Assembly: GCF_027889715.1 (NCBI RefSeq)
Contig: NZ_JAPJZH010000008.1
Span: 124,001-188,000 of the forward strand
From: Allohoeflea poritis
Lineage (GTDB): Bacteria > Pseudomonadota > Alphaproteobacteria > Rhizobiales > Rhizobiaceae
Direction: 5' to 3'
Length of the DNA: 64,000 nt
Both the position numbers and the translations under genes were made by a program. Below, in pieces: positions 1 to 64,000 of this stretch. The notes below the pieces were generated by a model that worked only from the letters and a program-made list of their open reading frames with translations, made no database searches and was not told the origin of the DNA. Numbering within the stretch: position 1 is the stretch's first letter; each line of letters starts with the position of its first letter.

Positions 1-711
1 GGCTTTCTTAACAATGCCATTCCCTTCACGCTTATCTTTTTCGGCCAGACCGAGATAGGCGCCGGCCTTGCGGCCATCCTCAATGCCACGACGCCGCTGT
101 GCACGGTGGTGATCGCCAACGCGCTGACCAGCGATGAAAAGATGACGACGCTGAAGATCGCCGGCTGCCTGCTGGGCCTCGCCGGAACCGCGGTGCTGAT
201 CGGACCGTCGGCGATATCCGGGCTCGGCGCACCGGTGTGGGCACAGCTTGCCATTATCGGCGCCGCGGTCTCCTACGGCTTTGCCGCGACCTATGGCAAA
301 CGCTTCGGCGACTTGCCGCCGGTCGTGACCGCGACCGGACAGCTGACGGCCTCATCGGCGATCATGCTGCCGGTCATCCTTCTCCTCGACCAGCCATGGA
401 CAATCCCCTTCCCGCCGGCAGGCATCGTGGCCGCGATCCTGTTGCTCGCGGTCCTGTCGACCTCGCTCGCCTACATCCTCTATTTCCGGATTATCGCCGC
501 CGCCGGCGCGACCAACGCATCCGTGGTGACGCTTATCGTTCCGCCGAGCGCCATCCTTCTCGGCGTCGCATTCCTCGACGAACGGATGACGGCAGAGGCG
601 CTCGCCGGGCTTGTGCTCATCGCACTCGGCCTTCTGACCATTGATGGCCGGCCGATAAACTTTCTTAAAAATAAAATGAAATTAATGATTTATAGGAAAA
701 GTGAGCGTTGA
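1..711 (+). CDS. EamA/DMT-family transporter, 5'-truncated
   Basis: The reading frame is open from the first base, so the true start lies outside the window; 236 C-terminal residues are visible. They form a run of hydrophobic helices with short basic loops, typical of the second half of a ten-helix EamA drug/metabolite exporter of the inner membrane. The substrate cannot be told from sequence. The last 17 residues (658-711) are abruptly AT-rich and lysine-rich, unlike the GC-rich body, so the C-terminus may have been replaced or extended. A weak GC stem (713-726) follows the stop. Family call firm, substrate unknown. Confidence 0.85.
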   Translation, partial: GFLNNAIPFTLIFFGQTEIGAGLAAILNATTPLCTVVIANALTSDEKMTTLKIAGCLLGLAGTAVLIGPSAISGLGAPVWAQLAIIGAAVSYGFAATYGKRFGDLPPVVTATGQLTASSAIMLPVILLLDQPWTIPFPPAGIVAAILLLAVLSTSLAYILYFRIIAAAGATNASVVTLIVPPSAILLGVAFLDERMTAEALAGLVLIALGLLTIDGRPINFLKNKMKLMIYRKSER

Positions 712-985
712 AGGCCGTGTCCGGCCGGGCAACAAAAACCCTTTGAAATTGACGGCACCGCCACAAAGTCGCCACGAACGGCTCCTTCGCACCTGCAAAA
801 TAAGGGTGAATCTGGCCCATGATTCACACTTTTTTGGCACCAAACTAAGTCAATGAATTTCATGCGCTTAAAAAGCTAAAATTTGAAATATCCGTTGCGT
901 CTTTCGGCAGCGCAGCAACTATTTTGCTTTTCAATCCGCTTGTCTCCGGCATAGCATTTATCGGTAAACCGCAGGGAGGTCCGCT

Positions 986-1063
986 ATGGGATTGGCGCGT
1001 TCGCTCAATGTCCTGGTGATCGGTGCAGCGTTCCTATTCATCGCCCTGATGCTTTTTTTGTAA
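986..1063 (+). CDS. Putative 25-residue single-helix membrane peptide
   Basis: A short ORF of 26 codons including the stop. It begins with ATG six bases after a strong Shine-Dalgarno sequence (GGGAGGT, 974-980). The product has a short N-terminus with one arginine and then about 17 uninterrupted hydrophobic residues to the C-terminus, the pattern of a small single-pass inner-membrane protein. A perfect 10-bp stem terminator lies 47 bases downstream, so this ORF could be its own transcript. The 274-bp stretch between the preceding transporter gene and this ORF holds no other gene that I can see. I do not recognise a family. The case rests on the ribosome site, hydrophobicity and terminator. 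Confidence 0.5.
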   Translation: MGLARSLNVLVIGAAFLFIALMLFL

Positions 1064-1110
1064 GCTGATGGCGATTGGCCGCCGCAGGACCGGCTGGCCC
1101 TGAACAATCG

Positions 1111-1139
1111 ACGGGGATGGTTTTCACCATCCCCGTTTT
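1111..1139 (+). terminator. Rho-independent terminator
   Basis: A perfect 10-bp inverted repeat (1111-1120 with 1127-1136), a six-base loop, and a run of T on the plus strand (1136-1139). The T run is on the plus side only, so it ends the small ORF at 986-1063 and not the convergent azoreductase gene. Confidence 0.8.
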
Positions 1140-1161
1140 GATTCCGGGCCTTCGCCTGGCT

Positions 1162-1752
1162 TCACGCCGCCGCCTTCTCAATGGCATCACGTGCCCGCTT
1201 CACACTGTCGTCGGCCGCCATGGCCAACTGATCCGCGGCAATGAATTCGACATCCGTGACGCCCAGAAAGGCAAAGACATGCCTCAGATAGGGTGTGACG
1301 AAATCGGCCGGACTGCCCAACGGAACACCGCCCGAAGCGTTCACCACATAGATCTTCTTGCCCGCAAGCAACCCTTCCGGCCCCTGCTCGGTGTAGCGGA
1401 ACGTGCGGCCCGGCTGAGCGACGTGGTCGATCCAGGCCTTCAGCGCTGCGGGAACGCCGAAATTATATGTCGGGGCTCCCACCACAATGATGTCGGCTTC
1501 CGTCAGTTCCTCAACCAGCACGTCCGTTTCGGCCAGCGTCGCATGCTGCTGCTCGGTCCGGTCTGCCGCCGGAAGCACGCGGTCGGAGACCCAACTCTCG
1601 CTCGGGAAGGTCAGACCGTCCGCCACATCGCGCGTGCGAACCGTTGCATTCGCATGTTTGCGCGCAAGAACTTCGACCAGTTCATCGGTCAGTTTCCGGC
1701 TGACGGAATCGTTGCGCCGCGCCGACGAATGGATGGTCAGAATGTGGGTCAT
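1162..1752 (-). CDS. azoR: FMN-dependent NADH-azoreductase
   Basis: A 196-residue cytosolic flavodoxin-fold quinone/azo reductase. It uses NADH and FMN for two-electron reduction of quinones and azo bonds and is usually linked to thiol or electrophile stress defence. FMN phosphate-binding residues are seen in the N-terminal SSARRNDSVS segment (about residues 9-18), with the family's PTYNFGVPAALKAWIDH segment at about 92-108. Length matches the AzoR family. The ATG follows a GGAGAG ribosome site. It is convergent with the small plus-strand ORF and its terminator. No dedicated regulator is adjacent. Confidence 0.93.
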   Translation of the reverse strand: MTHILTIHSSARRNDSVSRKLTDELVEVLARKHANATVRTRDVADGLTFPSESWVSDRVLPAADRTEQQHATLAETDVLVEELTEADIIVVGAPTYNFGVPAALKAWIDHVAQPGRTFRYTEQGPEGLLAGKKIYVVNASGGVPLGSPADFVTPYLRHVFAFLGVTDVEFIAADQLAMAADDSVKRARDAIEKAAA

Positions 1753-1891
1753 TGTTGCTTCTCTCCGCTGTGAAGGATTGCGCCGGCATCAGGCCGGCCC
1801 TTCACGCAGAGATAGTCGCAAACGGGATGAGCATAAGTCCCGGAATGAAGGACTTACTGTTCAATAAAAATGAACAAAAATCCAAAAATCG

Positions 1892-2815
1892 TCAAGCAGC
1901 AGCGATCGAGGTGACCGTGCCGCCGGCCTTTGGCGCGCGCAGACCGAGCAGATGGCAGATCGCGTAGACGAGCTGCGCCCGGTTCATCGTGTAGAAATGG
2001 AAATCCTGCACACCGCGTTCGACAAGATCCATCACCTGATCGGCGGCAACCGCCGCCGCAACCAGCGCCCGCGTCTGCGGATCCTTGTCCAGCCCCTCGA
2101 AACGGGTCGCCAGCCAGTCCGGAATGGAAGCGCCGCAAAGCCCGGCGAATTTCGCGACCTGCTGGAAATTGTGCACGGGAAGAATACCCGGCACGATGGG
2201 AATATAGATGCCGGCCCGTCGCACGCGCTCGACATAGCGCTCATAGGTGTCGTTGTCGAAGAAGAATTGGGTGATCGCCCGCGTCGCACCGTTGTCGACC
2301 TTGCGCTTGAGCATGTCGATATCGGTCATGAAATCGGGGCTTTCGGGATGTTTTTCCGGATAGGCCGATACGGTGATCTCGAAATCGGCGAAGGCTTTGA
2401 GGCCCGCCACCAGTTCGGCGGCATTGCGATAGCCGTCCGGATGGGCATTATAAGCCGTTCCGATGCCTTCGGGGGCGTCGCCGCGCAGAGCCACGAAATG
2501 GCGCACGCCGGCCTGCCAGAATTCACGCGCGACCGCATCCACCTGCTCCCTGCTCGCATTGACGCAGGTCAGATGCGCCGCCGGAGACAGTTCGGTTTCT
2601 TCCAGTATCCGCTTGATCGTCGCCAGCGTCGGCTGACGCGTGCTTCCGCCGGCGCCATAGGTGACCGAAACGAAATCCGGCCCGAACGGGGCAAGACGCA
2701 TGATGCTCTCCCAGAGCTGGCTTTCCATGTCGCCCGATCTGGGCGGGAAGAACTCGAAGGACACATTCATCGAATCACCCAGGGGGGACGGGCCGGAACG
2801 GCGCAGGACGGACAT
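1892..2815 (-). CDS. metF: 5,10-methylenetetrahydrofolate reductase
   Basis: A 307-residue MetF that reduces 5,10-methylene-THF to 5-methyl-THF for methionine synthesis, an FAD TIM-barrel enzyme of the cytosol. The catalytic-Glu segment SFEFFPPR lies near residue 20, followed by VTYGAGGS and the folate-binding YPEKHPES and TQFFFD segments. The first ATG lies two bases after the stop of the upstream ArsR-methyltransferase gene, with AAGGAG about 11 bases upstream. A second ATG 15 codons in would also fit. The two genes form an operon under the palindrome at 3887-3902. Confidence 0.95.
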   Translation of the reverse strand: MSVLRRSGPSPLGDSMNVSFEFFPPRSGDMESQLWESIMRLAPFGPDFVSVTYGAGGSTRQPTLATIKRILEETELSPAAHLTCVNASREQVDAVAREFWQAGVRHFVALRGDAPEGIGTAYNAHPDGYRNAAELVAGLKAFADFEITVSAYPEKHPESPDFMTDIDMLKRKVDNGATRAITQFFFDNDTYERYVERVRRAGIYIPIVPGILPVHNFQQVAKFAGLCGASIPDWLATRFEGLDKDPQTRALVAAAVAADQVMDLVERGVQDFHFYTMNRAQLVYAICHLLGLRAPKAGGTVTSIAAA

Positions 2816-2817
2816 TG

Positions 2818-3837
2818 TTATGCAACTCCTTTTACGGGTGATTCACTTTCGGCGCTTTCGGCGATAACAAGACGCGGGTCGCGCGCCAGCCAGATGCTCA
2901 CCGTCAGCCCCTTTTCAACTTTGTCTTCCGGTGTCAGCGCGACGACCTTCTCGACATTGAGGCCGGCCTCGCCGAGCCAGGTCGAAACGGCGTCAGCCGG
3001 GAAACCCAGACGCAAATGGGCATGCTCATCACGCAGATATTCGAATTCATGCGGGGCGAAATCGACGACAATGACACGCCCGCCGGGGCTCAGCATGCGT
3101 GCCGCCTCGGCAATCGCCTCCTCTGGATGCTGCAGGAAATGCAGGACCTGGTGGATCGTGATCAGATCGAATGAACCGCGCTCCAGCGGCAGGTTCAGGA
3201 TATCGGCATGGCGCACGGAAGCGTGCGTGATGCCGGCGGCATCGATGTTCGTTCGGGCAACTGCCAGCATATCGCGGCTGGCATCGACCCCGACGCCGCG
3301 CCGGTAAAGCGGCGAGAAGAGCTGCAGGATGCGGCCGGTGCCGGTGCCGAGATCCAGCATGGAATCGAACGGCGTATCGCCGATCATCTCAATCAGGGCC
3401 TCTTCCACCTGATCGTCCGAAATATGCAGCGACCGCAATTCGTCCCACTCGGCCGCATTGCGGCTGAAATAGGCCTGGGCACGTTCCGCGCGCGCCTGCT
3501 TGACGGAACGCAGCCGCTCGCTGTCACGCGAAAGCAGCGGGTCCGAAGCGGAAACGGATTCGACGATGTGGCGCGCCAGTGCATGCGATCGCCCATCGCC
3601 GCTCAGGCGAAAATAGGCCCAGGCGCCTTCCTGGAAGCGCTCCACCAGGCCGGCTTCGGTCAACAGTTTCAAGTGACGCGAAATGCGCGGCTGCGACTGC
3701 CCGAGAATTTCCGTGAGATCGGTGACCGTCAGGTCGCCGCCGAACAACAGCGCCAGCACCCGCAGCCGCGTCGGCTCACCGGCTGCCTTGAGCACATCAA
3801 CGGCCTTTTCCAGGCTCATCTTGTTGTTATCCAGCAT
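2818..3837 (-). CDS. ArsR-family regulator fused to SAM-dependent methyltransferase
   Basis: Residues 1-90 form an ArsR-type winged helix (repressor-like, with a QSQPRISRHLKLL recognition helix). From about residue 140 a class I methyltransferase fold follows, with motif I LDLGTGTGR and the later LLSPGGRVIVVDF strand. Such fusions next to metF in alphaproteobacteria are thought to be SahR-like regulators of the S-adenosylmethionine cycle that sense S-adenosylhomocysteine; this is inferred here from neighbourhood. I chose the ATG at 3837 because GAGGA stands four bases upstream. A GTG at 3852 is in frame but has no ribosome site. Whether the methyltransferase domain is catalytic or only a ligand sensor is unknown. 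Confidence 0.88.
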   Translation of the reverse strand: MLDNNKMSLEKAVDVLKAAGEPTRLRVLALLFGGDLTVTDLTEILGQSQPRISRHLKLLTEAGLVERFQEGAWAYFRLSGDGRSHALARHIVESVSASDPLLSRDSERLRSVKQARAERAQAYFSRNAAEWDELRSLHISDDQVEEALIEMIGDTPFDSMLDLGTGTGRILQLFSPLYRRGVGVDASRDMLAVARTNIDAAGITHASVRHADILNLPLERGSFDLITIHQVLHFLQHPEEAIAEAARMLSPGGRVIVVDFAPHEFEYLRDEHAHLRLGFPADAVSTWLGEAGLNVEKVVALTPEDKVEKGLTVSIWLARDPRLVIAESAESESPVKGVA

Positions 3838-3886
3838 GGCTTCCTCGATCACTTCACGACTGGCCGCAAAGCCTGCATGAAATCAC

Positions 3887-3902
3887 ATAAAGATATCTTT
3901 AT
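3887..3902. promoter_or_regulatory. Perfect 16-bp palindromic operator upstream of the ArsR-metF operon
   Basis: ATAAAGATATCTTTAT is a perfect palindrome 50 bases upstream of the chosen ArsR start, in an AT-rich island within otherwise GC-rich DNA. Position and symmetry suit a homodimeric ArsR-family protein repressing its own operon. It resembles the motif I associate with SahR sites in alphaproteobacteria (from memory). Confidence 0.7.
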
Positions 3903-4023
3903 ATCATTTTCTCCTGTGGCGCAACAGGAAATCAAAATGTCGCGCACAAGAAACAATGGCAGCAATTTGCGACCAACAGGTGAAGAAACCGTCTGGATGC
4001 TTATGAATTCGTGAGAGAATTGG

Positions 4024-4620
4024 CTATGCCGACTGCGCCCCGGAATAGATCCACTGTTCCGGTATCTGGGCGCGGACCGCCTCTCCGGCCCGGATCGTTC
4101 CGGGGATTTCCACCCAGGCAAGAAGTCCCCGGCGCCGCTGCGCCGCCTTGACGAAATCCAGCGGCAGCGCAGTCTGGTCGCGATCCGGATACTTTTCGGC
4201 AATCGCCGAACCCGCCACCCGGCATGGCAGATTCTGGAAATCGATCTTCAGCGTCACACCACCTTCGAAGAAGAGCAGCGTCCTGGCCGGCAGCATGGAA
4301 AGATGCGCAATGCCTTCAATGGTCAGATTGCCGCCGATCCACTCCGGCCGGATCTCGCCAATACCCATATCCGCCGCCACGCCAGCCAGTTCGTCCGCGC
4401 ACAGGATGGTGATCTGCCGCTCGTTGCGCATTTCCGTTCCGCGCGGATACCACGGCTCGCGCGCGCCCGCGCGGCGTGTCAACCCGGCATGACGGTCACC
4501 TGAGATTCCCTCGAAAGTCAGCTCAAGGCTTTCGACCGGCTGCGTTGTGAAGCTATTGCCGGTCGCCGAATAGACGGCGCCAACCTTGCCGATGGCTTTC
4601 TGCTGGCCGATGATTTCCAT
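4024..4620 (-). CDS. MOSC domain-containing protein
   Basis: About 198 residues covering a MOSC domain, the beta-barrel module of molybdenum-cofactor sulfurases and related proteins such as YiiM, thought to move sulfur or bind molybdopterin. Seen are the GDRHAG segment, WIGGNLTI and the conserved cysteine in NLPCRVAG, the presumed sulfur-carrying residue. The frame is open further upstream, but a start there would overlap the next gene by 70 bases, so the ATG at 4620 is preferred. It is a stand-alone MOSC protein. The substrate cannot be assigned. Confidence 0.85.
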   Translation of the reverse strand: MEIIGQQKAIGKVGAVYSATGNSFTTQPVESLELTFEGISGDRHAGLTRRAGAREPWYPRGTEMRNERQITILCADELAGVAADMGIGEIRPEWIGGNLTIEGIAHLSMLPARTLLFFEGGVTLKIDFQNLPCRVAGSAIAEKYPDRDQTALPLDFVKAAQRRRGLLAWVEIPGTIRAGEAVRAQIPEQWIYSGAQSA

Positions 4621-4676
4621 GAACGCAGCGTCCCTGTTCAAGAAGTTACGCGATGCAGCCGAAGCCGCAGCGCAAA

Positions 4677-5357
4677 TTACCAGGCCAGTCGCTCGCCGTC
4701 CCAGTTCCAGAAATGGCCGGTTGAGGACAGTTCCAGCTTTTCGCAAAGATCAAGCACACCCGCCGCACTTTCTTCCGGGCTGATATCCGCGAAACTGCCG
4801 CCCATATCCGTGCGCACCCAGCCAGGATGCGCCGTCGCCACTGTGATGCCTTGAGGCCGCAGCTCGCTGGCAAGGCCCTGCATGACCTTGTTGACCGCTG
4901 CCTTGGAGGCCCGGTAGGCGATACGGTCGGATTTGGCGTGGGACATGGAACCCATGAAGCTGGAAAGCGTCAGGATGCGGGCATTCGCACTGCGCTTCAG
5001 ATGCGGCAGGAAGGCATGCACGACCCGCAGCGGCCCCACCGTATTGATCGCCAGCGTATCCGCGAAGCCGTCATAGTCCATGTCGAGCACCGATTGCCGT
5101 TCCGGCCCGATCACGCCGGAACAGTTGACCAGGATGTCAACCGGCCCCTCGATCGTCGCCGCTGCCACCTCGACGGCCGCCCCGTCACGCACGTCGAACA
5201 CGAGCGGCGTGAACCGCTCCGTGGCCAGATCCCGCAGAAGATCGGCATGGGACGCCTGGCGGACCGAGCCGATCACGTTCCACCCCCTGTCCAGCGCCTG
5301 CCTGGCCATCTCGTGACCGATGCCGCGTCCGACACCGGTAATCAGGATCGTCGTCAT
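4677..5357 (-). CDS. SDR-family NAD(P)-dependent oxidoreductase
   Basis: A 226-residue classical short-chain dehydrogenase. The cofactor motif TGVGRGIG is at the N-terminus, the NCSG strand-4 motif follows, then the catalytic serine (LSSF) and the YRASK Tyr-x-x-x-Lys pair. The ATG at 5357 follows GGGAGG at ideal spacing; an upstream in-frame ATG (5375) overlaps the ribosome site and is less likely. It ends 56 bases before MOSC and lies 24 bases downstream of ettA, so the three may be co-transcribed. The substrate is unknown. Confidence 0.87.
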   Translation of the reverse strand: MTTILITGVGRGIGHEMARQALDRGWNVIGSVRQASHADLLRDLATERFTPLVFDVRDGAAVEVAAATIEGPVDILVNCSGVIGPERQSVLDMDYDGFADTLAINTVGPLRVVHAFLPHLKRSANARILTLSSFMGSMSHAKSDRIAYRASKAAVNKVMQGLASELRPQGITVATAHPGWVRTDMGGSFADISPEESAAGVLDLCEKLELSSTGHFWNWDGERLAW

Positions 5358-5381
5358 GCCCGCCTCCCGTTTCATATCAGA

Positions 5382-7031
5382 TCACCGCGTCAGCCGCTTG
5401 TAGGTCACCCGCTTCGGATTGACGCTGTCCGGGCCCAGGCGGCGGATCTTGTCCTTCTCGTAGTCCTCGAAATTGCCCTCGAACCATTCCACATGGCTGT
5501 CGCCTTCGAAGGCCAGAATATGGGTCGCCAGCCGGTCGAGGAACATGCGGTCGTGGCTGATGATGACGGCGCAGCCGGCAAAGTTCTCAAGCGCGTCTTC
5601 CAGCGCCGCCAGCGTTTCCGTGTCGAGGTCGTTGGTCGGCTCGTCGAGCAGGATGACATTGCCGCCAGACTTCAGCATCTTGGCAAGGTGCACGCGATTG
5701 CGCTGCCCACCCGAGAGCGTGCCCACCTTCTGCTGCTGGTCGCCGCCCTTGAAATTGAAGTTCGAGCAATAGGCGCGCGAATTGATCTCGTGCTTGCCGA
5801 GCTTGATGATATCGTTGCCGCCCGAGATCTCTTCCCAGACGCTCTTGTCGGCGGCGAGCGCGTCGCGGCTCTGGTCGACATAGGAAAGGTTGACCGTCTC
5901 GCCGACATTGATCGAACCGCCATCCGGCGCCTCCTGGCCGGTGATCATGCGGAATAGCGTCGTCTTGCCGGCGCCGTTGGCGCCGATCACGCCGACAATG
6001 CCGCCGGGCGGCAGCTTGAATTCCAGGTCGTCGATCAGCAGCTTTTCGCCGTAGCCCTTGGAGATATGATCCGCCTCGATCACCGTCTGGCCCAGCCGCT
6101 CGCCGACCGGAATGACGATTTGCGCGTCGCCGGGCCGCCGGTCCGATGCGGCCTTGACCAGTTCGTCATAGGCCTTGATGCGGGCTTTCGACTTTGCCTG
6201 CCGCGCCTTGGGGCTGGAGGCGATCCAGTCCTGCTCCCGCGACATGGCCTTTTGCCGGTTGGCCTCTTCGCGGCCCTCCTGCGCAATGCGTTTGGCCTTC
6301 TTTTCAAGATAGGCGGAATAGTTGCCCTCATAGGGAATGCCGCGGCCGCGGTCGAGTTCCAGGATCCAGCCAGTAACATTGTCGAGAAAGTAGCGGTCGT
6401 GGGTGATCATCAGCACGGCGCCGGGATATTCGCGCAGGTGCTTTTCCAGCCAGGCGATGGTCTCGGCGTCGAGATGGTTGGTCGGCTCATCGAGCAGCAG
6501 CAGGTCCGGCTGCGACAAAAGCAGCTTGCAGAGCGCGATGCGGCGTTTCTCACCGCCGGACAGATTGGTCACGGCGCTGTCGCCCGGCGGGCAGCGCAGC
6601 GCGTCCATGGCCATCTCAACCTGGCTGTCGAGGTCCCACAGATTCTGCGCATCGATGATGTCCTGCAGCGCGGCGCCCTCCTCGGCCGTCTCGTCGGAAT
6701 AATTCATCATCAGCTCGTTGTAGCGGTCGACGATCGCCTTCTTTTCGGCAACGCCCTCCATGACGTTCTCCGCCACGGTCTTCGTCTCGTCGAGTTCCGG
6801 CTCCTGCGGCAGGTAACCGACCGTGGCGCCCTCTGCGACCCAGGCTTCGCCCGTGAACTCGGTGTCGAGACCGGCCATGATGCGCAGCACGGTGGACTTG
6901 CCGGCGCCGTTCGGCCCGAGAATGCCGATCTTGGCATCCGGGTAGAATGACAGATGGATGTTTTCGAGCACTTTCTTGGAGCCATAGGCCTTGTTGAGCC
7001 CGGCCATGTGATAAATGAACTGGCGTGCCAT
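5382..7031 (-). CDS. ettA: Energy-dependent translational throttle protein EttA (ABC-F)
   Basis: A 549-residue soluble ABC-F protein with two ATPase domains and no membrane part. The Walker A motifs GPNGAGKS (near residue 40) and GANGAGKT (near 355), the signatures LSGGEKRR and LSGGQRNR, and Walker B plus Glu ([22 protein letters not shown]) are intact. The linker between the domains is the charged P-site tether. In E. coli EttA binds the ribosomal E site and gates entry into elongation according to ATP/ADP. Length and full identity pattern fit this family strongly. Confidence 0.96.
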
Positions 7032-7346
7032 TGCGCGCTATTTTCCTTATGGATTCGAATAGTTCGGGATTGCCCCGCTTTTAGGCAAAGCCGACCGCGA
7101 GAGCAATCCAAATGTTTCGCGGGCGTATCTCTCCAATCGCTCGGCAACACGTCGGCCGACGGGCTCCTCACGCAACGTGCCGTCCTGTAAGACATTGTGA
7201 GCGCTTGGAAATCCAACCTCCGCTATCACACCGGCCTCGCAAAAGCGTGATCCCGCGCCATGCCATCGTTACTCCACTTCGCTTCCGCTTCGGTTAGTTT
7301 GCGGCGGACCGAAACGGATTTTCGGCGCAACCCAGAGGAGAACTCG
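7032..7346. other. Intergenic region, no gene seen
   Basis: A 315-bp divergent gap between ettA (minus) and the cysteine-rich peptide gene (plus). I see no RNA gene, no convincing ORF and no clear sigma-70 promoter. It must hold both promoters. The last bases (7330-7346) carry the GAGGAG ribosome site of the peptide gene. Confidence 0.6.
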
Positions 7347-7577
7347 ATGAACAGCAAATCCAAAAAAGCACTGGCCATGATGGTTGTCAGCGGCGGCCTG
7401 GTGGCTGCAGTGGCTGCAACGCCCGCAGTCGCAGGCTGCGGCGCATGCGGTGGCACCAAGGTCAGCGCCTGTGCCGCTTGCGGCGCATGTGGTGCCTGCG
7501 GCGCCAAGAAAAAGGCCTGCGGTGCGTGTGGCGCATGCGGTGCCTGCGGCGCTTGTGGTGCCAAGAAGACCAACTAA
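7347..7577 (+). CDS. Secreted cysteine-rich low-complexity peptide (Cys-Gly-Ala repeats)
   Basis: A 76-residue precursor. Residues 1-29 form a signal peptide: lysine-rich start, hydrophobic core, and an AVA cleavage site after ATPAVA. The 47-residue mature part is almost only Cys, Gly, Ala and Lys, with 11 cysteines, mostly every third residue (CGA repeats), split by an AKKK and ending in AKKTN. The ATG follows GAGGAG at seven bases. Such spacing suggests metal binding or post-translational modification in the periplasm, by analogy with small Cys-rich substrates of DUF692-type (MbnB-like) enzymes, but no DUF692 gene is in the window. The DUF6969-like gene 100 bp downstream is the only plausible partner. 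Confidence 0.8.
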   Translation: MNSKSKKALAMMVVSGGLVAAVAATPAVAGCGACGGTKVSACAACGACGACGAKKKACGACGACGACGACGAKKTN

Positions 7578-7588
7578 GCTGCTTCCGT

Positions 7589-7615
7589 CTGCCGGGAGCC
7601 AGCGGTTCCCGGCAG
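7589..7615 (+). terminator. GC-rich hairpin after the cysteine-rich peptide gene
   Basis: A perfect 9-bp stem (7589-7597 with 7607-7615) and nine-base loop, starting 12 bases after the stop codon. No T run follows, so it may stabilise the peptide mRNA or partly attenuate read-through into the next gene and not terminate fully. Confidence 0.4.
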
Positions 7616-7677
7616 CCATTGTATCCGGGATCGTCGGTCGCTAAATTTCATTTATTGATTTCATCGAGACAGGTTTC

Positions 7678-8415
7678 ATGAATATTCCGGTGCGCGACGA
7701 CCCCCAGATCGATTTCAAGTCATTGCCGCGTGAGGATCTCCTGGCAATGCAAAAAGCCGCCGACGAGATGATCGCGGTGCTTGAGCAGGCCGCGACCGAA
7801 CAGAAACACATTCTCATCGACGTGCTCAGTTCCACGACGCCCGACCCTTTTACGCTTTGGCAACACTACCCGCCGGGCGATGTGCACGACCGCGAGAAGG
7901 GTGCGCTGTGGTTCTACCACGCCCATTCCGAGGATCCGGAGTCACGGCCTTGGAGCGAGCACGGTCACTTCCATCTCTTTGTCTGGACCGAACATGTCCG
8001 CGAAGGTGTCGAGCCCATCGCGCTGCCGCCCAAGCCGGACTTAGAGAATGGCGGCCTTTGCCATCTCGTGGCGATTTCCTTCGACAATGCCGGCACGCCC
8101 ATGCGCATATTCACGGTCAACCGCTGGGTGGCGATGGAATGGCAGTATCCGGCCGAGGAAGTCATCCGGCTCCTCGACTTCTTCGACCTCGACAATGAAG
8201 AATATGCCCTGACATCCAAATGGCTCGTGGCCGCGCTGAAAGTATTCCGGCCGCAGATCGAATGGAGCCTGCGCGAACGCGACCGGGTCATCGACAAGAT
8301 GCGCGAAAAAGACCCCGAGGGCTTTTCCGAGGATGAGGATGTCGAGGTGCTTTCCTCGTTCCCCTTCGATCTCGGCGCCCAGATCGACGCCATCGAGGAC
8401 GCGCTCGCAAAATAG
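7678..8415 (+). CDS. Conserved hypothetical protein, DUF6969-like
   Basis: A 245-residue acidic soluble protein without signal peptide or membrane helix. The N-terminal third is helical. The middle is rich in His, Trp and acidic residues (GALWFYHAHSEDP, EHGHFHLFVWTEH, about residues 77-112), which looks like a metal or cofactor pocket, and a polar helical C-terminus follows. From memory it resembles DUF6969, whose function is not known. It lies 100 bp downstream of the cysteine-rich peptide gene in the same direction, so peptide maturation is a possible role, but only by proximity. Confidence 0.7.
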   Translation: MNIPVRDDPQIDFKSLPREDLLAMQKAADEMIAVLEQAATEQKHILIDVLSSTTPDPFTLWQHYPPGDVHDREKGALWFYHAHSEDPESRPWSEHGHFHLFVWTEHVREGVEPIALPPKPDLENGGLCHLVAISFDNAGTPMRIFTVNRWVAMEWQYPAEEVIRLLDFFDLDNEEYALTSKWLVAALKVFRPQIEWSLRERDRVIDKMREKDPEGFSEDEDVEVLSSFPFDLGAQIDAIEDALAK

Positions 8416-8457
8416 CGCGGCATTGCACTTTGCGCCGCCCGCGGGCAATCTCCGCCC

Positions 8458-9426
8458 ATGAGCGGATTCGACGAACAGACCACCCTTCGATCGCCCACCG
8501 GCGCGGAACTCAACCTGCTGCACAAGAGACCGGCGGACAGGCCGCGGGCCGTCGTCCAGATCAATCACGGACTTGCCGAACACGCGGCGCGTTATGCGCA
8601 CTTCGCCGATTACCTGTGCGAAGCCGGCTTTGCCGCCTTCGTTCATGACCATCGCGGCCACGGCCACACAAAGGCGCCCGATGCGCCGCTCGGAACCTTC
8701 GGCAAGGCACCGGCCGGCGAAAGCTGGAAACTGGCGGTCGCCGACGTGCTGGCCGTGCACGACCACGCGGCCCAGATTTGTCCGGACGCGCCGATCATCA
8801 CGTTCGGTCATTCCATGGGCGGCATGATCGCCCTGAATTTCGCCCTGTCGCATCCGCAAAGGCAGGCAGCGCTCGCCGTCTGGAACTCGAACTTCAAGAT
8901 GGGTTTCGAGGGACGCATCGCCCAGGCCGTTCTTGCCGGCGAGCGTATGCTCAAGGGCTCTGACGTGCCCAGCACCATCTTGCCGAAACAGACCTTCGGC
9001 GCCTGGGGCAAGGCGATCAAGGACGCCCGCACGGAATTCGACTGGCTGTCGCACGATCCCCAACAGGTCGATGCCTATATCGAGGATCCGCTATGCGGCT
9101 GGGATGCATCCGTTGCCCTGTGGCAGGACCTCTTTGCGATGGGTTACCGCGGCTCCGACCGCGCCGCCCTTGCGGCCCTGCCGCCCGCACTTCCGGTCTA
9201 TCTGGTCGGCGGCGGCCAGGATCCGGCCACCGGCAACGGGCGTGCCGTTACCTGGATCGCGGAGCAAATGAGGGCCTGCGGCATGACGGACGTGACCGGC
9301 CGCATCTATGACGAGATGCGCCACGAGACCCTGAACGAAACCGCACTGCCGGGGGCCCGCGGCGCCATGGAGGATTTTGCCGCCTGGGCCGTCGCCGCAC
9401 TTCAACGTTCTCGCGCAATCGCCTGA
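8458..9426 (+). CDS. Alpha/beta hydrolase, monoacylglycerol lipase/lysophospholipase-like
   Basis: A 322-residue S33-type hydrolase. The nucleophile elbow GHSMGG sits near residue 118, the oxyanion segment HGLAEHAARY near 40, the HDHRGHGHT strand-loop near 63, and later GGGQDP (acid) and MRHETLNE (histidine) complete the triad. Family members cleave acylglycerols or lysophospholipids; the exact substrate is unknown. It starts 42 bases after the DUF6969-like gene and may be co-transcribed with it. There is no signal peptide, so it is probably cytosolic. Confidence 0.88.
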   Translation: MSGFDEQTTLRSPTGAELNLLHKRPADRPRAVVQINHGLAEHAARYAHFADYLCEAGFAAFVHDHRGHGHTKAPDAPLGTFGKAPAGESWKLAVADVLAVHDHAAQICPDAPIITFGHSMGGMIALNFALSHPQRQAALAVWNSNFKMGFEGRIAQAVLAGERMLKGSDVPSTILPKQTFGAWGKAIKDARTEFDWLSHDPQQVDAYIEDPLCGWDASVALWQDLFAMGYRGSDRAALAALPPALPVYLVGGGQDPATGNGRAVTWIAEQMRACGMTDVTGRIYDEMRHETLNETALPGARGAMEDFAAWAVAALQRSRAIA

Positions 9427-9539
9427 ATTGAATCCGTAAATCCTCTCATCAACACCCGGGCCGGCGAATTTGTCGTGGCGCGTACCGGCCGGTTTTGCTA
9501 CCACGAACCGAATGCAGGTAGGCAAGACGGGGACCGCCT

Positions 9540-10337
9540 ATGCTCGAAAATCTCTTCACCATCGACCATCTGACGACATTCCTGGTGCTGACAGCGCTGG
9601 AAACCGTGCTCGGCTTCGATAATCTTCTCTATATCTCCATCGAGGCAAAAAAGGTCGATCCGGCGCGCGAGGCCTGGGTGCGGCGCTGGGGCATTATCCT
9701 TGCCATCGTTTTACGCATCGTCTTGTTGTTCGTTGTTCTGCAGCTGATCAGCCTGATGCAGACGCCATTGTTCACGCTGGACCATCCATGGATCTCCGGC
9801 GCGGTCAGCGGCCATGCACTGATCGTGCTCGCAGGTGGCGTTTTCCTGATCTACACGGCGGTCAAGGAGATCTATCACATGATCGGCGTGGACGACTTGG
9901 AACACGAGGCCAAGACGGCGCCCAGACGATCGGTCCGGCGGGCTTTGTTCTGGATCGTCGTGATGAACCTGGTGTTCTCCTTCGACACAGTCCTTTCAGC
10001 GGTCGCGCTGACCGACCATTTCATCGTCATGGCGGCGGCGATCATCATCTCCGGCGTCCTGATGGTCGTCATGGCCGATGCCGTTGCCTCCTTCCTGCAG
10101 CGAAACCGCATGTATGAGGTGCTCGGCCTGTTCGTCCTGCTTCTCGTCGGCGTCATGCTTATGTCGGATGGCGGTCACATCGGCCACCTCGAGTTCTTCG
10201 GCTACCCGATCGAACCGATGGCGAAATCGACCTTCTACTTCGTTCTGATGACGCTGGTTGCCGTCGAGGTGGTACAGAGCCGCTATCAAAGGCGCATCCT
10301 CGCCGAGGCGGCCGCGAAGCGGGCACAACATGGCTGA
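9540..10337 (+). CDS. TerC-family integral membrane protein
   Basis: A 265-residue protein with seven or so transmembrane helices. Two conserved acidic membrane motifs are seen, GFDNLLY (near residue 26) and FSFDTVLSA (near 147), which characterise the TerC/Alx family. Members are linked to tellurite resistance and, for several, to Mn(2+) export that supplies or protects exported enzymes. The stop overlaps the start of the CoA-transferase gene by eight bases, implying translational coupling, although no functional link between the two is obvious. Confidence 0.9.
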   Translation: MLENLFTIDHLTTFLVLTALETVLGFDNLLYISIEAKKVDPAREAWVRRWGIILAIVLRIVLLFVVLQLISLMQTPLFTLDHPWISGAVSGHALIVLAGGVFLIYTAVKEIYHMIGVDDLEHEAKTAPRRSVRRALFWIVVMNLVFSFDTVLSAVALTDHFIVMAAAIIISGVLMVVMADAVASFLQRNRMYEVLGLFVLLLVGVMLMSDGGHIGHLEFFGYPIEPMAKSTFYFVLMTLVAVEVVQSRYQRRILAEAAAKRAQHG

Positions 10338-11508
10338 TGCACCGCTGAAGGGCATCCGCGTCCTAGAAATGGCGCGGGTGCTTGCCGGACCGTGGGCCGG
10401 GCAGTTGCTTGCCGATCTCGGAGCCGACGTCATCAAGGTTGAAAATCCCGATGGCGGCGACGAGACCCGCCAATGGGGACCGCCATTCCTGGCCGACGCA
10501 TCCGGCGAGAACCTCGGCGCGGCCTATTTCCATGGCACCAATCGCGGCAAGCGGTCCGTCACGGCCGACTTGCGCGACAAGGACGATCTGGCGTTCGTGC
10601 GCCGCCTGGCCGCCCGTTCCGACGTGATGATCGAGAACTTCAAGACGAGCGGATTGAAGAAATACGGCCTCGACTATGAGAGTCTTCGCAAGATCAATCC
10701 GAAGCTCATCTATTGCTCGATCACCGGCTTCGGCCAGACCGGCCCCTATGCCGGCCATGCCGGCTACGATTTCATCATACAGGGCATGTCCGGCTTCATG
10801 TCGGTGACGGGCGAACCGGACGGCCAGCCGATGAAGGCAGGCGTTGCCTTTGCCGACCTCTTCACCGGCCTTTATGCCGTCTCGGCCATCCAGGCAGCGC
10901 TCATTCATGTGATGAAGACCGGCGAAGGTCAGCATATCGACATGGCATTGATGGACAGCCAGGTCGCCGTTCTGGCCAATCAGAACATGAACTTCCTGGC
11001 GACCGGAAAAAGTCCGCAGCGCCTCGGCAACTTTCATCCCAACATCTCGCCTTACGAGGTTGTTCCAACCCTCGACGGCCATCTGATCCTGGCCGTGGGC
11101 AATGACGGACAGTTCGCTAGGCTGTGCAATCTGCTCGATCTGGAAGACTTGCCGTCAGATCCGAAATTCGCCACCAACCCGGACCGCGTCGCGAACCGCA
11201 AGGCGTTGCACGAACACATTTCGGCGAAGACGGAGTTTTTTGAGCGCGATGATCTGCTGGCCCGATGCGAGGCCAATGCGGTGCCGGCCGGACCGATCAA
11301 CGCGATCGGCGAAATGTTCGACGATCCGCAGATCCAGGCCCGCGGCATGCGCCTTGACCTTGATGACGGTGGCGGCGGAACCCTGCCGGGTGTCGCGTCG
11401 CCCATGAAAATGTCGCAAACGCCGCCGCGCCATGATCGGCGCGCACCACGCCTCGGCGAGCACAATGACGAGGTCCGGAAGGAACTGCAACGGCTGGAGC
11501 AGTCTTGA
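10330..11508 (+). CDS. CaiB/BaiF-family (class III) CoA-transferase
   Basis: A 392-residue cytosolic enzyme of the formyl-CoA transferase family, moving CoA between carboxylic acids through a glutamyl/aspartyl anhydride. Seen are the N-terminal RVLEMARVLAGPWAGQ segment, the GADVIKVE strand, and the catalytic aspartate in FADLFTG near residue 176. Length and motifs fit. I start at the ATG at 10330, inside the end of the TerC gene, because homology begins there. The acid pair cannot be deduced. Confidence 0.92.
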   Translation: MADAPLKGIRVLEMARVLAGPWAGQLLADLGADVIKVENPDGGDETRQWGPPFLADASGENLGAAYFHGTNRGKRSVTADLRDKDDLAFVRRLAARSDVMIENFKTSGLKKYGLDYESLRKINPKLIYCSITGFGQTGPYAGHAGYDFIIQGMSGFMSVTGEPDGQPMKAGVAFADLFTGLYAVSAIQAALIHVMKTGEGQHIDMALMDSQVAVLANQNMNFLATGKSPQRLGNFHPNISPYEVVPTLDGHLILAVGNDGQFARLCNLLDLEDLPSDPKFATNPDRVANRKALHEHISAKTEFFERDDLLARCEANAVPAGPINAIGEMFDDPQIQARGMRLDLDDGGGGTLPGVASPMKMSQTPPRHDRRAPRLGEHNDEVRKELQRLEQS

Positions 11509-11578
11509 GATCAGCCCGGGACAGTCGCCGCGTTATGGCGATAGACCATCGATGCAACGTTCATGATTGGAAGATCAC

Positions 11579-11791
11579 ATGACACAAGACAAACCGGTAA
11601 ACCGGGCGACAGACTACCTGATGACTCTCCTCCTGCAGAGGCTCGAGTCGTCCAAACCCGGTTTGATTCAGGAACTGTTGGATGGTGTTCTGGCTGACAC
11701 GAAAGCGGTCGCGACTGCCGGAGACATGACACCGGATGTAGAGGAAACCTTCACGGTCGCCCGTTCAATTCTGGAACGCGCACGGGGTTGA
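11579..11791 (+). CDS. Small hypothetical protein (70 aa)
   Basis: A 70-residue soluble, mostly helical protein (a leucine-rich stretch at 14-40, then an acidic, Thr-rich end). The ATG at 11579 has GGAAG seven bases upstream; an in-frame TTG four codons earlier is less likely. It lies 70 bases downstream of the CoA-transferase and convergent with the DUF442 gene. I do not recognise a family or function. Confidence 0.65.
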   Translation: MTQDKPVNRATDYLMTLLLQRLESSKPGLIQELLDGVLADTKAVATAGDMTPDVEETFTVARSILERARG

Positions 11792-11835
11792 CGGTTGCCG
11801 TCCGTGCTGCCGCGCCAAGATCCCGCGCGATCGGA

Positions 11836-12174
11836 TTAAGCCCGAATGTGCAGCGTCTGCTGGTAGATTGCCGTCGAGCGGGCGCCGGAGCGGCAATAGC
11901 CGAGCATCGGGCGGTCCATCTCGTCGAGCGCGTCGACGAATTGCTGGACCTGCTCGAAACCCACACCCTCGCGGCCGACCGGAATATGCCGCGTTTCGAT
12001 CCCCAGCGCCTTGGCCGCCGCGGCGATCTCGGCGAAGGTCGGCTGTTCATCGACCTCGGCGTCCGGGCGATGGCAGACGATCGCCTTGAACCCCATATCC
12101 GCGATGGCAGCGAGATCCTCGACCGTTATCTGGCCGGCGACGGAATACTCATCATTGATCTGGCGGATGTCCAT
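11836..12174 (-). CDS. DUF442/TIGR01244-family protein (phosphatase/rhodanese-like)
   Basis: A compact 112-residue domain with the family's YCRSGARS active-site loop near residue 94 and the AIVCHRPD segment near 32. The family is related to the N-terminal domain of Blh proteins and is annotated as a sulfur transferase or dual-specificity-like phosphatase. Biochemical support for either is thin, so the reaction is left open. It is in the same direction as the large operon upstream (80-bp gap from the HyuB-like gene), so read-through is possible. Confidence 0.83.
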   Translation of the reverse strand: MDIRQINDEYSVAGQITVEDLAAIADMGFKAIVCHRPDAEVDEQPTFAEIAAAAKALGIETRHIPVGREGVGFEQVQQFVDALDEMDRPMLGYCRSGARSTAIYQQTLHIRA

Positions 12175-12253
12175 GTCTCAATCCCTGCGGTGATGGTTTT
12201 GCCCGTCTTATAGAGCATGTATCCCGCAAAGAGAATATCGGTCGGCAGCGGAT

Positions 12254-13825
12254 TCAGGCCTTGCCCCAGCCGCCGCCATTGGCGGTGTCGATATAGATCC
12301 GGTCGCCGGGCTTCAGCGCGACGCCGCTGGCGAAGGCGCGCTCGTCGCGTTCGCCGTTCGCGTGCTCGATCGCAAAGCCGTTGGTGCCGCCCGGTTCCCC
12401 GCCGTCCGATCCCCACACCGGAATGCGGTTGCGGCTGTAGCCGGCCGAGAACAGGGCGTCCCCGCGCATGCGGTAACACAGCGAAAGGCCCTTGCCGCCG
12501 CTGTGGTGTCCCTGCCCCTCATTGCCGTCGTTCAGGGTCTTGTAGTCGACGGCAAGCCCGTAACGGGCCTCGGCAATCTCGATCGGACAGTTGAAGGTCT
12601 CGCCATGGCTGCAGGAATACATGGCGTCGAGCCCGTCGCGCTCGGCGGTCGCGCCCCAGCCGCCCATCTGCGGCTCGACCATTGTGTAGCGCCGCCCAGT
12701 ATCCGGATGCACCCCGGCCAGCACCGTGCCGCAGATCGAGGCGAAGTGCCCTGCCGGCAACCGTTCCGGCATGGCTCGCGCGAGGCACTGCCACAGCATG
12801 TCGTATAGGCGGATGCGGGTTTCGAAATAATAGCCATGCGGCGCCGTGCCGGTCGCATGGAAAATCGTGCCCGGTTCGGTCAGCACTTCGAGCGCCCGGA
12901 AGGAACCGGCATTGGCAAAGAGCGACGGATCGGTCAGCGCCTTGAAGATCATCTGCGCCGAAATGACGGCACCGTCGCGGCTCGTATTGTAGGGCGCGTC
13001 CCGGACCTTGGGATTGTCGCGCAGATCGACGGTGAACCGGTCTGGCGCAATGGTGATCGCCGCGCGCCAGCGCGCGCCGTCATCCTGCTCCTCCTCGATC
13101 TCGAATGTTCCCTCCGGCAGGCTCTTCAACCCCGCCAGGCCGCGCCGTTCACCCTCCTCGAACAGCGCTTCGAGCGCCGCTTCGAAGGCGCCGGCCCCAT
13201 GGGTCCCGACAAGGCTGACGATACGTTTCTCCGCAATCCGGCTGGCCGCGACCTGCGCCCACAAATCGCCGTTGGAGAATTCCGGCAGCCGCGAATTGGC
13301 GGTGATGATCTCGAACACCGGGCGCACTTTTTCCCCGGCGTCGAAAAGCTTGACCGCCGGCAGCCGCAGCCCCTCCTGAAAGATCTCGGTCGCTTCCGTC
13401 GACATGGAGCCTGCGACCCGCCCGCCAATGTCGTTCCAGTGGGCAATGGAGGCTGTCCAGGCGAGCAAGGTGCCGCCCGCGAAGACAGGCAGCGCGATCA
13501 CCACATCGTTGAGATGGGTCACGCCGCCGAAATAGGGATCGTTGGTAATGTAGGTATCGCCCGGGCGGATCGCGTCCTTGCCGTGGATGTCGATGATCCG
13601 GCGAACCGCCTTGTCGAGAACCCCAACAAAGGTCGGGATACCGGCGCCGGAACTGACCAGATTGCCATCCGCATCGGTGATGCCGGTGCCGACATCCAGA
13701 ACCTCGTAGATGATCGGGCTCATCGCCGTCTTGCGCAACACGGCGAACATCTCGTCGGCGGCAGCAACGAGACTTGCCTGGATGACGGCGGCGGTGAAGG
13801 GGTCGGGTCCGGCGGGCGCGGCCAT
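12254..13825 (-). CDS. hyuB: Hydantoinase B/oxoprolinase-family protein, second copy
   Basis: A 523-residue B-type subunit of ATP-dependent hydantoinase/5-oxoprolinase enzymes. The TNDPYFGGVTHLNDV segment near residue 95 and the GGWGATAERDG segment are conserved, as in the copy at 15841-17508. It stops just after the GGGWGK motif and lacks the roughly 30-residue tail of the other copy. It starts one base after the M24 peptidase gene, so it closes the operon. It could pair with the same HyuA for a second substrate or be a paralogue with its own role. Family sure, substrate unknown. Confidence 0.88.
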   Translation of the reverse strand: MAAPAGPDPFTAAVIQASLVAAADEMFAVLRKTAMSPIIYEVLDVGTGITDADGNLVSSGAGIPTFVGVLDKAVRRIIDIHGKDAIRPGDTYITNDPYFGGVTHLNDVVIALPVFAGGTLLAWTASIAHWNDIGGRVAGSMSTEATEIFQEGLRLPAVKLFDAGEKVRPVFEIITANSRLPEFSNGDLWAQVAASRIAEKRIVSLVGTHGAGAFEAALEALFEEGERRGLAGLKSLPEGTFEIEEEQDDGARWRAAITIAPDRFTVDLRDNPKVRDAPYNTSRDGAVISAQMIFKALTDPSLFANAGSFRALEVLTEPGTIFHATGTAPHGYYFETRIRLYDMLWQCLARAMPERLPAGHFASICGTVLAGVHPDTGRRYTMVEPQMGGWGATAERDGLDAMYSCSHGETFNCPIEIAEARYGLAVDYKTLNDGNEGQGHHSGGKGLSLCYRMRGDALFSAGYSRNRIPVWGSDGGEPGGTNGFAIEHANGERDERAFASGVALKPGDRIYIDTANGGGWGKA

Positions 13826-13826
13826 G

Positions 13827-14912
13827 TCAGACCTTCACATAATGCGCATCGCGCGGCATCTGCGACAGGATTTCCGGCCCGTCATCGCGCAGGATAACGA
13901 TATCTTCCAGACGAATGCCGAAACGGCCGGGAAGATAGATGCCCGGCTCGATGGAAAACACCATGCCGGTGTCCAGAATGACATCCGAAGTCGAGGTGAC
14001 ATAGGGCGGCTCGTGCCCCTCGACACCCATGCCGTGTCCGGTGCGGTGGACGAAATATTCGCCATATCCTGCCTCGGTGATGACGTCGCGCGCTGCAGCA
14101 TCCACTGTGCTCGCCTTGACGCCGGGCTTTGCCGCGTTCAGCGCCGCCTGAACGGCGGCCTCGACGATGCCGTGAACCTCTTCATAGCCTTCCGGCGGGT
14201 CGCCGATGACCACCATGCGCGTGATATCGGAGGAATAGGTGCCCTTGCGCGCACCGATATCGATGACGATGGCATCGCCCTCCGCGATCACCGTCTCACC
14301 GGTGTGATGATGCGGGAACGCGCCGTTGCCGCCGGCACCGACGATCCGAAAGAGCGGTTTTGCACCGCTGGATTCGAAGCTTTCGGAAATCGCATCCGCC
14401 AGCTCGATCTCCTTTATGCCGGGCCGCGCCGCGGCAAAGGCCGCGCGCATGGCTTCGTCGGCAAGGCCGGCATTCATCTTCAGTTCGCGATACTCCTCTT
14501 CGCTCTTGCGCATGCGCAAGGCACCGAGCGTCGCGTCGGTAAAGGCGTGCCGCGCGCCGGGAATCGCATCGAGCACCAGCAGCGCGAAATCGGCACGCAT
14601 GGCTTCATCCAGAACAACCGCCTTTGCATTCTTCGCATCGACGGCCGACAGCGCCGCTTCCAGCGCCGCGCCGGGCCCGTCCGCATCGTCCCAGGTGTGA
14701 AATGCGATCCCGGTCTCCTGGCGGCTGCCTTCGGCATTCAGTGCCGGCATGAGAAATGCCTCCGCCGATGGGCTGACAAACAGCAGGCAGGGGCGCTCAT
14801 CGGGATGCGGGTAAAACCCGAGCATCCATTTCATGTGAGCACCCGGCCCGATGACCACCAGGTCGGTTCCGGTCTCGGCCATTTTTCCACGCAACTGGGT
14901 CAGACGATCCAC
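13827..14912 (-). CDS. M24-family metallopeptidase (Xaa-Pro peptidase/creatinase-like)
   Basis: A 361-residue pita-bread-fold protein: an N-terminal creatinase-like domain (1-125), then the catalytic domain. All five dinuclear-metal ligands can be traced: Asp in VIDIGARKG, Asp in SSDITRM, His in GHGMGVEGH, Glu in FSIEPG and Glu in IRLEDIV. It is therefore likely an active peptidase or amidohydrolase. The start is a GTG nine bases after AGGAG. It sits between the racemase and the second HyuB, so it may release the amino acid from the imported compound. Confidence 0.88.
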   Translation of the reverse strand: MDRLTQLRGKMAETGTDLVVIGPGAHMKWMLGFYPHPDERPCLLFVSPSAEAFLMPALNAEGSRQETGIAFHTWDDADGPGAALEAALSAVDAKNAKAVVLDEAMRADFALLVLDAIPGARHAFTDATLGALRMRKSEEEYRELKMNAGLADEAMRAAFAAARPGIKEIELADAISESFESSGAKPLFRIVGAGGNGAFPHHHTGETVIAEGDAIVIDIGARKGTYSSDITRMVVIGDPPEGYEEVHGIVEAAVQAALNAAKPGVKASTVDAAARDVITEAGYGEYFVHRTGHGMGVEGHEPPYVTSTSDVILDTGMVFSIEPGIYLPGRFGIRLEDIVILRDDGPEILSQMPRDAHYVKV

Positions 14913-14986
14913 TTGTTCAAACTCCTGTTTCTACAACAATTTTTTTCACGACGGGTGCCGACGCCCGGCGCCCTCGCCGGCTCACA

Positions 14987-15817
14987 TCAAGCGGCATTTG
15001 CCGTGATCGTCTCTGCCGGAACGACGATGCGGCTTCCGAAAAACTCACCGTCATCGAAGCCGCCGAAGCGAGCGATTTCATCCTCGGGCGGCGCCTCGCA
15101 CGACCATTTGCGGCTCGGAATCCAGCCGCATTGACGCTTCAGGAGCGCCGCATATTCAGCCCGCTTGAACGCCGCGATGGATGGATCGATCACCGGAACG
15201 CCGAGCTCCTTTTCAAGTTCCTTGTAGAAGCCGACTTCCAGCGTACAGCCCAGAACCAGCGCTTCCGCGTAATCCTCCTCAACGGCCTTCCTTCCTGCCT
15301 CCAGCAGCAGATTGTTGGTGCGCTGGTGGTCGACCTGAAAGTCATTGACCCCCAATTCGACATGGTAGAAGCCGGAAAGCCGGTCGCCCTGCCCGTTGGA
15401 ACGCACTGTGGCTTCCATCTGGTCGACCCACTTGCGCCGGCCGACAATCACGCCGAAACGGTTGGCAAGGCTTGTTGCAATCTCCAGGGAGGCTGTGCAG
15501 GGCGCCGTGACGATCATCTCGCCGGAAATCTCCCGCGCATCGTGCAGCGCAGTGTCATAGAAACACCCGATGGCCAGCGCGTCGAAACCTTCGCGGGCCG
15601 CGGCGCGTGTCGCGCGGATGATGCCGCGCGTCACCATCGCTTCGTAGGAGCGGAACTCGATATGCGTGAACGCGCCGTCCTGCGGCGGAAGCGAGGTGAC
15701 GTGGACCTCCGTGTTCGGCAGCTTGTGCGCGGCCGTCATGTCGGCGAAGATCTGGTCGTAATCGTCCCTGCCCGTCGGGCTCAGATACATGACCTTGAGC
15801 GGCTTGTCGGTTTGCAT
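14987..15817 (-). CDS. Asp/Glu/hydantoin racemase-family protein
   Basis: A 276-residue cofactor-independent racemase-fold protein. The two catalytic cysteines are present, in AIGCFYD (near residue 84) and VLGCTLE (near 196). Hydantoin racemases interconvert the D and L ring forms so that a stereospecific hydantoinase can use both, which fits the neighbouring HyuAB genes. GGAGG precedes the ATG by seven bases. It is somewhat longer than typical hydantoin racemases (about 240), the excess being a C-terminal tail. Alternatives are an allantoin racemase or an Asp/Glu racemase. Confidence 0.85.
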   Translation of the reverse strand: MQTDKPLKVMYLSPTGRDDYDQIFADMTAAHKLPNTEVHVTSLPPQDGAFTHIEFRSYEAMVTRGIIRATRAAAREGFDALAIGCFYDTALHDAREISGEMIVTAPCTASLEIATSLANRFGVIVGRRKWVDQMEATVRSNGQGDRLSGFYHVELGVNDFQVDHQRTNNLLLEAGRKAVEEDYAEALVLGCTLEVGFYKELEKELGVPVIDPSIAAFKRAEYAALLKRQCGWIPSRKWSCEAPPEDEIARFGGFDDGEFFGSRIVVPAETITANAA

Positions 15818-15840
15818 GACTTATCCTCCTCAGAAATTCT

Positions 15841-17508
15841 TCAGACTTTGACGCCGTAAATCTCATAGGCGCGTTCCGGCGTGATCAGCTCGTTCTTGAC
15901 GTCCCTGCGCACGGCGTCCGGATCACGCTCCTTCGGATCGCCCAGACCCGCGCCGTTGCCGGTGACCACCCGGATGACGTCGTCCCGATGGGTCGTCAGG
16001 CCGGAAACGAAGGCGAAGCGCTGCGTTTCGCCCTCCGTCGGTCTGAACTCCACATAGTTGGACGAACCCTCATTGCCGCCATCGAGCGGCCAGGCCGGGA
16101 ACTTCGATCGCGTGTAGCCGGCGGTCAGGAAGCCGTTGTCGGCGCGTACGCGGTAATCCATGACGATGCCGCGTCCGCCGGTGAACTTGCCCTCGCCGCC
16201 CGGCTCCATGTTGAGCTCGAGCCGGTCGACATAAAGCCCGTTGCGTGCCTCGTTGATCTCGGCCGGGCAATTGTAGGTCTCGCCATGGAAACCGCAGAAG
16301 ACGGCGCTGTTGCCGTCGCTTTCACGGCTGGCGCCCCAGCCGCCGAGCTGCGGCTCGATGATCGTATATTGCCGGCCGGTATCCGGGTGGATGCCACCGA
16401 TGAATGTGCCGCAGACGGACGCGAAATGCCCGGCGGCGAGCCGTTCGGGCATATGCGGGGCAAGGCAGCGCCACATGATGTCATAGACCCGCAGCTCGAT
16501 CTCGTAATAGAAGCCGATCGGCGCCGGCTCCTTGGCATGAAACACAGATCCCTCGCGCGTCAGCAAATTGATCGGCCGGAACGAGCCGCCATTGGCCGGC
16601 GAATAGGGATCGGTCAGCGACTTGAAGATCATCTGCGCACAGACCATCACCCCGTCACGGCTGGTATTGACCGGATTGTCGGACTGATCGGGATTGTCCC
16701 GCAGATCGACGGTAAACTCGTCCGGCCCGATGGTGATCTTCACATTGAAGATGCGTCCATCGTCCTGCTCTTCAGAAAGCTCGAACGTGCCCTGCGGAAG
16801 GTCCGCGAGCGCCGAAACCGAAACCTGCTCGCCGAAATCCATGAAGGACGACATCGCCCGCTCGAATGTCTCCGTGCCGTATTTTGCGGCAAGCTCCTTG
16901 AGCCGTTTCTCGCCGACGCGCACCGAGGCGATCGCCGCCCACACATCGCCTTCCAGGACGTCCGGCATGCGCGAATTGGTCTTGATGATCTCCATCACCG
17001 GCCGGATCGGCTCACCCCTGGAGATGATCTTGATCGCCGGCAGGCGCAGCCCTTCCTGGAAGATCTCGGTCGCCTCGCCCGACAGCGATCCCGGTGCCAT
17101 GCCGCCGACATCGGAATTGTGGGCGATATTGGCCGTCCAGGCGATGATGCGCCCGTCGGCGAAAACCGGCATCGCGACGACGATGTCGTTCAAATGCGTC
17201 ACGCCGCCGTAATAGGGATCATTGGTGGCGAACACGTCGCCGGGTTGGATATCGCCGGGCTGATCGAACTTTTCGAGGATGACCCGGACGGCCTTGTCGA
17301 GAACGCCGATAAAAGCCGGAATTCCGGCGCCGGACGAGGCGAGCATGCCTTTGGCGTCCATGATGCCGGTGCCCATGTCGAGCACCTCGTAGATGATCGA
17401 GCTCATCGCCGTCTTGCGCATGGCTGCGAACATCTCGTCGGCCGTCGCCTGCAGGGAATTCTGGATGATTTCCAGTGTGATCGGATCGTTGGAACTGCTC
17501 ATCTTCAT
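15841..17508 (-). CDS. hyuB: Hydantoinase/oxoprolinase subunit B
   Basis: A 555-residue B subunit of an ATP-dependent ring-opening hydantoinase, 5-oxoprolinase or N-methylhydantoinase. The TNDPYYGGVTHLNDIV and GGWGASRESDG motifs are clear and the C-terminal tail after GAGLGDPKERDP is full length. Its ATG overlaps the hyuA stop (ATGA), a mark of translational coupling and of an A/B complex. An alternative ATG lies two codons in. The two proteins should act together on a lactam or hydantoin brought in by the ABC transporter encoded upstream. Confidence 0.92.
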   Translation of the reverse strand: MKMSSSNDPITLEIIQNSLQATADEMFAAMRKTAMSSIIYEVLDMGTGIMDAKGMLASSGAGIPAFIGVLDKAVRVILEKFDQPGDIQPGDVFATNDPYYGGVTHLNDIVVAMPVFADGRIIAWTANIAHNSDVGGMAPGSLSGEATEIFQEGLRLPAIKIISRGEPIRPVMEIIKTNSRMPDVLEGDVWAAIASVRVGEKRLKELAAKYGTETFERAMSSFMDFGEQVSVSALADLPQGTFELSEEQDDGRIFNVKITIGPDEFTVDLRDNPDQSDNPVNTSRDGVMVCAQMIFKSLTDPYSPANGGSFRPINLLTREGSVFHAKEPAPIGFYYEIELRVYDIMWRCLAPHMPERLAAGHFASVCGTFIGGIHPDTGRQYTIIEPQLGGWGASRESDGNSAVFCGFHGETYNCPAEINEARNGLYVDRLELNMEPGGEGKFTGGRGIVMDYRVRADNGFLTAGYTRSKFPAWPLDGGNEGSSNYVEFRPTEGETQRFAFVSGLTTHRDDVIRVVTGNGAGLGDPKERDPDAVRRDVKNELITPERAYEIYGVKV

Positions 17509-19580
17509 GCCCCCTGAAGTTCGATGTAGATGTTGCCATAGGCATCGACCCGGGCGGTCGTATCGGGGTTGATCACAACCGTGGTTCCCGGATCCTCGAC
17601 GATCGCCGGCCCGGCGAATTCCATGCCCGGTTTTAAGGCCGGACCGTCATAGATGTCGCTCTCATGGGTGCCTTCGAGCGCGAAATCGACAGCCCGCCGC
17701 CCCTTCAGCGCAGCGCCCGCATCCTTGTCGCCAAGCGGCTGCGGGGTCATGGTCAGCTTGCCGACCTCGGCCGCGGCAACCAGATGGATACCGACCATTT
17801 CGACCGGGGCATCCAGCCGGTAGGTGTATTCGCGCTCATAAGTCTCGTGGAACAGCGCCTCGATCTCCGCGAGCCGCTCATCGCTGACAGCACCATCTGG
17901 CAAAAGCACCTCGGTGGTGTGCTCCTGGTTTTGGTAACGAAACTTGCCGAAACGGTGGAAGGTCACACGCGAGGGATCGATGCCTTCGGCCTCGAACTGG
18001 CCGCGCGCCTGCGCTTCGGTCTCGGCGAAAAGCGCTTCGATGGCTTTCGCGCCGCCTTCCTGCAGGTCGACAAGCCGGGTGACGAAATAGTCGCGCCGCA
18101 GGTCGGACATCATCATGCCCCAGGCCGAGAACACCGAGGCGCCGGCGGGCACCACGACTTTCTTGACACCGAGTTCGGCTGCCAGCGCAACCGCATGCAT
18201 CGCGCCGCCACCGCCGAAAGCAACCAGCGTGAAGTCGCGCGGATCGAAGCCGCGATTGAGCGACACCAGCTTGAGCGCATTGACCATATTGTTGTTGGCG
18301 ATGCGCACGATGCCGCGCGCCGCCTCCTGCGGCGTCACGCCAAGCTTCTCGGCGATCTTCCCGATGGCAGCGTTCGCCGCGTCCATATCGGCATCGATCT
18401 CGCCGCCGCAGAAATAGTCCTTGTTGATGCGCCCGAGATAAAGATTGGCATCCGTGGTCGTCGCCTCAGTGCCGCCCTTGCCATAGGCCGCCGGTCCCGG
18501 CAGCGCGCCCGCCGACTGCGGGCCGACATGCAGCTTCTGGAAATCGTCGACCCAGGCGATGGAGCCGCCGCCATTGCCGATCTCCACCAGATCCACCACC
18601 GGCACCATGATCGGATAGCCCGCAGATGTGCGGTCCTTCTCGATCCAGTAATCGGTCATAATCTTGATCTGGCCGTTCTCGATCAGCGAACACTTGGCGG
18701 TCGTGCCGCCGATATCGAGCGCCAGCACATTCGGCTCGCCGATCAGCTTGCCGAGTTCGGCAGCGCCCCAGAAACCGGAAGCCGGTCCCGATTCAACCAT
18801 TGTGATCGGAATGCGCGACACCGATTCCAGCGAATCGACCCCGCAATTGGACTGCATGATATAGGGGCTGCCCGAAAAGCCCTTGCTCGAAAGACCGTCA
18901 TTGAGCCGCGACAGGTAGCGTTCGGCGATCGGCTGTACATAGGCCGAAAGGACCGCCGTATTGGTGCGCTCATATTCGCGCCACTCGCGGGTGATCTGGT
19001 GCGAGGAAACGACCGAGACGTCCGGCCACAATTGTCCGACCTCTTCCAGCACGGCCTGTTCGTGCGACGGGTTGGCATAGGAGTGCAGGAAGCAGATGGC
19101 CACCGCCTCAACACCTTCAGCCTTGAAGCCGTCGAGAATCGCCGGCAGTCCCGCCGTGTCGAGCGGCAGCAATTCCTCGCCGCGATAGCTCATCCGCCCC
19201 GGCAGTTCCCTGCGCAGATAACGTGGGACGAACGGTTCGGGCTTCTTGTAATGCAGGTTAAAGAAATCCGGACGATTGCCGCGCGCGATCTCGAGGATGT
19301 CGCGGAAGCCCTCGGTGGTGATCAGCCCGACCTTGACGCCCTTGCGCTCCGTCAGCGCATTGATGACGACCGTCGTGCCATGCGCGAGGAAGTCGACCGA
19401 GCCCGGATCGACGCCGCCCTTTTCCAGCACGTTCAGAACGCCCTTCTCGAAATCCGGCGGTGTCGTATCGGACTTGGCCGTGCGCACGCTGGCAACACCG
19501 TTTTCATCCGTCTCGAAGCAGACCAGGTCGGTGAATGTGCCGCCCACATCGGTTGCGACACGGATCGTAGAGCTCGCCAT
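17505..19580 (-). CDS. hyuA: Hydantoinase/oxoprolinase subunit A
   Basis: A 691-residue A subunit with the actin-like ATPase fold. The phosphate-binding DVGGTFTDLV is at residue 10 and the second phosphate loop, LDIGGTTAKCS, lies near residue 287. It hydrolyses ATP to phosphorylate the amide oxygen of the ring, and subunit B then opens it. The frame is open 13 codons further upstream, but the ATG at 19580 shares its first base with the stop of the GAF gene (TGATG) and the conserved fold begins directly after it, so I use it. Confidence 0.93.
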   Translation of the reverse strand: MASSTIRVATDVGGTFTDLVCFETDENGVASVRTAKSDTTPPDFEKGVLNVLEKGGVDPGSVDFLAHGTTVVINALTERKGVKVGLITTEGFRDILEIARGNRPDFFNLHYKKPEPFVPRYLRRELPGRMSYRGEELLPLDTAGLPAILDGFKAEGVEAVAICFLHSYANPSHEQAVLEEVGQLWPDVSVVSSHQITREWREYERTNTAVLSAYVQPIAERYLSRLNDGLSSKGFSGSPYIMQSNCGVDSLESVSRIPITMVESGPASGFWGAAELGKLIGEPNVLALDIGGTTAKCSLIENGQIKIMTDYWIEKDRTSAGYPIMVPVVDLVEIGNGGGSIAWVDDFQKLHVGPQSAGALPGPAAYGKGGTEATTTDANLYLGRINKDYFCGGEIDADMDAANAAIGKIAEKLGVTPQEAARGIVRIANNNMVNALKLVSLNRGFDPRDFTLVAFGGGGAMHAVALAAELGVKKVVVPAGASVFSAWGMMMSDLRRDYFVTRLVDLQEGGAKAIEALFAETEAQARGQFEAEGIDPSRVTFHRFGKFRYQNQEHTTEVLLPDGAVSDERLAEIEALFHETYEREYTYRLDAPVEMVGIHLVAAAEVGKLTMTPQPLGDKDAGAALKGRRAVDFALEGTHESDIYDGPALKPGMEFAGPAIVEDPGTTVVINPDTTARVDAYGNIYIELQGA

Positions 19581-20080
19581 CACTGGCCTCCCTTGCTCAG
19601 TTTTTCCTTGAGGAAGCAAACGCTTCCGGGAAGTTTCAGAATCTCCGCCGCAACGACCTTGTCCGGCGTGTAAAAGCCCGCCTCGTGCAGCAAATTGATC
19701 GTGCCCAGCACCTCGCCGCCGACGACAACCGGCAGGTTGAGCACCGACTCGCAGCCCAGCGACTTGATCAGCTCATGGTCGTCGAAGACCTCTGCGATGC
19801 CGCCGATATCGTTGGCGACGAAATTCTGCCGGCCATCCAGCACCTGCTCGGTCCAGCGGTCACTGTCGACCCGCTTCGTACCCGAACACGGATATGCCTC
19901 CGGCATATTGGTGTAGCAACGGCTGGCAAGACCGCTCTGCCGATCGAAAGTCATCAGCGTGAAGAGCTTTACGCCGACCAGCGCCGCCGTCAGTTCCTCG
20001 AGCGCCCGGTGAACCTCCTGGGCATTGCTCGCGCGCTCGACCGCGTTCTTGAAATCCCGCATCATGTCCTCAACCGGCAC
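19580..20080 (-). CDS. Stand-alone GAF-domain protein
   Basis: A 166-residue protein made almost entirely of one GAF domain, a small-molecule or redox-sensing fold, with no output domain. Features include the LFTLMTFDR strand, SRCYTNMPEAYPCSGTKR and the CESVLNLPVVVGGEVLGTINLLH core. GTG start with GGAGG six bases upstream. It overlaps the ABC ATPase gene by 11 bases and hyuA by one, so it is made together with both. A role as a ligand-sensing accessory of the hydantoinase, or a free methionine-sulfoxide-reductase-like GAF enzyme, are both possible. Neither is shown by sequence. Confidence 0.82.
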   Translation of the reverse strand: MPVEDMMRDFKNAVERASNAQEVHRALEELTAALVGVKLFTLMTFDRQSGLASRCYTNMPEAYPCSGTKRVDSDRWTEQVLDGRQNFVANDIGGIAEVFDDHELIKSLGCESVLNLPVVVGGEVLGTINLLHEAGFYTPDKVVAAEILKLPGSVCFLKEKLSKGGQ

Positions 20081-20900
20081 TGTTTTCCTCCATCACTTTT
20101 CGGCGCAGTGCTTCCTCGTCGTCAGTGATCACCGGGATCGCACCGATCAGGCTGCGCGTGTAAGCATTTTCAGGCCGCTCGAAGATCGCCTCCGTCGGCG
20201 CCTGCTCGACCAGCCTGCCCCGCTCGAAGACGGCGACGCGGTCGGCAATGTTGCGCACCACGCCGAGATCGTGCGTGATGAACACATAGGTCAGGTTGCG
20301 CCGCTGTCGCAGTTCGTCGAGCAGCTTCAAAACCCGCGCCTGCACCAGCACATCAAGCGCCGAGGTCGGCTCGTCGAGCACCAGAACCTCGGGTTCGCAA
20401 GCCAGCGCCCGGGCAATGGCCACACGCTGCCGCTGGCCGCCGGAGAGCGCCGAGGGAAAACGCTGCGCGAATTCCGCCGGCAACCCCACTTCTTCGAGCA
20501 GCGCGCCAATACGCGCCTTGCGACCCGGCCGGTCGCCGATGTCGTGTACATTCAGGGCGAGCCGCAGCGAGGCGCCGACCGTGCGGCGCGGATTGAGCGC
20601 TGAGAGCGGGTTCTGCTGGACAAGCTGGATCGACCGGCGCAGCGGCAAAGTCCGGCGCGCCGGCAGCAGCTCGCCATCGAGGAAGAACTCGCCGGTGCTG
20701 GGCGGATAGATGCCAAGCAGCATGTTGGCGAACGTCGTCTTGCCGGAGCCGCTTTCACCGACAATGGCCAGGCACTCGCCCCGCGCGGCCGTCAGCGAGA
20801 CCGAATCCAGCGCTTTGACCTCATGGGTGCCGGTGTAAAAGATCTTGGAGACGTTGCGTGCCTCAAGGACCGTTGGAAGGTTTGACGCCGCATCAGTCAT
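20070..20900 (-). CDS. Peptide/nickel-type ABC transporter ATP-binding protein (DppF-like)
   Basis: A 276-residue cytosolic ATPase with Walker A GESGSGKT near residue 50, signature LSGGQRQR, Walker B VLVLDEPTSALD and the H-loop ITHDLG. The C-terminal part is short. It is one of two ATPases of a five-component importer with the genes up to 25318. Start and stop overlap both neighbours (ATGA with the other ATPase, 11 bases with GAF). The substrate is probably a peptide, hydantoin or modified amino acid, judged from the operon. Confidence 0.92.
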   Translation of the reverse strand: MTDAASNLPTVLEARNVSKIFYTGTHEVKALDSVSLTAARGECLAIVGESGSGKTTFANMLLGIYPPSTGEFFLDGELLPARRTLPLRRSIQLVQQNPLSALNPRRTVGASLRLALNVHDIGDRPGRKARIGALLEEVGLPAEFAQRFPSALSGGQRQRVAIARALACEPEVLVLDEPTSALDVLVQARVLKLLDELRQRRNLTYVFITHDLGVVRNIADRVAVFERGRLVEQAPTEAIFERPENAYTRSLIGAIPVITDDEEALRRKVMEENSAG

Positions 20901-21769
20901 GGCGACACCTCATGGTCAATCAGCGGTTCGGTAAATCCGGAGCTGTTTTCCGCGATCTCCGGAATACCGCCGCCGGTGATGCGCGGCACCGCCGCCATCA
21001 GTGCGCGCGTGTAGGGATGGCGCGGCCGGTGGAACAGCTCACTCGTCTCGCCGTGCTCGACCAGCCGGCCCTTGTAGATCACATAGACCCGGTCGGCGAA
21101 TTCGCGCACCACGCCGAGATTATGCGAAATGAACAGAACGGAGGTGCCGCGACGTTCCACAAGGTCGCGCATCAGGTGCAGGGTTTGCGCCTGGACCGTC
21201 ACGTCGAGAGCCGTCCCCGGCTCGTCGGCGATCAGCAGCGACGGCTCGTTCGCCAGCGCCATGGCGATCATGACGCGCTGGTTCATGCCCCCCGACAGCT
21301 GGAAGGGATAGGAGGCCAGAACCCGCTCCGGCTCGGGGATCGACACATCCTGAAGCAGTGACACGGCGCGGGTGCCCGCATCCCGTTCCAATATGCCCGG
21401 ATTGCCCCGCTTCAACACCTCATTGAACTGGACGCCGATCGTGTAGACCGGGTTGAGCGACGAGGTCGGGTCCTGGAAGATCATCGAGATCTTGGTCCCG
21501 CGCAGCGCGAGGCGGGTGCGCAGGGCCAGCGCCTCGAGGTCCTGGCCCTCGAAATGGACCGAGCCGGAAATGCGCGCAGAGCTGAGCTCCTGCAACAGGC
21601 CCAGGATGATGCGCGCGGTCACGGACTTGCCGGAGCCGGATTCGCCGACCAGCGCCACCTTCTCGCCGCGCCGGATATTGAGCGAGATGCCGTGCAGCAC
21701 CTCGACGAGGCCGGCATAGTTCTTGAAGGCGAGCTTCAGGTCCCGGATATCGAGCAGATAATCGCTCAT
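20897..21769 (-). CDS. Peptide/nickel-type ABC transporter ATP-binding protein (DppD-like)
   Basis: A 290-residue ATPase with Walker A GESGSGKS, signature LSGGMNQR, Walker B LLIADEPGTALD and H-loop ISHNLG. The GTALD in place of the usual TTALD is a small change next to the Walker B glutamate. The frame is open far upstream, but the ATG at 21769 overlaps the permease stop (ATGA) and starts the conserved domain. It is the partner ATPase of the gene at 20070-20900. Confidence 0.92.
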   Translation of the reverse strand: MSDYLLDIRDLKLAFKNYAGLVEVLHGISLNIRRGEKVALVGESGSGKSVTARIILGLLQELSSARISGSVHFEGQDLEALALRTRLALRGTKISMIFQDPTSSLNPVYTIGVQFNEVLKRGNPGILERDAGTRAVSLLQDVSIPEPERVLASYPFQLSGGMNQRVMIAMALANEPSLLIADEPGTALDVTVQAQTLHLMRDLVERRGTSVLFISHNLGVVREFADRVYVIYKGRLVEHGETSELFHRPRHPYTRALMAAVPRITGGGIPEIAENSSGFTEPLIDHEVSP

Positions 21770-22599
21770 TGATCGCTCCCCAGGATCTGGCGCAGCGCAT
21801 CGCCGAGCAGGTTGAAGCCGAAGACCGCGATCAGGATGGCAAGCGACGGGAAGACGGTCAGCCACCAGGAATCGGGCAGGTAATTGCCGCCCTCCGCGAC
21901 CATCGATCCGAGGTCCGGCGTCGGTGCCTGCACGCCAAGGCCGAGGAAGGAAAGCGACGAGGCAATCAGGATGACGAAGCCGAGATCGAGCGTCATCTTG
22001 GTGACGATGGACGGCACGCAGTTGGGCAGGATCTCGCGGAACATGATGTGCCATCGCGAAGCCCCGATGATCTCGGCGGCAAGGACGTAGCCTTCCTGCG
22101 CTTCCGATCGCGTCACATTGTAGACGAGCCGCGCATACCAGGGCCACCACATGGTCGTCACCGCCAGCATGCCGTTGGTCAGGGTCGGCTCCAGAACGCC
22201 CATGACGGACATGGCGAGAACCAGCGGCGGGATCGACAGGAAAACGTCGGTCAACCGCATCAGGATGAAGTCCGCCCAGCCGCCGAGATAACCGGCGGCA
22301 AGCCCAACGGTGACGCCGATCGGGACGGCGATCGCCAGCACGACAACGCCAAGCATCAGCGAGATGCGATAGGCATAGAGAATGCGTGAGAAGACATCGC
22401 GGCCCACGAGATCGGTGCCAAAGATGTTGGGCCAGTGCGGCGGCTGGTTGAAATTGGAGAAATCGACGACCGCGCCGCGATGCGACGGAAACGGTGCGAT
22501 GAAATCGGCGAAGAGGGCCGAGAATACGACGGTTCCCACCAGGATCAGCCCGATCACCGAAAGCGGATTGGACAAAAGGATCGAGAATGTGCGCCTCAT
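21766..22599 (-). CDS. ABC transporter permease (DppC-like)
   Basis: A 277-residue inner-membrane permease. It has one N-terminal helix, a periplasmic segment with the family's HWFGTD-like HWPNIFGTDLVGRDVFSR stretch, then about five helices with the EAA loop (EIIGASRWHIMFREILPN). It forms the channel with the DppB-like protein whose gene overlaps by four bases. The order of substrate-binding protein, two permeases and two ATPases is that of PepT-family importers. Confidence 0.92.
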   Translation of the reverse strand: MRRTFSILLSNPLSVIGLILVGTVVFSALFADFIAPFPSHRGAVVDFSNFNQPPHWPNIFGTDLVGRDVFSRILYAYRISLMLGVVVLAIAVPIGVTVGLAAGYLGGWADFILMRLTDVFLSIPPLVLAMSVMGVLEPTLTNGMLAVTTMWWPWYARLVYNVTRSEAQEGYVLAAEIIGASRWHIMFREILPNCVPSIVTKMTLDLGFVILIASSLSFLGLGVQAPTPDLGSMVAEGGNYLPDSWWLTVFPSLAILIAVFGFNLLGDALRQILGSDQ

Positions 22600-23627
22600 G
22601 GCCGCCCCCTCTCCGCCAGGCGGATGCGCGGATTGATATAGGCGATCAGGAGGTCAACGATGATGTTGACGATGAGGAAGGTCGCCGAGATGACGAGGAC
22701 CGTTCCAACAATGGCGTTGAGGTCCTTGCGCAGGATCACCTGCACGCCGTAGCGGGAAAGACCGGGCCATGCATAGACCGCCTCGACGAGAAAGGCATTG
22801 CCGAGCATCGCCGCGAAATCGAGGCCGATAATGGTCAGCGACGGGATCAGCGACGGGCGGAACGCATAGCGGTTGGCGATGCGGCGCGCCGGAAAACCGT
22901 AGGACTGCGCCATTTCGATGTAAGGCTTGTCATAGGTCTCGACCATGTTGGAGCGCGTCAGTCGCGCCGCCTGGCCGATGCCGGAGAGCGCCAGTGCGAA
23001 AGCCGGCAGGATGATGTGGTGGACAGCGCTCAGGAATGCCGGGATATCGCCGGCGAGCAGCGTGTCCACAAGAAGAAAACCGGTGATCCTTGGCGGCACG
23101 GTCAGCGTGTCGGAAATCTGCCCGGCGATCGGAAACAGCGGCAGGAAGAACGCAAAGAGCAGCATCAGGATCACGGCCCAGACGAAACTGGGCGCCGACA
23201 CGCCGAGCAGCGAGATGACCCGAATGACATTATCCGCGGTCTTGCCGCGATAGCGCGCCGAGGCGATGCCCAGCGGAATTCCAAAACCGATCATGAAGAC
23301 GCCGGCGACGATCACCAGCTCCAGCGTCGCTGGCAGAAACTGGGCGATGTCGGTCGTAACCGGGCGGTTTGTATAGAGCGAAATGCCCAGATCGCCGCGG
23401 GAGAAATCGCGAATGAAATAGCCGTACTGAACCCAGATCGGTTCGTTAAGGTGCAGCTTTTCCCGCAACTGATCGACCTGCTCGACCGTCGCGTTCGGAC
23501 CGAGCGCGATGCGCGCCGGGTCGCCGGGGATGACCCGGGCGATGGTGAAGATCAGCATCGATACGCCGATCAAAACGATGATCGAGATCGACAGCCGCTT
23601 CACGAGAAGGCGGACGACAGGCGACAT
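22596..23627 (-). CDS. ABC transporter permease (DppB-like)
   Basis: A 343-residue inner-membrane permease with six helices. The N-terminal TM helix is followed by the PGDPARIALGPNAT segment typical of DppB/OppB, and the EAA loop reads EMAQSYGFPARRIANRYAFR. It pairs with the DppC-like permease in the importer. It lies 86 bases downstream of the binding-protein gene, a gap that in such operons often holds an mRNA hairpin; I see no strong one here. Confidence 0.92.
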   Translation of the reverse strand: MSPVVRLLVKRLSISIIVLIGVSMLIFTIARVIPGDPARIALGPNATVEQVDQLREKLHLNEPIWVQYGYFIRDFSRGDLGISLYTNRPVTTDIAQFLPATLELVIVAGVFMIGFGIPLGIASARYRGKTADNVIRVISLLGVSAPSFVWAVILMLLFAFFLPLFPIAGQISDTLTVPPRITGFLLVDTLLAGDIPAFLSAVHHIILPAFALALSGIGQAARLTRSNMVETYDKPYIEMAQSYGFPARRIANRYAFRPSLIPSLTIIGLDFAAMLGNAFLVEAVYAWPGLSRYGVQVILRKDLNAIVGTVLVISATFLIVNIIVDLLIAYINPRIRLAERGRP

Positions 23628-23713
23628 GGCGGTTCAGCTGTTCTTTCGACGCGGTTTGCGCGGGTTCAAAAAAGCGGGCCGGCGCATTCACGCAACCGGC
23701 CCGACGCACAGGG

Positions 23714-25318
23714 TCAGTTTTTGTCCTGCATTTCCATCAGGCGGAAGGAAAAGCCCATCCCGTCCAGGCCGAACGCTTTGGACGGATCCGACATGGCCGG
23801 AACCTTGACCCGGTTGCTCGCGGCAAAGACCGACTGGCGGTCGTAGCCGTAGATCGTCGGAGCGATCTCCATAAGCCTGTTGTTGAGCGCGTGATAGGCT
23901 TTGGCGCGAGCCGCCTCATCCGTATTTGTCCGGCCTTCCTCGAGCAGCCGGTCAACCTCCGCATCCTTCAGATGCTCCGGCGACTGCCACGTGCCGGGCG
24001 CCTTGGAATCATACATGCCGTAGAGCAGCGTGTCCGGATCGCCGGTCACCGCATTGTTGAAGATCTGCGAGATATGCGGCGTGTTCTCGGCCTTCGAGAC
24101 CTGCTCGGCGAACAGCGCCCACGGCATCTTCTTGATCTCGGACTTGATTCCGAGTTCGGCGAAGTTGGCCTGCATCAGAAGCGCAAAGCGCTCCTCAAGC
24201 GGCACTTCGGCGATCCAGGAAATTTCGATATTCTGGTCGCCTGCCGCATAACGGCATGAATTGAGATGCTGCTTCGCCCCGTCGAGGTCGCGGACGAGTT
24301 CTGCTGACGGCGGATTGGCGCCGAGCATGCCGACCGGGATGGCGCCGGTCGCCGGGCTGCCCTGCGACACATCATCGGTAACCGCGATCATCTTGATCGC
24401 CGCTGCATAGTCGAAGGCCTTGGCAAGAGCCAGGCGGCACTGCGGATCATCCAGCGGCGGCTTGGTGGTGTTCATCTTGACATAAAAGGCACCGCTGCCG
24501 GATTCGGTCAGCAATTGCGCGCCGTCCTGTGCCAGTGCCTTGAGCACTTCCGGCGGCAGCCATTGGGATGAAATATCATGCTCGCCCTGCGAGATAAGCG
24601 TGCGCACGGTCGCCGGCTCCAGCCCGTAGCGCAGGCGCACCGTATCGGGAGCGGCACCGGGGACGCCGAGGAAGTAATCGGCATTCTTGGCCATCACCGT
24701 TTCCTGCTGCGGATTGTGGGACGTAACGGTGTATGCGCCCGTTCCCGCACCATTTGCCGAAAGGAAGGCCTGTCCCCAGTCCTTCATTTCGCCCTCGCCT
24801 TCGCCGAGATTTTCCATCACCAGCTTCTTGTCGACGATCGGCAGACGCAGCATGGACGCGACAAACGGCGCATAGGGCTCTTTCAGAACGAATGTCACCG
24901 TGTGATCGTCAACCGCTTCGGCCTTCTCAACATTGGTGAAGAGATAGGACAGGCCCTGGCCGAGCGCCTGCATGCGGTCCAGAGAAAAGACCACGTCGTC
25001 TGCCGTCAGCGGATTGCCGCTCTGGAACTTGACGTCCTGGCGCAGTTTGAAGGTGTGGCTGTTGCCGTCGGCCGACCAGCTTTCCGCAAGGTGCGGCACG
25101 AGGCCCGGGGCGCCCTGCGCCGGCAGGACCAGCGTGTCATAGACATTGAACATCAGGATGGAGTCGGCATAGTCAGACGCCTTGCCCGGATCGAGTTCGC
25201 CGACCGCCACCTCGTCGAGCCGCAGCACGGTCTCGGCAAGTGCCGGTGCCGCCGGCACAAGCGCGAGCGTGCTGACACTGAAGAGCGCCGCCGCCGCTGT
25301 TTTTGCAATTCTGTTCAT
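23714..25318 (-). CDS. ABC transporter periplasmic substrate-binding protein (SBP family 5)
   Basis: A 534-residue precursor with a clear signal peptide (residues 1-28, ending APALA), no lipobox, so a soluble periplasmic protein. The body has the SBP_bac_5 pattern (LAESWSADGNSHTFKLRQDVKFQSGNPLTADDV region, residues 68-100). It captures the compound and delivers it to the permeases. GGGAG lies seven bases before the ATG. Ligand specificity cannot be read from sequence; the hydantoinase genes suggest a cyclic amide, short peptide or pyroglutamyl compound. Confidence 0.93.
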   Translation of the reverse strand: MNRIAKTAAAALFSVSTLALVPAAPALAETVLRLDEVAVGELDPGKASDYADSILMFNVYDTLVLPAQGAPGLVPHLAESWSADGNSHTFKLRQDVKFQSGNPLTADDVVFSLDRMQALGQGLSYLFTNVEKAEAVDDHTVTFVLKEPYAPFVASMLRLPIVDKKLVMENLGEGEGEMKDWGQAFLSANGAGTGAYTVTSHNPQQETVMAKNADYFLGVPGAAPDTVRLRYGLEPATVRTLISQGEHDISSQWLPPEVLKALAQDGAQLLTESGSGAFYVKMNTTKPPLDDPQCRLALAKAFDYAAAIKMIAVTDDVSQGSPATGAIPVGMLGANPPSAELVRDLDGAKQHLNSCRYAAGDQNIEISWIAEVPLEERFALLMQANFAELGIKSEIKKMPWALFAEQVSKAENTPHISQIFNNAVTGDPDTLLYGMYDSKAPGTWQSPEHLKDAEVDRLLEEGRTNTDEAARAKAYHALNNRLMEIAPTIYGYDRQSVFAASNRVKVPAMSDPSKAFGLDGMGFSFRLMEMQDKN

Positions 25319-25363
25319 TCGTATTCTCCCTGCACGGTTAGGTTTGCGAAATTGTTCGGGCGG

Positions 25364-26005
25364 TCATTCCGCCTTCTGGTTCTTGTCCTTGTGGAACGGA
25401 GTCGCCGGCTCCTCGCAAAAAACATCCATCGTGCCGGTCCACAAAATGGTCGCCGGTTTGTCCGAGTGGTTCCAGCTCGAGTGGACGCGCGTCGACGGAA
25501 AATGCACCGAGTCCCCGGTTCCCAGAATGGTCCGCTCGCCGTCGATCTCGACGGTGATCGTTCCGTCCAGAACGAACATCATCTCCTCGCCCTCATGGGC
25601 GATCGGCTCGCTGCGGTGGCCGGGCGGCTCGTTCATGATGACGCTGCGAAGGACATGTCCCGGAAAAGACGACGACACCCGCTCATAGGTGACCGTGCTT
25701 TCGCTGACGGCAAAGACCGGCCGGTTCGCCTGGCGGGTCCGAACCTGGTTCTCGTCCGGCTGCGGCTGGCTGGTCAGAAAGTCACCGACATTGACGTCAA
25801 GCACCCGTGAGACCGATACCAGTGAGGAAAGCGATGGAACGGCGATGCCCCGTTCAATCTGGGAAATGAAACCGACCGACAGACCGGCAGCGTCGGCGAC
25901 CGCCTTCAGCGTTAGTCCGAGTTCACGACGCCGCTCGCGCAGGCGCATCGCCAGCGCCCCGTGATCTTCGACGTCCTTGGATTTCGCTGTCTCCTGTCCG
26001 CTCAA
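25364..26005 (-). CDS. XRE-family transcriptional regulator with C-terminal cupin
   Basis: 213 residues: an N-terminal Cro/C1-type helix-turn-helix (about 20-75, LTLKAVADAAGLSVGFISQIERG) and a C-terminal cupin sensor (about 115-195, HEGEEMMFVLDG and GDSVHFPSTRVHSS). Regulators of this type often control amino-acid or polyamine uptake and catabolism genes and bind the substrate in the cupin. The start is TTG, chosen because GGGAGG stands five bases upstream. It is the first gene of the twelve-gene unit and should regulate it through the palindromes at 26019-26085. Confidence 0.9.
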   Translation of the reverse strand: MSGQETAKSKDVEDHGALAMRLRERRRELGLTLKAVADAAGLSVGFISQIERGIAVPSLSSLVSVSRVLDVNVGDFLTSQPQPDENQVRTRQANRPVFAVSESTVTYERVSSSFPGHVLRSVIMNEPPGHRSEPIAHEGEEMMFVLDGTITVEIDGERTILGTGDSVHFPSTRVHSSWNHSDKPATILWTGTMDVFCEEPATPFHKDKNQKAE

Positions 26006-26018
26006 TCCAACCTCCCGT

Positions 26019-26035
26019 TTTTAGTATTACTAAAA
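26019..26035. promoter_or_regulatory. Operator palindrome 1 for the XRE-cupin regulator
   Basis: TTTTAGTATTACTAAAA is a perfect 17-bp palindrome around a central T, just upstream of the regulator's ribosome site, so a bound repressor would block its promoter. It matches the second copy 50 bp away. Confidence 0.7.
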
Positions 26036-26068
26036 CGATGACTCGCAATTTCAGTGGAGTCAAGAGGT

Positions 26069-26085
26069 TTTTAGCAGCACTAAAA
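26069..26085. promoter_or_regulatory. Operator palindrome 2 for the XRE-cupin regulator
   Basis: TTTTAGCAGCACTAAAA shares the outer half-sites TTTTAG and CTAAAA with palindrome 1. The centres are exactly 50 bp apart, nearly five helical turns, which suits two dimers bound on one face or a small loop. Confidence 0.65.
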
Positions 26086-26177
26086 TTTGGAGATAGGCGC
26101 GCCAATAGACGGCATCAAAAAAGGAGAACAAGCAATTGTAAATAATGTCTTTCTTTCGGACAGGCGCTTAGAGCCGG

Positions 26178-27674
26178 CTAGTCCCGTCGGCTCAAGGTGC
26201 GTCGAACGGCATCCTTCCAGCCTGCAAGATCGGCGCTGCGCGAGGCATCGTCAATTTGAGGCTCAAAGCGACGATCGCGGGCCCAGCCGGCGGCAAAGGC
26301 GTCCATGTCGGGCCATACCCCTGCGCGCTGTCCGGCAAGCCATGCCGCCCCCAGCGCCGTCGTTTCAAGAATCTCCGGACGATCGACCGGCACGCCCAGT
26401 ATGTCGGCGAGGCGCTGCATCGTCCAGTCGGAGGCCACCATGCCGCCATCCACACGCAGGACGGTTTGCGCATTGCCGCCCTGCCAGTCGCCGCGCTTGG
26501 CGGTCAGCAGATCATGCGTCTGATAACAGACCGAATCCAGCGTCGCCTTGGCGATTTCCGCAGGCCCCGTACTGCGCGTCAGGCCGAACATGGCGCCGCG
26601 CGCATCCGCATCCCAGTACGGTGCACCGAGCCCGACAAAGGCCGGTACCAGATAAACCGCCTGCTCCGGGTCGGCTTTCTCGGCAAGCTGTCCGCTTTCC
26701 TCTGCCGCATTGATCAGCCCAAGACCGTCTCGCAGCCATTGGACGCCGGCCCCGGCAACGAAAATCGAACCCTCGACCGCATAGGTCGTGGCACCATCCA
26801 GACGATAGGCGATTGTCGAAAGGAGGCGGTTTTGCGAGCGCACCAGTTCGCCACCCGTGTTGAGCAGCGAGAAGCAGCCGGTTCCGTAAGTCACCTTCAT
26901 CATGCCCGGCTCGAAACAGGCATTTCCGATGGTCGCTGCCTGCTGGTCGCCTGCAACGCCCAGGATCGGCGTTCCGCCAAGCACATGGTCTTGCCTGACC
27001 GTTCCAAAATCATCGGCGCTGTCGCGCACCTCGGGAAGCATCTCCGACGGAACCTGCAGATAGCCGAGAAGCTCTTCGTCCCATTGGTTCTGCTCGATAT
27101 TGTACATAAGCGTGCGCGACGCATTGGTCGCGTCGGTGACGTGATGCGCACCGCCGGTCAATCGCCATATCAGGAAACTGTCGACGGTTCCGAAACACAG
27201 TTCGCCCCGTTCGGCGCGCGCCCTGCCCTGCGGAACATTGTCGAGCAGCCAGCGCAGCTTCGTTCCCGAAAAATAAGGATCGAGCAGCAGGCCCGTTTTT
27301 CGGGTGAACAAAGGCTCCAGACCGTCATCCTTCATCTGGCCGCATAGCGAAGCGGTTCGCCGGTCCTGCCAGACAATGGCATTGAATACCGCCTCTCCGG
27401 TCTCGCGGTCCCAAACCACCACGGTTTCGCGCTGATTGGTGATGCCGACGGCCGCGATGTCCGCACCGGTCAGCCCGGCCTTTTCCAGCGCCTCGGAGAT
27501 CGACCGGTTGACGGTTTCCCAGATTTCCTCAGGGTCATGTTCAACCCAGCCCGAACGCGGAAAATGCTGGGTGAATTCCTGCTGGCCGACACCCGCCACC
27601 GTCCGGTCTTCGCGGAAGATTATGGCTCTGCTGGACGTGGTTCCCTGATCAATCGCCAGGACGTGATTTGCCAT
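26178..27674 (-). CDS. glpK: Glycerol kinase
   Basis: A 498-residue FGGY kinase that phosphorylates glycerol to sn-glycerol 3-phosphate with ATP in the cytosol. Seen are the N-terminal [10 protein letters not shown] phosphate loop, the glycerol-site segment [14 protein letters not shown] near 80-95, and the [11 protein letters not shown] region and LGAAWLAG near the C-terminus. Length is standard. GGAGG precedes the ATG. It lies 64 bases after glpD in a glpR-glpD-glpK unit. No glycerol facilitator or ABC importer gene is in the window. Confidence 0.96.
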
Positions 27675-27738
27675 ATTCTGTCCTCCCCCGCTTTTTCGGC
27701 AATGCGTCTGCGGGCAACCGGCCGGGCCTGCCCGCCGC

Positions 27739-29262
27739 TCAGCCTGCCTTCAATTTTTCCGTTTTGGAAGTGCGCAGATAGGCCGAAAGTTCGGAAATCT
27801 GCTCCTCGGACATATGCAGACCACGCTTGGTGCGCCGCCACAAAATATCCTCCGCGGTCACGGCCCATTCGTTTTCGACGAGATAATCGACTTCCGCCGC
27901 ATAAAGATCGCTTCCGAAACAGGTTCCAAGGTCCTCGTAGCGGCCGGCACTGCCGAGAATTGCCTCGGCACGGGTTCCGTAGAGCCGCATGAGGCGGTGG
28001 GCATGCGTGTCGGTCAGGAACCTGAACCGCTCCTTGAGACCGGAGAGCAGACGCTGAAAATCATTTGCCGCGAAATCGCCGCCCGGAAGGCTCGAATTGG
28101 CCGTCCAGCCCGCCTTGCGTTTTCCAAGGCGCCGCTCGACCTTTTCAATGACGGCCTCGGCCAGGCGCCGGTAGGTAGTGATTTTTCCACCGAATATGTT
28201 GATCAGCAAACCTTCGTCTGCGCCGCCTTCCTCGACGAGGACGTAATCGCGTGTCGCCTCTTGCGCAGCCGACGCACCGTCATCATAGAGCGGCCGGACA
28301 CCGCTGTAGGTCCAGACCACGTCATCACGGGTCACCGGCTCGGCAAAATATTCGGACGCTGCACTGCAGAGATACGAAATCTCATCATCGCTGATCTCGG
28401 CCGCATCCAGATCTTCATTAAAGTCCCGGTCTGTGGTTCCGATCAGCGTGAAATCGCCCTCATAGGGAATCGCGAAGATGATGCGCTCGTCCCGGTTCTG
28501 GAAGAAGAATGCTCTCGCGTCCTCGAATTTGCGCTTGATCACGATGTGACTGCCCTGCACCAGTCGGACATTGCGCGCATCGTTTTCACCGGCAGCCGAG
28601 CGCAAGACACTGTCGACCCACGGGCCTGCCGCATTGATCAGCAATCGCGCCCGCACCGTCTCGGCCTGCCCCGTCAGACCGTCTTCCAGCGAAATCGACC
28701 AGGCATCCGCATCCCGCCGTGTTTCGACGACTTTCGTTCGGGTGCGGATTTCGGCGCCGCGATCGGCTGCATCGCGCGCGTTGAGCGCGACCAGCCGCGC
28801 ATCGTTTACCCAGCAGTCGGAGTATTCGAACGCCTTGGAAAATCCCGGCTTCAAGGGCGTGCCGGCCGCGTCCGCTTTCAGATCGAGAACCCGGGTCGGC
28901 GGCAGCAATTTGCGTCCGCCCAGATGATCATAAAGGAACAGGCCGAGGCGCAGAAACCAGGCCGGGCGAAGTCCCTTCTGGTGCGGCAATATGAATCGCA
29001 TCGGCCATATGATGTGCGGCGCCATGCGCCAAAGCACTTCTCTCTCCATCAGGGCTTCACGCACCAGCCGGAACTCATAGTGTTCCAGATAACGCAAGCC
29101 GCCATGAATGAGCTTCGTAGAGCTGGACGACGTGCCACTGGCGAGATCGTCCTTCTCGGCCAGCATGACGGAGAATCCGCGACCAACAGCGTCGCGGGCG
29201 ATGCCGCAACCATTGATGCCGCCGCCGATGACAAACAAATCATATGGGTCGGAATTGTTCAT
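27739..29262 (-). CDS. glpD: Aerobic glycerol-3-phosphate dehydrogenase
   Basis: A 507-residue FAD-dependent, membrane-associated enzyme oxidising glycerol 3-phosphate to dihydroxyacetone phosphate and passing electrons to quinone. The FAD site [15 protein letters not shown] is at residue 11. The substrate segment with [15 protein letters not shown] and the C-terminal DAO_C domain are intact. The ATG has a poor ribosome site. Four repeated YGAAA half-sites lie 35-70 bases upstream and suggest control by the adjacent GlpR. Confidence 0.96.
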
Positions 29263-29296
29263 TTTTCAGAATATTTGCTGAATGTTCAGACAAAAT

Positions 29297-29332
29297 CGAA
29301 ACTATATGAAAAAATTCGAAAGTCAAATGAAA
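29297..29332 (-). promoter_or_regulatory. Tandem YGAAA half-sites, candidate GlpR operator
   Basis: Four direct half-sites CGAAA, TGAAA, CGAAA and TGAAA start at 29297, 29307, 29317 and 29328, that is 10, 10 and 11 bp apart on one face of the helix, directly upstream of glpD. DeoR-family regulators commonly bind such phased direct repeats. The block is AT-rich in GC-rich surroundings. Assignment to GlpR is inference. Confidence 0.55.
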
Positions 29333-29348
29333 GAACGCTGTCTGCGCG

Positions 29349-30119
29349 TCATTCTGCCGGACCTGTTTCCAGGAGATCGGTATCGTATTCCTTGCACAGA
29401 CGCCGGACATTCTCTGACGGGCAGGAGTTCGTGACAAGACTGTCCACTTGCGACAGGTGCGCGATGCGCACCGGTGCATTGCGCCCGAACTTTGTCGCAT
29501 CAACCACCAGGATAACATGGCGCGCATTGGCGATGATCGCCTGCGCGACCTTCACCTCGCGAAAGTCGTAATCGAGCAAAGCACCATCGGAATCGACGGC
29601 CGAAGCGCCGATTACGGCAAAATCCACCTTGAACTGGCGGATGAATTCGACAGCCGCCTCACCGACGACGCCACCATCGGAACCCCGCACGACACCGCCT
29701 GCAATGATGACCTCGGCCCCCGGGCATATGCGCATCCGGTCGGCAACATTGATGTTGTTTGTGATCACCATCAGTTGCTTGTGCTCAACGAGCGACCGGC
29801 TGACCGCCTCCGTCGTGGTACCGATATTGATGAAGAGCGATGACTTGTCGGGAATAAGCGCCGCGGCGGTTCGGCCGATGGCCTCCTTCTCGGCCGAAGC
29901 CAGACGACGCCGGGCCTCGTATTGCATGTTTTCACTGCCGCCGGCGAAGACCGCCCCGCCATGGGTTCTCTGCAACAGGCGCAGTGCGCACAGGTCATTC
30001 AGATCCTTGCGGATTGTCTGCGGTGTTACCCGAAAATAGGTCGACAGATCGTCAACGCGCACGGAGCCCTGCGCCTTGGCGATTTCGATGATCTCGTCCT
30101 GACGGCCGGTGAGAATCAT
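29349..30119 (-). CDS. glpR: DeoR-family regulator of glycerol metabolism
   Basis: 256 residues: an N-terminal DeoR helix-turn-helix (VDDLSTYFRVTPQTIRKDL, about residues 17-35) and a C-terminal phosphosugar-binding domain with the NIGTTTEAVSRSL loop. GlpR proteins repress glycerol genes and are released by glycerol 3-phosphate. The frame is open upstream. I place the start at the ATG at 30119 because family members begin with a MxLTGRQ motif; an ATG six codons earlier (30137) is an alternative. It heads the glpRDK set and diverges from the thiosulfate-type transporter gene. Confidence 0.9.
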   Translation of the reverse strand: MILTGRQDEIIEIAKAQGSVRVDDLSTYFRVTPQTIRKDLNDLCALRLLQRTHGGAVFAGGSENMQYEARRRLASAEKEAIGRTAAALIPDKSSLFINIGTTTEAVSRSLVEHKQLMVITNNINVADRMRICPGAEVIIAGGVVRGSDGGVVGEAAVEFIRQFKVDFAVIGASAVDSDGALLDYDFREVKVAQAIIANARHVILVVDATKFGRNAPVRIAHLSQVDSLVTNSCPSENVRRLCKEYDTDLLETGPAE

Positions 30120-30286
30120 GGGCAGTGTACCTGACATTTCGCATGCGATCTGCGCACGCCTCCGACCGTTCAGGTATATCGGTCGTGTGTCACCTATGTC
30201 ACAAATGTGTAATTGCTTGATTTGGGTGTCTTGCATCGGCGGGATACAGAACAGGCATCGAGGCACACAAGCAACCGCCAAAACCC

Positions 30287-31468
30287 ATGAATGAGAACGA
30301 AACGACCAGACCCGCGGTCTTTCAAACCGGCAGCCTTCTGACAGGTGCTGTGGCGTGCCTTGCCCTGTTGCTGTTTGCCCACCAGGCCGGGACGGCCAGG
30401 CTGCTTCTTGCCGCGGCCATCGGATTGCTGGCTGGCGTTGCGCTCTATCACGCTTCATTCGGCTTCACCTCCGCCTGGCGCAGCTTCGTGTTCGAAGGCC
30501 GCGGCGCCGGCCTGCGCGCGCAGATCCTCCTGATCCTCCTGACGTGCGCGATCGCATTTCCGCTGATCGGATCCCAGGGTCTGTTCGGGCGACCGATTTC
30601 CGGCGCGGTTGCGCCCTTCGGCTACGCGGCCGCGTTGGGTGCATTTCTTTTCGGTATCGGTATGCAGTTCGGCGGCGGATGTGCCTCCGGCACGTTGTTC
30701 ACCGCGGGTGGCGGCAATACCCGAATGCTGGCGACGCTCACCGGCTTCATTGCCGGCTCCGTGATCGCAACGGCCCATCTGCCCTTCTGGTGGTCTCTTC
30801 CGGCCCTGCCGGCATTCTCGCTGGTCGACAGGTTCGGCGCCCTGTTGGCCTTTGCGATAACAGCATTTGTGCTTGGGTCCATCTACTATTTCACCCGACA
30901 TCGCGAAATCGCCAGGTTCGGCGAACTCGAGGCCGGTCCACGCAATGTCAGCCTCATTCGCGGCCCCTGGCCGAAATCCTGGGGCTGCATCGCTCTGGCG
31001 GCCGTGGGCATCGCCACGCTCTTCGTCCTGTCGCGCCCGTGGGGCATCACGTCCGCATTTACGCTTTGGGGCGGCAAGATTGCCCAGGCCGGTGGCCTGC
31101 CGTTGCAGGAATGGCCGTACTGGTCGGCGCGCACGGCGTGGCTGAACCAGTCGGTGTTCGCAGACAGCACATCGGTCATGAATTTCGGCATCATCATCGG
31201 TGCCTTTGTCGCCGCCTGCCTTGCCGGCAGATTTGTGCCGAACTGGAATATCGGAAGGCGTGATCTGATTGTTGCGATATGTGGCGGCCTGCTGATGGGT
31301 TATGGCGCCCGCCTCGCCTATGGCTGCAATATCGGCGCCTATCTCGGCGGCGTTATCTCCGGAAGCCTGCATGGCTGGGGCTGGCTGGTCTTCGGTTTTA
31401 TGGGCAGCAGTCTGGGGGCCTATTTGATGATGCGCTTGAAACCATCACATGCCGCCAGGAACGCCTGA
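30287..31468 (+). CDS. YeeE/YedE (TsuA-type) sulfur transport membrane protein
   Basis: A 393-residue polytopic inner-membrane protein with ten or more helices. The family's conserved cysteines are present in GGGCASGTLF (near residue 129) and YGCNIGAYLGG (near 347). These line the thiosulfate path in bacterial TsuA by persulfide-like contacts. The likely role is thiosulfate or another reduced-sulfur uptake. No TusA-like partner is adjacent. It lies just upstream of a polysaccharide locus that needs PAPS, which may or may not be meaningful. Duplicated halves are typical of the family. Confidence 0.88.
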   Translation: MNENETTRPAVFQTGSLLTGAVACLALLLFAHQAGTARLLLAAAIGLLAGVALYHASFGFTSAWRSFVFEGRGAGLRAQILLILLTCAIAFPLIGSQGLFGRPISGAVAPFGYAAALGAFLFGIGMQFGGGCASGTLFTAGGGNTRMLATLTGFIAGSVIATAHLPFWWSLPALPAFSLVDRFGALLAFAITAFVLGSIYYFTRHREIARFGELEAGPRNVSLIRGPWPKSWGCIALAAVGIATLFVLSRPWGITSAFTLWGGKIAQAGGLPLQEWPYWSARTAWLNQSVFADSTSVMNFGIIIGAFVAACLAGRFVPNWNIGRRDLIVAICGGLLMGYGARLAYGCNIGAYLGGVISGSLHGWGWLVFGFMGSSLGAYLMMRLKPSHAARNA

Positions 31469-31794
31469 TACGCTGTCCAAGCTATATAGACACTTCGAAG
31501 TCGATATGCTTCAGGCCGGCATGGCACGGCAACGACCCGATCCGGGAAGACACGATGTGTCGGCCGAACAACGACACGCACCCGGGTGTAACAATATGCG
31601 AATTGACTTTCCGCGCGATACGCGCTCAACCTAATTATGTAGACATATCTTATTTGCAACCGACGATGACAGGCGGTTATATCGTAAACATATGACTAAT
31701 TGGCCTTAGGTTGTGTCAATTAGCATTAGCCAAAGGCACAAAGGCATGCGATTGTAGTCGCACTGATTTGCGAGGGCGGTCGCAGGGGCGGGAC
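31469..31794. other. Intergenic region upstream of the polysaccharide locus
   Basis: 326 bp without a convincing gene. The second half (about 31620-31740) is AT-rich and holds the inverted repeat at 31696-31723, the likely promoter/operator region for the downstream dehydratase gene. The frame of that gene is open to 31711, but the upstream part looks non-coding. Confidence 0.6.
31696..31723. promoter_or_regulatory. Inverted repeat CTAATTG-N14-CAATTAG
   Basis: Two perfect 7-bp arms 14 bp apart, about 70 bp upstream of the start of the NDP-sugar dehydratase gene, in an AT-rich patch. It could be an operator for the polysaccharide locus. The binding protein is unknown. Confidence 0.4.
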
Positions 31795-33804
31795 ATGCAA
31801 TTTGACAAAAGGCGGCCGGGGGGTCTGCTAGCCGGAGTCGCATCGAGTGTGATGCGTTCAATTCATCAGATGTTCCTCGAAATGGGGCGACATCAAAAGC
31901 GCGCCATTTTCATGGCCGTTGACGGCATTGCTATTGTGATCTGCATGATCGCAGCGATGGCGTTCCGTTTTGGTGAGCTGGATTTTCCCGACCGCGGCAA
32001 CCTGACATGGCTCCTTGTCGCCCTTCCGATCATAGGGATAGTCGCCTACCAGATTCTGGGCCTCTATGATGTCCTGATCCGCGCCATGGAAAGCCGGATG
32101 ATCGCCATCGTCGCAGGCGGCGCGATCACATTGATGCTTTTCGTCGCGGCAGCATCCCATATGGACAGCGGTGTCGATATTCCGAGGGCCGTGCCGCCGA
32201 TCTTCGGGATCCTGGTTTTTCTGGCAGTGGGGCTGAGCCGCATACTGGCCCGTGCCTATTTCCAGCATGTGACCAGCGGTCTGAACATTCGCGAAAACGT
32301 CCTTATCTACGGTGCCGGAGCAACGGGCACGCAATTGGCCGCGGCAATTCAAAGCGGCAACCAGCAGCGTGTCGTCGGATTTCTCGACGACGATCCGTTG
32401 CTGAAAGGAACGATGATCCGCGGATGCAGGGTCTACGCACCGGACAAGATCGGGAAGCTGCAGCAGCGCTTCAATATCACGCGCGTGCTTTTTGCCATGA
32501 CCAATGCCACGCCGACACAGAAGCGCAATGTCGTTGCCCGGCTGGCGCCATACAAGCTGGAACTTCACACCATCCCGCCCTTGAGCGACATACTTCGCGG
32601 AAAAGCGGATGTTCAGCAAGTCAAGGAGATACGTATTGACGATCTGCTTGGCCGTTCCGCAGTCAGTCCGATTTCAAGTCTCTTCGACGAGGCGATCCAG
32701 GGCAAGAACATCCTGGTGACCGGAGCGGGCGGATCCATCGGTTCTGAATTGTGCCGGCAGATTTTAAAGGCCAGGCCGAGCAAGCTGATCCTGCTCGAGA
32801 TCAGTGAAATCTCGCTCTACAACATCGAGAAGCGACTGCAGAAGCATCTTCCGGACAGCGACGCAATCGAGGTCGTTTACGCGCTTGGCGACGTTCGGGA
32901 CCGCCAGCGTGTACGCACGCTGCTTCTGCGCCATGGTGTGAATATTGTCTACCACGCTGCGGCCTACAAACATGTACCCATCGTCGAGGCCAATCCGTCC
33001 CAGGGTGTGATGAACAATATCTTCGGCACGCTCAGTGTCGCACAGGAGGCCGTGGGCTGCGGCGTCGAACGATTCATCCTCATATCCACGGACAAGGCGG
33101 TGCGGCCCTCCAACATGATGGGTGCGTCCAAGCGTCTCGCCGAGCGCGTTGTGCAGAACATCCAGGCAACCACCGACGAAACGGTTTTCGCCATTGTGCG
33201 CTTTGGCAATGTTCTGGGTTCATCCGGCTCCGTGATCAATCTGTTTGCAGAGCAGATTCGCAATGGCGGGCCCGTTACGGTCACCCATGAAGAGGTCACA
33301 CGCTATTTCATGACGCCGCAGGAAGCGGCGCAGCTCGTTGTCCAGGCGGGCTCGCTGGCCAAGGGCGGCGAAGTGTTCGTTCTGGATATGGGAGAGCCGG
33401 TCCGGATCAAGGACCTCGCCAGGCTGATGATCCAGTTGAGCGGCAAATCCGTCAGGGATGATGAAAACCCCGATGGCGACATCGGAATCGAAGTCATTGG
33501 GCTGCGACCCGGCGAGAAGCTGTTCGAAGAACTGCTCATTACCGACCGTGTCGTCGGAACCACGCATCCAAAAATTCTGCGCGCCGAAGAAAAAGGTGAT
33601 GCAGAGGGCCCGACCATGACCGATCTGATGCTTCGCCTTGAACACGACATCGAAAGCGAGGATCCGAACCGGCTCCGCTTGACCATGCAGGATGCCGTGG
33701 AAGGCTATACACCTGATGTTGATGAGGCCGAGCGCCGCAGGCGTCAGACGGCCAAGGTGCTTAGTCTTGAAGAGCGAAGAGCTTTCCGGCAAAAAGGGCA
33801 CTGA
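31795..33804 (+). CDS. FlaA1/CapD/WbpM-type membrane NDP-sugar 4,6-dehydratase
   Basis: A 669-residue protein. About four N-terminal transmembrane helices (residues 35-150) are followed by a first Rossmann domain (near 165) and a catalytic SDR domain with TGAGGSIGSE near 307. The active site has STDKAV (near 431) and MxxxK in place of YxxxK, as in the WbpM/FlaA1 group. These enzymes turn UDP-GlcNAc into the 4-keto-6-deoxy sugar that starts many surface glycans. The start is the ATG at 31795, where the positively charged N-terminus begins. It likely feeds the initiating transferase at 52050-52589. Confidence 0.92.
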   Translation: MQFDKRRPGGLLAGVASSVMRSIHQMFLEMGRHQKRAIFMAVDGIAIVICMIAAMAFRFGELDFPDRGNLTWLLVALPIIGIVAYQILGLYDVLIRAMESRMIAIVAGGAITLMLFVAAASHMDSGVDIPRAVPPIFGILVFLAVGLSRILARAYFQHVTSGLNIRENVLIYGAGATGTQLAAAIQSGNQQRVVGFLDDDPLLKGTMIRGCRVYAPDKIGKLQQRFNITRVLFAMTNATPTQKRNVVARLAPYKLELHTIPPLSDILRGKADVQQVKEIRIDDLLGRSAVSPISSLFDEAIQGKNILVTGAGGSIGSELCRQILKARPSKLILLEISEISLYNIEKRLQKHLPDSDAIEVVYALGDVRDRQRVRTLLLRHGVNIVYHAAAYKHVPIVEANPSQGVMNNIFGTLSVAQEAVGCGVERFILISTDKAVRPSNMMGASKRLAERVVQNIQATTDETVFAIVRFGNVLGSSGSVINLFAEQIRNGGPVTVTHEEVTRYFMTPQEAAQLVVQAGSLAKGGEVFVLDMGEPVRIKDLARLMIQLSGKSVRDDENPDGDIGIEVIGLRPGEKLFEELLITDRVVGTTHPKILRAEEKGDAEGPTMTDLMLRLEHDIESEDPNRLRLTMQDAVEGYTPDVDEAERRRRQTAKVLSLEERRAFRQKGH

Positions 33805-33880
33805 CATCAGACCTTCACCACTGCCGCGCCCGCAACTGAAATGCGGTTCGCGCTAGTTTGCCGTCCAGGCCGGGAATACA

Positions 33881-35296
33881 ATGATAATACCTGTGGTTGT
33901 CAGCGGTGGCGTCGGTTCACGCCTTTGGCCCGCGTCGCGCCAATCCCATCCGAAGCCGTTCCTGCCGGTTGAAAACGGCAAAAGCTTGCTGCTGAACACC
34001 TTTGTCCGCGCGGCGTCGCTGCCGGACGTTACCGACATTGTGACCATTACCGCGCGCGACTCATCCTTCAAGACCATTGCCGAATACGAGAAGCTTGATG
34101 CAGCGCATATCGCCAGCCACCTGATCCTGGAGCCGATGGGTCGCGACACGGCGGCCGCGGCCGCGGCGGCCACGGTTTATGTCGAAATGAATTTCGGCCG
34201 CGACGCCGTGATCCTGTTCCTTGCCGCCGACCACCTGATCCGCGACACCGCCGCTTTCAGCAAGGCGGTCACAGCAGCCAAAACTCTGGCCGAACGCGAT
34301 CGGGTCGTAACATTCGGCATCGAGCCGAACCGCCCCGAAACCGGTTATGGCTACCTCGAAGTCGATAAAGACAACGTTATCCGGTTCGTTGAAAAGCCGG
34401 ACAGCAAGACGGCGGCTGCTTATCTGGACGCGGGAAGCTTCTTGTGGAACTCCGGCATGTTCTGTTTCAGGGCTGGCGCCATGCTGGATGCCATGGACAG
34501 GCACTGCCCGGATGTGCTGCGGGCGGCTCGCAAAGCGATCGAAAAGGGCATACGACAGGACATCGGGTCACGAACGGCTGAAACAACCCTCGATGCGGCT
34601 GCATTTGCGGACGCGCCCAAAATATCCATCGACTATGCTGTGATGGAAAAGATCGCGAACCTGTCGGTTGTCAGGGCCGATATCGGCTGGAGCGACGTTG
34701 GCACATGGTCGTCTCTTTCCGAATGCTACACACCCGACGATAAGGGCAACACAGCCATCGGAGACACGGCACTTGTCGACGCAAGCAACTGTTTCGTCAG
34801 TTCACAAGGCCGGCTCGTCAGCCTTGTCGGCGTGAACGATCTCGCCGTCATAGACACGCGCGACGCCACGCTTGTGGTCGACAAGGCGCGGTCGCAGGAC
34901 GTCAAGGTTCTGTTCGAGAAACTGAGGGACGCGGGGCACGAAGCCCATGCAAGCTTCCCGACCGGCCACCGTCCCTGGGGCTCCTATACCATTTTGGACG
35001 AGGGCGCCGGATACAAGGTCAAGCGTATCGAGGTAAAACCCGGCGGTTGCCTGAGCCTGCAATCCCACAAGCATCGCTCCGAGCACTGGACAGTGGTCCA
35101 GGGCGTTGCCCATGTGGTCAACGGGGACGAGCAACTGGTGCTCAATCCGAATGAATCGACCTATATCGAGTGCGGAAACATCCACCGCATGGAGAATCGC
35201 GGAACCGAGCCGATGACACTGATCGAAGTCCAGACCGGTTCCTATCTGGGTGAAGACGACATCGTGCGCTACGAGGACATCTACGGGCGCTCGTAA
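33881..35296 (+). CDS. manC: Mannose-1-phosphate guanylyltransferase/mannose-6-phosphate isomerase
   Basis: A 471-residue bifunctional type II enzyme. The N-terminal nucleotidyltransferase has [19 protein letters not shown] at residues 8-26 and FVEKP near 168. The C-terminal cupin isomerase has RPWGSY and the metal-site segment [12 protein letters not shown]. It makes GDP-mannose from fructose 6-phosphate through mannose 6- and 1-phosphate (with a phosphomannomutase not encoded here), the precursor for Gmd and Fcl. Its last 16 bases overlap the convergent fcl gene, leaving no room for a terminator between them. Confidence 0.95.
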
Positions 35297-36231
35297 GCCT
35301 GTTTTTCGAAACGGTCGAGGAAATCGGCATAGGCGAGCGCAATACCGTGCCTGAGGCCTGTTCGCGCCGTCCAACCGCGCTCCTTCATGCGGCTGACATC
35401 GAGCAGCTTGCGCGGTGTTCCGTCTGGTTTGGATGTGTCGAAAACAATTTCGCCGTCAAAACCCACGACATCCATGACCGTTTCCGCCAACTCCCGAATT
35501 GTAATGTCCCGGCCCGTTCCGACATTGAAAAGTCCTTCGCGGATGCCGGACTGCATCACATGAACGCATGCGTCAGCCATATCGTCGACATAGAGGAACT
35601 CTCGCATCGGCATGCCCGAACCCCAAACGACCAGTTGCCGCTCGCCGCGTTTCTTGGCCTCATGCGCCTTGCGAATAAGCGCAGGCAATACATGGCTGCT
35701 GGCGAGATCGTAATTGTCGTTCGGGCCGTACAGGTTGGTCGGCATCACACTGACATAGCCTGTGCCGAACTGCGCATTGTAACTCTCGCACATCTTGATC
35801 CCGGCGATCTTGGCGATTGCGTAGGGTTCGTTCGTCTTCTCCAACGGGCCGGTCAGCAGATAGTCTTCCCTGATCGGTTGCGGGCATTCGCGCGGGTAGA
35901 TGCAGCTCGATCCGAGGAACAGGAGGCGGTCGATGCCGGCCCGGTGGGCACCATGTATGACGTTGGCCTCGATAATGAGATTTTGGTAGATGAAGTCTCC
36001 GCGCGCCGTGTTGTTTGCGTGGATGCCGCCGACCCTTGCCGCCGCGAGGAACACATAATCCGGCCGTTCCGATTCCAGAAACGTGAAGACGGAAGCCTGA
36101 TCCGCAAGATCGAGTTCGGAGCGATCGCGAACAAGCAGATTGCCGTAACCCGCCTTTTCCAGCCGCCGCACGATCGCCGAACCGACCATTCCGCGGTGCC
36201 CGGCAACGAAAATCTTCGCGTTTGTGTCCAT
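35281..36231 (-). CDS. fcl: GDP-L-fucose synthase
   Basis: A 316-residue SDR-type epimerase/reductase turning GDP-4-keto-6-deoxy-mannose into GDP-L-fucose with NADPH. The cofactor motif GHRGMVGSA is at residue 11, the catalytic Ser in FLGSSCIYP near 108, and the YAIAK Tyr-x-x-x-Lys near 137. The family's [12 protein letters not shown] segment is intact. It starts five bases after the gmd stop, so gmd and fcl form a two-gene unit. Alternative names are wcaG and nolK. Confidence 0.95.
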
Positions 36232-36236
36232 GCGAC

Positions 36237-37322
36237 CTACTCGTGATAATTATAGGCGGAATAGCCGTGGCTTTTCACCAGCTCATCGCGGGCCGCCGAC
36301 TGCAGGTCCTCGCGCATCATTTCCGCGACAAGGTCATCAAAACTGGTCTCAGGCTTCCAGCCGAGCTTTTCTCTCGCTTTTGAAGAATCGCCGAGCAGCG
36401 TCTCGACTTCCGCGGGCCTGAAATAGCGCGGATCGACGGCAACAATGCATTTTCCGGATCCGTCGTAACCCTTTTCTTCGATACCCTCGCCTTCCCAGCG
36501 GATCTCGATGCCGGCTTCCCTGGCCGCGGCATCGACAAAATCACGAACGCTGTATTGAACGCCCGTGGCTATCACAAAGTCCTCGGGAGCTTCCTGCTGC
36601 AGCATCAGCCACATCATGGTCACGTAGTCCCTGGCATGGCCCCAGTCGCGTTTCGCATCCAGATTGCCGAGGTAAAGGCAGTCCTGCAGTCCGAGTTTGA
36701 TGCGCGACAGCGCCCGGGTGATCTTGCGGGTCACGAATGTTTCGCCGCGCAACGGGCTTTCATGATTGAACAGGATGCCGTTGCAGGCATACACGCCATA
36801 AGCCTCCCGGTAATTGACGGTTATCCAGTAGGCATAGAGCTTGGCGACCGCGTAGGGAGAACGCGGATAAAAAGGCGTCGTCTCGGTCTGCGGCACCTGC
36901 TGAACCAGGCCATAAAGCTCCGACGTGGATGCCTGGTAAAAGCGCGTCTTGTTCTCCAGCCCCAAAATGCGTATCGCCTCGAGAATGCGCAGGGCGCCCA
37001 GCGCATCCGAATTCGCCGTGTATTCGGGCTCCTCGAAGGAAACGGCCACGTGCGACTGCGCGGCAAGATTGTAGATCTCGTCGGGCTGCACCTGCTGGAT
37101 TGTGCGCACCAGGCTGGAGGAATCCGTAAGGTCCCCATAGTGCAGGATCATTCTCGGATTCTCGACATGCGGATCCTGGTACAGATGGTCGATCCTGTCG
37201 GTATTGAACAATGACGACCGGCGCTTGATGCCGTGGACGGTGTATCCCTTGCCCAGGAGAAACTCCGCCAGATAGGCGCCGTCCTGTCCGGTGATGCCTG
37301 TAATCAACGCAACTTTGCTCAA
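36237..37322 (-). CDS. gmd: GDP-mannose 4,6-dehydratase
   Basis: A 361-residue SDR enzyme that converts GDP-mannose to GDP-4-keto-6-deoxy-mannose. The N-terminal [16 protein letters not shown] Rossmann motif, the catalytic STSELYG, YAVAK (Tyr-x-x-x-Lys) and the [14 protein letters not shown] segment are present. The frame is open upstream, but family members begin right before this Rossmann strand. The best start is the TTG at 37322 with GGGAA seven bases upstream. It is divergent from cysD; the 228-bp gap between must hold both promoters. Confidence 0.95.
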
Positions 37323-37550
37323 TGTTCGTTTCCCGTATGCAACTGATGGCCGACCGCCGCCGTTCCTAGCAATCCGTATCGTCAATTGAAAGCCCATTCC
37401 TCGCGCCGTCACCGGACAAAGTCCGCCAGATGAGTTGAATCCCGATATGTCGCAAAATGCAATGGAACATAATTTCATTCGCTATTTACAAAAGAAATGT
37501 TTCATGTTTCCTGTCTATATCGAATTTTCTCATTTTGCGACGGAGCGATC

Positions 37551-39029
37551 GTGGAAGCGTTTCCTGACAAGGCCCTGCAAAACCGGCCTGGCAAGAATGG
37601 CTTAGCCGAGCCGTGGACCATTGAGCTGTTGCACGCCTCGCTGGAGGAGGACGGGCCGGCCACCTCGAAGCGGACGGTAGAACGCAGCGTCGTTTCCAAA
37701 GGCCTGCTGCCGCCGGCACTTTCTCTGAACGACATCGCCGATGAAAATGGCAGGCCCTTGCGCAGATTTGCTGCCGAAGCCCTTTTAAACAAAGCACGCC
37801 GCGAAAGGACCGTCTCCCTGTTCGTCCAGATGCACCGGACACCCTCCGGCAAACCGTTGCTGGCCGCCAATGACGGACGGCAGGCACGGCGCTGGGTTTT
37901 TGTGGACACATCCGATCCGCAGGATGAAGAACTGACCGCGGCGCTTGACGCACTGTGCGGCGATAGCGCAATCCTGTTGTGGCCGCACGGCGAACTCTGC
38001 GCACGCTTGCGCCGGCTGACCGATTCGAACGGCAGGATCGCAGAACGCCTGGCAACGGCACTCGCGGTCTACGGGCCTTCCTATACCGGCAAGCCTGAGA
38101 CACCGCTGCCTGTCAAGCGCAGCGCGGCAACCACCCTCTCCCACCTCGACCGCCTTGAGGCGGAGAGCATGCATATCATGCGCGAGGTCGCGGCAACCGC
38201 CGACAATCCCGTCATGCTCTACTCTGTCGGCAAGGATTCGTCGGTCATGCTGCACCTGGCGAAAAAGGCCTTCCACCCGGCCCCTCCCCCGTTTCCGCTT
38301 CTGCATGTCGATACCGGATGGAAGTTCCAGGAGATGTACCAGTTCCGAGACCGCACGGCCGCCGACGCGGACATGCGATTGCTGACCCATATCAATCGGG
38401 AAGGCGTGGAAAGGAACATCAATCCGATCGATCACGGCAGTTCCGTTCACACCGACATCATGAAGACACAAAGCCTGAAACAGGCGCTGGACGGCCATGG
38501 CTTTGATGTCGCCTTCGGCGGCGCGCGGCGCGATGAGGAAAAAAGCCGCGCCAAGGAGCGCATTTTCTCCTTCCGCACCAGCAGCCATCGCTGGGACCCG
38601 AAGAACCAGCGCCCGGAACTCTGGAACCTCTACAATACGGCGATCGCGAAGGGCGAGAGCATCCGCGTCTTCCCGATCTCCAACTGGACGGAGTTGGATG
38701 TGTGGCAATATATCCACCGCGAAAACATCCCCATCGTTCCGCTCTATTTTGCCGCCTTGCGCCCCTTTGTCCGCCGCGACGGCATGCTCATCATGCTTGA
38801 TGACGACCGGTTGCAGCCCTTGGAGGGCGAAAAGGTCGAATTCGGCCGAATCCGCTTCCGCACCCTTGGCTGCTACCCGTTGACCGGGGCGATTGAATCG
38901 GATGCCGATGATCTCGATTCAGTCATTCTCGAACTGCTTCACGCCAGAAACAGTGAACGGCAGGGCCGTGCCATAGACACGGATGTGTCCGCTTCCATGG
39001 AAAAGAAGAAGCTGGAAGGGTATTTCTGA
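37551..39029 (+). CDS. cysD: Sulfate adenylyltransferase subunit 2 with unrecognised N-terminal extension
   Basis: 492 residues from a GTG with GGAG five bases upstream. The last ~299 residues (from 38131, [18 protein letters not shown]) are a normal CysD with the PP-loop [10 protein letters not shown], the PAPS-reductase-like [11 protein letters not shown] strand and the C-terminal GCYPLTGAI segment. It adenylates sulfate to APS using ATP with CysN. The first ~193 residues match no family I know. They have a predicted mixed alpha/beta make-up, one tryptophan-rich strand ([11 protein letters not shown]) and no signal peptide, and ordinary CysD proteins lack them. It is coupled to cysNC by a TGATG overlap. 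Confidence 0.92.
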
Positions 39030-40912
39030 TGAATGCGCGCCAGGAAATCGACACCTATCTTGAGGGCCAGGCCGACCTTGAAACCCTGCGATTTATAACC
39101 TGCGGCAGCGTCGATGACGGCAAATCGACCCTCATCGGCCGCATGCTTTACGAATCGCAGATGATCCTCGACGACCAGCTTTCCGAACTGGAAAAGACCT
39201 CGTCAAAGATCGGCACGCAGGGCGAGCAGATCGACTTCGCGCTGCTGGTCGACGGGCTGAGCGCCGAGCGCGAACAGGGCATCACCATCGACGTTGCCTA
39301 TCGCTATTTTTCCACCGACCAGCGCAAATTCATCGTCGCCGACACGCCCGGCCACGAGCAATATACCCGAAACATGGTCACGGGCGCTTCGACCGCCGAT
39401 GCCGCGGTCGTCCTTGTCGACGCGCGCAAGGGTGTTCTCGAGCAGACCCGTCGCCATTCCTTCATCGTGTCCCTGCTCGGCATCCGCCATGTCGTTCTGG
39501 CGGTCAACAAGATGGACCTGGTCGGCTTCGACCAGGCAATCTTCGACGACATCGTCGCTGAGTACCAGGACCTGTGCCGGCGCTTCAACTTCGAAACGGT
39601 CACGCCGATACCGATTTCGGCGCTGGGCGGCGACAATGTCGTTGTGCGCTCGGCCAGCACGCCCTGGTACCGCGGCCCGACGCTGCTAGGTTTTCTCGGC
39701 GCCGTGGACACCCGCAAGGCGCTTGTCGATCACGGGTTCCGCATGCCCGTCCAGTGGGTCAACCGGCCCAATCTCGATTTTCGCGGCTATGCCGGGACGG
39801 TTCTGGCCGGCCGTATCGCGCCGGGCGACGACATCCGTATCCTGCCTTCGGGCGAAACCGCGACCGTCAAGGGCATTGTCCTGGGCGAAGACGAGCTTGA
39901 AGCCGCGCAGGCCGACCAGGCGGTCACGCTGACGCTCGACCGGGACGTCGACATCTCCCGCGGCGATGTACTGGTCGCCGCCAAGGATCCGTGCGAGACC
40001 TCGGATCAGTTCGAGGCCAGGATCGTCTGGATGGCCAGGGACAGCGGCTTTCACGGTCGCACCTACCTGATGAAAATCGGCACGGCGAGCGTCAACGCGG
40101 CGATCTCGGAAATCCGCCACACATACAATATCAACACCTTCGAGGAGATGATGGGCCGCTCGCTTGAGCTTAACGACATCTCCGTCGTCAAGCTCGCGCT
40201 CGACCGGCCCGTCGCCTTCGAGCCCTATGGCGACTGCCCGCCGATGGGCGCCTTTGTGCTGATCGACCGCCAGAACCACCAGACGGTGGCCGCCGGCATG
40301 ATCGATTTTGCACTGCGCCGGGCCGACAACGTTCACCGCCAGGCCGTCACGGTCGACAAGAAGGCCCGGGCAAAGCTCAATGGCCATCCGGGTCGTGTAT
40401 TGTGGTTCACCGGCCTGTCGGGCTCCGGCAAGTCGACCATCGCCAACGCGCTGGAAAAGAAGCTCCACGCGAAAGGCTTCCGCACCTACATTCTCGACGG
40501 CGACAATGTGCGCCTCGGCCTTAACCGCGATCTCGGCTTCACCGACGCCGACCGTGTGGAAAATATCCGCCGCATCGCTGAGGTCGCCAAGCTGATGGTC
40601 GACGCGGGCCTGATCGTCATGACCGCCTTCATCTCCCCCTTCCGCGCCGAACGCCAGATGGCCCGCGAGATGTTCGAAGAGGGCGAATTCGTCGAAATCT
40701 TCGTCGACACGCCGCTTGAAGTCGCCGAAGAGCGCGACCCGAAAGGGCTCTACCGCAAGGCAAGGCGCGGCGAACTGCCGAACTTCACCGGGATCGACAG
40801 CCCGTATGAGGCGCCAGAAGCGCCGGAGTTCCGATTGGAGACGGAGGGGGGGCAGGCCGAGAAATTGGCGGAGGGCCTGTTGAGCGGATTGAAGCTGGAA
40901 ATCGACGATTGA
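39029..40912 (+). CDS. cysN: Bifunctional sulfate adenylyltransferase subunit 1/adenylylsulfate kinase
   Basis: 627 residues. The N-terminal CysN GTPase has GSVDDGKST (G1), DTPGHEQY (G3) and NKMD (G4), followed by EF-Tu-like barrels to about residue 440. From about 450 comes an APS kinase (CysC) with P-loop GLSGSGKST and the [10 protein letters not shown] and FISPFRAER segments. With CysD it drives APS and then PAPS formation. The CysN-CysC fusion is the rhizobial NodQ-type arrangement used for sulfating surface sugars. Its place inside a glycan locus supports that use here over cysteine synthesis alone. Confidence 0.95.
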
Positions 40913-41087
40913 GGCCTTGCAGACATATTTTGGAACAGCCTTCGACTATGATCGAATCGCATCGACATCCTCTTTGTAGAAGACAGGGCTCGGCTACGCG
41001 CAGGAGGAAGAGCGCCCCGTTTGCAGTCAATCGCGCTCTAAATCTAAATGAGCCCGGCCGGCTTGGATCGGCAAGCAGAACCGAAAG

Positions 41088-42497
41088 CTAGCTGCGAAGA
41101 AGCTCATAATCCGGCCTTGCATCGAAATCCACATACCCTGTGGCGACTGCCTCGGCGACGGGCAGTATGCGAACGGCATAGGCGTCAAGCTGCCTATGGG
41201 CATAATCGTGATTTTCTCCAGTGGAGCCAGTCACGCCGGCATTCAAAAAATAGGTGCCCGGGTTCAGCGGCCAGCGTAAATCAAAGCGCACACGATAGGA
41301 CGTGCCAGCCTCCGCAGTCTCCAATACAAGATCTTTCTTGAAATCCGTTGCCCCGCCACCGATCTCCAATCCCTGCAGCGACTTGATCATCATGCCAAAA
41401 CCAACATTTCGGATCATGCTTTCGAAATGAACCGTATATTCGTAGATATAGCGTCGACCCGAAACGAGAACATTGACCTCACGGCCCTCAGCCGTAACAA
41501 CCCGTATGTCGCAAATACGGGCTCCTTTGCTTTCATACTCGACACGCGAAGGCGACTTGATGTGTGGGTCATATGAAGCGCGATCGTCGTCAAGAATCGC
41601 CGATGACCCATTCACGTGCTTAGCCGAAACACCGCTCTTGCCGGCAGCGCTTTTGCTATTCGGCGTCGGGGTTTCGCCAGACCATCCATCCATCGCGAGA
41701 ATTTCATCGCGCACCGGTTCTGCCTCGTCGCCATTCAGATTCATCAAGCGTTGATATTGGCTGACGACTTTTGACGGCTGCCCCTCAAGAATAATCTGAC
41801 CGCGATCCAAGAGCATGGCCCCGTCGCAAAGCTGGACGATGGACTGACCGTTGTGCGACACGAAGAGGACGGTGCCGCCTCTGTCTTTGATGTCTTCTAT
41901 TCGGGCGAAACATTTACGTTGAAAGGCTTCGTCGCCTACGGCAAGTGCTTCGTCGATGACCAGCACGTCCGGGTCGACACTGGTGGCAACTGCGAACGCC
42001 AAACGAACATACATGCCGGAAGAATACGTCTTGATCGGCTGGTCGATGAACATGCCTATGTCGGCGAAACTGGCGATGGAATCGAATCGGCGCTCGGTTT
42101 CGGCGCGCGACAGACCAAGTATCGCAGCATTTATGTAAACGTTCTCCCGACCGGTGAAATCGGGGTTAAAGCCGGCGCCAAGCTCCAGAAGAGCTGCAAC
42201 TCGACCGTTAACCTCTATTGTGCCGCTTGAGGGCTGCAGGATACCGCACACGACTTGCAACAACGTGGATTTTCCGCAACCGTTGCGTCCAATGATGCCG
42301 ACCGTTTCACCACGCTTCACATCGAAGGAAATACCTTTGAGGGCCGCGAAATCGGTAAAATAAGACCTCTGTTGTCGCCCGACCAAACGCTGCAGGCGCG
42401 GCACCACCATCTGCTTCAGGCGATCCTCCGGCCGTTCGAATATCAGATAGTGCTTGGAGATATTCCTGACCCGGATTGCGACATCGTTAGAGGACAT
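41088..42497 (-). CDS. wzt: Polysaccharide ABC exporter ATP-binding protein with carbohydrate-binding domain
   Basis: 469 residues. The N-terminal ABC ATPase has Walker A GRNGCGKST, Walker B VLVIDEALAVGD, and the Wzt/KpsT-type sequence with TYSSGMYVRLAF as the signature region. A linker (about 255-320) and a C-terminal ~150-residue beta-sandwich (Wzt_C-like, RVEYESKGARICDI onward) follow; in O-antigen exporters such a domain recognises the modified chain end. The ATG at 42497 overlaps the wzm stop by 11 bases. The upstream open frame is not used. The gene is less GC-rich than the core of the window. Confidence 0.93.
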   Translation of the reverse strand: MSSNDVAIRVRNISKHYLIFERPEDRLKQMVVPRLQRLVGRQQRSYFTDFAALKGISFDVKRGETVGIIGRNGCGKSTLLQVVCGILQPSSGTIEVNGRVAALLELGAGFNPDFTGRENVYINAAILGLSRAETERRFDSIASFADIGMFIDQPIKTYSSGMYVRLAFAVATSVDPDVLVIDEALAVGDEAFQRKCFARIEDIKDRGGTVLFVSHNGQSIVQLCDGAMLLDRGQIILEGQPSKVVSQYQRLMNLNGDEAEPVRDEILAMDGWSGETPTPNSKSAAGKSGVSAKHVNGSSAILDDDRASYDPHIKSPSRVEYESKGARICDIRVVTAEGREVNVLVSGRRYIYEYTVHFESMIRNVGFGMMIKSLQGLEIGGGATDFKKDLVLETAEAGTSYRVRFDLRWPLNPGTYFLNAGVTGSTGENHDYAHRQLDAYAVRILPVAEAVATGYVDFDARPDYELLRS

Positions 42498-43317
42498 CAG
42501 CAAAGCCTTTACGGGTCTTCTGGAAGAACTGGAAGCCGAGAACGGCCAACGCAAGCGACGCCAAGCTATACAGCGCCAACGGCCCCATGTCTGGTAACTG
42601 TCCGAAAAGCAGCACATTTCGTGCCTGCTCGACCGGCAACGCTATAGGGTTCAGCGCCAACCACGGCTGCAGCCAGTCAGGCAATGCAGAAAGCGGGAAA
42701 AAGATCGGCGAAAGGAACATGAGTGCGGTGATGATTGTTCCCAGGATCTGACCGATGTCGCGCACGTAGGTGCCGAAACTTGCCAGGAACCAGGATAGTC
42801 CAAGGATGGAAAGACAATAGGGAACAAGTACCAGAGGTAGCAGCAGAGCCGTCATGGGCACGCTGCCATACACCGGCAGCATGAAGACAATCAGCACGAC
42901 TAGGCTAAGCCCCGTATGGAAAAGCGCCGCGCCAAGAGCCACCGGCACCAGCGTCTCAAGTGGAAAAACGATCTTTTTCACATAGTTCGGATTCGACAGG
43001 ACCAGCATTGGCGCGCGGCTGACGACCTCGGCAAACAACTGGAACATGATGAGACCAGCAAACAGGGTAATTGCGAACTCCGCCATGGACGTGTCTTCTG
43101 CGGCCCCAGCCCAACGCGCCTTAAAAACCATACCGAATACAAATGTGTACACACCCAGCATAAATAGCGGGGTGAGCAACGACCAGAGTATCCCCAGCAT
43201 CGACCCCTTGTAACGGCCTACAACCTCGCGGCGAACCAACTGCATGGCAAGAGAAAACCGGCTGCGAAATGTCCATTGCTGTGGTTCTCCATTGTGCCCT
43301 TCATAAGGGAGTGTCAT
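42487..43317 (-). CDS. wzm: Polysaccharide ABC exporter permease
   Basis: A 276-residue ABC-2-type inner-membrane permease with six helices. The N-terminal amphipathic RREVVGRYKGSMLGILWSLLTPL segment and the C-terminal ALNPIALPVEQARN re-entrant region are typical of Wzm/KpsM. With Wzt it exports an undecaprenyl-linked O-antigen or a capsular glycan. I start at the ATG at 43317, where family similarity begins; the ORF could extend 40 codons upstream. Ribosome site is weak. Confidence 0.93.
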   Translation of the reverse strand: MTLPYEGHNGEPQQWTFRSRFSLAMQLVRREVVGRYKGSMLGILWSLLTPLFMLGVYTFVFGMVFKARWAGAAEDTSMAEFAITLFAGLIMFQLFAEVVSRAPMLVLSNPNYVKKIVFPLETLVPVALGAALFHTGLSLVVLIVFMLPVYGSVPMTALLLPLVLVPYCLSILGLSWFLASFGTYVRDIGQILGTIITALMFLSPIFFPLSALPDWLQPWLALNPIALPVEQARNVLLFGQLPDMGPLALYSLASLALAVLGFQFFQKTRKGFADVL

Positions 43318-43885
43318 GTCCGGTTCCGTTAGTATGAGGATGTGTCGTGCCTGATCGGAGCTTTCAAAATACAGCACCAGGCCAGCACTGCACTTATCAT
43401 TTGATGGACTGTTGCCACCGCGCGCAGGTGTTTTCAAGGCCCTGTCGAGATATCAACTCCAATGGAATAGGGGCCGGATCATGTTCCTTCCTGTGTAAAA
43501 CCTGAATGGCAACATCACAAATATACGACCAGCCCGCAGACGATAACCAGGTCGAACCAATACCATTTGTGCGGCAGTCAACCTCCGCGCTGAAATGACA
43601 GACAGAGCGCTAATCCCCTGTCTCAAAGTCAAAGTCAGCAGCGCAAAGGCCGTAATGTCTCACACCCCGTCCGAGATCTCAGAGCTTAAATTTTCAAGGC
43701 CAAATAATTCGACACAACTTTGTTCTTAATCGCTCTTGCTCGCGTTTATGCAGGTTGATAACCTTTTGCCAACAAATGTCCGGAGCCGATACCTGTGAAT
43801 GGCCTCACTGATCAATCATCCAAAAACCGAACCGCTATTCTGGTCACCTTCCATCGCACACCTCGAATGGATCTCGGATCTTTGT
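43318..43885. other. 568-bp intergenic gap with lower GC
   Basis: Between wzm and the downstream end of the large glycosyltransferase gene. I see no credible ORF on either strand, no tRNA and no transposase remnant. Composition is lower in GC than most of the window, like the adjacent large gene. It must hold the promoter for wzm-wzt. Confidence 0.6.
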
Positions 43886-46800
43886 TCAGCTCATGTATTT
43901 GAAGCTCTCTCCATCTAGTGACATATTCGGTGAATAGAAGGGATCGGTTCTGATTTCGGTTTCCCATCGTTCTGTCATGGTTGCAACTTCACCTGCAAAG
44001 CGCCGTTTCTTTTCCGGCGTGTCTTCTTTTCCGCGGGAAAGACTCTCGTGGTGATATAGCTCGGCGAATGGCGTCCAAACATTCCAGTATCCAGCCTCGC
44101 GAACTTTGAGACAAAAATCTACATCGTTGAACGCCACTTGAAGATGATGCTCATCCAAGCCGCCAACCTCTTTGTATACCTCTTTTCTCACAATCAAACA
44201 CGCGCCAGTTACCGCCGAGAGATTTTGAATAACCTTGGAGCGTCCAAAATAACCGGGATCGTCTTGGGTTAGTCCCAGATGTGCATGATTTGCAACACCT
44301 CCAAGCCCAAGTATGACTCCACCATGCTGAACTGTATTATCCGGATAGTATAGCTTCGCTCCCACACAACCGATCCGGTTCTGCTGAGCCCAAGAGACCA
44401 TCTCCGTCAGCCAATCAGGCGAAATCACTTCGACATCATTGTTTATCAGACCAACGATATCACCCTTTGCTTGCTGAACGGCTTCATTGTTTATGGCAGA
44501 AAAGTTGAACGGATAACTGTATGAAAGCACACGAACTCGCCGATCTTGTGCGACCTTCTCCAAATAGGTCGTTGTCTCTGGCTCTTGCGACTCGTTGTCA
44601 ACAATGATTATTTCGTAGTTCGGATATGTCGTCTTTTCGAGAATCGATTCAACCGCTACCCGCAGAAGTTCAACGTGGTCGCGTGTCGGTATTATCAGGC
44701 TTACCAAGGGTTTGGGATTGCGAACGGTATGGCGAAGGCGGTAAAATGGTAGGCCAGGCACTGGTTCAACAGTTGCGCCCGATCCAGTACGTTTGCGGTG
44801 CGCCTCAAGCGCCCGAAAACCAGCCCTGTAGGGATAGTCTTTTTCAGAACCAGATAGAGCCGTTGAACCTGAAACTGCGCGCCAGTGATATAGGATTCTC
44901 GGTATATGGATGATCTGAGCCGGATCAATCTGCTCCGTAATCCGAAGGTTGATGTCGTAATCCTGACTACCTTCAAATCCTGGCCGCCATCCTCCAACTG
45001 ACTTTACGAGGTCAGCGCGAAGAACGGTCAGGTGATTGAAATAGTTCATGGAGTGAAACAGTTCTGGAGAGAATCCGGGCTTAAAGTGCGGATCAAATCG
45101 ATTGCCATGCTCATCGATCTTGTCCTCATCGCTGTAGATTAGGCCCGCATCTGGATTCTCGGCAATCGCCCCCGCAACTTCTGCCAGAGCATGGGGTCTC
45201 AATACGTCATCATGATCCAGCAGAGCGATCCACCCGCCACTGGCGAGTTCAAACGCTGAGTTGGTCGCTCGACATATGTGCCCGTTTTCCGTCCGATGAA
45301 TAACTTTGATCCGCCCGTCTCGCTGGCTCCAAGCATCCAACTGCGCCTTGACGTGTCTGTGGGTAGACGCATCATTCGCTATACAAAGTTCCCAGTTGCC
45401 GTAGAGCTGGTTCAAAACCGAGTTTATTGCCTCGTCAAGAAGCTTCATTGGCGTGTTGTAGACTGGCATTAAAATACTGAACTTAATGGACCGCTCGAGC
45501 GAGTCCACCTTTGCCCGAACCACCTCGCGATCACGACTGTCATTGTAATCGTGTATCTTGATCCAATCTGAGTATCGTCCCCTTCCTTCTTGTGATGCAC
45601 GATCCTTGTCCAGCGTTATCAGCCTCGTGCCGTCATATGAGCGCATGTACGCGATGGCTCGGCGATAAAGCGCTAGCGGATCATGTCGATATGTGCTTAA
45701 TCCCAGTCGTAAAAGATAATGGAAGCGGCGCAAAAAACCGTACCGATAAACTTGGATATTTGTTGTCTGCGTGGTTACATTTTCGTCGGATGGATCGAGC
45801 CGCAGCTGTCGTAGCCGCGTAGGTGATAGGAAAACAGCTTCATACTCGCCTGATACTCCATTTGGACGGAGGCCAATCGACGTTTCTTCGCGAAATCCGT
45901 CGCCAATATCTAGATACAGCCGTGGACGAACCCCAACAGAAGAACCGATACAAGCTTTCGCCTTATAAACTCCTTTCCCGAGGCTGAAACCCGGTCCGAT
46001 TAGAATTTGAGGATCATCGTTACTAGGCAACAACACACCATCAACCAAATCAGCATTAAATACTGCTGTTTCGTACAATGACATCAGATTTTTTGGAACG
46101 AAGGCATTGCGCAATGCTCGAAGCGGCGCCGTCAACTTCCAAGACGTAGAATCGTGGAACTCATTTGTCACTCTTTCCAACAGTCCGCCAGCGGCCTGCG
46201 CTAGATTTGTTTGACGACGAAGAGCTGTTTTAAGTTCATCGATGTTTCGTTCACGTTCCGCTGCTTGACCTTGAAAATCTTCGATTCTCGACGTGAGCAC
46301 CACTACATCTCGCTCCAGCTTCCCAACACGCTTGGTATTTTCGAACGCCTTGGCGTCCAAGATTTTCAACTGCTCCTCAAACTGCAATTTATCCGTCTCA
46401 ACGCCTTTCCGCAGTTCTTCAAATTCTTTATGCAATGTGCGAATTCGCAACTCCAGTTGTGTCGCCGCTGTTTGCTTTGCGTGAAGCTCGACTTCGAGTG
46501 TGTCGACACGTCTTTTGGCAGCATCTTCCATTCCTATTAGAATCGGCATCGCGCGTGCCAGTTCGGTACGCACCGCATCAAGACTTGCAAGTGCTTTCGG
46601 TGTGTCAGGAGTACGCTCAAGCTGCCGCAACGAAGAAAATGAGGCTTTAACCCAGCCACAAAGCAAGGGATCTAATGCGACTTCCTCGTCACTACTGGTA
46701 TGGTGCCTGAGATCAGGTCGCAAAAATCTCTCGATGTCAGACGAAACTTGGTCGATTGAGTTTGGAAACGAGAGGTTCAGTGCTTGAAAACGGTCCGCAA

Positions 46801-47470
46801 CAGTACGCCAATCCGCCTGCAAATCCTCGTAACTTGCGAACAAGCGATCAATACTTCGAGTCGCCTCCTCCGCCTCAAGTACATGAGTCAGCCACAATAA
46901 TGCGGCGTCGCCGCGGCCTCGAGTTTGCTGCCATGTTGGGGTGCGCTCAACAAGCGAAGCCATGACTTCAAGAGGATTTCGAAATTGCAGAATTGAAACG
47001 AGCCTGATCTTCCGTGCCCCAAGAACCTCTCGATAGAGAGGCACAAAGCGGCAGATCCGCGGATCCTTCAACACAATAAGCGGCGCGTCACCATACTCTT
47101 CGTCAAGCAGTCGAACGATCTCCGCTTTGAAATGGTCAAGTCGTTTTTTCGGCAGCCGCTCACCAAGATCGAGCCTACGCCAATCGATCCAGGAACTCCC
47201 GGCTTCGGCAAGCATCTGGTCATGAAGTTCAACAAGCCGAGCCGGCTCCCAGTGACCGGTTTCATTGCCCGGACCGGCGCCAAGCATGTTCTTGGGCAAC
47301 TCCGCACCTAAAAGACTGAGGACCCGGGTTAGAGCACTCGTTCCGGAGCGGTGCATACCGAGCACGAGGATGCAAGTGCGTTTGTCTTTGGACCGGAAAG
47401 GGTGTTCCTCACCAGCAGCCGTCTCCACGTCTGTACTGACAGTCTTATCGTCTAGGCTTGTAGCGGTCAT
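43886..47470 (-). CDS. Sulfotransferase - coiled coil - double GT2 glycosyltransferase fusion
   Basis: About 1194 residues. N-terminus (residues ~30-255): a sulfotransferase domain with the 5'-PAPS loop LGMHRSGTSAL and the 3'-phosphate segment RNPLEVMASL. Residues ~313-420: a strongly charged heptad coiled coil. Residues ~430-640: a region I do not recognise, beta-rich at first. From ~660: a GT2 domain (SILMPVYNTP, ANDAST, LDHDDVL, YSDEDKI). From ~919: a second GT2 domain (SLIIPTRDHVELL, VDNES, NNDVEV, ending in a HHESLSRG helix). No signal peptide or helix, so probably cytosolic at the membrane face. Start is the ATG at 47470 (GTG at 47482 possible). Visibly AT-richer codon use than neighbours. 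It likely builds and sulfates the glycan. Confidence 0.88.
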   Translation of the reverse strand: MTATSLDDKTVSTDVETAAGEEHPFRSKDKRTCILVLGMHRSGTSALTRVLSLLGAELPKNMLGAGPGNETGHWEPARLVELHDQMLAEAGSSWIDWRRLDLGERLPKKRLDHFKAEIVRLLDEEYGDAPLIVLKDPRICRFVPLYREVLGARKIRLVSILQFRNPLEVMASLVERTPTWQQTRGRGDAALLWLTHVLEAEEATRSIDRLFASYEDLQADWRTVADRFQALNLSFPNSIDQVSSDIERFLRPDLRHHTSSDEEVALDPLLCGWVKASFSSLRQLERTPDTPKALASLDAVRTELARAMPILIGMEDAAKRRVDTLEVELHAKQTAATQLELRIRTLHKEFEELRKGVETDKLQFEEQLKILDAKAFENTKRVGKLERDVVVLTSRIEDFQGQAAERERNIDELKTALRRQTNLAQAAGGLLERVTNEFHDSTSWKLTAPLRALRNAFVPKNLMSLYETAVFNADLVDGVLLPSNDDPQILIGPGFSLGKGVYKAKACIGSSVGVRPRLYLDIGDGFREETSIGLRPNGVSGEYEAVFLSPTRLRQLRLDPSDENVTTQTTNIQVYRYGFLRRFHYLLRLGLSTYRHDPLALYRRAIAYMRSYDGTRLITLDKDRASQEGRGRYSDWIKIHDYNDSRDREVVRAKVDSLERSIKFSILMPVYNTPMKLLDEAINSVLNQLYGNWELCIANDASTHRHVKAQLDAWSQRDGRIKVIHRTENGHICRATNSAFELASGGWIALLDHDDVLRPHALAEVAGAIAENPDAGLIYSDEDKIDEHGNRFDPHFKPGFSPELFHSMNYFNHLTVLRADLVKSVGGWRPGFEGSQDYDINLRITEQIDPAQIIHIPRILYHWRAVSGSTALSGSEKDYPYRAGFRALEAHRKRTGSGATVEPVPGLPFYRLRHTVRNPKPLVSLIIPTRDHVELLRVAVESILEKTTYPNYEIIIVDNESQEPETTTYLEKVAQDRRVRVLSYSYPFNFSAINNEAVQQAKGDIVGLINNDVEVISPDWLTEMVSWAQQNRIGCVGAKLYYPDNTVQHGGVILGLGGVANHAHLGLTQDDPGYFGRSKVIQNLSAVTGACLIVRKEVYKEVGGLDEHHLQVAFNDVDFCLKVREAGYWNVWTPFAELYHHESLSRGKEDTPEKKRRFAGEVATMTERWETEIRTDPFYSPNMSLDGESFKYMS

Positions 47471-47523
47471 TGCACACGTCACTTCTACCGGCGCTTTCCG
47501 GCCGGATGTTGGTCGGCGGATTG

Positions 47524-48405
47524 CTATCCAGCATGGGGACGGTCGTCAGACCCGGCAGGCCTGCTTCGATACTTGCCCGCTTTTGGAAAACAGGCTGCGA
47601 GCCTGCTTGCCGCCAACCTCGAATTCATCGGTCGCCTGGCTCTGGTCGGATATTCCGCCGATGTGATCCGCCGTATTTTGGCAAAGGGCCCACCCTTAAC
47701 GCTGCTCTCTCGCATTATTTTCTCCGCGAAATCCGCCCAGCTCATCGCTTCCTTCCCGGCCAGATGGAACACCCCCCAGGGTGTTACCTCGCTTTGCGCG
47801 AGCGGTCCCAGGCAGATACTCAAAATCGTGTCGGCGATTTCATGGGCCGATGTTGGATTTCCGATCTGGTCGTCAACCACAGGGATCTCATCGCGCGTTT
47901 CAGCAAGCCGCAACATAGTATTCCTGAAGTTTTTGCCATAAGGACTATACACCCAGGACGTACGCAAGATGATATGCTGTTCGTTGGCCGCGGCAACCGC
48001 CCTTTCGCCAGCAAGCTTGCTGGCTCCGTAGACGCTCTGCGGATCCGGCTGGTCATCTTCCCTGTAGGGCCGGTCAAGTTCGCCCGAAAAGACATAGTCT
48101 GTGGAAAGATGAATAACTGGCGCGCCCATCACCCTTGCTGCAGCGGCCACGGCACCCGCACCGGTTTCGTTGACGGCAAACGCGATATCCGGTTCGTCCT
48201 CCGCCTGATCGACGCCCGTATACGCCGCCGCCGAGACAACAACGTCCGGTCTGTGGCGCGCAACAACATCCCGGACTTCCGCCGGCTTCAGCAGATCAAG
48301 CTCTGGTCGGCCGACAGCCACCAGTTCCACATCACCGCGATCTTGGGCCATGTCCTGCAAGCAGCGCGACACCTGCCCCTTTGTGCCGGTGACGAGTATC
48401 CTCAA
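47524..48405 (-). CDS. rmlD: dTDP-4-dehydrorhamnose reductase
   Basis: A 293-residue SDR, last step of dTDP-L-rhamnose synthesis. The N-terminal [13 protein letters not shown] cofactor loop, the STDYVFSG segment near 98 and the YGASK Tyr-x-x-x-Lys near 130 are intact. It overlaps rmlB by four bases (ATGA). Transcription order is rmlA, rmlC, rmlB, rmlD on the minus strand. Confidence 0.95.
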
Positions 48406-49472
48406 GCTGCACCCTCTTTCAGTTTGCCGAGCCGGTTGCCGTTATAAGTGCCTTCACGGATCGGCCGCCACCACCAGTCGTTCTCCAGAAACCAATCGAC
48501 GGTCCGCGCAAGGCCGCTTTCAAAACTCTCAGACGGCGCCCAGCCGAGTTCGCGGCGAATCTTGGAGGAATCGATCGCATAGCGCCGGTCATGGCCGGGC
48601 CGGTCGGGCACAAAGGTAATCAGGTCGCGGTATTTCTTGCCGCCGGCGCGCGGACGAACCTGATCGAGAATATCGCAGATCGCCTCGACCACCTGCAGAT
48701 TTGTGCGCTCGGCATTGCCGCCGATATTGTAGCTCTCGCCGACTGTTCCTCGCGTAAGCACCGTTGCCAGCGCCTGTGCGTGGTCCTCGACTTGCAGCCA
48801 GTCCCGCACATTTTCGCCCTTGCCGTAGACCGGTAGCGGCTTTTCTTCGAGTGCATTTAGAATAACCAGTGGAATGAGTTTTTCCGGGAAATGGAACGGG
48901 CCATAATTGTTCGAGCAATTGGACAACACCACGGGAAGGCCATAGGTCTCGCCCCAGGCGCGCACCAGATGATCAGAAGCTGCCTTGGATGCCGAGTAGG
49001 GCGAAGACGGCGCATAGGGCGTTTCTTCGGTAAAAATGCCGCTCTCGAAGGGCAGGTCACCGAAAACCTCATCCGTCGAGACATGGTGAAAACGGAACTG
49101 CGCCTGGTTTTCTTCAGCAAGCAGACGCCAGTGGGTAAGTGCAGCGCTCAGCAGGTGATAGGTTCCCACGACATTGGTCTGGACAAAGGCCGCCGGCCCG
49201 TCGATGGAGCGATCGACATGGCTTTCCGCCGCAAGATGCATGATCGCCTCGACCCGCTCCTGTTGAAGGATCTGCAACACACGGGACTCGTCACAGATAT
49301 CAGCCTTGATAAATTTGTAGTTGTGGCTGTTTTCGATTGACCGGAGCGAAGCGAGATTGCCTGCATAGGTCAGCTTGTCGAGATTGATGACGAAATTGCT
49401 GGGATCTTTGACCAAATGGCGACAAACCGCCGATCCGATAAATCCCGCACCGCCTGTAACGAGAATCCGCAT
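48402..49472 (-). CDS. rmlB: dTDP-glucose 4,6-dehydratase
   Basis: A 356-residue SDR making dTDP-4-keto-6-deoxy-glucose. The [13 protein letters not shown] loop is at residue 7, the catalytic STDEVFGDL segment near 130 (Thr-Asp-Glu) and YSASK near 158. [15 protein letters not shown] is family-typical. It lies 17 bases after rmlC. Confidence 0.96.
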
Positions 49473-49489
49473 GCCCCTCTCCGCGTCCT

Positions 49490-50038
49490 TTAGAACTTCT
49501 CCGCGTCAGCCAGCAACGGCGCCGCAGCGTCCTTTTCCGACAAAATAATATCCTTGCTGTCTATCGGCCACTTGATACCGATTTCCGGATCGTCAAACCG
49601 GATCGCGCGGTCGTGCTGCGGCGAATAAAACTCCGTCACCTTATAAACCACCTCGGTGTCATCCTCCAGTGTCAGAAATCCGTGCGCGAACCCCTTCGGC
49701 ACAAAAATCTGGTTCCAGGCTTCGGCGGATACGACCAGCGAAACCCAACGACCGAAAGTGGCCGAGGTCCGACGAATGTCGACCACGACATCGAGGATCG
49801 AACCACGGGAAACCCGTACCAACTTGTCCTGCGCTGCGGGAGGAAGCTGGTAATGTAGCCCCCTTAGGATGCCCTTGGCGGCCGAATAGGAAAAATTGTC
49901 CTGAACGAATTCGAGGCAGATTCCTGCTTCTTCCAACCGTAGCTTATTGTAGGTCTCCGAGAAAAAGCCCCTGCTGTCGCCATGGCGGTTTGGCTTTATT
50001 TCGAAAACACCCTCAAGGCCAAGTTCCCGCGTTTCCAT
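49490..50038 (-). CDS. rmlC: dTDP-4-dehydrorhamnose 3,5-epimerase
   Basis: A 182-residue cupin epimerase. The [11 protein letters not shown] segment, [12 protein letters not shown] with the catalytic His, and the [15 protein letters not shown] segment are all present. Its start shares one base with the rmlA stop (TGATG), so the two are translationally coupled. Confidence 0.95.
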
Positions 50039-50913
50039 CAGGCGAGATCCCTGGCGCGCCGATCAAGATATGCAGCGTATGGCGTATTGCCCAGCTGGCT
50101 GGCCCGCCGCAAAACTTCATCGGGCTTCAGCCAGCCCATCACCAAGCCGATCTCCTCCGGGCACGCGATCTTGATGCCCTGCCGGTGCTCAATCGTTCGC
50201 ACGAAGGCAGAGGCTTCGTGCAGGCTGTCATGCGTTCCAGTGTCAAGCCAGGCATAGCCGCGGCCCAACTGATGGACAAGCAAGTCACCCCGCTCCAGAT
50301 AGGCATTGTTTACGGCGGTTATCTCGAGTTCGCCGCGATCGGACGGCGCAATTGTTCGCGCGATATCCAGAACATCATTGTCATAAAAATAGAGGCCAGT
50401 CACAGCCCAGTTTGATTTCGGTGACTGAGGCTTTTCCTCGATGCTTAGGGCTCTTTTGGTTTCCGTATCGAATTCGACGACCCCGTAACGATGCGGGTCA
50501 TCGACGTGGTAAGCAAAGACGGATGCGCCTTCCGATCGAGACGCAGCCTGCTGGCACAATCGCGAAAGCCCATCGCCGAAATAGATATTGTCGCCAAGGA
50601 TCATTGAAACACCGTCGCTACCGACGAAATCCCGGCCGATAATGAACGCCTCGGCCAGCCCGTTCGGTTGCGGCTGTTCGGCATAGCTCAGGCTTACGCC
50701 ATAACTGCTGCCGTCGCCCAACATCGTCTCGAATATAGGCAGGTCCCGCGGTGTGGAGATGATCAGGATTTCACGAATGCCCGCGAGCATCAGGACGCTC
50801 AGCGGATAGTAAATCATCGGCTTGTCGTAGACCGGTAACACCTGTTTTGAAACCGCCAGTGTAAGCGGATAAAGGCGTGTTCCACTGCCGCCCGCAAGGA
50901 TAATGCCTTTCAT
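50038..50913 (-). CDS. rmlA: Glucose-1-phosphate thymidylyltransferase
   Basis: A 291-residue nucleotidyltransferase making dTDP-glucose. The [11 protein letters not shown] loop is at residue 8, KPMIYYPLS near 25 and ILGDNIYFG near 108. The ATG at 50913 follows GAGG at six bases; a GTG at 50928 is in frame but would bury that site. First gene of the rmlACBD unit, 25 bases after the GT2 gene. Confidence 0.96.
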
Positions 50914-50938
50914 TTGTACCTCAACCACGTTACTTCGT

Positions 50939-51886
50939 TCATAGCCTGTTCAATAGAGCCGCAACACACAACCCTAAATTTCCTTTGTCGGATTGCCGAT
51001 ATATGCCAGAGTTGCGCAGTCGTTGCAGCCGGCGTAGCGGGGATTTCTCGACCCTGAGCAACTGAAATTCATCGACAACCGCTTGGGACTCCTCTTCCAA
51101 AAGGCCGTAGCAAATCTGCAGACTTGCCAGGTTGTTGTCGCTCCACGATGCGAGCTGCCCGCCGACCAGCCGCCGGATGCGTTGAATTTGCGAACGCCAG
51201 CTTATGTTGTCACCAACCAGATTGCTGCCGTGCCGACGGTAACCGATATGCGGCTCCGGATCGTAGATCACCGTGCCGCCGCAGCCCGAGATCATGATGT
51301 AGCACCACCAGTCGTGGCTGACGAATGACGTTCTGCGCGCACTCTCCGAAAGCACAGCCCAGGCGGCCCTGTTGAACACCATTGTATTGCCGCCAGCGAT
51401 GTTCTGGACAATTGCGTTACCAAAACCCGGTCTTCGGCGAAATTGCGGCGAGTGGCCCAATACACGACCGGCTTCATCGATTATCCGTGTACGGCCACCG
51501 TACAGTGCCGGGCGATCGGGATCGCACCTAGAAAGCGCGCGGATCGCCACTTCGAGCTTGTCCTGGTCCCAAATGTCATCCTGATCGCTGAATGCGACAT
51601 AGTCGGCATTGATCTTGTCGTTGCGCATCAGGCTTCTGAAGTTTTCCGAAAATCCGCTTTGGGGTCCGTCAACGATATGAAACTCACCCTTGCTCCATTC
51701 CCCTTTGCGGGCATTGAGGATCGCCAGCGAGCTGTCTGTCGAGCCATCATCGCTCACCCAGAGGTCAATCTGTTCAACGCTCTGGTTTCCAATGGATTGA
51801 AGCTGCTCGTGAAGAAATCGCGAACCGTTGTAGACACCCATCAAAACGGCAATTTTACCGGTTTGCGCTGCAGGCACGTTCTTCAC
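50939..51886 (-). CDS. GT2-family glycosyltransferase, rhamnosyltransferase-like
   Basis: A 315-residue inverting glycosyltransferase with [19 protein letters not shown] near residue 14, the nucleotide-binding SDDGSTD near 45, and the metal-binding DQDD near 97 (FSDQDDIW). It resembles rhamnosyl- and glucosyl-transferases of O-antigen loci. Next to rml genes it probably adds L-rhamnose, but the acceptor is unknown. The start is a GTG seven bases after AGGA. Confidence 0.88.
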
Positions 51887-52049
51887 ATTTCAGTCCTGCT
51901 TCCACAGTTCCGGAATCGCTCTACGGGCCCGCAGCGTTGGGTTTCCCCACCGCGCGATTTCTCTTGGATAAATGATCCGCCCATCCAGCGGATAGCAATG
52001 GGAATGCAATTGTGTCAAATGGATATTCATCCTCACCGGCAGCCGCCCC

Positions 52050-52589
52050 ATGAAACGCTTTGTTGACATCGCTCTGTCCCTCCTCCTCCTCTCGCTCCTC
52101 TGGCCGCTGATCCTGCTGCTCGCCCTGCTTGTCCGCCTCGAAAGCTCCGGCAATCCGTTTTTCGCGCAAACGCGCCTCGGGCGCGGAGAGCGGCCGTTCA
52201 CGATCTGGAAGCTGCGGACGATGCGCGCCGGCACGCCGCACAGGGGCACACATGAAATCGGCATAGATGCGCATACGCGCCTCGGCGCATTGTTGCGCCG
52301 CGCGCGGTTGGACGAGTTGCCCCAGACGTTCAACGTTCTGGCAGGCCACATGTCCTTCGTCGGGCCGCGCCCCTGCCTGCCAAATCAGGAGGCGGTGATT
52401 GCCGAGCGCCGCCGCAGTGGCGTCTTCGCGATCCGGCCCGGCATTACCGGCCTTTCCCAGATCCACGGCATCGACATGTCCCGCCCCGCTGAACTGGCGC
52501 AAAGCGACCGCGAATATATGGAGCGCCAGTCACTGGCGCTGGATTTGCGCATCTGCTTCAGAACCATTGCCAGCGTCTTCACACGATAG
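52050..52589 (+). CDS. Initiating sugar-phosphate transferase (PglC/WcaJ family)
   Basis: A 179-residue short monotopic phosphoglycosyl transferase. One N-terminal re-entrant helix (residues 4-28), the FAQTRLGRGE segment, FTIWKLRTM, the catalytic-core Asp-Glu in RLDELPQTFNVL (near 90), and SFVGPRP are present. It moves a sugar phosphate to undecaprenyl phosphate, the first membrane step of glycan assembly. The short form lacks the extra N-terminal helices of WcaJ. Probable donor: the product of the FlaA1/CapD-type pathway. Confidence 0.92.
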   Translation: MKRFVDIALSLLLLSLLWPLILLLALLVRLESSGNPFFAQTRLGRGERPFTIWKLRTMRAGTPHRGTHEIGIDAHTRLGALLRRARLDELPQTFNVLAGHMSFVGPRPCLPNQEAVIAERRRSGVFAIRPGITGLSQIHGIDMSRPAELAQSDREYMERQSLALDLRICFRTIASVFTR

Positions 52590-52604
52590 CGCCTGCGTAT
52601 CCGG

Positions 52605-53975
52605 TTAACGGTCCCGCCCCGCCTGCAAGTTGGCATCCGGAAGCCGCGAAAGGGTGCAGAACGCGGTTATCAGCGAAAGGTAATAGAGCGTCGAGACGTC
52701 GTGATAGAAAAGCAGGTTGGTTACGCCGTAGAGCGCATAGGAGATCGTGACGCAAAAAATACCGCCGAAAACAAGTGGCGGCGCGTTGCGCAACACCATC
52801 AGCGGCACGAACAGGACGGCAAGCAGCGACAATAATCCGAGCACGCCGGAGGCGACGAGATCGGTCAGATAGCCATTGTGAAGATGCGAATATGTGAAGA
52901 ACCTGGCGTTTTCCGGGTCTTTCGCAATCGCCGCGCGCACGACGTCCTGCCGGCCCCAGCCGGTCAGCGGCCGCTCCATAAAGGCAGCCAGGCCAGCCTT
53001 GTAGAGCAAGATGCGGATGGAAATGCTCTCTTCCTCGAGGCCGCTGTCCGTCGGCCGTTCGACCCGCTCGATGGCGAGTTCGATCCGGTGGGTCAGTTCC
53101 GGATCGGCCTTGATGACACCGAAGCTGAGCGCGCCGACCGCCATGGCAGCCAGCAGACCGCGCTTTGCCATGAAGACCAGGCCGAAATGGCGGTATCCCA
53201 TGACAAGCGCATAGGCGAAAAGCGTGATCATATAGGACAACAACGGACCGCGGCTTCCAGCACTGAGCAAGGCAAAAAGCGCCGCCAGCGCCCCGGCCGC
53301 CAGCAGCCATCGCATGGCCCCGCGAAAAAACAGCAGCCCGTGGATGCAAAGCAGGCCGGAAACCATGGTACCCAGCGCCAGGATCAGCGGATTGCCGCTA
53401 AAAGCCGAGCGCATATGTTCATGCGAGGACTGGCCAGCGATCAGAACGATCAGCGCCGCCAGAATGGCACCGCTTGCGGTGCCGGCAAAAAACACATTGG
53501 TCCAGTATGGTCTGACAAAACGCCTGAGCACCGGCATGACCGGGGCAAAGGCCAGAAACAGAATATTGCCGTAGACCGCACCGAAATGCTCCCAGGTGCC
53601 GGCGGGGATCGCATTGAGCACGGCGAAAAAGACCATGATCAGATAATAGGCCGCAAAGGCAGCGATGACGGGCTTTTCGACGGTATCGAAGCTACGGTTT
53701 TGCGGGTCGAACGCAAAGTAGAACAGCGCGACGAACCAGAAACCGACGGCAACAACCGAGCCGCCGCTGCCAATGCCCGGAAAAAGCAGGAAGAGGGCGA
53801 ACAGGCCGATTGCCCATCGCAACGAAGCGCTGACGTCGCTGCGATGGAAATGCACCCAGAACAGGCGGCTGAACACGCCGGTCGGTTCCGCCAATTGATC
53901 GCTCCCGCGCTGATGGTCCCCGCCGCTGAGGGTTATGAGAACCGGGGACACAATGCAAGCAGCGCAGCAGCGCAT
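52605..53975 (-). CDS. O-antigen ligase/polymerase-family membrane protein
   Basis: A 456-residue polytopic inner-membrane protein with about eleven helices, and the large periplasmic loop of WaaL/Wzy_C proteins around residues 300-370 (the GWGRQD and FFTYSHLHNGYLTD segments). It either ligates glycan to lipid A core or polymerises repeat units. The N-terminus is uncertain: the first 50 residues are poorly membrane-like, and a GTG start near residue 34 would fit as well. It is convergent with the initiating transferase gene, 16 bp apart. Confidence 0.85.
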   Translation of the reverse strand: MRCCAACIVSPVLITLSGGDHQRGSDQLAEPTGVFSRLFWVHFHRSDVSASLRWAIGLFALFLLFPGIGSGGSVVAVGFWFVALFYFAFDPQNRSFDTVEKPVIAAFAAYYLIMVFFAVLNAIPAGTWEHFGAVYGNILFLAFAPVMPVLRRFVRPYWTNVFFAGTASGAILAALIVLIAGQSSHEHMRSAFSGNPLILALGTMVSGLLCIHGLLFFRGAMRWLLAAGALAALFALLSAGSRGPLLSYMITLFAYALVMGYRHFGLVFMAKRGLLAAMAVGALSFGVIKADPELTHRIELAIERVERPTDSGLEEESISIRILLYKAGLAAFMERPLTGWGRQDVVRAAIAKDPENARFFTYSHLHNGYLTDLVASGVLGLLSLLAVLFVPLMVLRNAPPLVFGGIFCVTISYALYGVTNLLFYHDVSTLYYLSLITAFCTLSRLPDANLQAGRDR

Positions 53976-54054
53976 TCAGCACCGCAACGGCATTTGAGGC
54001 GGATCAAAGCCAACCGGAGATATTTTCGCTATTGGTCCGGTGAAGGGAGATCCC

Positions 54055-54552
54055 ATGGCCGCGCAAAACAAGGACCAACTCATTGATATCACGCAAAAGG
54101 AGTTTGCAAAGCTGAGCCAGCTTCTCGATCGTGTCGACGGCGAGCAGGCGCTCGTCAAGGGCGACGAAGACACCTCGATCAAGGATATTGCCGGACATCG
54201 CGCCCATTGGATCGACCTGTTTCTAGGCTGGTATGCGGACGGACTTGCCGGCCGGCCGGTCTATTTTCCGGCAAAAGGTTACAAGTGGAACGATCTGAAA
54301 CGTTACAATGCCGAGTTAAGGGCGGCACAGGCCGGCCTCGGCTGGAGCGATGCGCACGCCATGCTGGAGGCGAACCATCGCAAGCTGCTCTCTTTTATGG
54401 AGGAAAAGTCGGATGGCGACCTCTATGGCGGTCCGATGAAGGGCGCCAACAACAACTGGACGCCCGGCCGCTGGGCCGAGGCGGCGGGACCCAGCCACTA
54501 TCGCTCGGCGGCAAAATACATCCGCGCGCGGCTTAGAGCGTATCTGGCTTAA
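54055..54552 (+). CDS. ClbS/DfsB-family four-helix-bundle protein
   Basis: A 165-residue helical protein of the DinB-like ClbS/DfsB (DUF1706) group. Seen are the early DQLIDITQKEFAKLSQLLD helix, IAGHRAHWIDLFLGWY with conserved His and Trp, and the C-terminal GPSHYRSAAKYIRARLR helix. ClbS disarms the genotoxin colibactin, but the family is broad, so self-protection here is only a possibility. The ATG at 54055 is preferred over a GTG five codons upstream because GGGAGA lies just ahead. Confidence 0.82.
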   Translation: MAAQNKDQLIDITQKEFAKLSQLLDRVDGEQALVKGDEDTSIKDIAGHRAHWIDLFLGWYADGLAGRPVYFPAKGYKWNDLKRYNAELRAAQAGLGWSDAHAMLEANHRKLLSFMEEKSDGDLYGGPMKGANNNWTPGRWAEAAGPSHYRSAAKYIRARLRAYLA

Positions 54553-56339
54553 AGCGCTTCGGCCGCCGTATCCAGGCAGGTCGTATCCATATCCGCCAGC
54601 AAGGCGCATTGCGCCTCGATCGCCGGAAGTTCGTAACGGAAGAAATAGCGGCACGCCATGATCTTGCCGACACACAGCGCGTCATCCGCGCCGCCTGCTC
54701 GTTTCTCGTGCGCCACCAGTGCCTGGCGCAACCAGATCCAGGCGACCACCACGTGGCCAAGCATGTCCAGATAGATCGTCGCATTGGCGAGATAGGCCTC
54801 CTGGCCGAGTTGCTCCGCCTTGCTGCCCATCGACAGCGTCGTCTCGGTCGCGCGATTGATGGCCGCCTCCAGCCCTTCGGCCATGTCCGCGAAAGCGGGA
54901 ACGGCCCGTGCCGCGTGCACCGTGGCCTGCATCTCGCTCACCAGGGCACGCAGCGGCGCGCCGCCATTCATCGGCACCTTGCGCCCCAACAGATCCAGCC
55001 CCTGAATGCCGCGCGTCCCCTCATGAATGTGATTCAGCCGATTGTCTCGGTAGAACCGCTCGACCGGATAGTCACGCGTATAGCCCGCTCCGCCGAAGAC
55101 CTGGATGGCAATCTCGTTGGCCCTGAGGCCGAATTCGGAAGGCCAGGATTTCACGATCGGCGTCAAAATATCGAGCAGCGCCGTCGCCTTTTCCTGCGCA
55201 GTCGGATCGCCGGCGCGTTTCTCGTCGGCCAGCCGCGCCGCATAGAAGCAAAGCGCCATCGCCCCTTCCGCATAGGCTTTCTGCTGAAGCAGCATGCGCT
55301 TGACATCGGCATGTTCGATAATCGGCACCATCGGGGTTTGCGGGTCACGGTCGGCAAGCCTGCGGCCCTGCGTGCGATCCTTCGCATAATCCAGCGCATG
55401 CAAATAGCCGGTCGCGGCCAGCGCCGCCGCGCTCAGGCCGACGCCGATGCGCATCTCGTTCATCATGGAGAACATATATTGCAGGCCGCAATTCGGTGCG
55501 CCGACAAGATAGCCGACCGCGCCGTCGCGATCGCCGAAATTGAGCACGCAGTTGACCGTGCCGCGGCAACCCATCTTGTGATTGAGGCCGGCAAGGCGCA
55601 CATCGTTGCGGTCGCCGCGCGAGCCGTCTTCGTTGACGAGATAGCGCGGCACGATGAACAGCGAGATTCCCCTGACGCCCGGCGGCCCGCCCGGGATCTT
55701 CGCCAGCACCAGATTGATGATGTTCTCCGACATTTCATGATCGGCGCCAGAGATCCACATCTTGTTGCCGAAAAGGCGGTAGCTGCCATCGTCCCGCGGC
55801 TCGGCCCGGGTGCGGATATCACCCACGGATGAGCCGGCATGCGGCTCCGACAGTGCCATGGTGCCGAAATAGCGGCCCTCGATCATGGGGCGCAGATAAC
55901 GCTCTTTCTGCGCGTCGCTGGCATGTTCGGCAAGCAGGTTGCCAGCGGCCACTGTCAGCCCCGTATAGCCGCTCGTGCCCCAGTTGGCGGCGGAAAACCA
56001 GGCCGATATCGCCGTCTGCAGCAGATAGGGCAATTGCAGGCCACCCTGATCCGCATCGAAACTGGCGCCCATCAGCCCTGCTTCAACAAAGGCGTCGAGC
56101 GCTTCCTTAACCTCGGGAATGATATACACGCGCTCGCCGTCGAATTCCGGCTCGTTCGCATCGAGCTTCTGAGCGTGCGGCTGATAGCGCTCCTCAGCGA
56201 TCTTTTCGACACTATCAAGGATGGCGTCATAGACGCTCCGGTCGGCATCGGCAAAATGCGGCAGCCTGCTCAATTCCTCCAGATCGAGGAAATCGTACAA
56301 AAGGAACGCAATATCCTCCCGCCGCAAGATATTGGGCAT
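54549..56339 (-). CDS. Acyl-CoA dehydrogenase, long form with C-terminal domain
   Basis: A 596-residue flavoenzyme. The usual acyl-CoA dehydrogenase body is followed by an extra C-terminal region (from about 470), as in DmdC and medium/long-chain relatives. The segments MALSEPHAGSSVGDI, GNKMWISGADHE and IQVFGGAGYTRDYPVERFYRDNR (FAD/substrate region) are clear. It oxidises an acyl-CoA to the 2-enoyl-CoA and passes electrons to ETF. DMSP-derived methylmercaptopropionyl-CoA is one possible substrate but is not shown. AAGGAG precedes the ATG. It overlaps the convergent ClbS-like gene by four bases. Confidence 0.92.
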   Translation of the reverse strand: MPNILRREDIAFLLYDFLDLEELSRLPHFADADRSVYDAILDSVEKIAEERYQPHAQKLDANEPEFDGERVYIIPEVKEALDAFVEAGLMGASFDADQGGLQLPYLLQTAISAWFSAANWGTSGYTGLTVAAGNLLAEHASDAQKERYLRPMIEGRYFGTMALSEPHAGSSVGDIRTRAEPRDDGSYRLFGNKMWISGADHEMSENIINLVLAKIPGGPPGVRGISLFIVPRYLVNEDGSRGDRNDVRLAGLNHKMGCRGTVNCVLNFGDRDGAVGYLVGAPNCGLQYMFSMMNEMRIGVGLSAAALAATGYLHALDYAKDRTQGRRLADRDPQTPMVPIIEHADVKRMLLQQKAYAEGAMALCFYAARLADEKRAGDPTAQEKATALLDILTPIVKSWPSEFGLRANEIAIQVFGGAGYTRDYPVERFYRDNRLNHIHEGTRGIQGLDLLGRKVPMNGGAPLRALVSEMQATVHAARAVPAFADMAEGLEAAINRATETTLSMGSKAEQLGQEAYLANATIYLDMLGHVVVAWIWLRQALVAHEKRAGGADDALCVGKIMACRYFFRYELPAIEAQCALLADMDTTCLDTAAEAL

Positions 56340-56459
56340 GATGATCTCCTTGATGTGTGGCCGAGACGGCGCCGCCCGAATTGTTCATCCTTGATCTAAC
56401 CTATCGTGCCGCCTGCGCGGTGGCAAAGAAATAAGCGCATGATCGCCGCTGTCCTGCCG

Positions 56460-57359
56460 TCAGCGGCAGCTTTCCAGCAGCCAGTCGGTAAACAGCAGAA
56501 CTTCCGGCGCGTGCTGGCTGCCCGGCCGGCGCAGCACGTAGTGCGCCTGCTCGTTCGGCAGGCGCGCCTCCACGGGCTGGACGAGACGGCCGGACTCCAG
56601 ATAGGGCTCGGCAAAGGCGTCCAGCACCAGCACCGCGCCGAGCCCGGCCGCCGCATATTCAAGCGCCACGAGAGAGGTGTCGGATTTGACGCCGGATTTC
56701 GGTTTCAGCATCTCCAGCCCGTACTGCCGCATCAGGTCGTTCCACATACCCTCACAGCCCATGATTTCAATGAGGCTACCGGAACACAGTTCGGCAAGAC
56801 CGGCATCGGCGCCGAGACGGTCGGCATAGTGCGGACTGCATACGACGATCGACGATTCATCGCTGATTTTCTCGGCGAAGCCGCCCTTGCCGGGCTGGTC
56901 GGCCCAGGTGCCGTCGCCATAGCGAATGTCGATATCGACCGATTCATGATTGAGGCCGTCGCCCCAGATGGTCGTGCACAATTGCAGCTCAATGCCGGGA
57001 TACGCGCTGCGGAACTCCGGCAGTTTCGGAACGAGCACCAGCGTGGCGTAGGAGATCGGCACCCGGATGCGCAAGGTCTTGTCGCCGAGCGAGCCGAAAA
57101 TGCCCATCGTGGCGAGCGAGAGCTCCTCGAAGGCCTTTCGCACGGCCGGCACATAGGCGGCCCCCATATCGGTCAGGCGCACGCCACGCGGCAAGCGCTC
57201 GAACAGGCCAAACCCCAGACGCTTTTCCAGCGATCTGATCTGGTGGCTGATGGCAGCCGACGTCATATTGAGCTCACTCGCCGCGGCCGCAAAGCTGGAA
57301 TGCCGCGCAGCGGCCTCGAAAGCCCGCAGCCATGCAACGGGCGGAAGTTGGTAACTCAT
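56460..57359 (-). CDS. LysR-family transcriptional regulator (GcvA-like)
   Basis: A 299-residue regulator: N-terminal winged helix (residues 5-65, SFAAAASELNMTSAAISHQIRSLEKRLG) and a two-lobed ligand-binding domain. It is divergent from the GMC-oxidoreductase operon, the usual layout for a LysR protein that activates the neighbouring genes on binding a pathway metabolite. The 110-bp gap holds the imperfect dyad TGAT-N9-ATCA at 57417-57433 as a possible site. Confidence 0.92.
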   Translation of the reverse strand: MSYQLPPVAWLRAFEAAARHSSFAAAASELNMTSAAISHQIRSLEKRLGFGLFERLPRGVRLTDMGAAYVPAVRKAFEELSLATMGIFGSLGDKTLRIRVPISYATLVLVPKLPEFRSAYPGIELQLCTTIWGDGLNHESVDIDIRYGDGTWADQPGKGGFAEKISDESSIVVCSPHYADRLGADAGLAELCSGSLIEIMGCEGMWNDLMRQYGLEMLKPKSGVKSDTSLVALEYAAAGLGAVLVLDAFAEPYLESGRLVQPVEARLPNEQAHYVLRRPGSQHAPEVLLFTDWLLESCR

Positions 57360-57416
57360 ACGGATTGCTCCCGCATCAACAAATATTCTTGGGCCTTTGA
57401 CCGATAAAGCTTCGTT

Positions 57417-57433
57417 TGATTATAGTCATATCA
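57417..57433. promoter_or_regulatory. Possible LysR binding dyad TGAT-N9-ATCA
   Basis: A short 4-bp dyad in the divergent LysR/GMC gap, AT-rich in the centre. The arms are short and could arise by chance; reported because of its position. Confidence 0.25.
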
Positions 57434-57469
57434 CCATCAAGACTGGCGCGAAATCAAGACGGTACCGCC

Positions 57470-59098
57470 ATGTCCACCCAGGAATTCGATTTCATCATTG
57501 TCGGCGCGGGATCGGCCGGATGCGTCCTGGCCGAACGCCTGACGCGTGACGGTCGCCATACCGTCCTGCTCGTCGAGGCCGGCGGCTCGGACCGTAAGAT
57601 GCGAATCCGCGTCCCGATCGGCTACGGGTTCACCTTCATGGACCGGTCCGTCAACTGGTGTTACGGCACCGAGCCGGACCCGGAGCTCGGCGGCCGCACA
57701 GCCTATTGGCCGCGCGGCAAGGTCATCGGCGGCTCCAGCTCCATCAACGCCATGGTCTATATCCGCGGACTGCCGCATGATTTCGACGATTGGGCCGAAA
57801 GCGGCGCCAATGGCTGGGACTGGCAAAGCGTGCGCCCGGTCTTCGAACGCACGGAGACAAAGGCTCGGCGCAAAAACGGCCGGCTGCAAACCAACGGCAA
57901 CGGCCCGCTTTGGGTAACCGACGAAGCCGATCAGGCACACCCGGTGACCCGGCACTTTCTCGAGGCGGCACGAGAAGCCGGTTGGCCGACAACCGCCGAT
58001 ATCAACGGCCCTGAGCGCGAAGGTCTCGGCATCTTCCACAACACGACACGCAAGGGCTGGCGGTGTTCTTCGGCGGATGCCTTCCTGCGCCCGGCCCTGC
58101 GGCGTGGAAACCTCAAAGTCACATCCGATGCCCATGTGGAACGGATTCTTTTCGACGGACGCCGCGCCGTCGGCATAAGCTACCGCGTGGGCGAGCGCCT
58201 CGAGCAGGCCCGCGCGCGCCGCGAGGTCATCGTCAGCAGCGGTGCGGTCAATTCGCCCAAGCTTCTGCAGCATTCCGGTGTCGGACCCGCCGATTTGCTG
58301 TCCGGTCATGGAATTGATGTCCACACGGACCTGCCGGAAGTCGGCGGCGGCCTGCAGGACCACCTGGCGGTCAACTATTACTACCGCTCGACCGTGCCCA
58401 CCCTCAACAATCAGCTCCAGCCCTGGCGCAGTCGCGTCTTTGCGGCGCTGCAATATGCCCTGACACGCCGTGGCATGCTGAGCCTCGGGATCAATCAGTG
58501 CGGCGGCTTCATCCGCTCGGCGCCGGACCGGACGCGCCCCGACATGCAGATCTACTGCAACCCGGCGACCTATTCGACGGGCGACGGCACAAAACCGCAG
58601 ATCGATTCGGAACCCGGCTTCCTACTGTCTTTTCAGCAGTGTCGGCCAACCAGCCGCGGCCGCATCGATATCGCATCGAACGACCCGGCCGAGCCGCCGA
58701 AGATAAAGCCCAACTCGCTGACCACCAATGAGGACCGCGACGCTGTGATCCGCGGCGCACGGCTGCTGAGGCAGCTTGTCGATACGCCAACGATGAAACA
58801 GTTGATCCGGGCGCCGAAGCAACCCGATCCGGCGAGCCTGAGCGATGAAGAGGTGTTGGAAGATTTCAAGGCCCGCGCCTCAACGGTCTACCATGCGACC
58901 TGCACCTGCCGTATGGGCACGAGCGCCGAAAACTCCGTACTCGACGCCCGTCTGCGCGTGCACGGAATCGAGCGCTTGCGGGTTGTCGACGCTTCGGCCT
59001 TTCCGAATGTGACATCCGGCAATACAAATGCGCCGACCATCATGCTTGCCCAGAAGGGCGCGGACATGATCCTGGAAGACACGCAAGAGGCAGGCTGA
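57470..59098 (+). CDS. GMC-family FAD oxidoreductase (choline dehydrogenase-like)
   Basis: A 542-residue flavoprotein. The FAD site VGAGSAGCVLAERL is at residue 11, GMC signature 1 GGSSSINAMVYIRG near 88, signature 2 SSGAVNSPKLLQHSG near 256. The active-site His is likely in YHATCTCRMG (near 478), with the asparagine segment TSGNTNAPTIM after it. It oxidises an alcohol, sugar or polyol. With the two enolase-superfamily enzymes that follow, an aldose or polyol substrate is plausible. The ATG at 57470 begins the conserved fold. It is the first gene of a unit of four. Confidence 0.9.
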   Translation: MSTQEFDFIIVGAGSAGCVLAERLTRDGRHTVLLVEAGGSDRKMRIRVPIGYGFTFMDRSVNWCYGTEPDPELGGRTAYWPRGKVIGGSSSINAMVYIRGLPHDFDDWAESGANGWDWQSVRPVFERTETKARRKNGRLQTNGNGPLWVTDEADQAHPVTRHFLEAAREAGWPTTADINGPEREGLGIFHNTTRKGWRCSSADAFLRPALRRGNLKVTSDAHVERILFDGRRAVGISYRVGERLEQARARREVIVSSGAVNSPKLLQHSGVGPADLLSGHGIDVHTDLPEVGGGLQDHLAVNYYYRSTVPTLNNQLQPWRSRVFAALQYALTRRGMLSLGINQCGGFIRSAPDRTRPDMQIYCNPATYSTGDGTKPQIDSEPGFLLSFQQCRPTSRGRIDIASNDPAEPPKIKPNSLTTNEDRDAVIRGARLLRQLVDTPTMKQLIRAPKQPDPASLSDEEVLEDFKARASTVYHATCTCRMGTSAENSVLDARLRVHGIERLRVVDASAFPNVTSGNTNAPTIMLAQKGADMILEDTQEAG

Positions 59099-59103
59099 AC
59101 GGG

Positions 59104-60207
59104 ATGAAGATCAAGCGCCTCGAAACCTTCAGCAACGAATATGTCGGTTTCGTCCGCCTGACGGCCGAAGACGGTTCCAGCGGCTGGGGACAAGTCTCGA
59201 CCTACAATGCCGACATAACGGCACAGGTGTTCCACCGGCAGGTCGCGCCCTGGGCGCTTGGAGAAGACGCCCTGCATATCGATGCGCTCATGGACCGCAT
59301 CGTCGAAAAAGAACACAAGTTCCCCGGCTCCTATCTGCGCCGCGCCATGGCCGGCCTCGACACGGCCATCTGGGACCTTCGCGGCAAGCAACAACAAAAG
59401 CCTGTCTGCGAATTGCTGGGCGGCAGCCCTGGTTGGCTGCGCTGCTACGCCTCAAGCATGCGCCGGGATATCGAACCGCACGCTGAGGCCAGACGCCTGC
59501 AGGAATTGCGCGACCGTCAAGGCTATGACGCCTTCAAATTCCGCATCGCCAGCGAATGCGGCCGCGACCGTGACGAGTGGCCGGGCCGCACCGAGGAGAT
59601 CGTTCCGGCAGTCCGGTCGACCCTTGGCGACAATGCGACCCTGCTTGTCGACGCCAACAGCGGCTACAGTGCGCAAAAGGCAATCGAGGTTGGCCGCATG
59701 CTGGAGGACAATGGCGTTGTCCACCTGGAAGAGCCTTGCCCCTATTGGGACCTCGATGCGACGAAACAGGTCAGCGACGCACTATCGCTGGATGTGACCG
59801 GCGGCGAGCAGGATTGCGATCTCGTAATCTGGCGCCAGATGATCGCCATGCGCGCGGTCGATGTCATCCAACCCGACATCTGCTATATCGGCGGCATTGC
59901 GCGGGCACTCCGGGTCGCCAGGATGGCAGCCGATGCCGGCCTGCCCTGCACGCCCCATTCGGCCAATCTTTCGATGGTCACGCTCTTCACCATGCACCTC
60001 CTGCGCGCCATACCGAATGCCGGCCCCTATCTGGAATTCTCCATCGAGGGCGCGGATTATTATCCATGGCAGCAGGAGCTCTTTGTCGGTGATCCGTTCG
60101 CTGTCACCGATGGCGGCGTAACCGTGTCAGACGCGCCCGGCTGGGGCGTCGAGATCAATCCGCAATGGCTCGAAAGAGCCCATTACCAGGTCAGCGAAAC
60201 CGGCTAG
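59104..60207 (+). CDS. Enolase-superfamily enzyme, mandelate racemase subgroup, copy 1
   Basis: 367 residues with a capping domain (1-125) and a TIM barrel. The catalytic Lys lies in AFKFRI (K-x-R, near 142). The three metal-ligand sites are Asp (LLVDANSGY), Glu (HLEEPCP) and Glu (TGGEQD). The His/Asp dyad is in CTPHSANL and QPDICYIGG. All are intact, so it is probably an active acid-sugar dehydratase or racemase. It is five bases after the GMC gene. The substrate is unknown. Confidence 0.9.
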   Translation: MKIKRLETFSNEYVGFVRLTAEDGSSGWGQVSTYNADITAQVFHRQVAPWALGEDALHIDALMDRIVEKEHKFPGSYLRRAMAGLDTAIWDLRGKQQQKPVCELLGGSPGWLRCYASSMRRDIEPHAEARRLQELRDRQGYDAFKFRIASECGRDRDEWPGRTEEIVPAVRSTLGDNATLLVDANSGYSAQKAIEVGRMLEDNGVVHLEEPCPYWDLDATKQVSDALSLDVTGGEQDCDLVIWRQMIAMRAVDVIQPDICYIGGIARALRVARMAADAGLPCTPHSANLSMVTLFTMHLLRAIPNAGPYLEFSIEGADYYPWQQELFVGDPFAVTDGGVTVSDAPGWGVEINPQWLERAHYQVSETG

Positions 60208-60215
60208 GACGCATC

Positions 60216-61424
60216 ATGAAACTGCAATCCATCGAAACCTTCGTTGTCGGCAACCCGCCCCCGTCCCGCGGCGGACGCTACTTCATCTTCGTTCAGCTCC
60301 ACACTGCCTGCGGCATTGTCGGGGTCGGCGAGATCTACAACGCCACGTTCAGCCCGCACCTGGTCGCCGACATGGCGACGGACATGTTCGCGCGCATATT
60401 CGAGGGCAGCGATCCGCATCATATCGAGCGGCTGTGGCGCAACGCCTATGGCGCCGGCTATACGTTGCGCCCCGATGTCACCGTCATGGGCGTATTGAGC
60501 GCCCTGGAAATGGCCTGTTGGGACATTGTCGGCAAGGCGGCAGGCAAGCCCGTCTACGAATTGATGGGCGGCCGGGTGCATGAGCGGTTGCGCAGCTACA
60601 CCTATCTCTACCCGCCCGGCGACGAGCATGTGTATCCGGACCCGGATGCGCCGAATGTCTACAACGATCCGGATATTGCCGCGCAGATCGCTCTTGATCT
60701 CGTCGACCAGGGCTTTACCGCCGTGAAGTTCGACCCGGCCGGACCTTACACGGTCTATGACGGGCACCAGCCGAGCCTCGAGGATCTTGAACGCTCTGAG
60801 CTGTTCTGCAAGCGCATCCGCGAAGCCGTCGGCACACGTGCCGATCTTTTGTTCGGCACGCACGGCCAGTTCACCGTCTCCGGTGCCAAGCGCATGGCGC
60901 GGCGGCTGGAACCTTACGAGCCGCTCTGGTTCGAGGAGCCGACACCGCCGGAGATGCCGGAACAGATGGCAGAGGTCGCCCGGGCCACTTCCATCCCGAT
61001 CGCAACCGGCGAGCGGCTGTGCACCAAGTATGAATTCGCCCGCGTGCTCGATACCGGCGCTGCCTCCATCCTGCAGATGGATCTCGGGCGCGTCGGCGGC
61101 TTGCTCGAAGCCAAGAAAATAGCGGCAATGGCCGAAACCCGTTACGCCCAGATCGCGCCGCATCTTTATTGCGGCCCTGTTGTCGGCGCCGCCAATATCC
61201 AGTTCGCCGCATGCATCCCTAATTTCCTCGTTCTGGAGAGCATCCTGAAATGGGAGGGCTTTCATGCCGACTTGCTGAAAACGCCGATCCGCTGGGAAGA
61301 CGGCTACGTCATACCGTCGGATGCGCCCGGTCTCGGCGTCGAGCTGAATACGGATGTCGCGCGCGCCCATCCCTATGAGGGCGAGGAACTCCACCTGACG
61401 ATGGAAACGCGGCCGCTTCGCTAG
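60216..61424 (+). CDS. Enolase-superfamily enzyme, copy 2, with altered first metal ligand
   Basis: A 402-residue relative with Lys in TAVKFDP (near 170), Glu in WFEEP, Glu in ATGERL and the dyad Asp/His (QMDLGRVGG, APHLYCGP). Where the first Asp ligand is expected stands LLFGTHGQ, that is Gly with a nearby His, so metal binding is probably organised differently. Similar GTHGQ sequences occur, from memory, in galactonate-dehydratase-like and cycloisomerase relatives such as anhydro-galactonate cycloisomerase; a link to an algal sugar is only a suggestion. The ATG at 60216 is just after copy 1. Confidence 0.88.
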   Translation: MKLQSIETFVVGNPPPSRGGRYFIFVQLHTACGIVGVGEIYNATFSPHLVADMATDMFARIFEGSDPHHIERLWRNAYGAGYTLRPDVTVMGVLSALEMACWDIVGKAAGKPVYELMGGRVHERLRSYTYLYPPGDEHVYPDPDAPNVYNDPDIAAQIALDLVDQGFTAVKFDPAGPYTVYDGHQPSLEDLERSELFCKRIREAVGTRADLLFGTHGQFTVSGAKRMARRLEPYEPLWFEEPTPPEMPEQMAEVARATSIPIATGERLCTKYEFARVLDTGAASILQMDLGRVGGLLEAKKIAAMAETRYAQIAPHLYCGPVVGAANIQFAACIPNFLVLESILKWEGFHADLLKTPIRWEDGYVIPSDAPGLGVELNTDVARAHPYEGEELHLTMETRPLR

Positions 61425-61455
61425 GAATTCGCACATCGCGACACGGGAGGAACAC

Positions 61456-62412
61456 ATGAAAGTCGGCTTTATCGGTCTCGGAAACGTTGGCGGCAAGCTG
61501 GCCGGCAGCCTGTTGCGCAACGGTTTCGACCTGACGGTACGCGATCTCGACAAATCAATCGCTGAACCCTTCCTGGAAAAAGGTGCCCATTGGGCCGACA
61601 GCCCGAAAAAGGTGGCCGAAGACTGCGATGTCATAATCACCTGCCTGCCGAGCCCGACAGCTTCGGCCGCCGTGATGGAAGACGAGGATGGGATTCTCGC
61701 CGGCCTTGCGCACGGCAAGATCTGGGCGGAGATGTCGACGACCGACGAGGCCGAGGTCCGCCGGCTGGGGGAACGCGTGTCGGCCGCCGGCTCCGAACCT
61801 GTCGATTGTCCCGTATCGGGCGGCTGTCACCGCGCCGCGACGGGCAACATCGCCATCTTTGCCGGCTGCGAGCGCAAGACCTTCGAGCGCATGCTGCCAG
61901 TCCTGAAGGCGATGGGCCGGCGCATCCTCCATACCGGCCCGCTGGGTTCGGCCTCCGTCCTGAAGGTGGTGACCAATTTTCTTGCCACCGCCAATCTCGT
62001 CACGCTGTGCGAGGCGCTGGTGACATCCAGGGCCGCCGGCATGGATCTCAACACCGCCTATGAGGCGATCCGCATTTCGTCCGGCAACTCCTTCGTCCAC
62101 GAGACCGAAAGCCAGGTGATCCTCAACGGCTCACGCGATATCAATTTCACCATGGACCTCGTGTCGAAGGATATCGGCCTGTTCCAGCAGGTTGCCGACC
62201 GCGCAGGCGTTCCTCTCGAAATGAACCCGGTCATAATCGACATCTTCAAGGATGGCGAAAAGCGTTTCGGATCACGCGAATATTCACCGAATATCATCAA
62301 ACGGCTTGAGGAAGCGACGGGACTCGAAATCCTGGCACCGGGCTTTCCCGCCGAGATGATCGACGACGAGCCCGAAGAGCCCGGTTACGAGATCGTGCCT
62401 AAAAGGACTTAG
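61456..62412 (+). CDS. Beta-hydroxyacid dehydrogenase (3-hydroxyisobutyrate/tartronate-semialdehyde reductase family)
   Basis: A 318-residue NAD(P)-dependent oxidoreductase. The GFIGLGNVGGKLA cofactor loop is at the start, the substrate segment PVSGGCHRAATGN near 122, and the catalytic Lys in LKVVTNFLATAN near 172. In acid-sugar pathways such enzymes reduce tartronate semialdehyde or related aldehydes. Perfect GGGAGG ribosome site. It follows copy 2 by 31 bases and completes a four-gene unit with the GMC enzyme. Confidence 0.92.
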   Translation: MKVGFIGLGNVGGKLAGSLLRNGFDLTVRDLDKSIAEPFLEKGAHWADSPKKVAEDCDVIITCLPSPTASAAVMEDEDGILAGLAHGKIWAEMSTTDEAEVRRLGERVSAAGSEPVDCPVSGGCHRAATGNIAIFAGCERKTFERMLPVLKAMGRRILHTGPLGSASVLKVVTNFLATANLVTLCEALVTSRAAGMDLNTAYEAIRISSGNSFVHETESQVILNGSRDINFTMDLVSKDIGLFQQVADRAGVPLEMNPVIIDIFKDGEKRFGSREYSPNIIKRLEEATGLEILAPGFPAEMIDDEPEEPGYEIVPKRT

Positions 62413-62505
62413 CCGTCTCAGACTTCGAATTTCATACAAAATGCGTGGACCTTGAATGCCCGCTGGTTCACTATGGCGCGGGGTTTCTTGTTGAAGGTGC
62501 CGAAC

Positions 62506-63369
62506 GTGCTGAAATTCATCCATCTGACGGATATTCACCTGATCAGCGGCGGCCGCCGCCTTTACGGCGTGTCGCCCGAGCGCCGGCTTCACGCGGCCAT
62601 AGACAGCATTTTGGAAGAACATGGCGACGCCGATTTTGTCGTCTTTACCGGCGATCAGGCCCATTGGGGCGACGATGCCAGCTACGGCGTTCTGTCCGAT
62701 GCAATCGGCCGCCTCGACATGCCGGTGAAGGTGCTGATGGGCAATCATGATCATCGCGATGTGCTGCTGAAGGTTGTCCCGGGCGTTGAGGCCGATGCCA
62801 ATGGCTTTGTCCAGTCGGCGCTGGACACGGAAGCCGGCCGCTGTCTGTTTCTCGACACCAAGAAGGACACGGCGACGGATGCGGGTGAATACTGCGAGAC
62901 CCGCCGCGCCTGGCTGCGCGAGCGGCTTGAGGAAAGCGACGAGCCGGCGATGATCTTCATGCATCATCCGCCGCTGAAACTCGGCCTGAAGGGCATGGAT
63001 GTCATCGATCTGCTGGACTCGGACGCCTTCTTCGACGTGCTTGAGCCGCATATCGGAAAGATACGGCATATTTTCTTCGGGCACGTGCATCGGCCGGTAT
63101 CCGGCAATTGGCGCGGCATCGGGTTCACCTGTATTCGCGGGCTGAACCATCAGCTTGCGCTCGACCTGCGCGCACCGCAAACCAGCGTGCCGGGCAATTT
63201 CGAGCCGCCCGTCTATGGTGTCGTGCTGGCGGACCGTGACCAGATCGTCGCGCATCTGCATGAATTCATGGACCGTTCGCCGCGGTTCGAGCTGGTGACA
63301 CCAGACGGCCAGGACGGTAAGGAATACAGCCTGAACATGCGGCATGGCGACTGGGACCGCATGACCTGA
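62506..63369 (+). CDS. Calcineurin-like metallophosphoesterase
   Basis: A 287-residue cytosolic phosphoesterase of the class III cyclic-nucleotide phosphodiesterase/GpdQ group. All metal motifs are present: HLTDIHL, FTGDQ, GNHDH, MHHPP and GHVHRP. The start is uncertain: the fold begins right after the GTG at 62506, but in-frame ATG (62473) and TTG (62452) codons lie upstream. Candidate substrates include cAMP or glycerophosphodiesters; none is shown. 93 bases after the dehydrogenase. Confidence 0.87.
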   Translation: MLKFIHLTDIHLISGGRRLYGVSPERRLHAAIDSILEEHGDADFVVFTGDQAHWGDDASYGVLSDAIGRLDMPVKVLMGNHDHRDVLLKVVPGVEADANGFVQSALDTEAGRCLFLDTKKDTATDAGEYCETRRAWLRERLEESDEPAMIFMHHPPLKLGLKGMDVIDLLDSDAFFDVLEPHIGKIRHIFFGHVHRPVSGNWRGIGFTCIRGLNHQLALDLRAPQTSVPGNFEPPVYGVVLADRDQIVAHLHEFMDRSPRFELVTPDGQDGKEYSLNMRHGDWDRMT

Positions 63370-63396
63370 TCGGATATCCAGAACGCGGCCGGAACA

Positions 63397-64000
63397 ATGA
63401 GTTTGTTGGTTTCAATTCGCAGCCTGGCCCCGACTATCGCGGCGGGAATTCTACTTTGGTGCGTTTGCGCAGGGCCGGTATCGGCCGCGGAGAACACGCC
63501 GGTTTCAGCTGTACACAAGGCAATAACCGGCTTTGTTCTTCCGGCGCACGAGACCCTCAGCCAACAAGCCAGCGCCTTGAAGGAACAAATCGGCCGGCTT
63601 TGCATGACCCCGTCGTCGGACGCACTGGACGACGTTCGGGCTACTTTCGGCGATACGGTTGTGGCGATGGCCGCGGTCAATATCGTGCGCATCGGACCGG
63701 TCCTTGAGAACAACCGGCTTGAAAAGCTCTTCTTCTGGCCCGACCGGCGCGGCATCGGACTGCGTCAGATCCAGGCGATCATCGCCAAACAGGATCCGAC
63801 CGCAACCGACCCCGCGCGCCTTGCCGGCAAGAGTGTCGCGGTCCAGGGGCTGACGGCGCTGGAATTTGTCCTTTACGGCGATGGCGCGGAAACGCTGGCG
63901 CAAATCCCGGACGGATACCGTTGCCGCCTGGCGCTGGCGATCTCGACAAATATTGACGGAATTGCCGGAGATTTGTTGACCGCGTGGAAAGCGTCCGAGG
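63397..64000 (+). CDS. Imelysin-family (peptidase M75-like) exported protein, 3'-truncated
   Basis: The frame is open to the end of the window; 201 residues are visible. The signal peptide covers residues 1-31 (cleavage after VSA). The imelysin core is seen in FGDTVVAMAAVNIVRIGP, ENNRLEKLFFWPDRRG and the GLTALEFVLYG segment. Imelysin/IrpA proteins are periplasmic or surface proteins linked to iron uptake; peptidase activity is doubtful in most. A following EfeO/EfeB-like gene outside the window would support iron transport. ATG at 63397. Confidence 0.82.
   Translation, partial: MSLLVSIRSLAPTIAAGILLWCVCAGPVSAAENTPVSAVHKAITGFVLPAHETLSQQASALKEQIGRLCMTPSSDALDDVRATFGDTVVAMAAVNIVRIGPVLENNRLEKLFFWPDRRGIGLRQIQAIIAKQDPTATDPARLAGKSVAVQGLTALEFVLYGDGAETLAQIPDGYRCRLALAISTNIDGIAGDLLTAWKASE

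What the first reader, a model, noticed from the sequence alone, without database searches (positions are those of the whole stretch)
31795..53975. A self-contained locus for a sulfated, fucose- and rhamnose-bearing surface polysaccharide
One locus carries a PAPS generator (CysD plus CysN-CysC), a sulfotransferase fused to glycosyltransferases, GDP-L-fucose genes (manC, gmd, fcl), the dTDP-L-rhamnose genes, a FlaA1/CapD dehydratase, an initiating transferase, a Wzm/Wzt exporter and a ligase/polymerase. Sulfated fucose-rich glycans are known mainly from algae and animals and only rarely from bacteria. The gene set predicts such a glycan made and sulfated in one pathway. The gene calls come from sequence; sulfation itself is inference.
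Basis: partly seen in the sequence, partly recalled or inferred. Interest (0 to 1): 0.78.

Follow-up and report, generated by a model that had tools for sequence, protein, structure and literature searches.

The report
Sulfated surface polysaccharide gene cluster
A bacterium of the Rhizobium family carries genes that most likely build a rhamnose- and fucose-containing sugar chain for its surface and add sulfate to it, possibly as a cap that tells the exporter when the chain is finished.

Summary
The gene inventory is real. The locus holds the genome's only APS kinase; a separate cysH-cysD-cysN set has no kinase and its CysH best matches APS reductase. So the window's CysD/CysNC supplies PAPS and is not needed for cysteine. 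The sulfotransferase (ST) domain keeps the PAPS-site residues in 26 of 26 aligned domains. All 24 family genomes with an ST relative have an APS kinase, against 141 of 199 overall.

New is the design: ST, coiled-coil-like spacer, two glycosyltransferases, beside a Wzt with a sugar-binding C-terminus. Comparison loci mostly hold methyltransferase or GT99 domains there. That C-terminus alone hit one of 72,556 plasmids, with an ST-GT protein and cysD/N/C, but also one of 50,697 phage records, with a methyltransferase. Sulfate as chain-ending cap is my leading, unproven reading.

The parts
30287..31468 (+). YeeE/TsuA-like sulfur-compound transporter (PF04143) at the head of the block; role in this pathway inferred only
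   Evidence: PF04143 202 bits; the 4 PDB hits are TsuA or Sulf_transp proteins, best E 4e-10; kept next to FlaA1 in G199 and G200
31711..33804 (+). Membrane UDP-GlcNAc 4,6-dehydratase of the FlaA1/PglF type (probably makes the first, QuiNAc-type sugar)
   Evidence: PF02719 388 bits; best PDB hit WlaL 5bju, E 6e-74
33881..35296 (+). ManC, mannose-1-P guanylyltransferase / mannose-6-P isomerase (GDP-mannose)
   Evidence: PF00483, PF01050, PF22640
35281..36231 (-). Fcl, GDP-L-fucose synthase
   Evidence: best PDB hit GDP-fucose synthetase 1bsv, E 1.6e-115; [16 protein letters not shown] and SHV stretches conserved in the alignment
36237..37478 (-). Gmd, GDP-mannose 4,6-dehydratase
   Evidence: PF16363 525 bits; 7kf3 E 3.7e-190
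37497..39029 (+). CysD, ATP sulfurylase small subunit, with a conserved ~200-aa N-terminal extension of unknown family (37497-38135)
   Evidence: NF009214 515 bits; extension open and conserved in 5 of 5 genus members compared, window included; found in 8 of 297 family genomes
39029..40912 (+). CysNC, ATP sulfurylase GTPase subunit fused to APS kinase (PAPS generator); the only APS kinase found in the genome
   Evidence: NF004035 973 bits; PF01583 in 1 place of the genome; GLSGSGKST and DGDNVR present
41088..42617 (-). Wzt, ABC exporter ATPase with C-terminal sugar-binding domain (Wzt_C; 41091-41615 used as query)
   Evidence: PF00005 and PF14524, E 1.7e-28; the true start is probably ~45 codons inside (matches start at residue 45-48)
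42487..43437 (-). Wzm, ABC exporter permease
   Evidence: PF01061 101 bits
43886..47464 (-). ST - spacer - GT2 - GT2 protein, 1192 aa
   Evidence: two PF00535 stretches; ST by relatives and PDB profile
46475..47395 (-). sulfotransferase domain of the above
   Evidence: GMHRSGTS and FRNPLEVMASL stretches; R16, T19, S20, K110, R139, S147 (domain numbering) invariant in 26 of 26 aligned domains
46127..46543 (-). coiled-coil-like spacer of the above (residues 308-446)
   Evidence: 94-residue heptad run at 353-446; longest in 200 shuffles 68; other measures not unusual
47524..50928 (-). rmlD, rmlB, rmlC, rmlA: complete dTDP-L-rhamnose pathway
   Evidence: PF04321, PF16363, PF00908, PF00483; gene gaps -4 to 17 bp
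50939..51886 (-). GT2 glycosyltransferase
   Evidence: PF00535 53 bits
52050..52589 (+). initiating sugar-phosphate transferase (PglC size, 179 aa)
   Evidence: PF02397 175 bits
52605..53975 (-). O-antigen ligase family protein (WaaL more likely than polymerase, given Wzm/Wzt; inference)
   Evidence: PF04932 68 bits

Best explanation
The locus builds an ABC-exported surface polysaccharide, probably LPS O-antigen, and sulfates it. (1) FlaA1 and the small initiating transferase put a QuiNAc-type sugar on undecaprenyl phosphate (inferred from families). (2) GDP-L-fucose and dTDP-L-rhamnose are made by manC/gmd/fcl and rmlABCD (supported by homology). (3) GT2 and the two GT2 domains of the 1192-aa protein extend the chain, probably with rhamnose (inferred). 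(4) CysD/CysNC make PAPS that cysteine synthesis does not need (well supported by sequence). (5) The N-terminal sulfotransferase domain, held off the GTs by a coiled-coil-like spacer, adds sulfate to the chain end and so stops growth, as methyl, phosphate or Kdo do in WbdD/WbbB systems (my leading inference). (6) The Wzt C-terminal domain recognises that sulfated end, Wzm/Wzt export the chain, and the WaaL-like protein attaches it (inferred). I give about 0.85 for sulfation of this glycan and about 0.4 for sulfate as the terminating cap; the number below is for the whole.
For: Sulfation: sole APS kinase found in the genome, in the locus; second cysD, beside cysH, with a kinase-less CysN; CysH best matches APS reductase 2goy (7e-47; the next are labelled PAPS reductases, 9e-34 and 1.2e-24) with CCG and GCEPC stretches. 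ST relatives and APS kinase co-occur: 24 of 24 against 141 of 199, Fisher p 1.4e-4. They lie within 25 kb of each other in 6 of 24 genomes (5 of 23 without our own), expected 0.39. In the genus, the 5 species with an APS kinase all have Sulfotransfer_1 proteins, the 3 without have none. Domain: 21 of 26 members match PF13469; 8 of the 11 PDB profile hits at E <= 1, the four best among them, are sulfotransferases, best 4.5e-4. Cap: scores of Wzt C-termini to the window's own are 139, 115, 110, 99 and 75 bits in five loci whose ST is fused to GTs, and 43 or less (two not detected) in ten other plasmid loci, although the ATPase-domain scores of pKTa005 (326) and C. braakii (324) are equal. The C-terminus of pKTa005 is nearer to those of the five other ST loci, window included (0.15-0.20) than to the ten others (0.03-0.09) or to L132 (0.09). 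The blind plasmid search hit one record of 72,556, with Sulfotransfer_2 - coiled coil - GTs and cysD/cysN/cysC. The same slot holds a methyltransferase or GT99 joined to GTs in five comparison loci. No methyltransferase, kinase-type cap enzyme or GT99 was matched in the window proteins scanned between 29349 and 53975.
Against: The window's own ST domain is below the Pfam cut-offs. No chemistry exists. A clear counter-example to a strict C-terminus/ST link: the unverified 'phage' record MT836085 (L132) has a Wzt C-terminus scoring 73.6 bits to ours, as high as pKTa005, followed by a methyltransferase gene; no ST was seen in the three frames after its Wzt or by tblastn with our ST; the other frames of its 14.4 kb were not scanned. 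I lowered the cap estimate for this (0.45 to 0.4). In Aeromonas salmonicida a sulfotransferase-domain gene beside wzt is reported without sulfate in the known O-antigen structure (passage). Only 4 of 52 ST neighbourhoods show a Wzt with this C-terminus, so the ST family must often act otherwise. The label test is weak: 173 of 8008 labelings reach the observed residual, 55 of 1001 after collapsing the three Mesorhizobium loci; with L132 counted as non-ST 193 of 12376 and 62 of 1365. Only the run length of the spacer exceeds shuffles; its peak heptad score and Pro-free length do not. The PAPS roles of the ST residues are recalled.
Confidence: 0.45

Rival explanations
1. The ST domain sulfates internal residues, most likely rhamnose, in every repeat as the fused GTs add them; termination is by something else. 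This is the ordinary sulfated-capsule reading.
For: ST relatives sit by rmlA+B+C in 23 of 52 loci; 3 of 34 long ones are fused to RgpF/WsaF-type rhamnan proteins. The Vibrio KMM 8419 authors propose rhamnose sulfation for an ST gene by the rml operon (passage). 48 of 52 ST neighbourhoods show no Wzt with this C-terminus, and one such C-terminus sits by a methyltransferase.
Against: It does not explain why the ST sits in the slot held by methyltransferase or GT99 domains, or why pKTa005, with another ST family, shares the Wzt C-terminus.
Confidence: 0.36
2. Sulfate goes onto L-fucose, as reported for KpsS of Mesorhizobium loti, by this ST or by another ST of the genome.
For: gmd/fcl/manC lie next to cysDNC here and in genus member G199. 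The genome has two more STs. KpsS fucosyl activity is stated in a review.
Against: gmd is near the ST in 2 of 52 loci and present in 5 of 24 ST genomes. G200 keeps cysDNC in the block with no gmd match and only a 33% fcl match in the 40 kb examined.
Confidence: 0.12
3. The ST-like domain is inactive or does not use PAPS here; the CysNC PAPS serves the genome's other two sulfotransferases.
For: Domain below Pfam cut-offs. Stf0-type and Sulfotransfer_1 genes elsewhere. Aeromonas precedent.
Against: All invariant residues of the aligned family are kept; co-occurrence and proximity with APS kinase.
Confidence: 0.1

Closest known systems
Sulfated capsule clusters of Cobetia marina KMM 1449 and Vibrio sp. 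KMM 8419 (PMC11766843, PMC11641403; passages read)
   Same: cysD + cysN/cysC in the polysaccharide cluster (second copies in the Vibrio), sulfotransferase, dTDP-Rha genes (GDP-Man too in Cobetia), ABC exporter; sulfated structures reported
   Different: Cobetia has kps-type exporter genes and kpsSC Kdo priming, the Vibrio a KpsT-type ABC exporter; here a PglC-size initiating transferase, Wzm/Wzt with C-terminal domain and a WaaL-like ligase; ST fused to GTs here
KpsS of Mesorhizobium loti (Townsend and Keating 2008, known to me only through the review PMC11625862)
   Same: polysaccharide sulfotransferase in a related bacterium; fucosyl activity is stated
WbdD and WbbB O-antigen terminators (recalled; MTase+kinase and GT99 examples seen)
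   Same: modifying domain joined to GTs or to a coiled-coil ruler, next to Wzm and a Wzt with C-terminal domain
   Different: the N-terminal domain is a sulfotransferase, not a methyltransferase, kinase or Kdo transferase; termination not shown
E. coli plasmid pKTa005_1 locus (NZ_CP147085.1)
   Same: rfbBDAC, wzm, wzt with related C-terminus (35%), ST-coiled coil-GT protein, cysD/cysN/cysC, a gene annotated as sugar epimerase/dehydratase of FlaA1 size
   Different: ST of another Pfam family (Sulfotransfer_2), other GTs, separate CysC, SLC13 permease; no publication on it was looked for
Sinorhizobium NodH sulfation with NodPQ (review passage on NodH; NodPQ recalled and in search listings)
   Same: glycan sulfation in Rhizobiaceae
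   Different: acts on Nod factor; different gene setting

Membership tests
PAPS-dependent sulfotransferase (PF13469/PF00685) | 5' phosphosulfate loop (GxxRSGT[ST]) | tested here: met
   R16, T19, S20 invariant in 26 of 26 aligned domains, window included; 25 of the 28 loci were used, 3 fragments left out; residue roles recalled
PAPS-dependent sulfotransferase (PF13469/PF00685) | 3' phosphate motif R...S | tested here: met
   R139 and S147 invariant in 26 of 26, aligned to the RNP...S stretch of solved sulfotransferases
PAPS-dependent sulfotransferase (PF13469/PF00685) | score over the curated family cut-off | tested here: not met
   17.3 bits (whole protein) and 21.1 bits (domain) against 27; 21 of 26 members match at E <= 0.01
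PAPS-dependent sulfotransferase (PF13469/PF00685) | sulfate transfer from PAPS | not testable with these tools
   needs an assay
PAPS-linked sulfated polysaccharide cluster (Cobetia/Vibrio kind) | PAPS genes beyond those for cysteine, with ST, nucleotide-sugar, GT and ABC genes in one cluster | tested here: met
PAPS-linked sulfated polysaccharide cluster (Cobetia/Vibrio kind) | sulfate in the purified polymer | not testable with these tools
   no chemistry
WbbB/WbdD-type chain terminator | N-terminal modifying domain joined to GTs, beside Wzm and a Wzt with C-terminal domain | tested here: met
WbbB/WbdD-type chain terminator | coiled-coil ruler between the domains | tested here: inconclusive
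   heptad run longer than in 200 shuffles, other measures not unusual
WbbB/WbdD-type chain terminator | methyltransferase, kinase or GT99 cap domain | tested here: not met
   ST instead; so not filed as a member, only as perhaps working like one
WbbB/WbdD-type chain terminator | C-terminal domain of Wzt matched to the cap | tested here: inconclusive
   ranking favours it, L132 is a counter-example, label test weak
GDP-L-fucose synthase (GMER/Fcl) | whole-length homology with conserved catalytic stretches | tested here: met
   1bsv E 1.6e-115
ABC-dependent LPS O-antigen | product attached to lipid A core | not testable with these tools
   only a WaaL-family gene (PF04932)

The most novel reading that the evidence does not exclude
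Sulfate is the chain-terminating cap of an ABC-exported O-antigen. One polypeptide polymerises the chain (two GT2 domains), measures it (coiled coil) and ends it by sulfation, and the Wzt C-terminal domain is a sulfated-end reader. Different ST families (Sulfotransfer_3-like in Rhizobiaceae, Sulfotransfer_2 on an E. coli plasmid) would have been placed in the same slot.
Probability: 0.38. Interest if true: 0.75.

Novelty: new variant of a known kind. Interest (0 to 1): 0.53.

Why it matters
If the sulfation reading holds, the locus adds a genus of Rhizobiaceae to the bacteria that make sulfated surface glycans and gives a clean genetic handle, because its APS kinase should have no role in cysteine synthesis. 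If the cap reading holds, it adds sulfate to the cap chemistries (recalled: methyl, phosphate, Kdo) that end O-antigen chains, and makes a sulfate-reading export domain directly testable.

Tried and rejected
'PAPS genes are for cysteine' was rejected on the APS-reductase-like CysH and the kinase-less CysN. That the first ~200 residues of the cysD frame are a chance open frame was rejected: the extension is open and conserved in 5 of 5 genus members, and third positions change most (46-62% of codons against 22-45% at the other two), though it is far less constrained than the CysD core and has more replacement than silent codon changes. It has no Pfam match, no convincing PDB relative (best E 0.43) and no plasmid match. 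A DNA search of the cysDNC-wzt stretch in plasmids found 439 records, none covering 80%; the 20 listed match over the cysDN part. No Rfam match at gathering threshold at 29000-57000. The Wzt C-terminus found no relative in viral contigs (a method for close relatives).

Comparison Wzt loci: 65 plasmid records had at least 80% coverage; besides pKTa005 I opened ten that I chose for variety and scanned large proteins of nine of them. Modifying domain joined to GTs: Pseudomonas asturiensis, E. coli RHB28 (GT99), Comamonas, Azospirillum (MTase-RgpF), Allorhizobium (about 6.5 kb from wzt). MTase without GT match: Citrobacter braakii, Enterobacter O9 (with kinase), Shinella. Nitratidesulfovibrio: cysC, a separate 229-aa ST and a pyruvyltransferase-MTase protein; its C-terminus shows no similarity to ours. 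Rhodospirillum: not scanned. Allorhizobium has cysD-cysNC, gmd and fcl but a C-terminus score of 32 bits. So sulfation genes as such do not predict the C-terminus.

Paper searches answered. None of the titles and abstracts listed describes a sulfate-terminated O-antigen; those exact words were not searched and subscription journals are mostly not held.
Full report
Setting. The window is G000:C53:124001-188000 of a 5.58-Mb genome in 54 contigs, completeness 100. The family is probably Rhizobiaceae in the GTDB sense: G186 of the same family has a contig of the same length as Pseudohoeflea NZ_JAHWQX010000002.1 (that genus's family is recalled). The window's genus was not named; 8 genomes of it are held.

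Gene content. Fcl and Gmd match solved GDP-fucose synthetase and GDP-mannose 4,6-dehydratase over nearly their whole length (1bsv E 1.6e-115; 7kf3 E 3.7e-190). The FlaA1-like protein matches WlaL (5bju E 6e-74), so a UDP-GlcNAc 4,6-dehydratase; with the 179-aa initiating transferase it suggests a QuiNAc-type first sugar (inference from recalled Rhizobium etli work; my paper search for it found nothing). GT2, rmlACBD, the ST-GT protein, wzm and wzt lie in one direction with gaps of -131 to 59 bp except 448 bp between the ST-GT gene and wzm. G+C falls to 50-53% at 42-48 kb against 56-65% in the other 2-kb steps.

Two modules. In genus member G199 the block sulfur transporter - FlaA1 - manC - fcl - gmd - cysD - cysNC is kept at 81-93% identity (67% for the CysD extension). 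In the 40 kb examined there, which begins at a contig end, no match to the ST-GT protein, rmlA, rmlC, rmlD or wzm appeared, only a 39% Wzt ATPase match; and G199 has no ST-GT relative at E <= 1e-20 in the genome. G200 keeps transporter, FlaA1, manC, an initiating transferase and cysDNC. G202 and G203 have cysDNC next to a TPR-sulfotransferase gene. The right half looks like a variable cassette. This tempers 'self-contained'. The genome also has an Stf0-type and a Sulfotransfer_1 gene.

PAPS supply. PF01583 occurs once in the genome, in the window's CysNC. The other CysD (C2) lies beside CysH and a 491-aa CysN without a kinase match. CysH matches the APS reductase 2goy at 7e-47; the next hits are labelled PAPS reductases (7lhr 9e-34, 2o8v 1.2e-24). 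It has CCG and GCEPC stretches, which I recall as typical of the iron-sulfur APS type. Cysteine can then be made from APS, and the APS kinase is left for sulfation.

The sulfotransferase domain. In the window it is below the Pfam cut-off. In 26 aligned domains (window and 25 of the 28 loci), R16, T19, S20, K110, P112, R113, R139, S147 and others are invariant. 21 of 26 match PF13469 at E <= 0.01. A profile of them finds 11 PDB sequences at E <= 1, 8 of them sulfotransferases including the four best (best 4.5e-4).

Genomic association. 24 of 199 family genomes have an ST relative and 141 of 199 an APS kinase at E <= 1e-20. All 24 are among the 141 (Fisher p 1.4e-4). ST and kinase lie within 25 kb in 6 of 24 genomes (expected 0.39; 5 of 23 without our own) and within 10 kb in 3 (expected 0.16; 2 of 23 without our own, p 0.011). 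Of 52 ST neighbourhoods (fetched, own genome and one duplicate left out; 43 are at least 14 kb long; several are close relatives, so not independent), 8 hold an APS kinase, 23 hold rmlA+B+C, 2 gmd, 0 fcl. In the genus, APS kinase is present in 5 of 8 (G085 gives only a 21-bit fragment with a stop); Sulfotransfer_1 proteins occur in exactly these 5; Sulfotransfer_3 in these 5 and in G201, which has no kinase.

Architecture. The ST is followed by a Pro-free stretch (308-446) with a 94-residue heptad run; the longest in 200 shuffles was 68, while peak heptad score (0.775; shuffles up to 0.95) and Pro-free length (139; shuffles up to 193) are not unusual. By a crude rule 17 of 33 long relatives have a similar spacer. 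Of 34 long proteins scanned (window included), 16 carry PF00535, 9 PF00534, 3 each WbsX, RgpF and WsaF. Only 12 of 55 ST frames resemble the window's own GT2 domains: the ST stays and the GT part changes.

The cap idea. Wzt here has the C-terminal domain PF14524. From memory, such domains read the end group of O-antigens whose chains are ended by methyl, phosphate or Kdo. Four other ST loci (L063, L066, L070, L071) have this exporter with related C-terminus (35-45%). A search of 72,556 plasmid records with the C-terminus alone gave one record, E. coli pKTa005_1 (35%, 1e-13). It carries rfbBDAC, wzm, wzt, a 1787-aa protein with Sulfotransfer_2, coiled-coil-like repeats, WbsX, GT2 and GT1, and cysD, cysN, cysC with an SLC13 permease. 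Its ST shows no significant BLAST similarity to ours. The same search of 50,697 phage records also gave one record, the unverified MT836085 (28.5%, 4e-13), which looks like a bacterial contig: its Wzt is followed by a methyltransferase, a GT8 and a GT2 protein, with no ST among them. In ten further plasmid loci, five have a methyltransferase or GT99 joined to GTs, three a methyltransferase (one with a kinase) beside Wzt, one a separate ST, one was not scanned. Scores to the window's C-terminus: five fused-ST loci 139-75 bits, L132 73.6, the ten others 43 or less, at equal ATPase scores for pKTa005 and C. braakii (326, 324). Label tests are suggestive only: 173 of 8008 and 55 of 1001 without L132, 193 of 12376 and 62 of 1365 with it as non-ST.

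Literature. Cobetia and Vibrio sulfated capsules with PAPS, ST and rml genes (passages); KpsS fucosyl activity through a review (passage); Aeromonas ST-domain gene without sulfate in the known structure (passage). Hence the kind is known; of the fused, exporter-linked variant I found no account in the listed searches.

Verdict. Confirmed observation; interpretation partly right; sulfated ABC-exported glycan about 0.85; sulfate cap about 0.4 (lowered from 0.45).

Noticed in passing
window 37497-38135 (+): CysD carries a ~200-aa N-terminal extension (WTIE..., SKRTVER..., LFVQ...ANDGR...WPHG) with no Pfam match; in 8 of 297 family genomes, and part of the CysD frame in the three read outside the genus.
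   Followed up: partly
window 30287-31468 (+): TsuA/YeeE-like thiosulfate-type transporter kept upstream of FlaA1 in G199 and G200; it might feed sulfur to the pathway.
   Followed up: partly
L128 (E. coli pKTa005_1, NZ_CP147085.1): A plasmid typed as conjugative, from river water, carries what looks like a complete sulfated-polysaccharide locus with cysD, cysN, cysC and an ST-coiled coil-GT protein.
   Followed up: partly
L139 (Allorhizobium pseudoryzae plasmid): gmd, fcl, wzm/wzt and cysD-cysNC together on a plasmid, but with a methyltransferase-GT fusion instead of an ST fusion.
   Followed up: partly
genus genomes G085, G164, G201: Three of eight genus members lack an intact APS kinase and Sulfotransfer_1 proteins; G201 keeps one Sulfotransfer_3 match without visible PAPS supply.
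   Followed up: no
L110:13649-15769 and L112:7387-9555: In G203 and G202 cysDNC ends against a TPR-sulfotransferase gene, near a very large frame of 1781 or 2142 aa.
   Followed up: no
L132 (MT836085.1): A record filed as 'Bacteriophage sp.' holds a Wzt gene with PF14524, a methyltransferase and glycosyltransferases and looks like a bacterial contig.
   Followed up: partly
window 42000-48000: G+C of 50-53% against 56-65% in the other steps of the window, suggesting imported DNA for the ST-GT and exporter genes.
   Followed up: no
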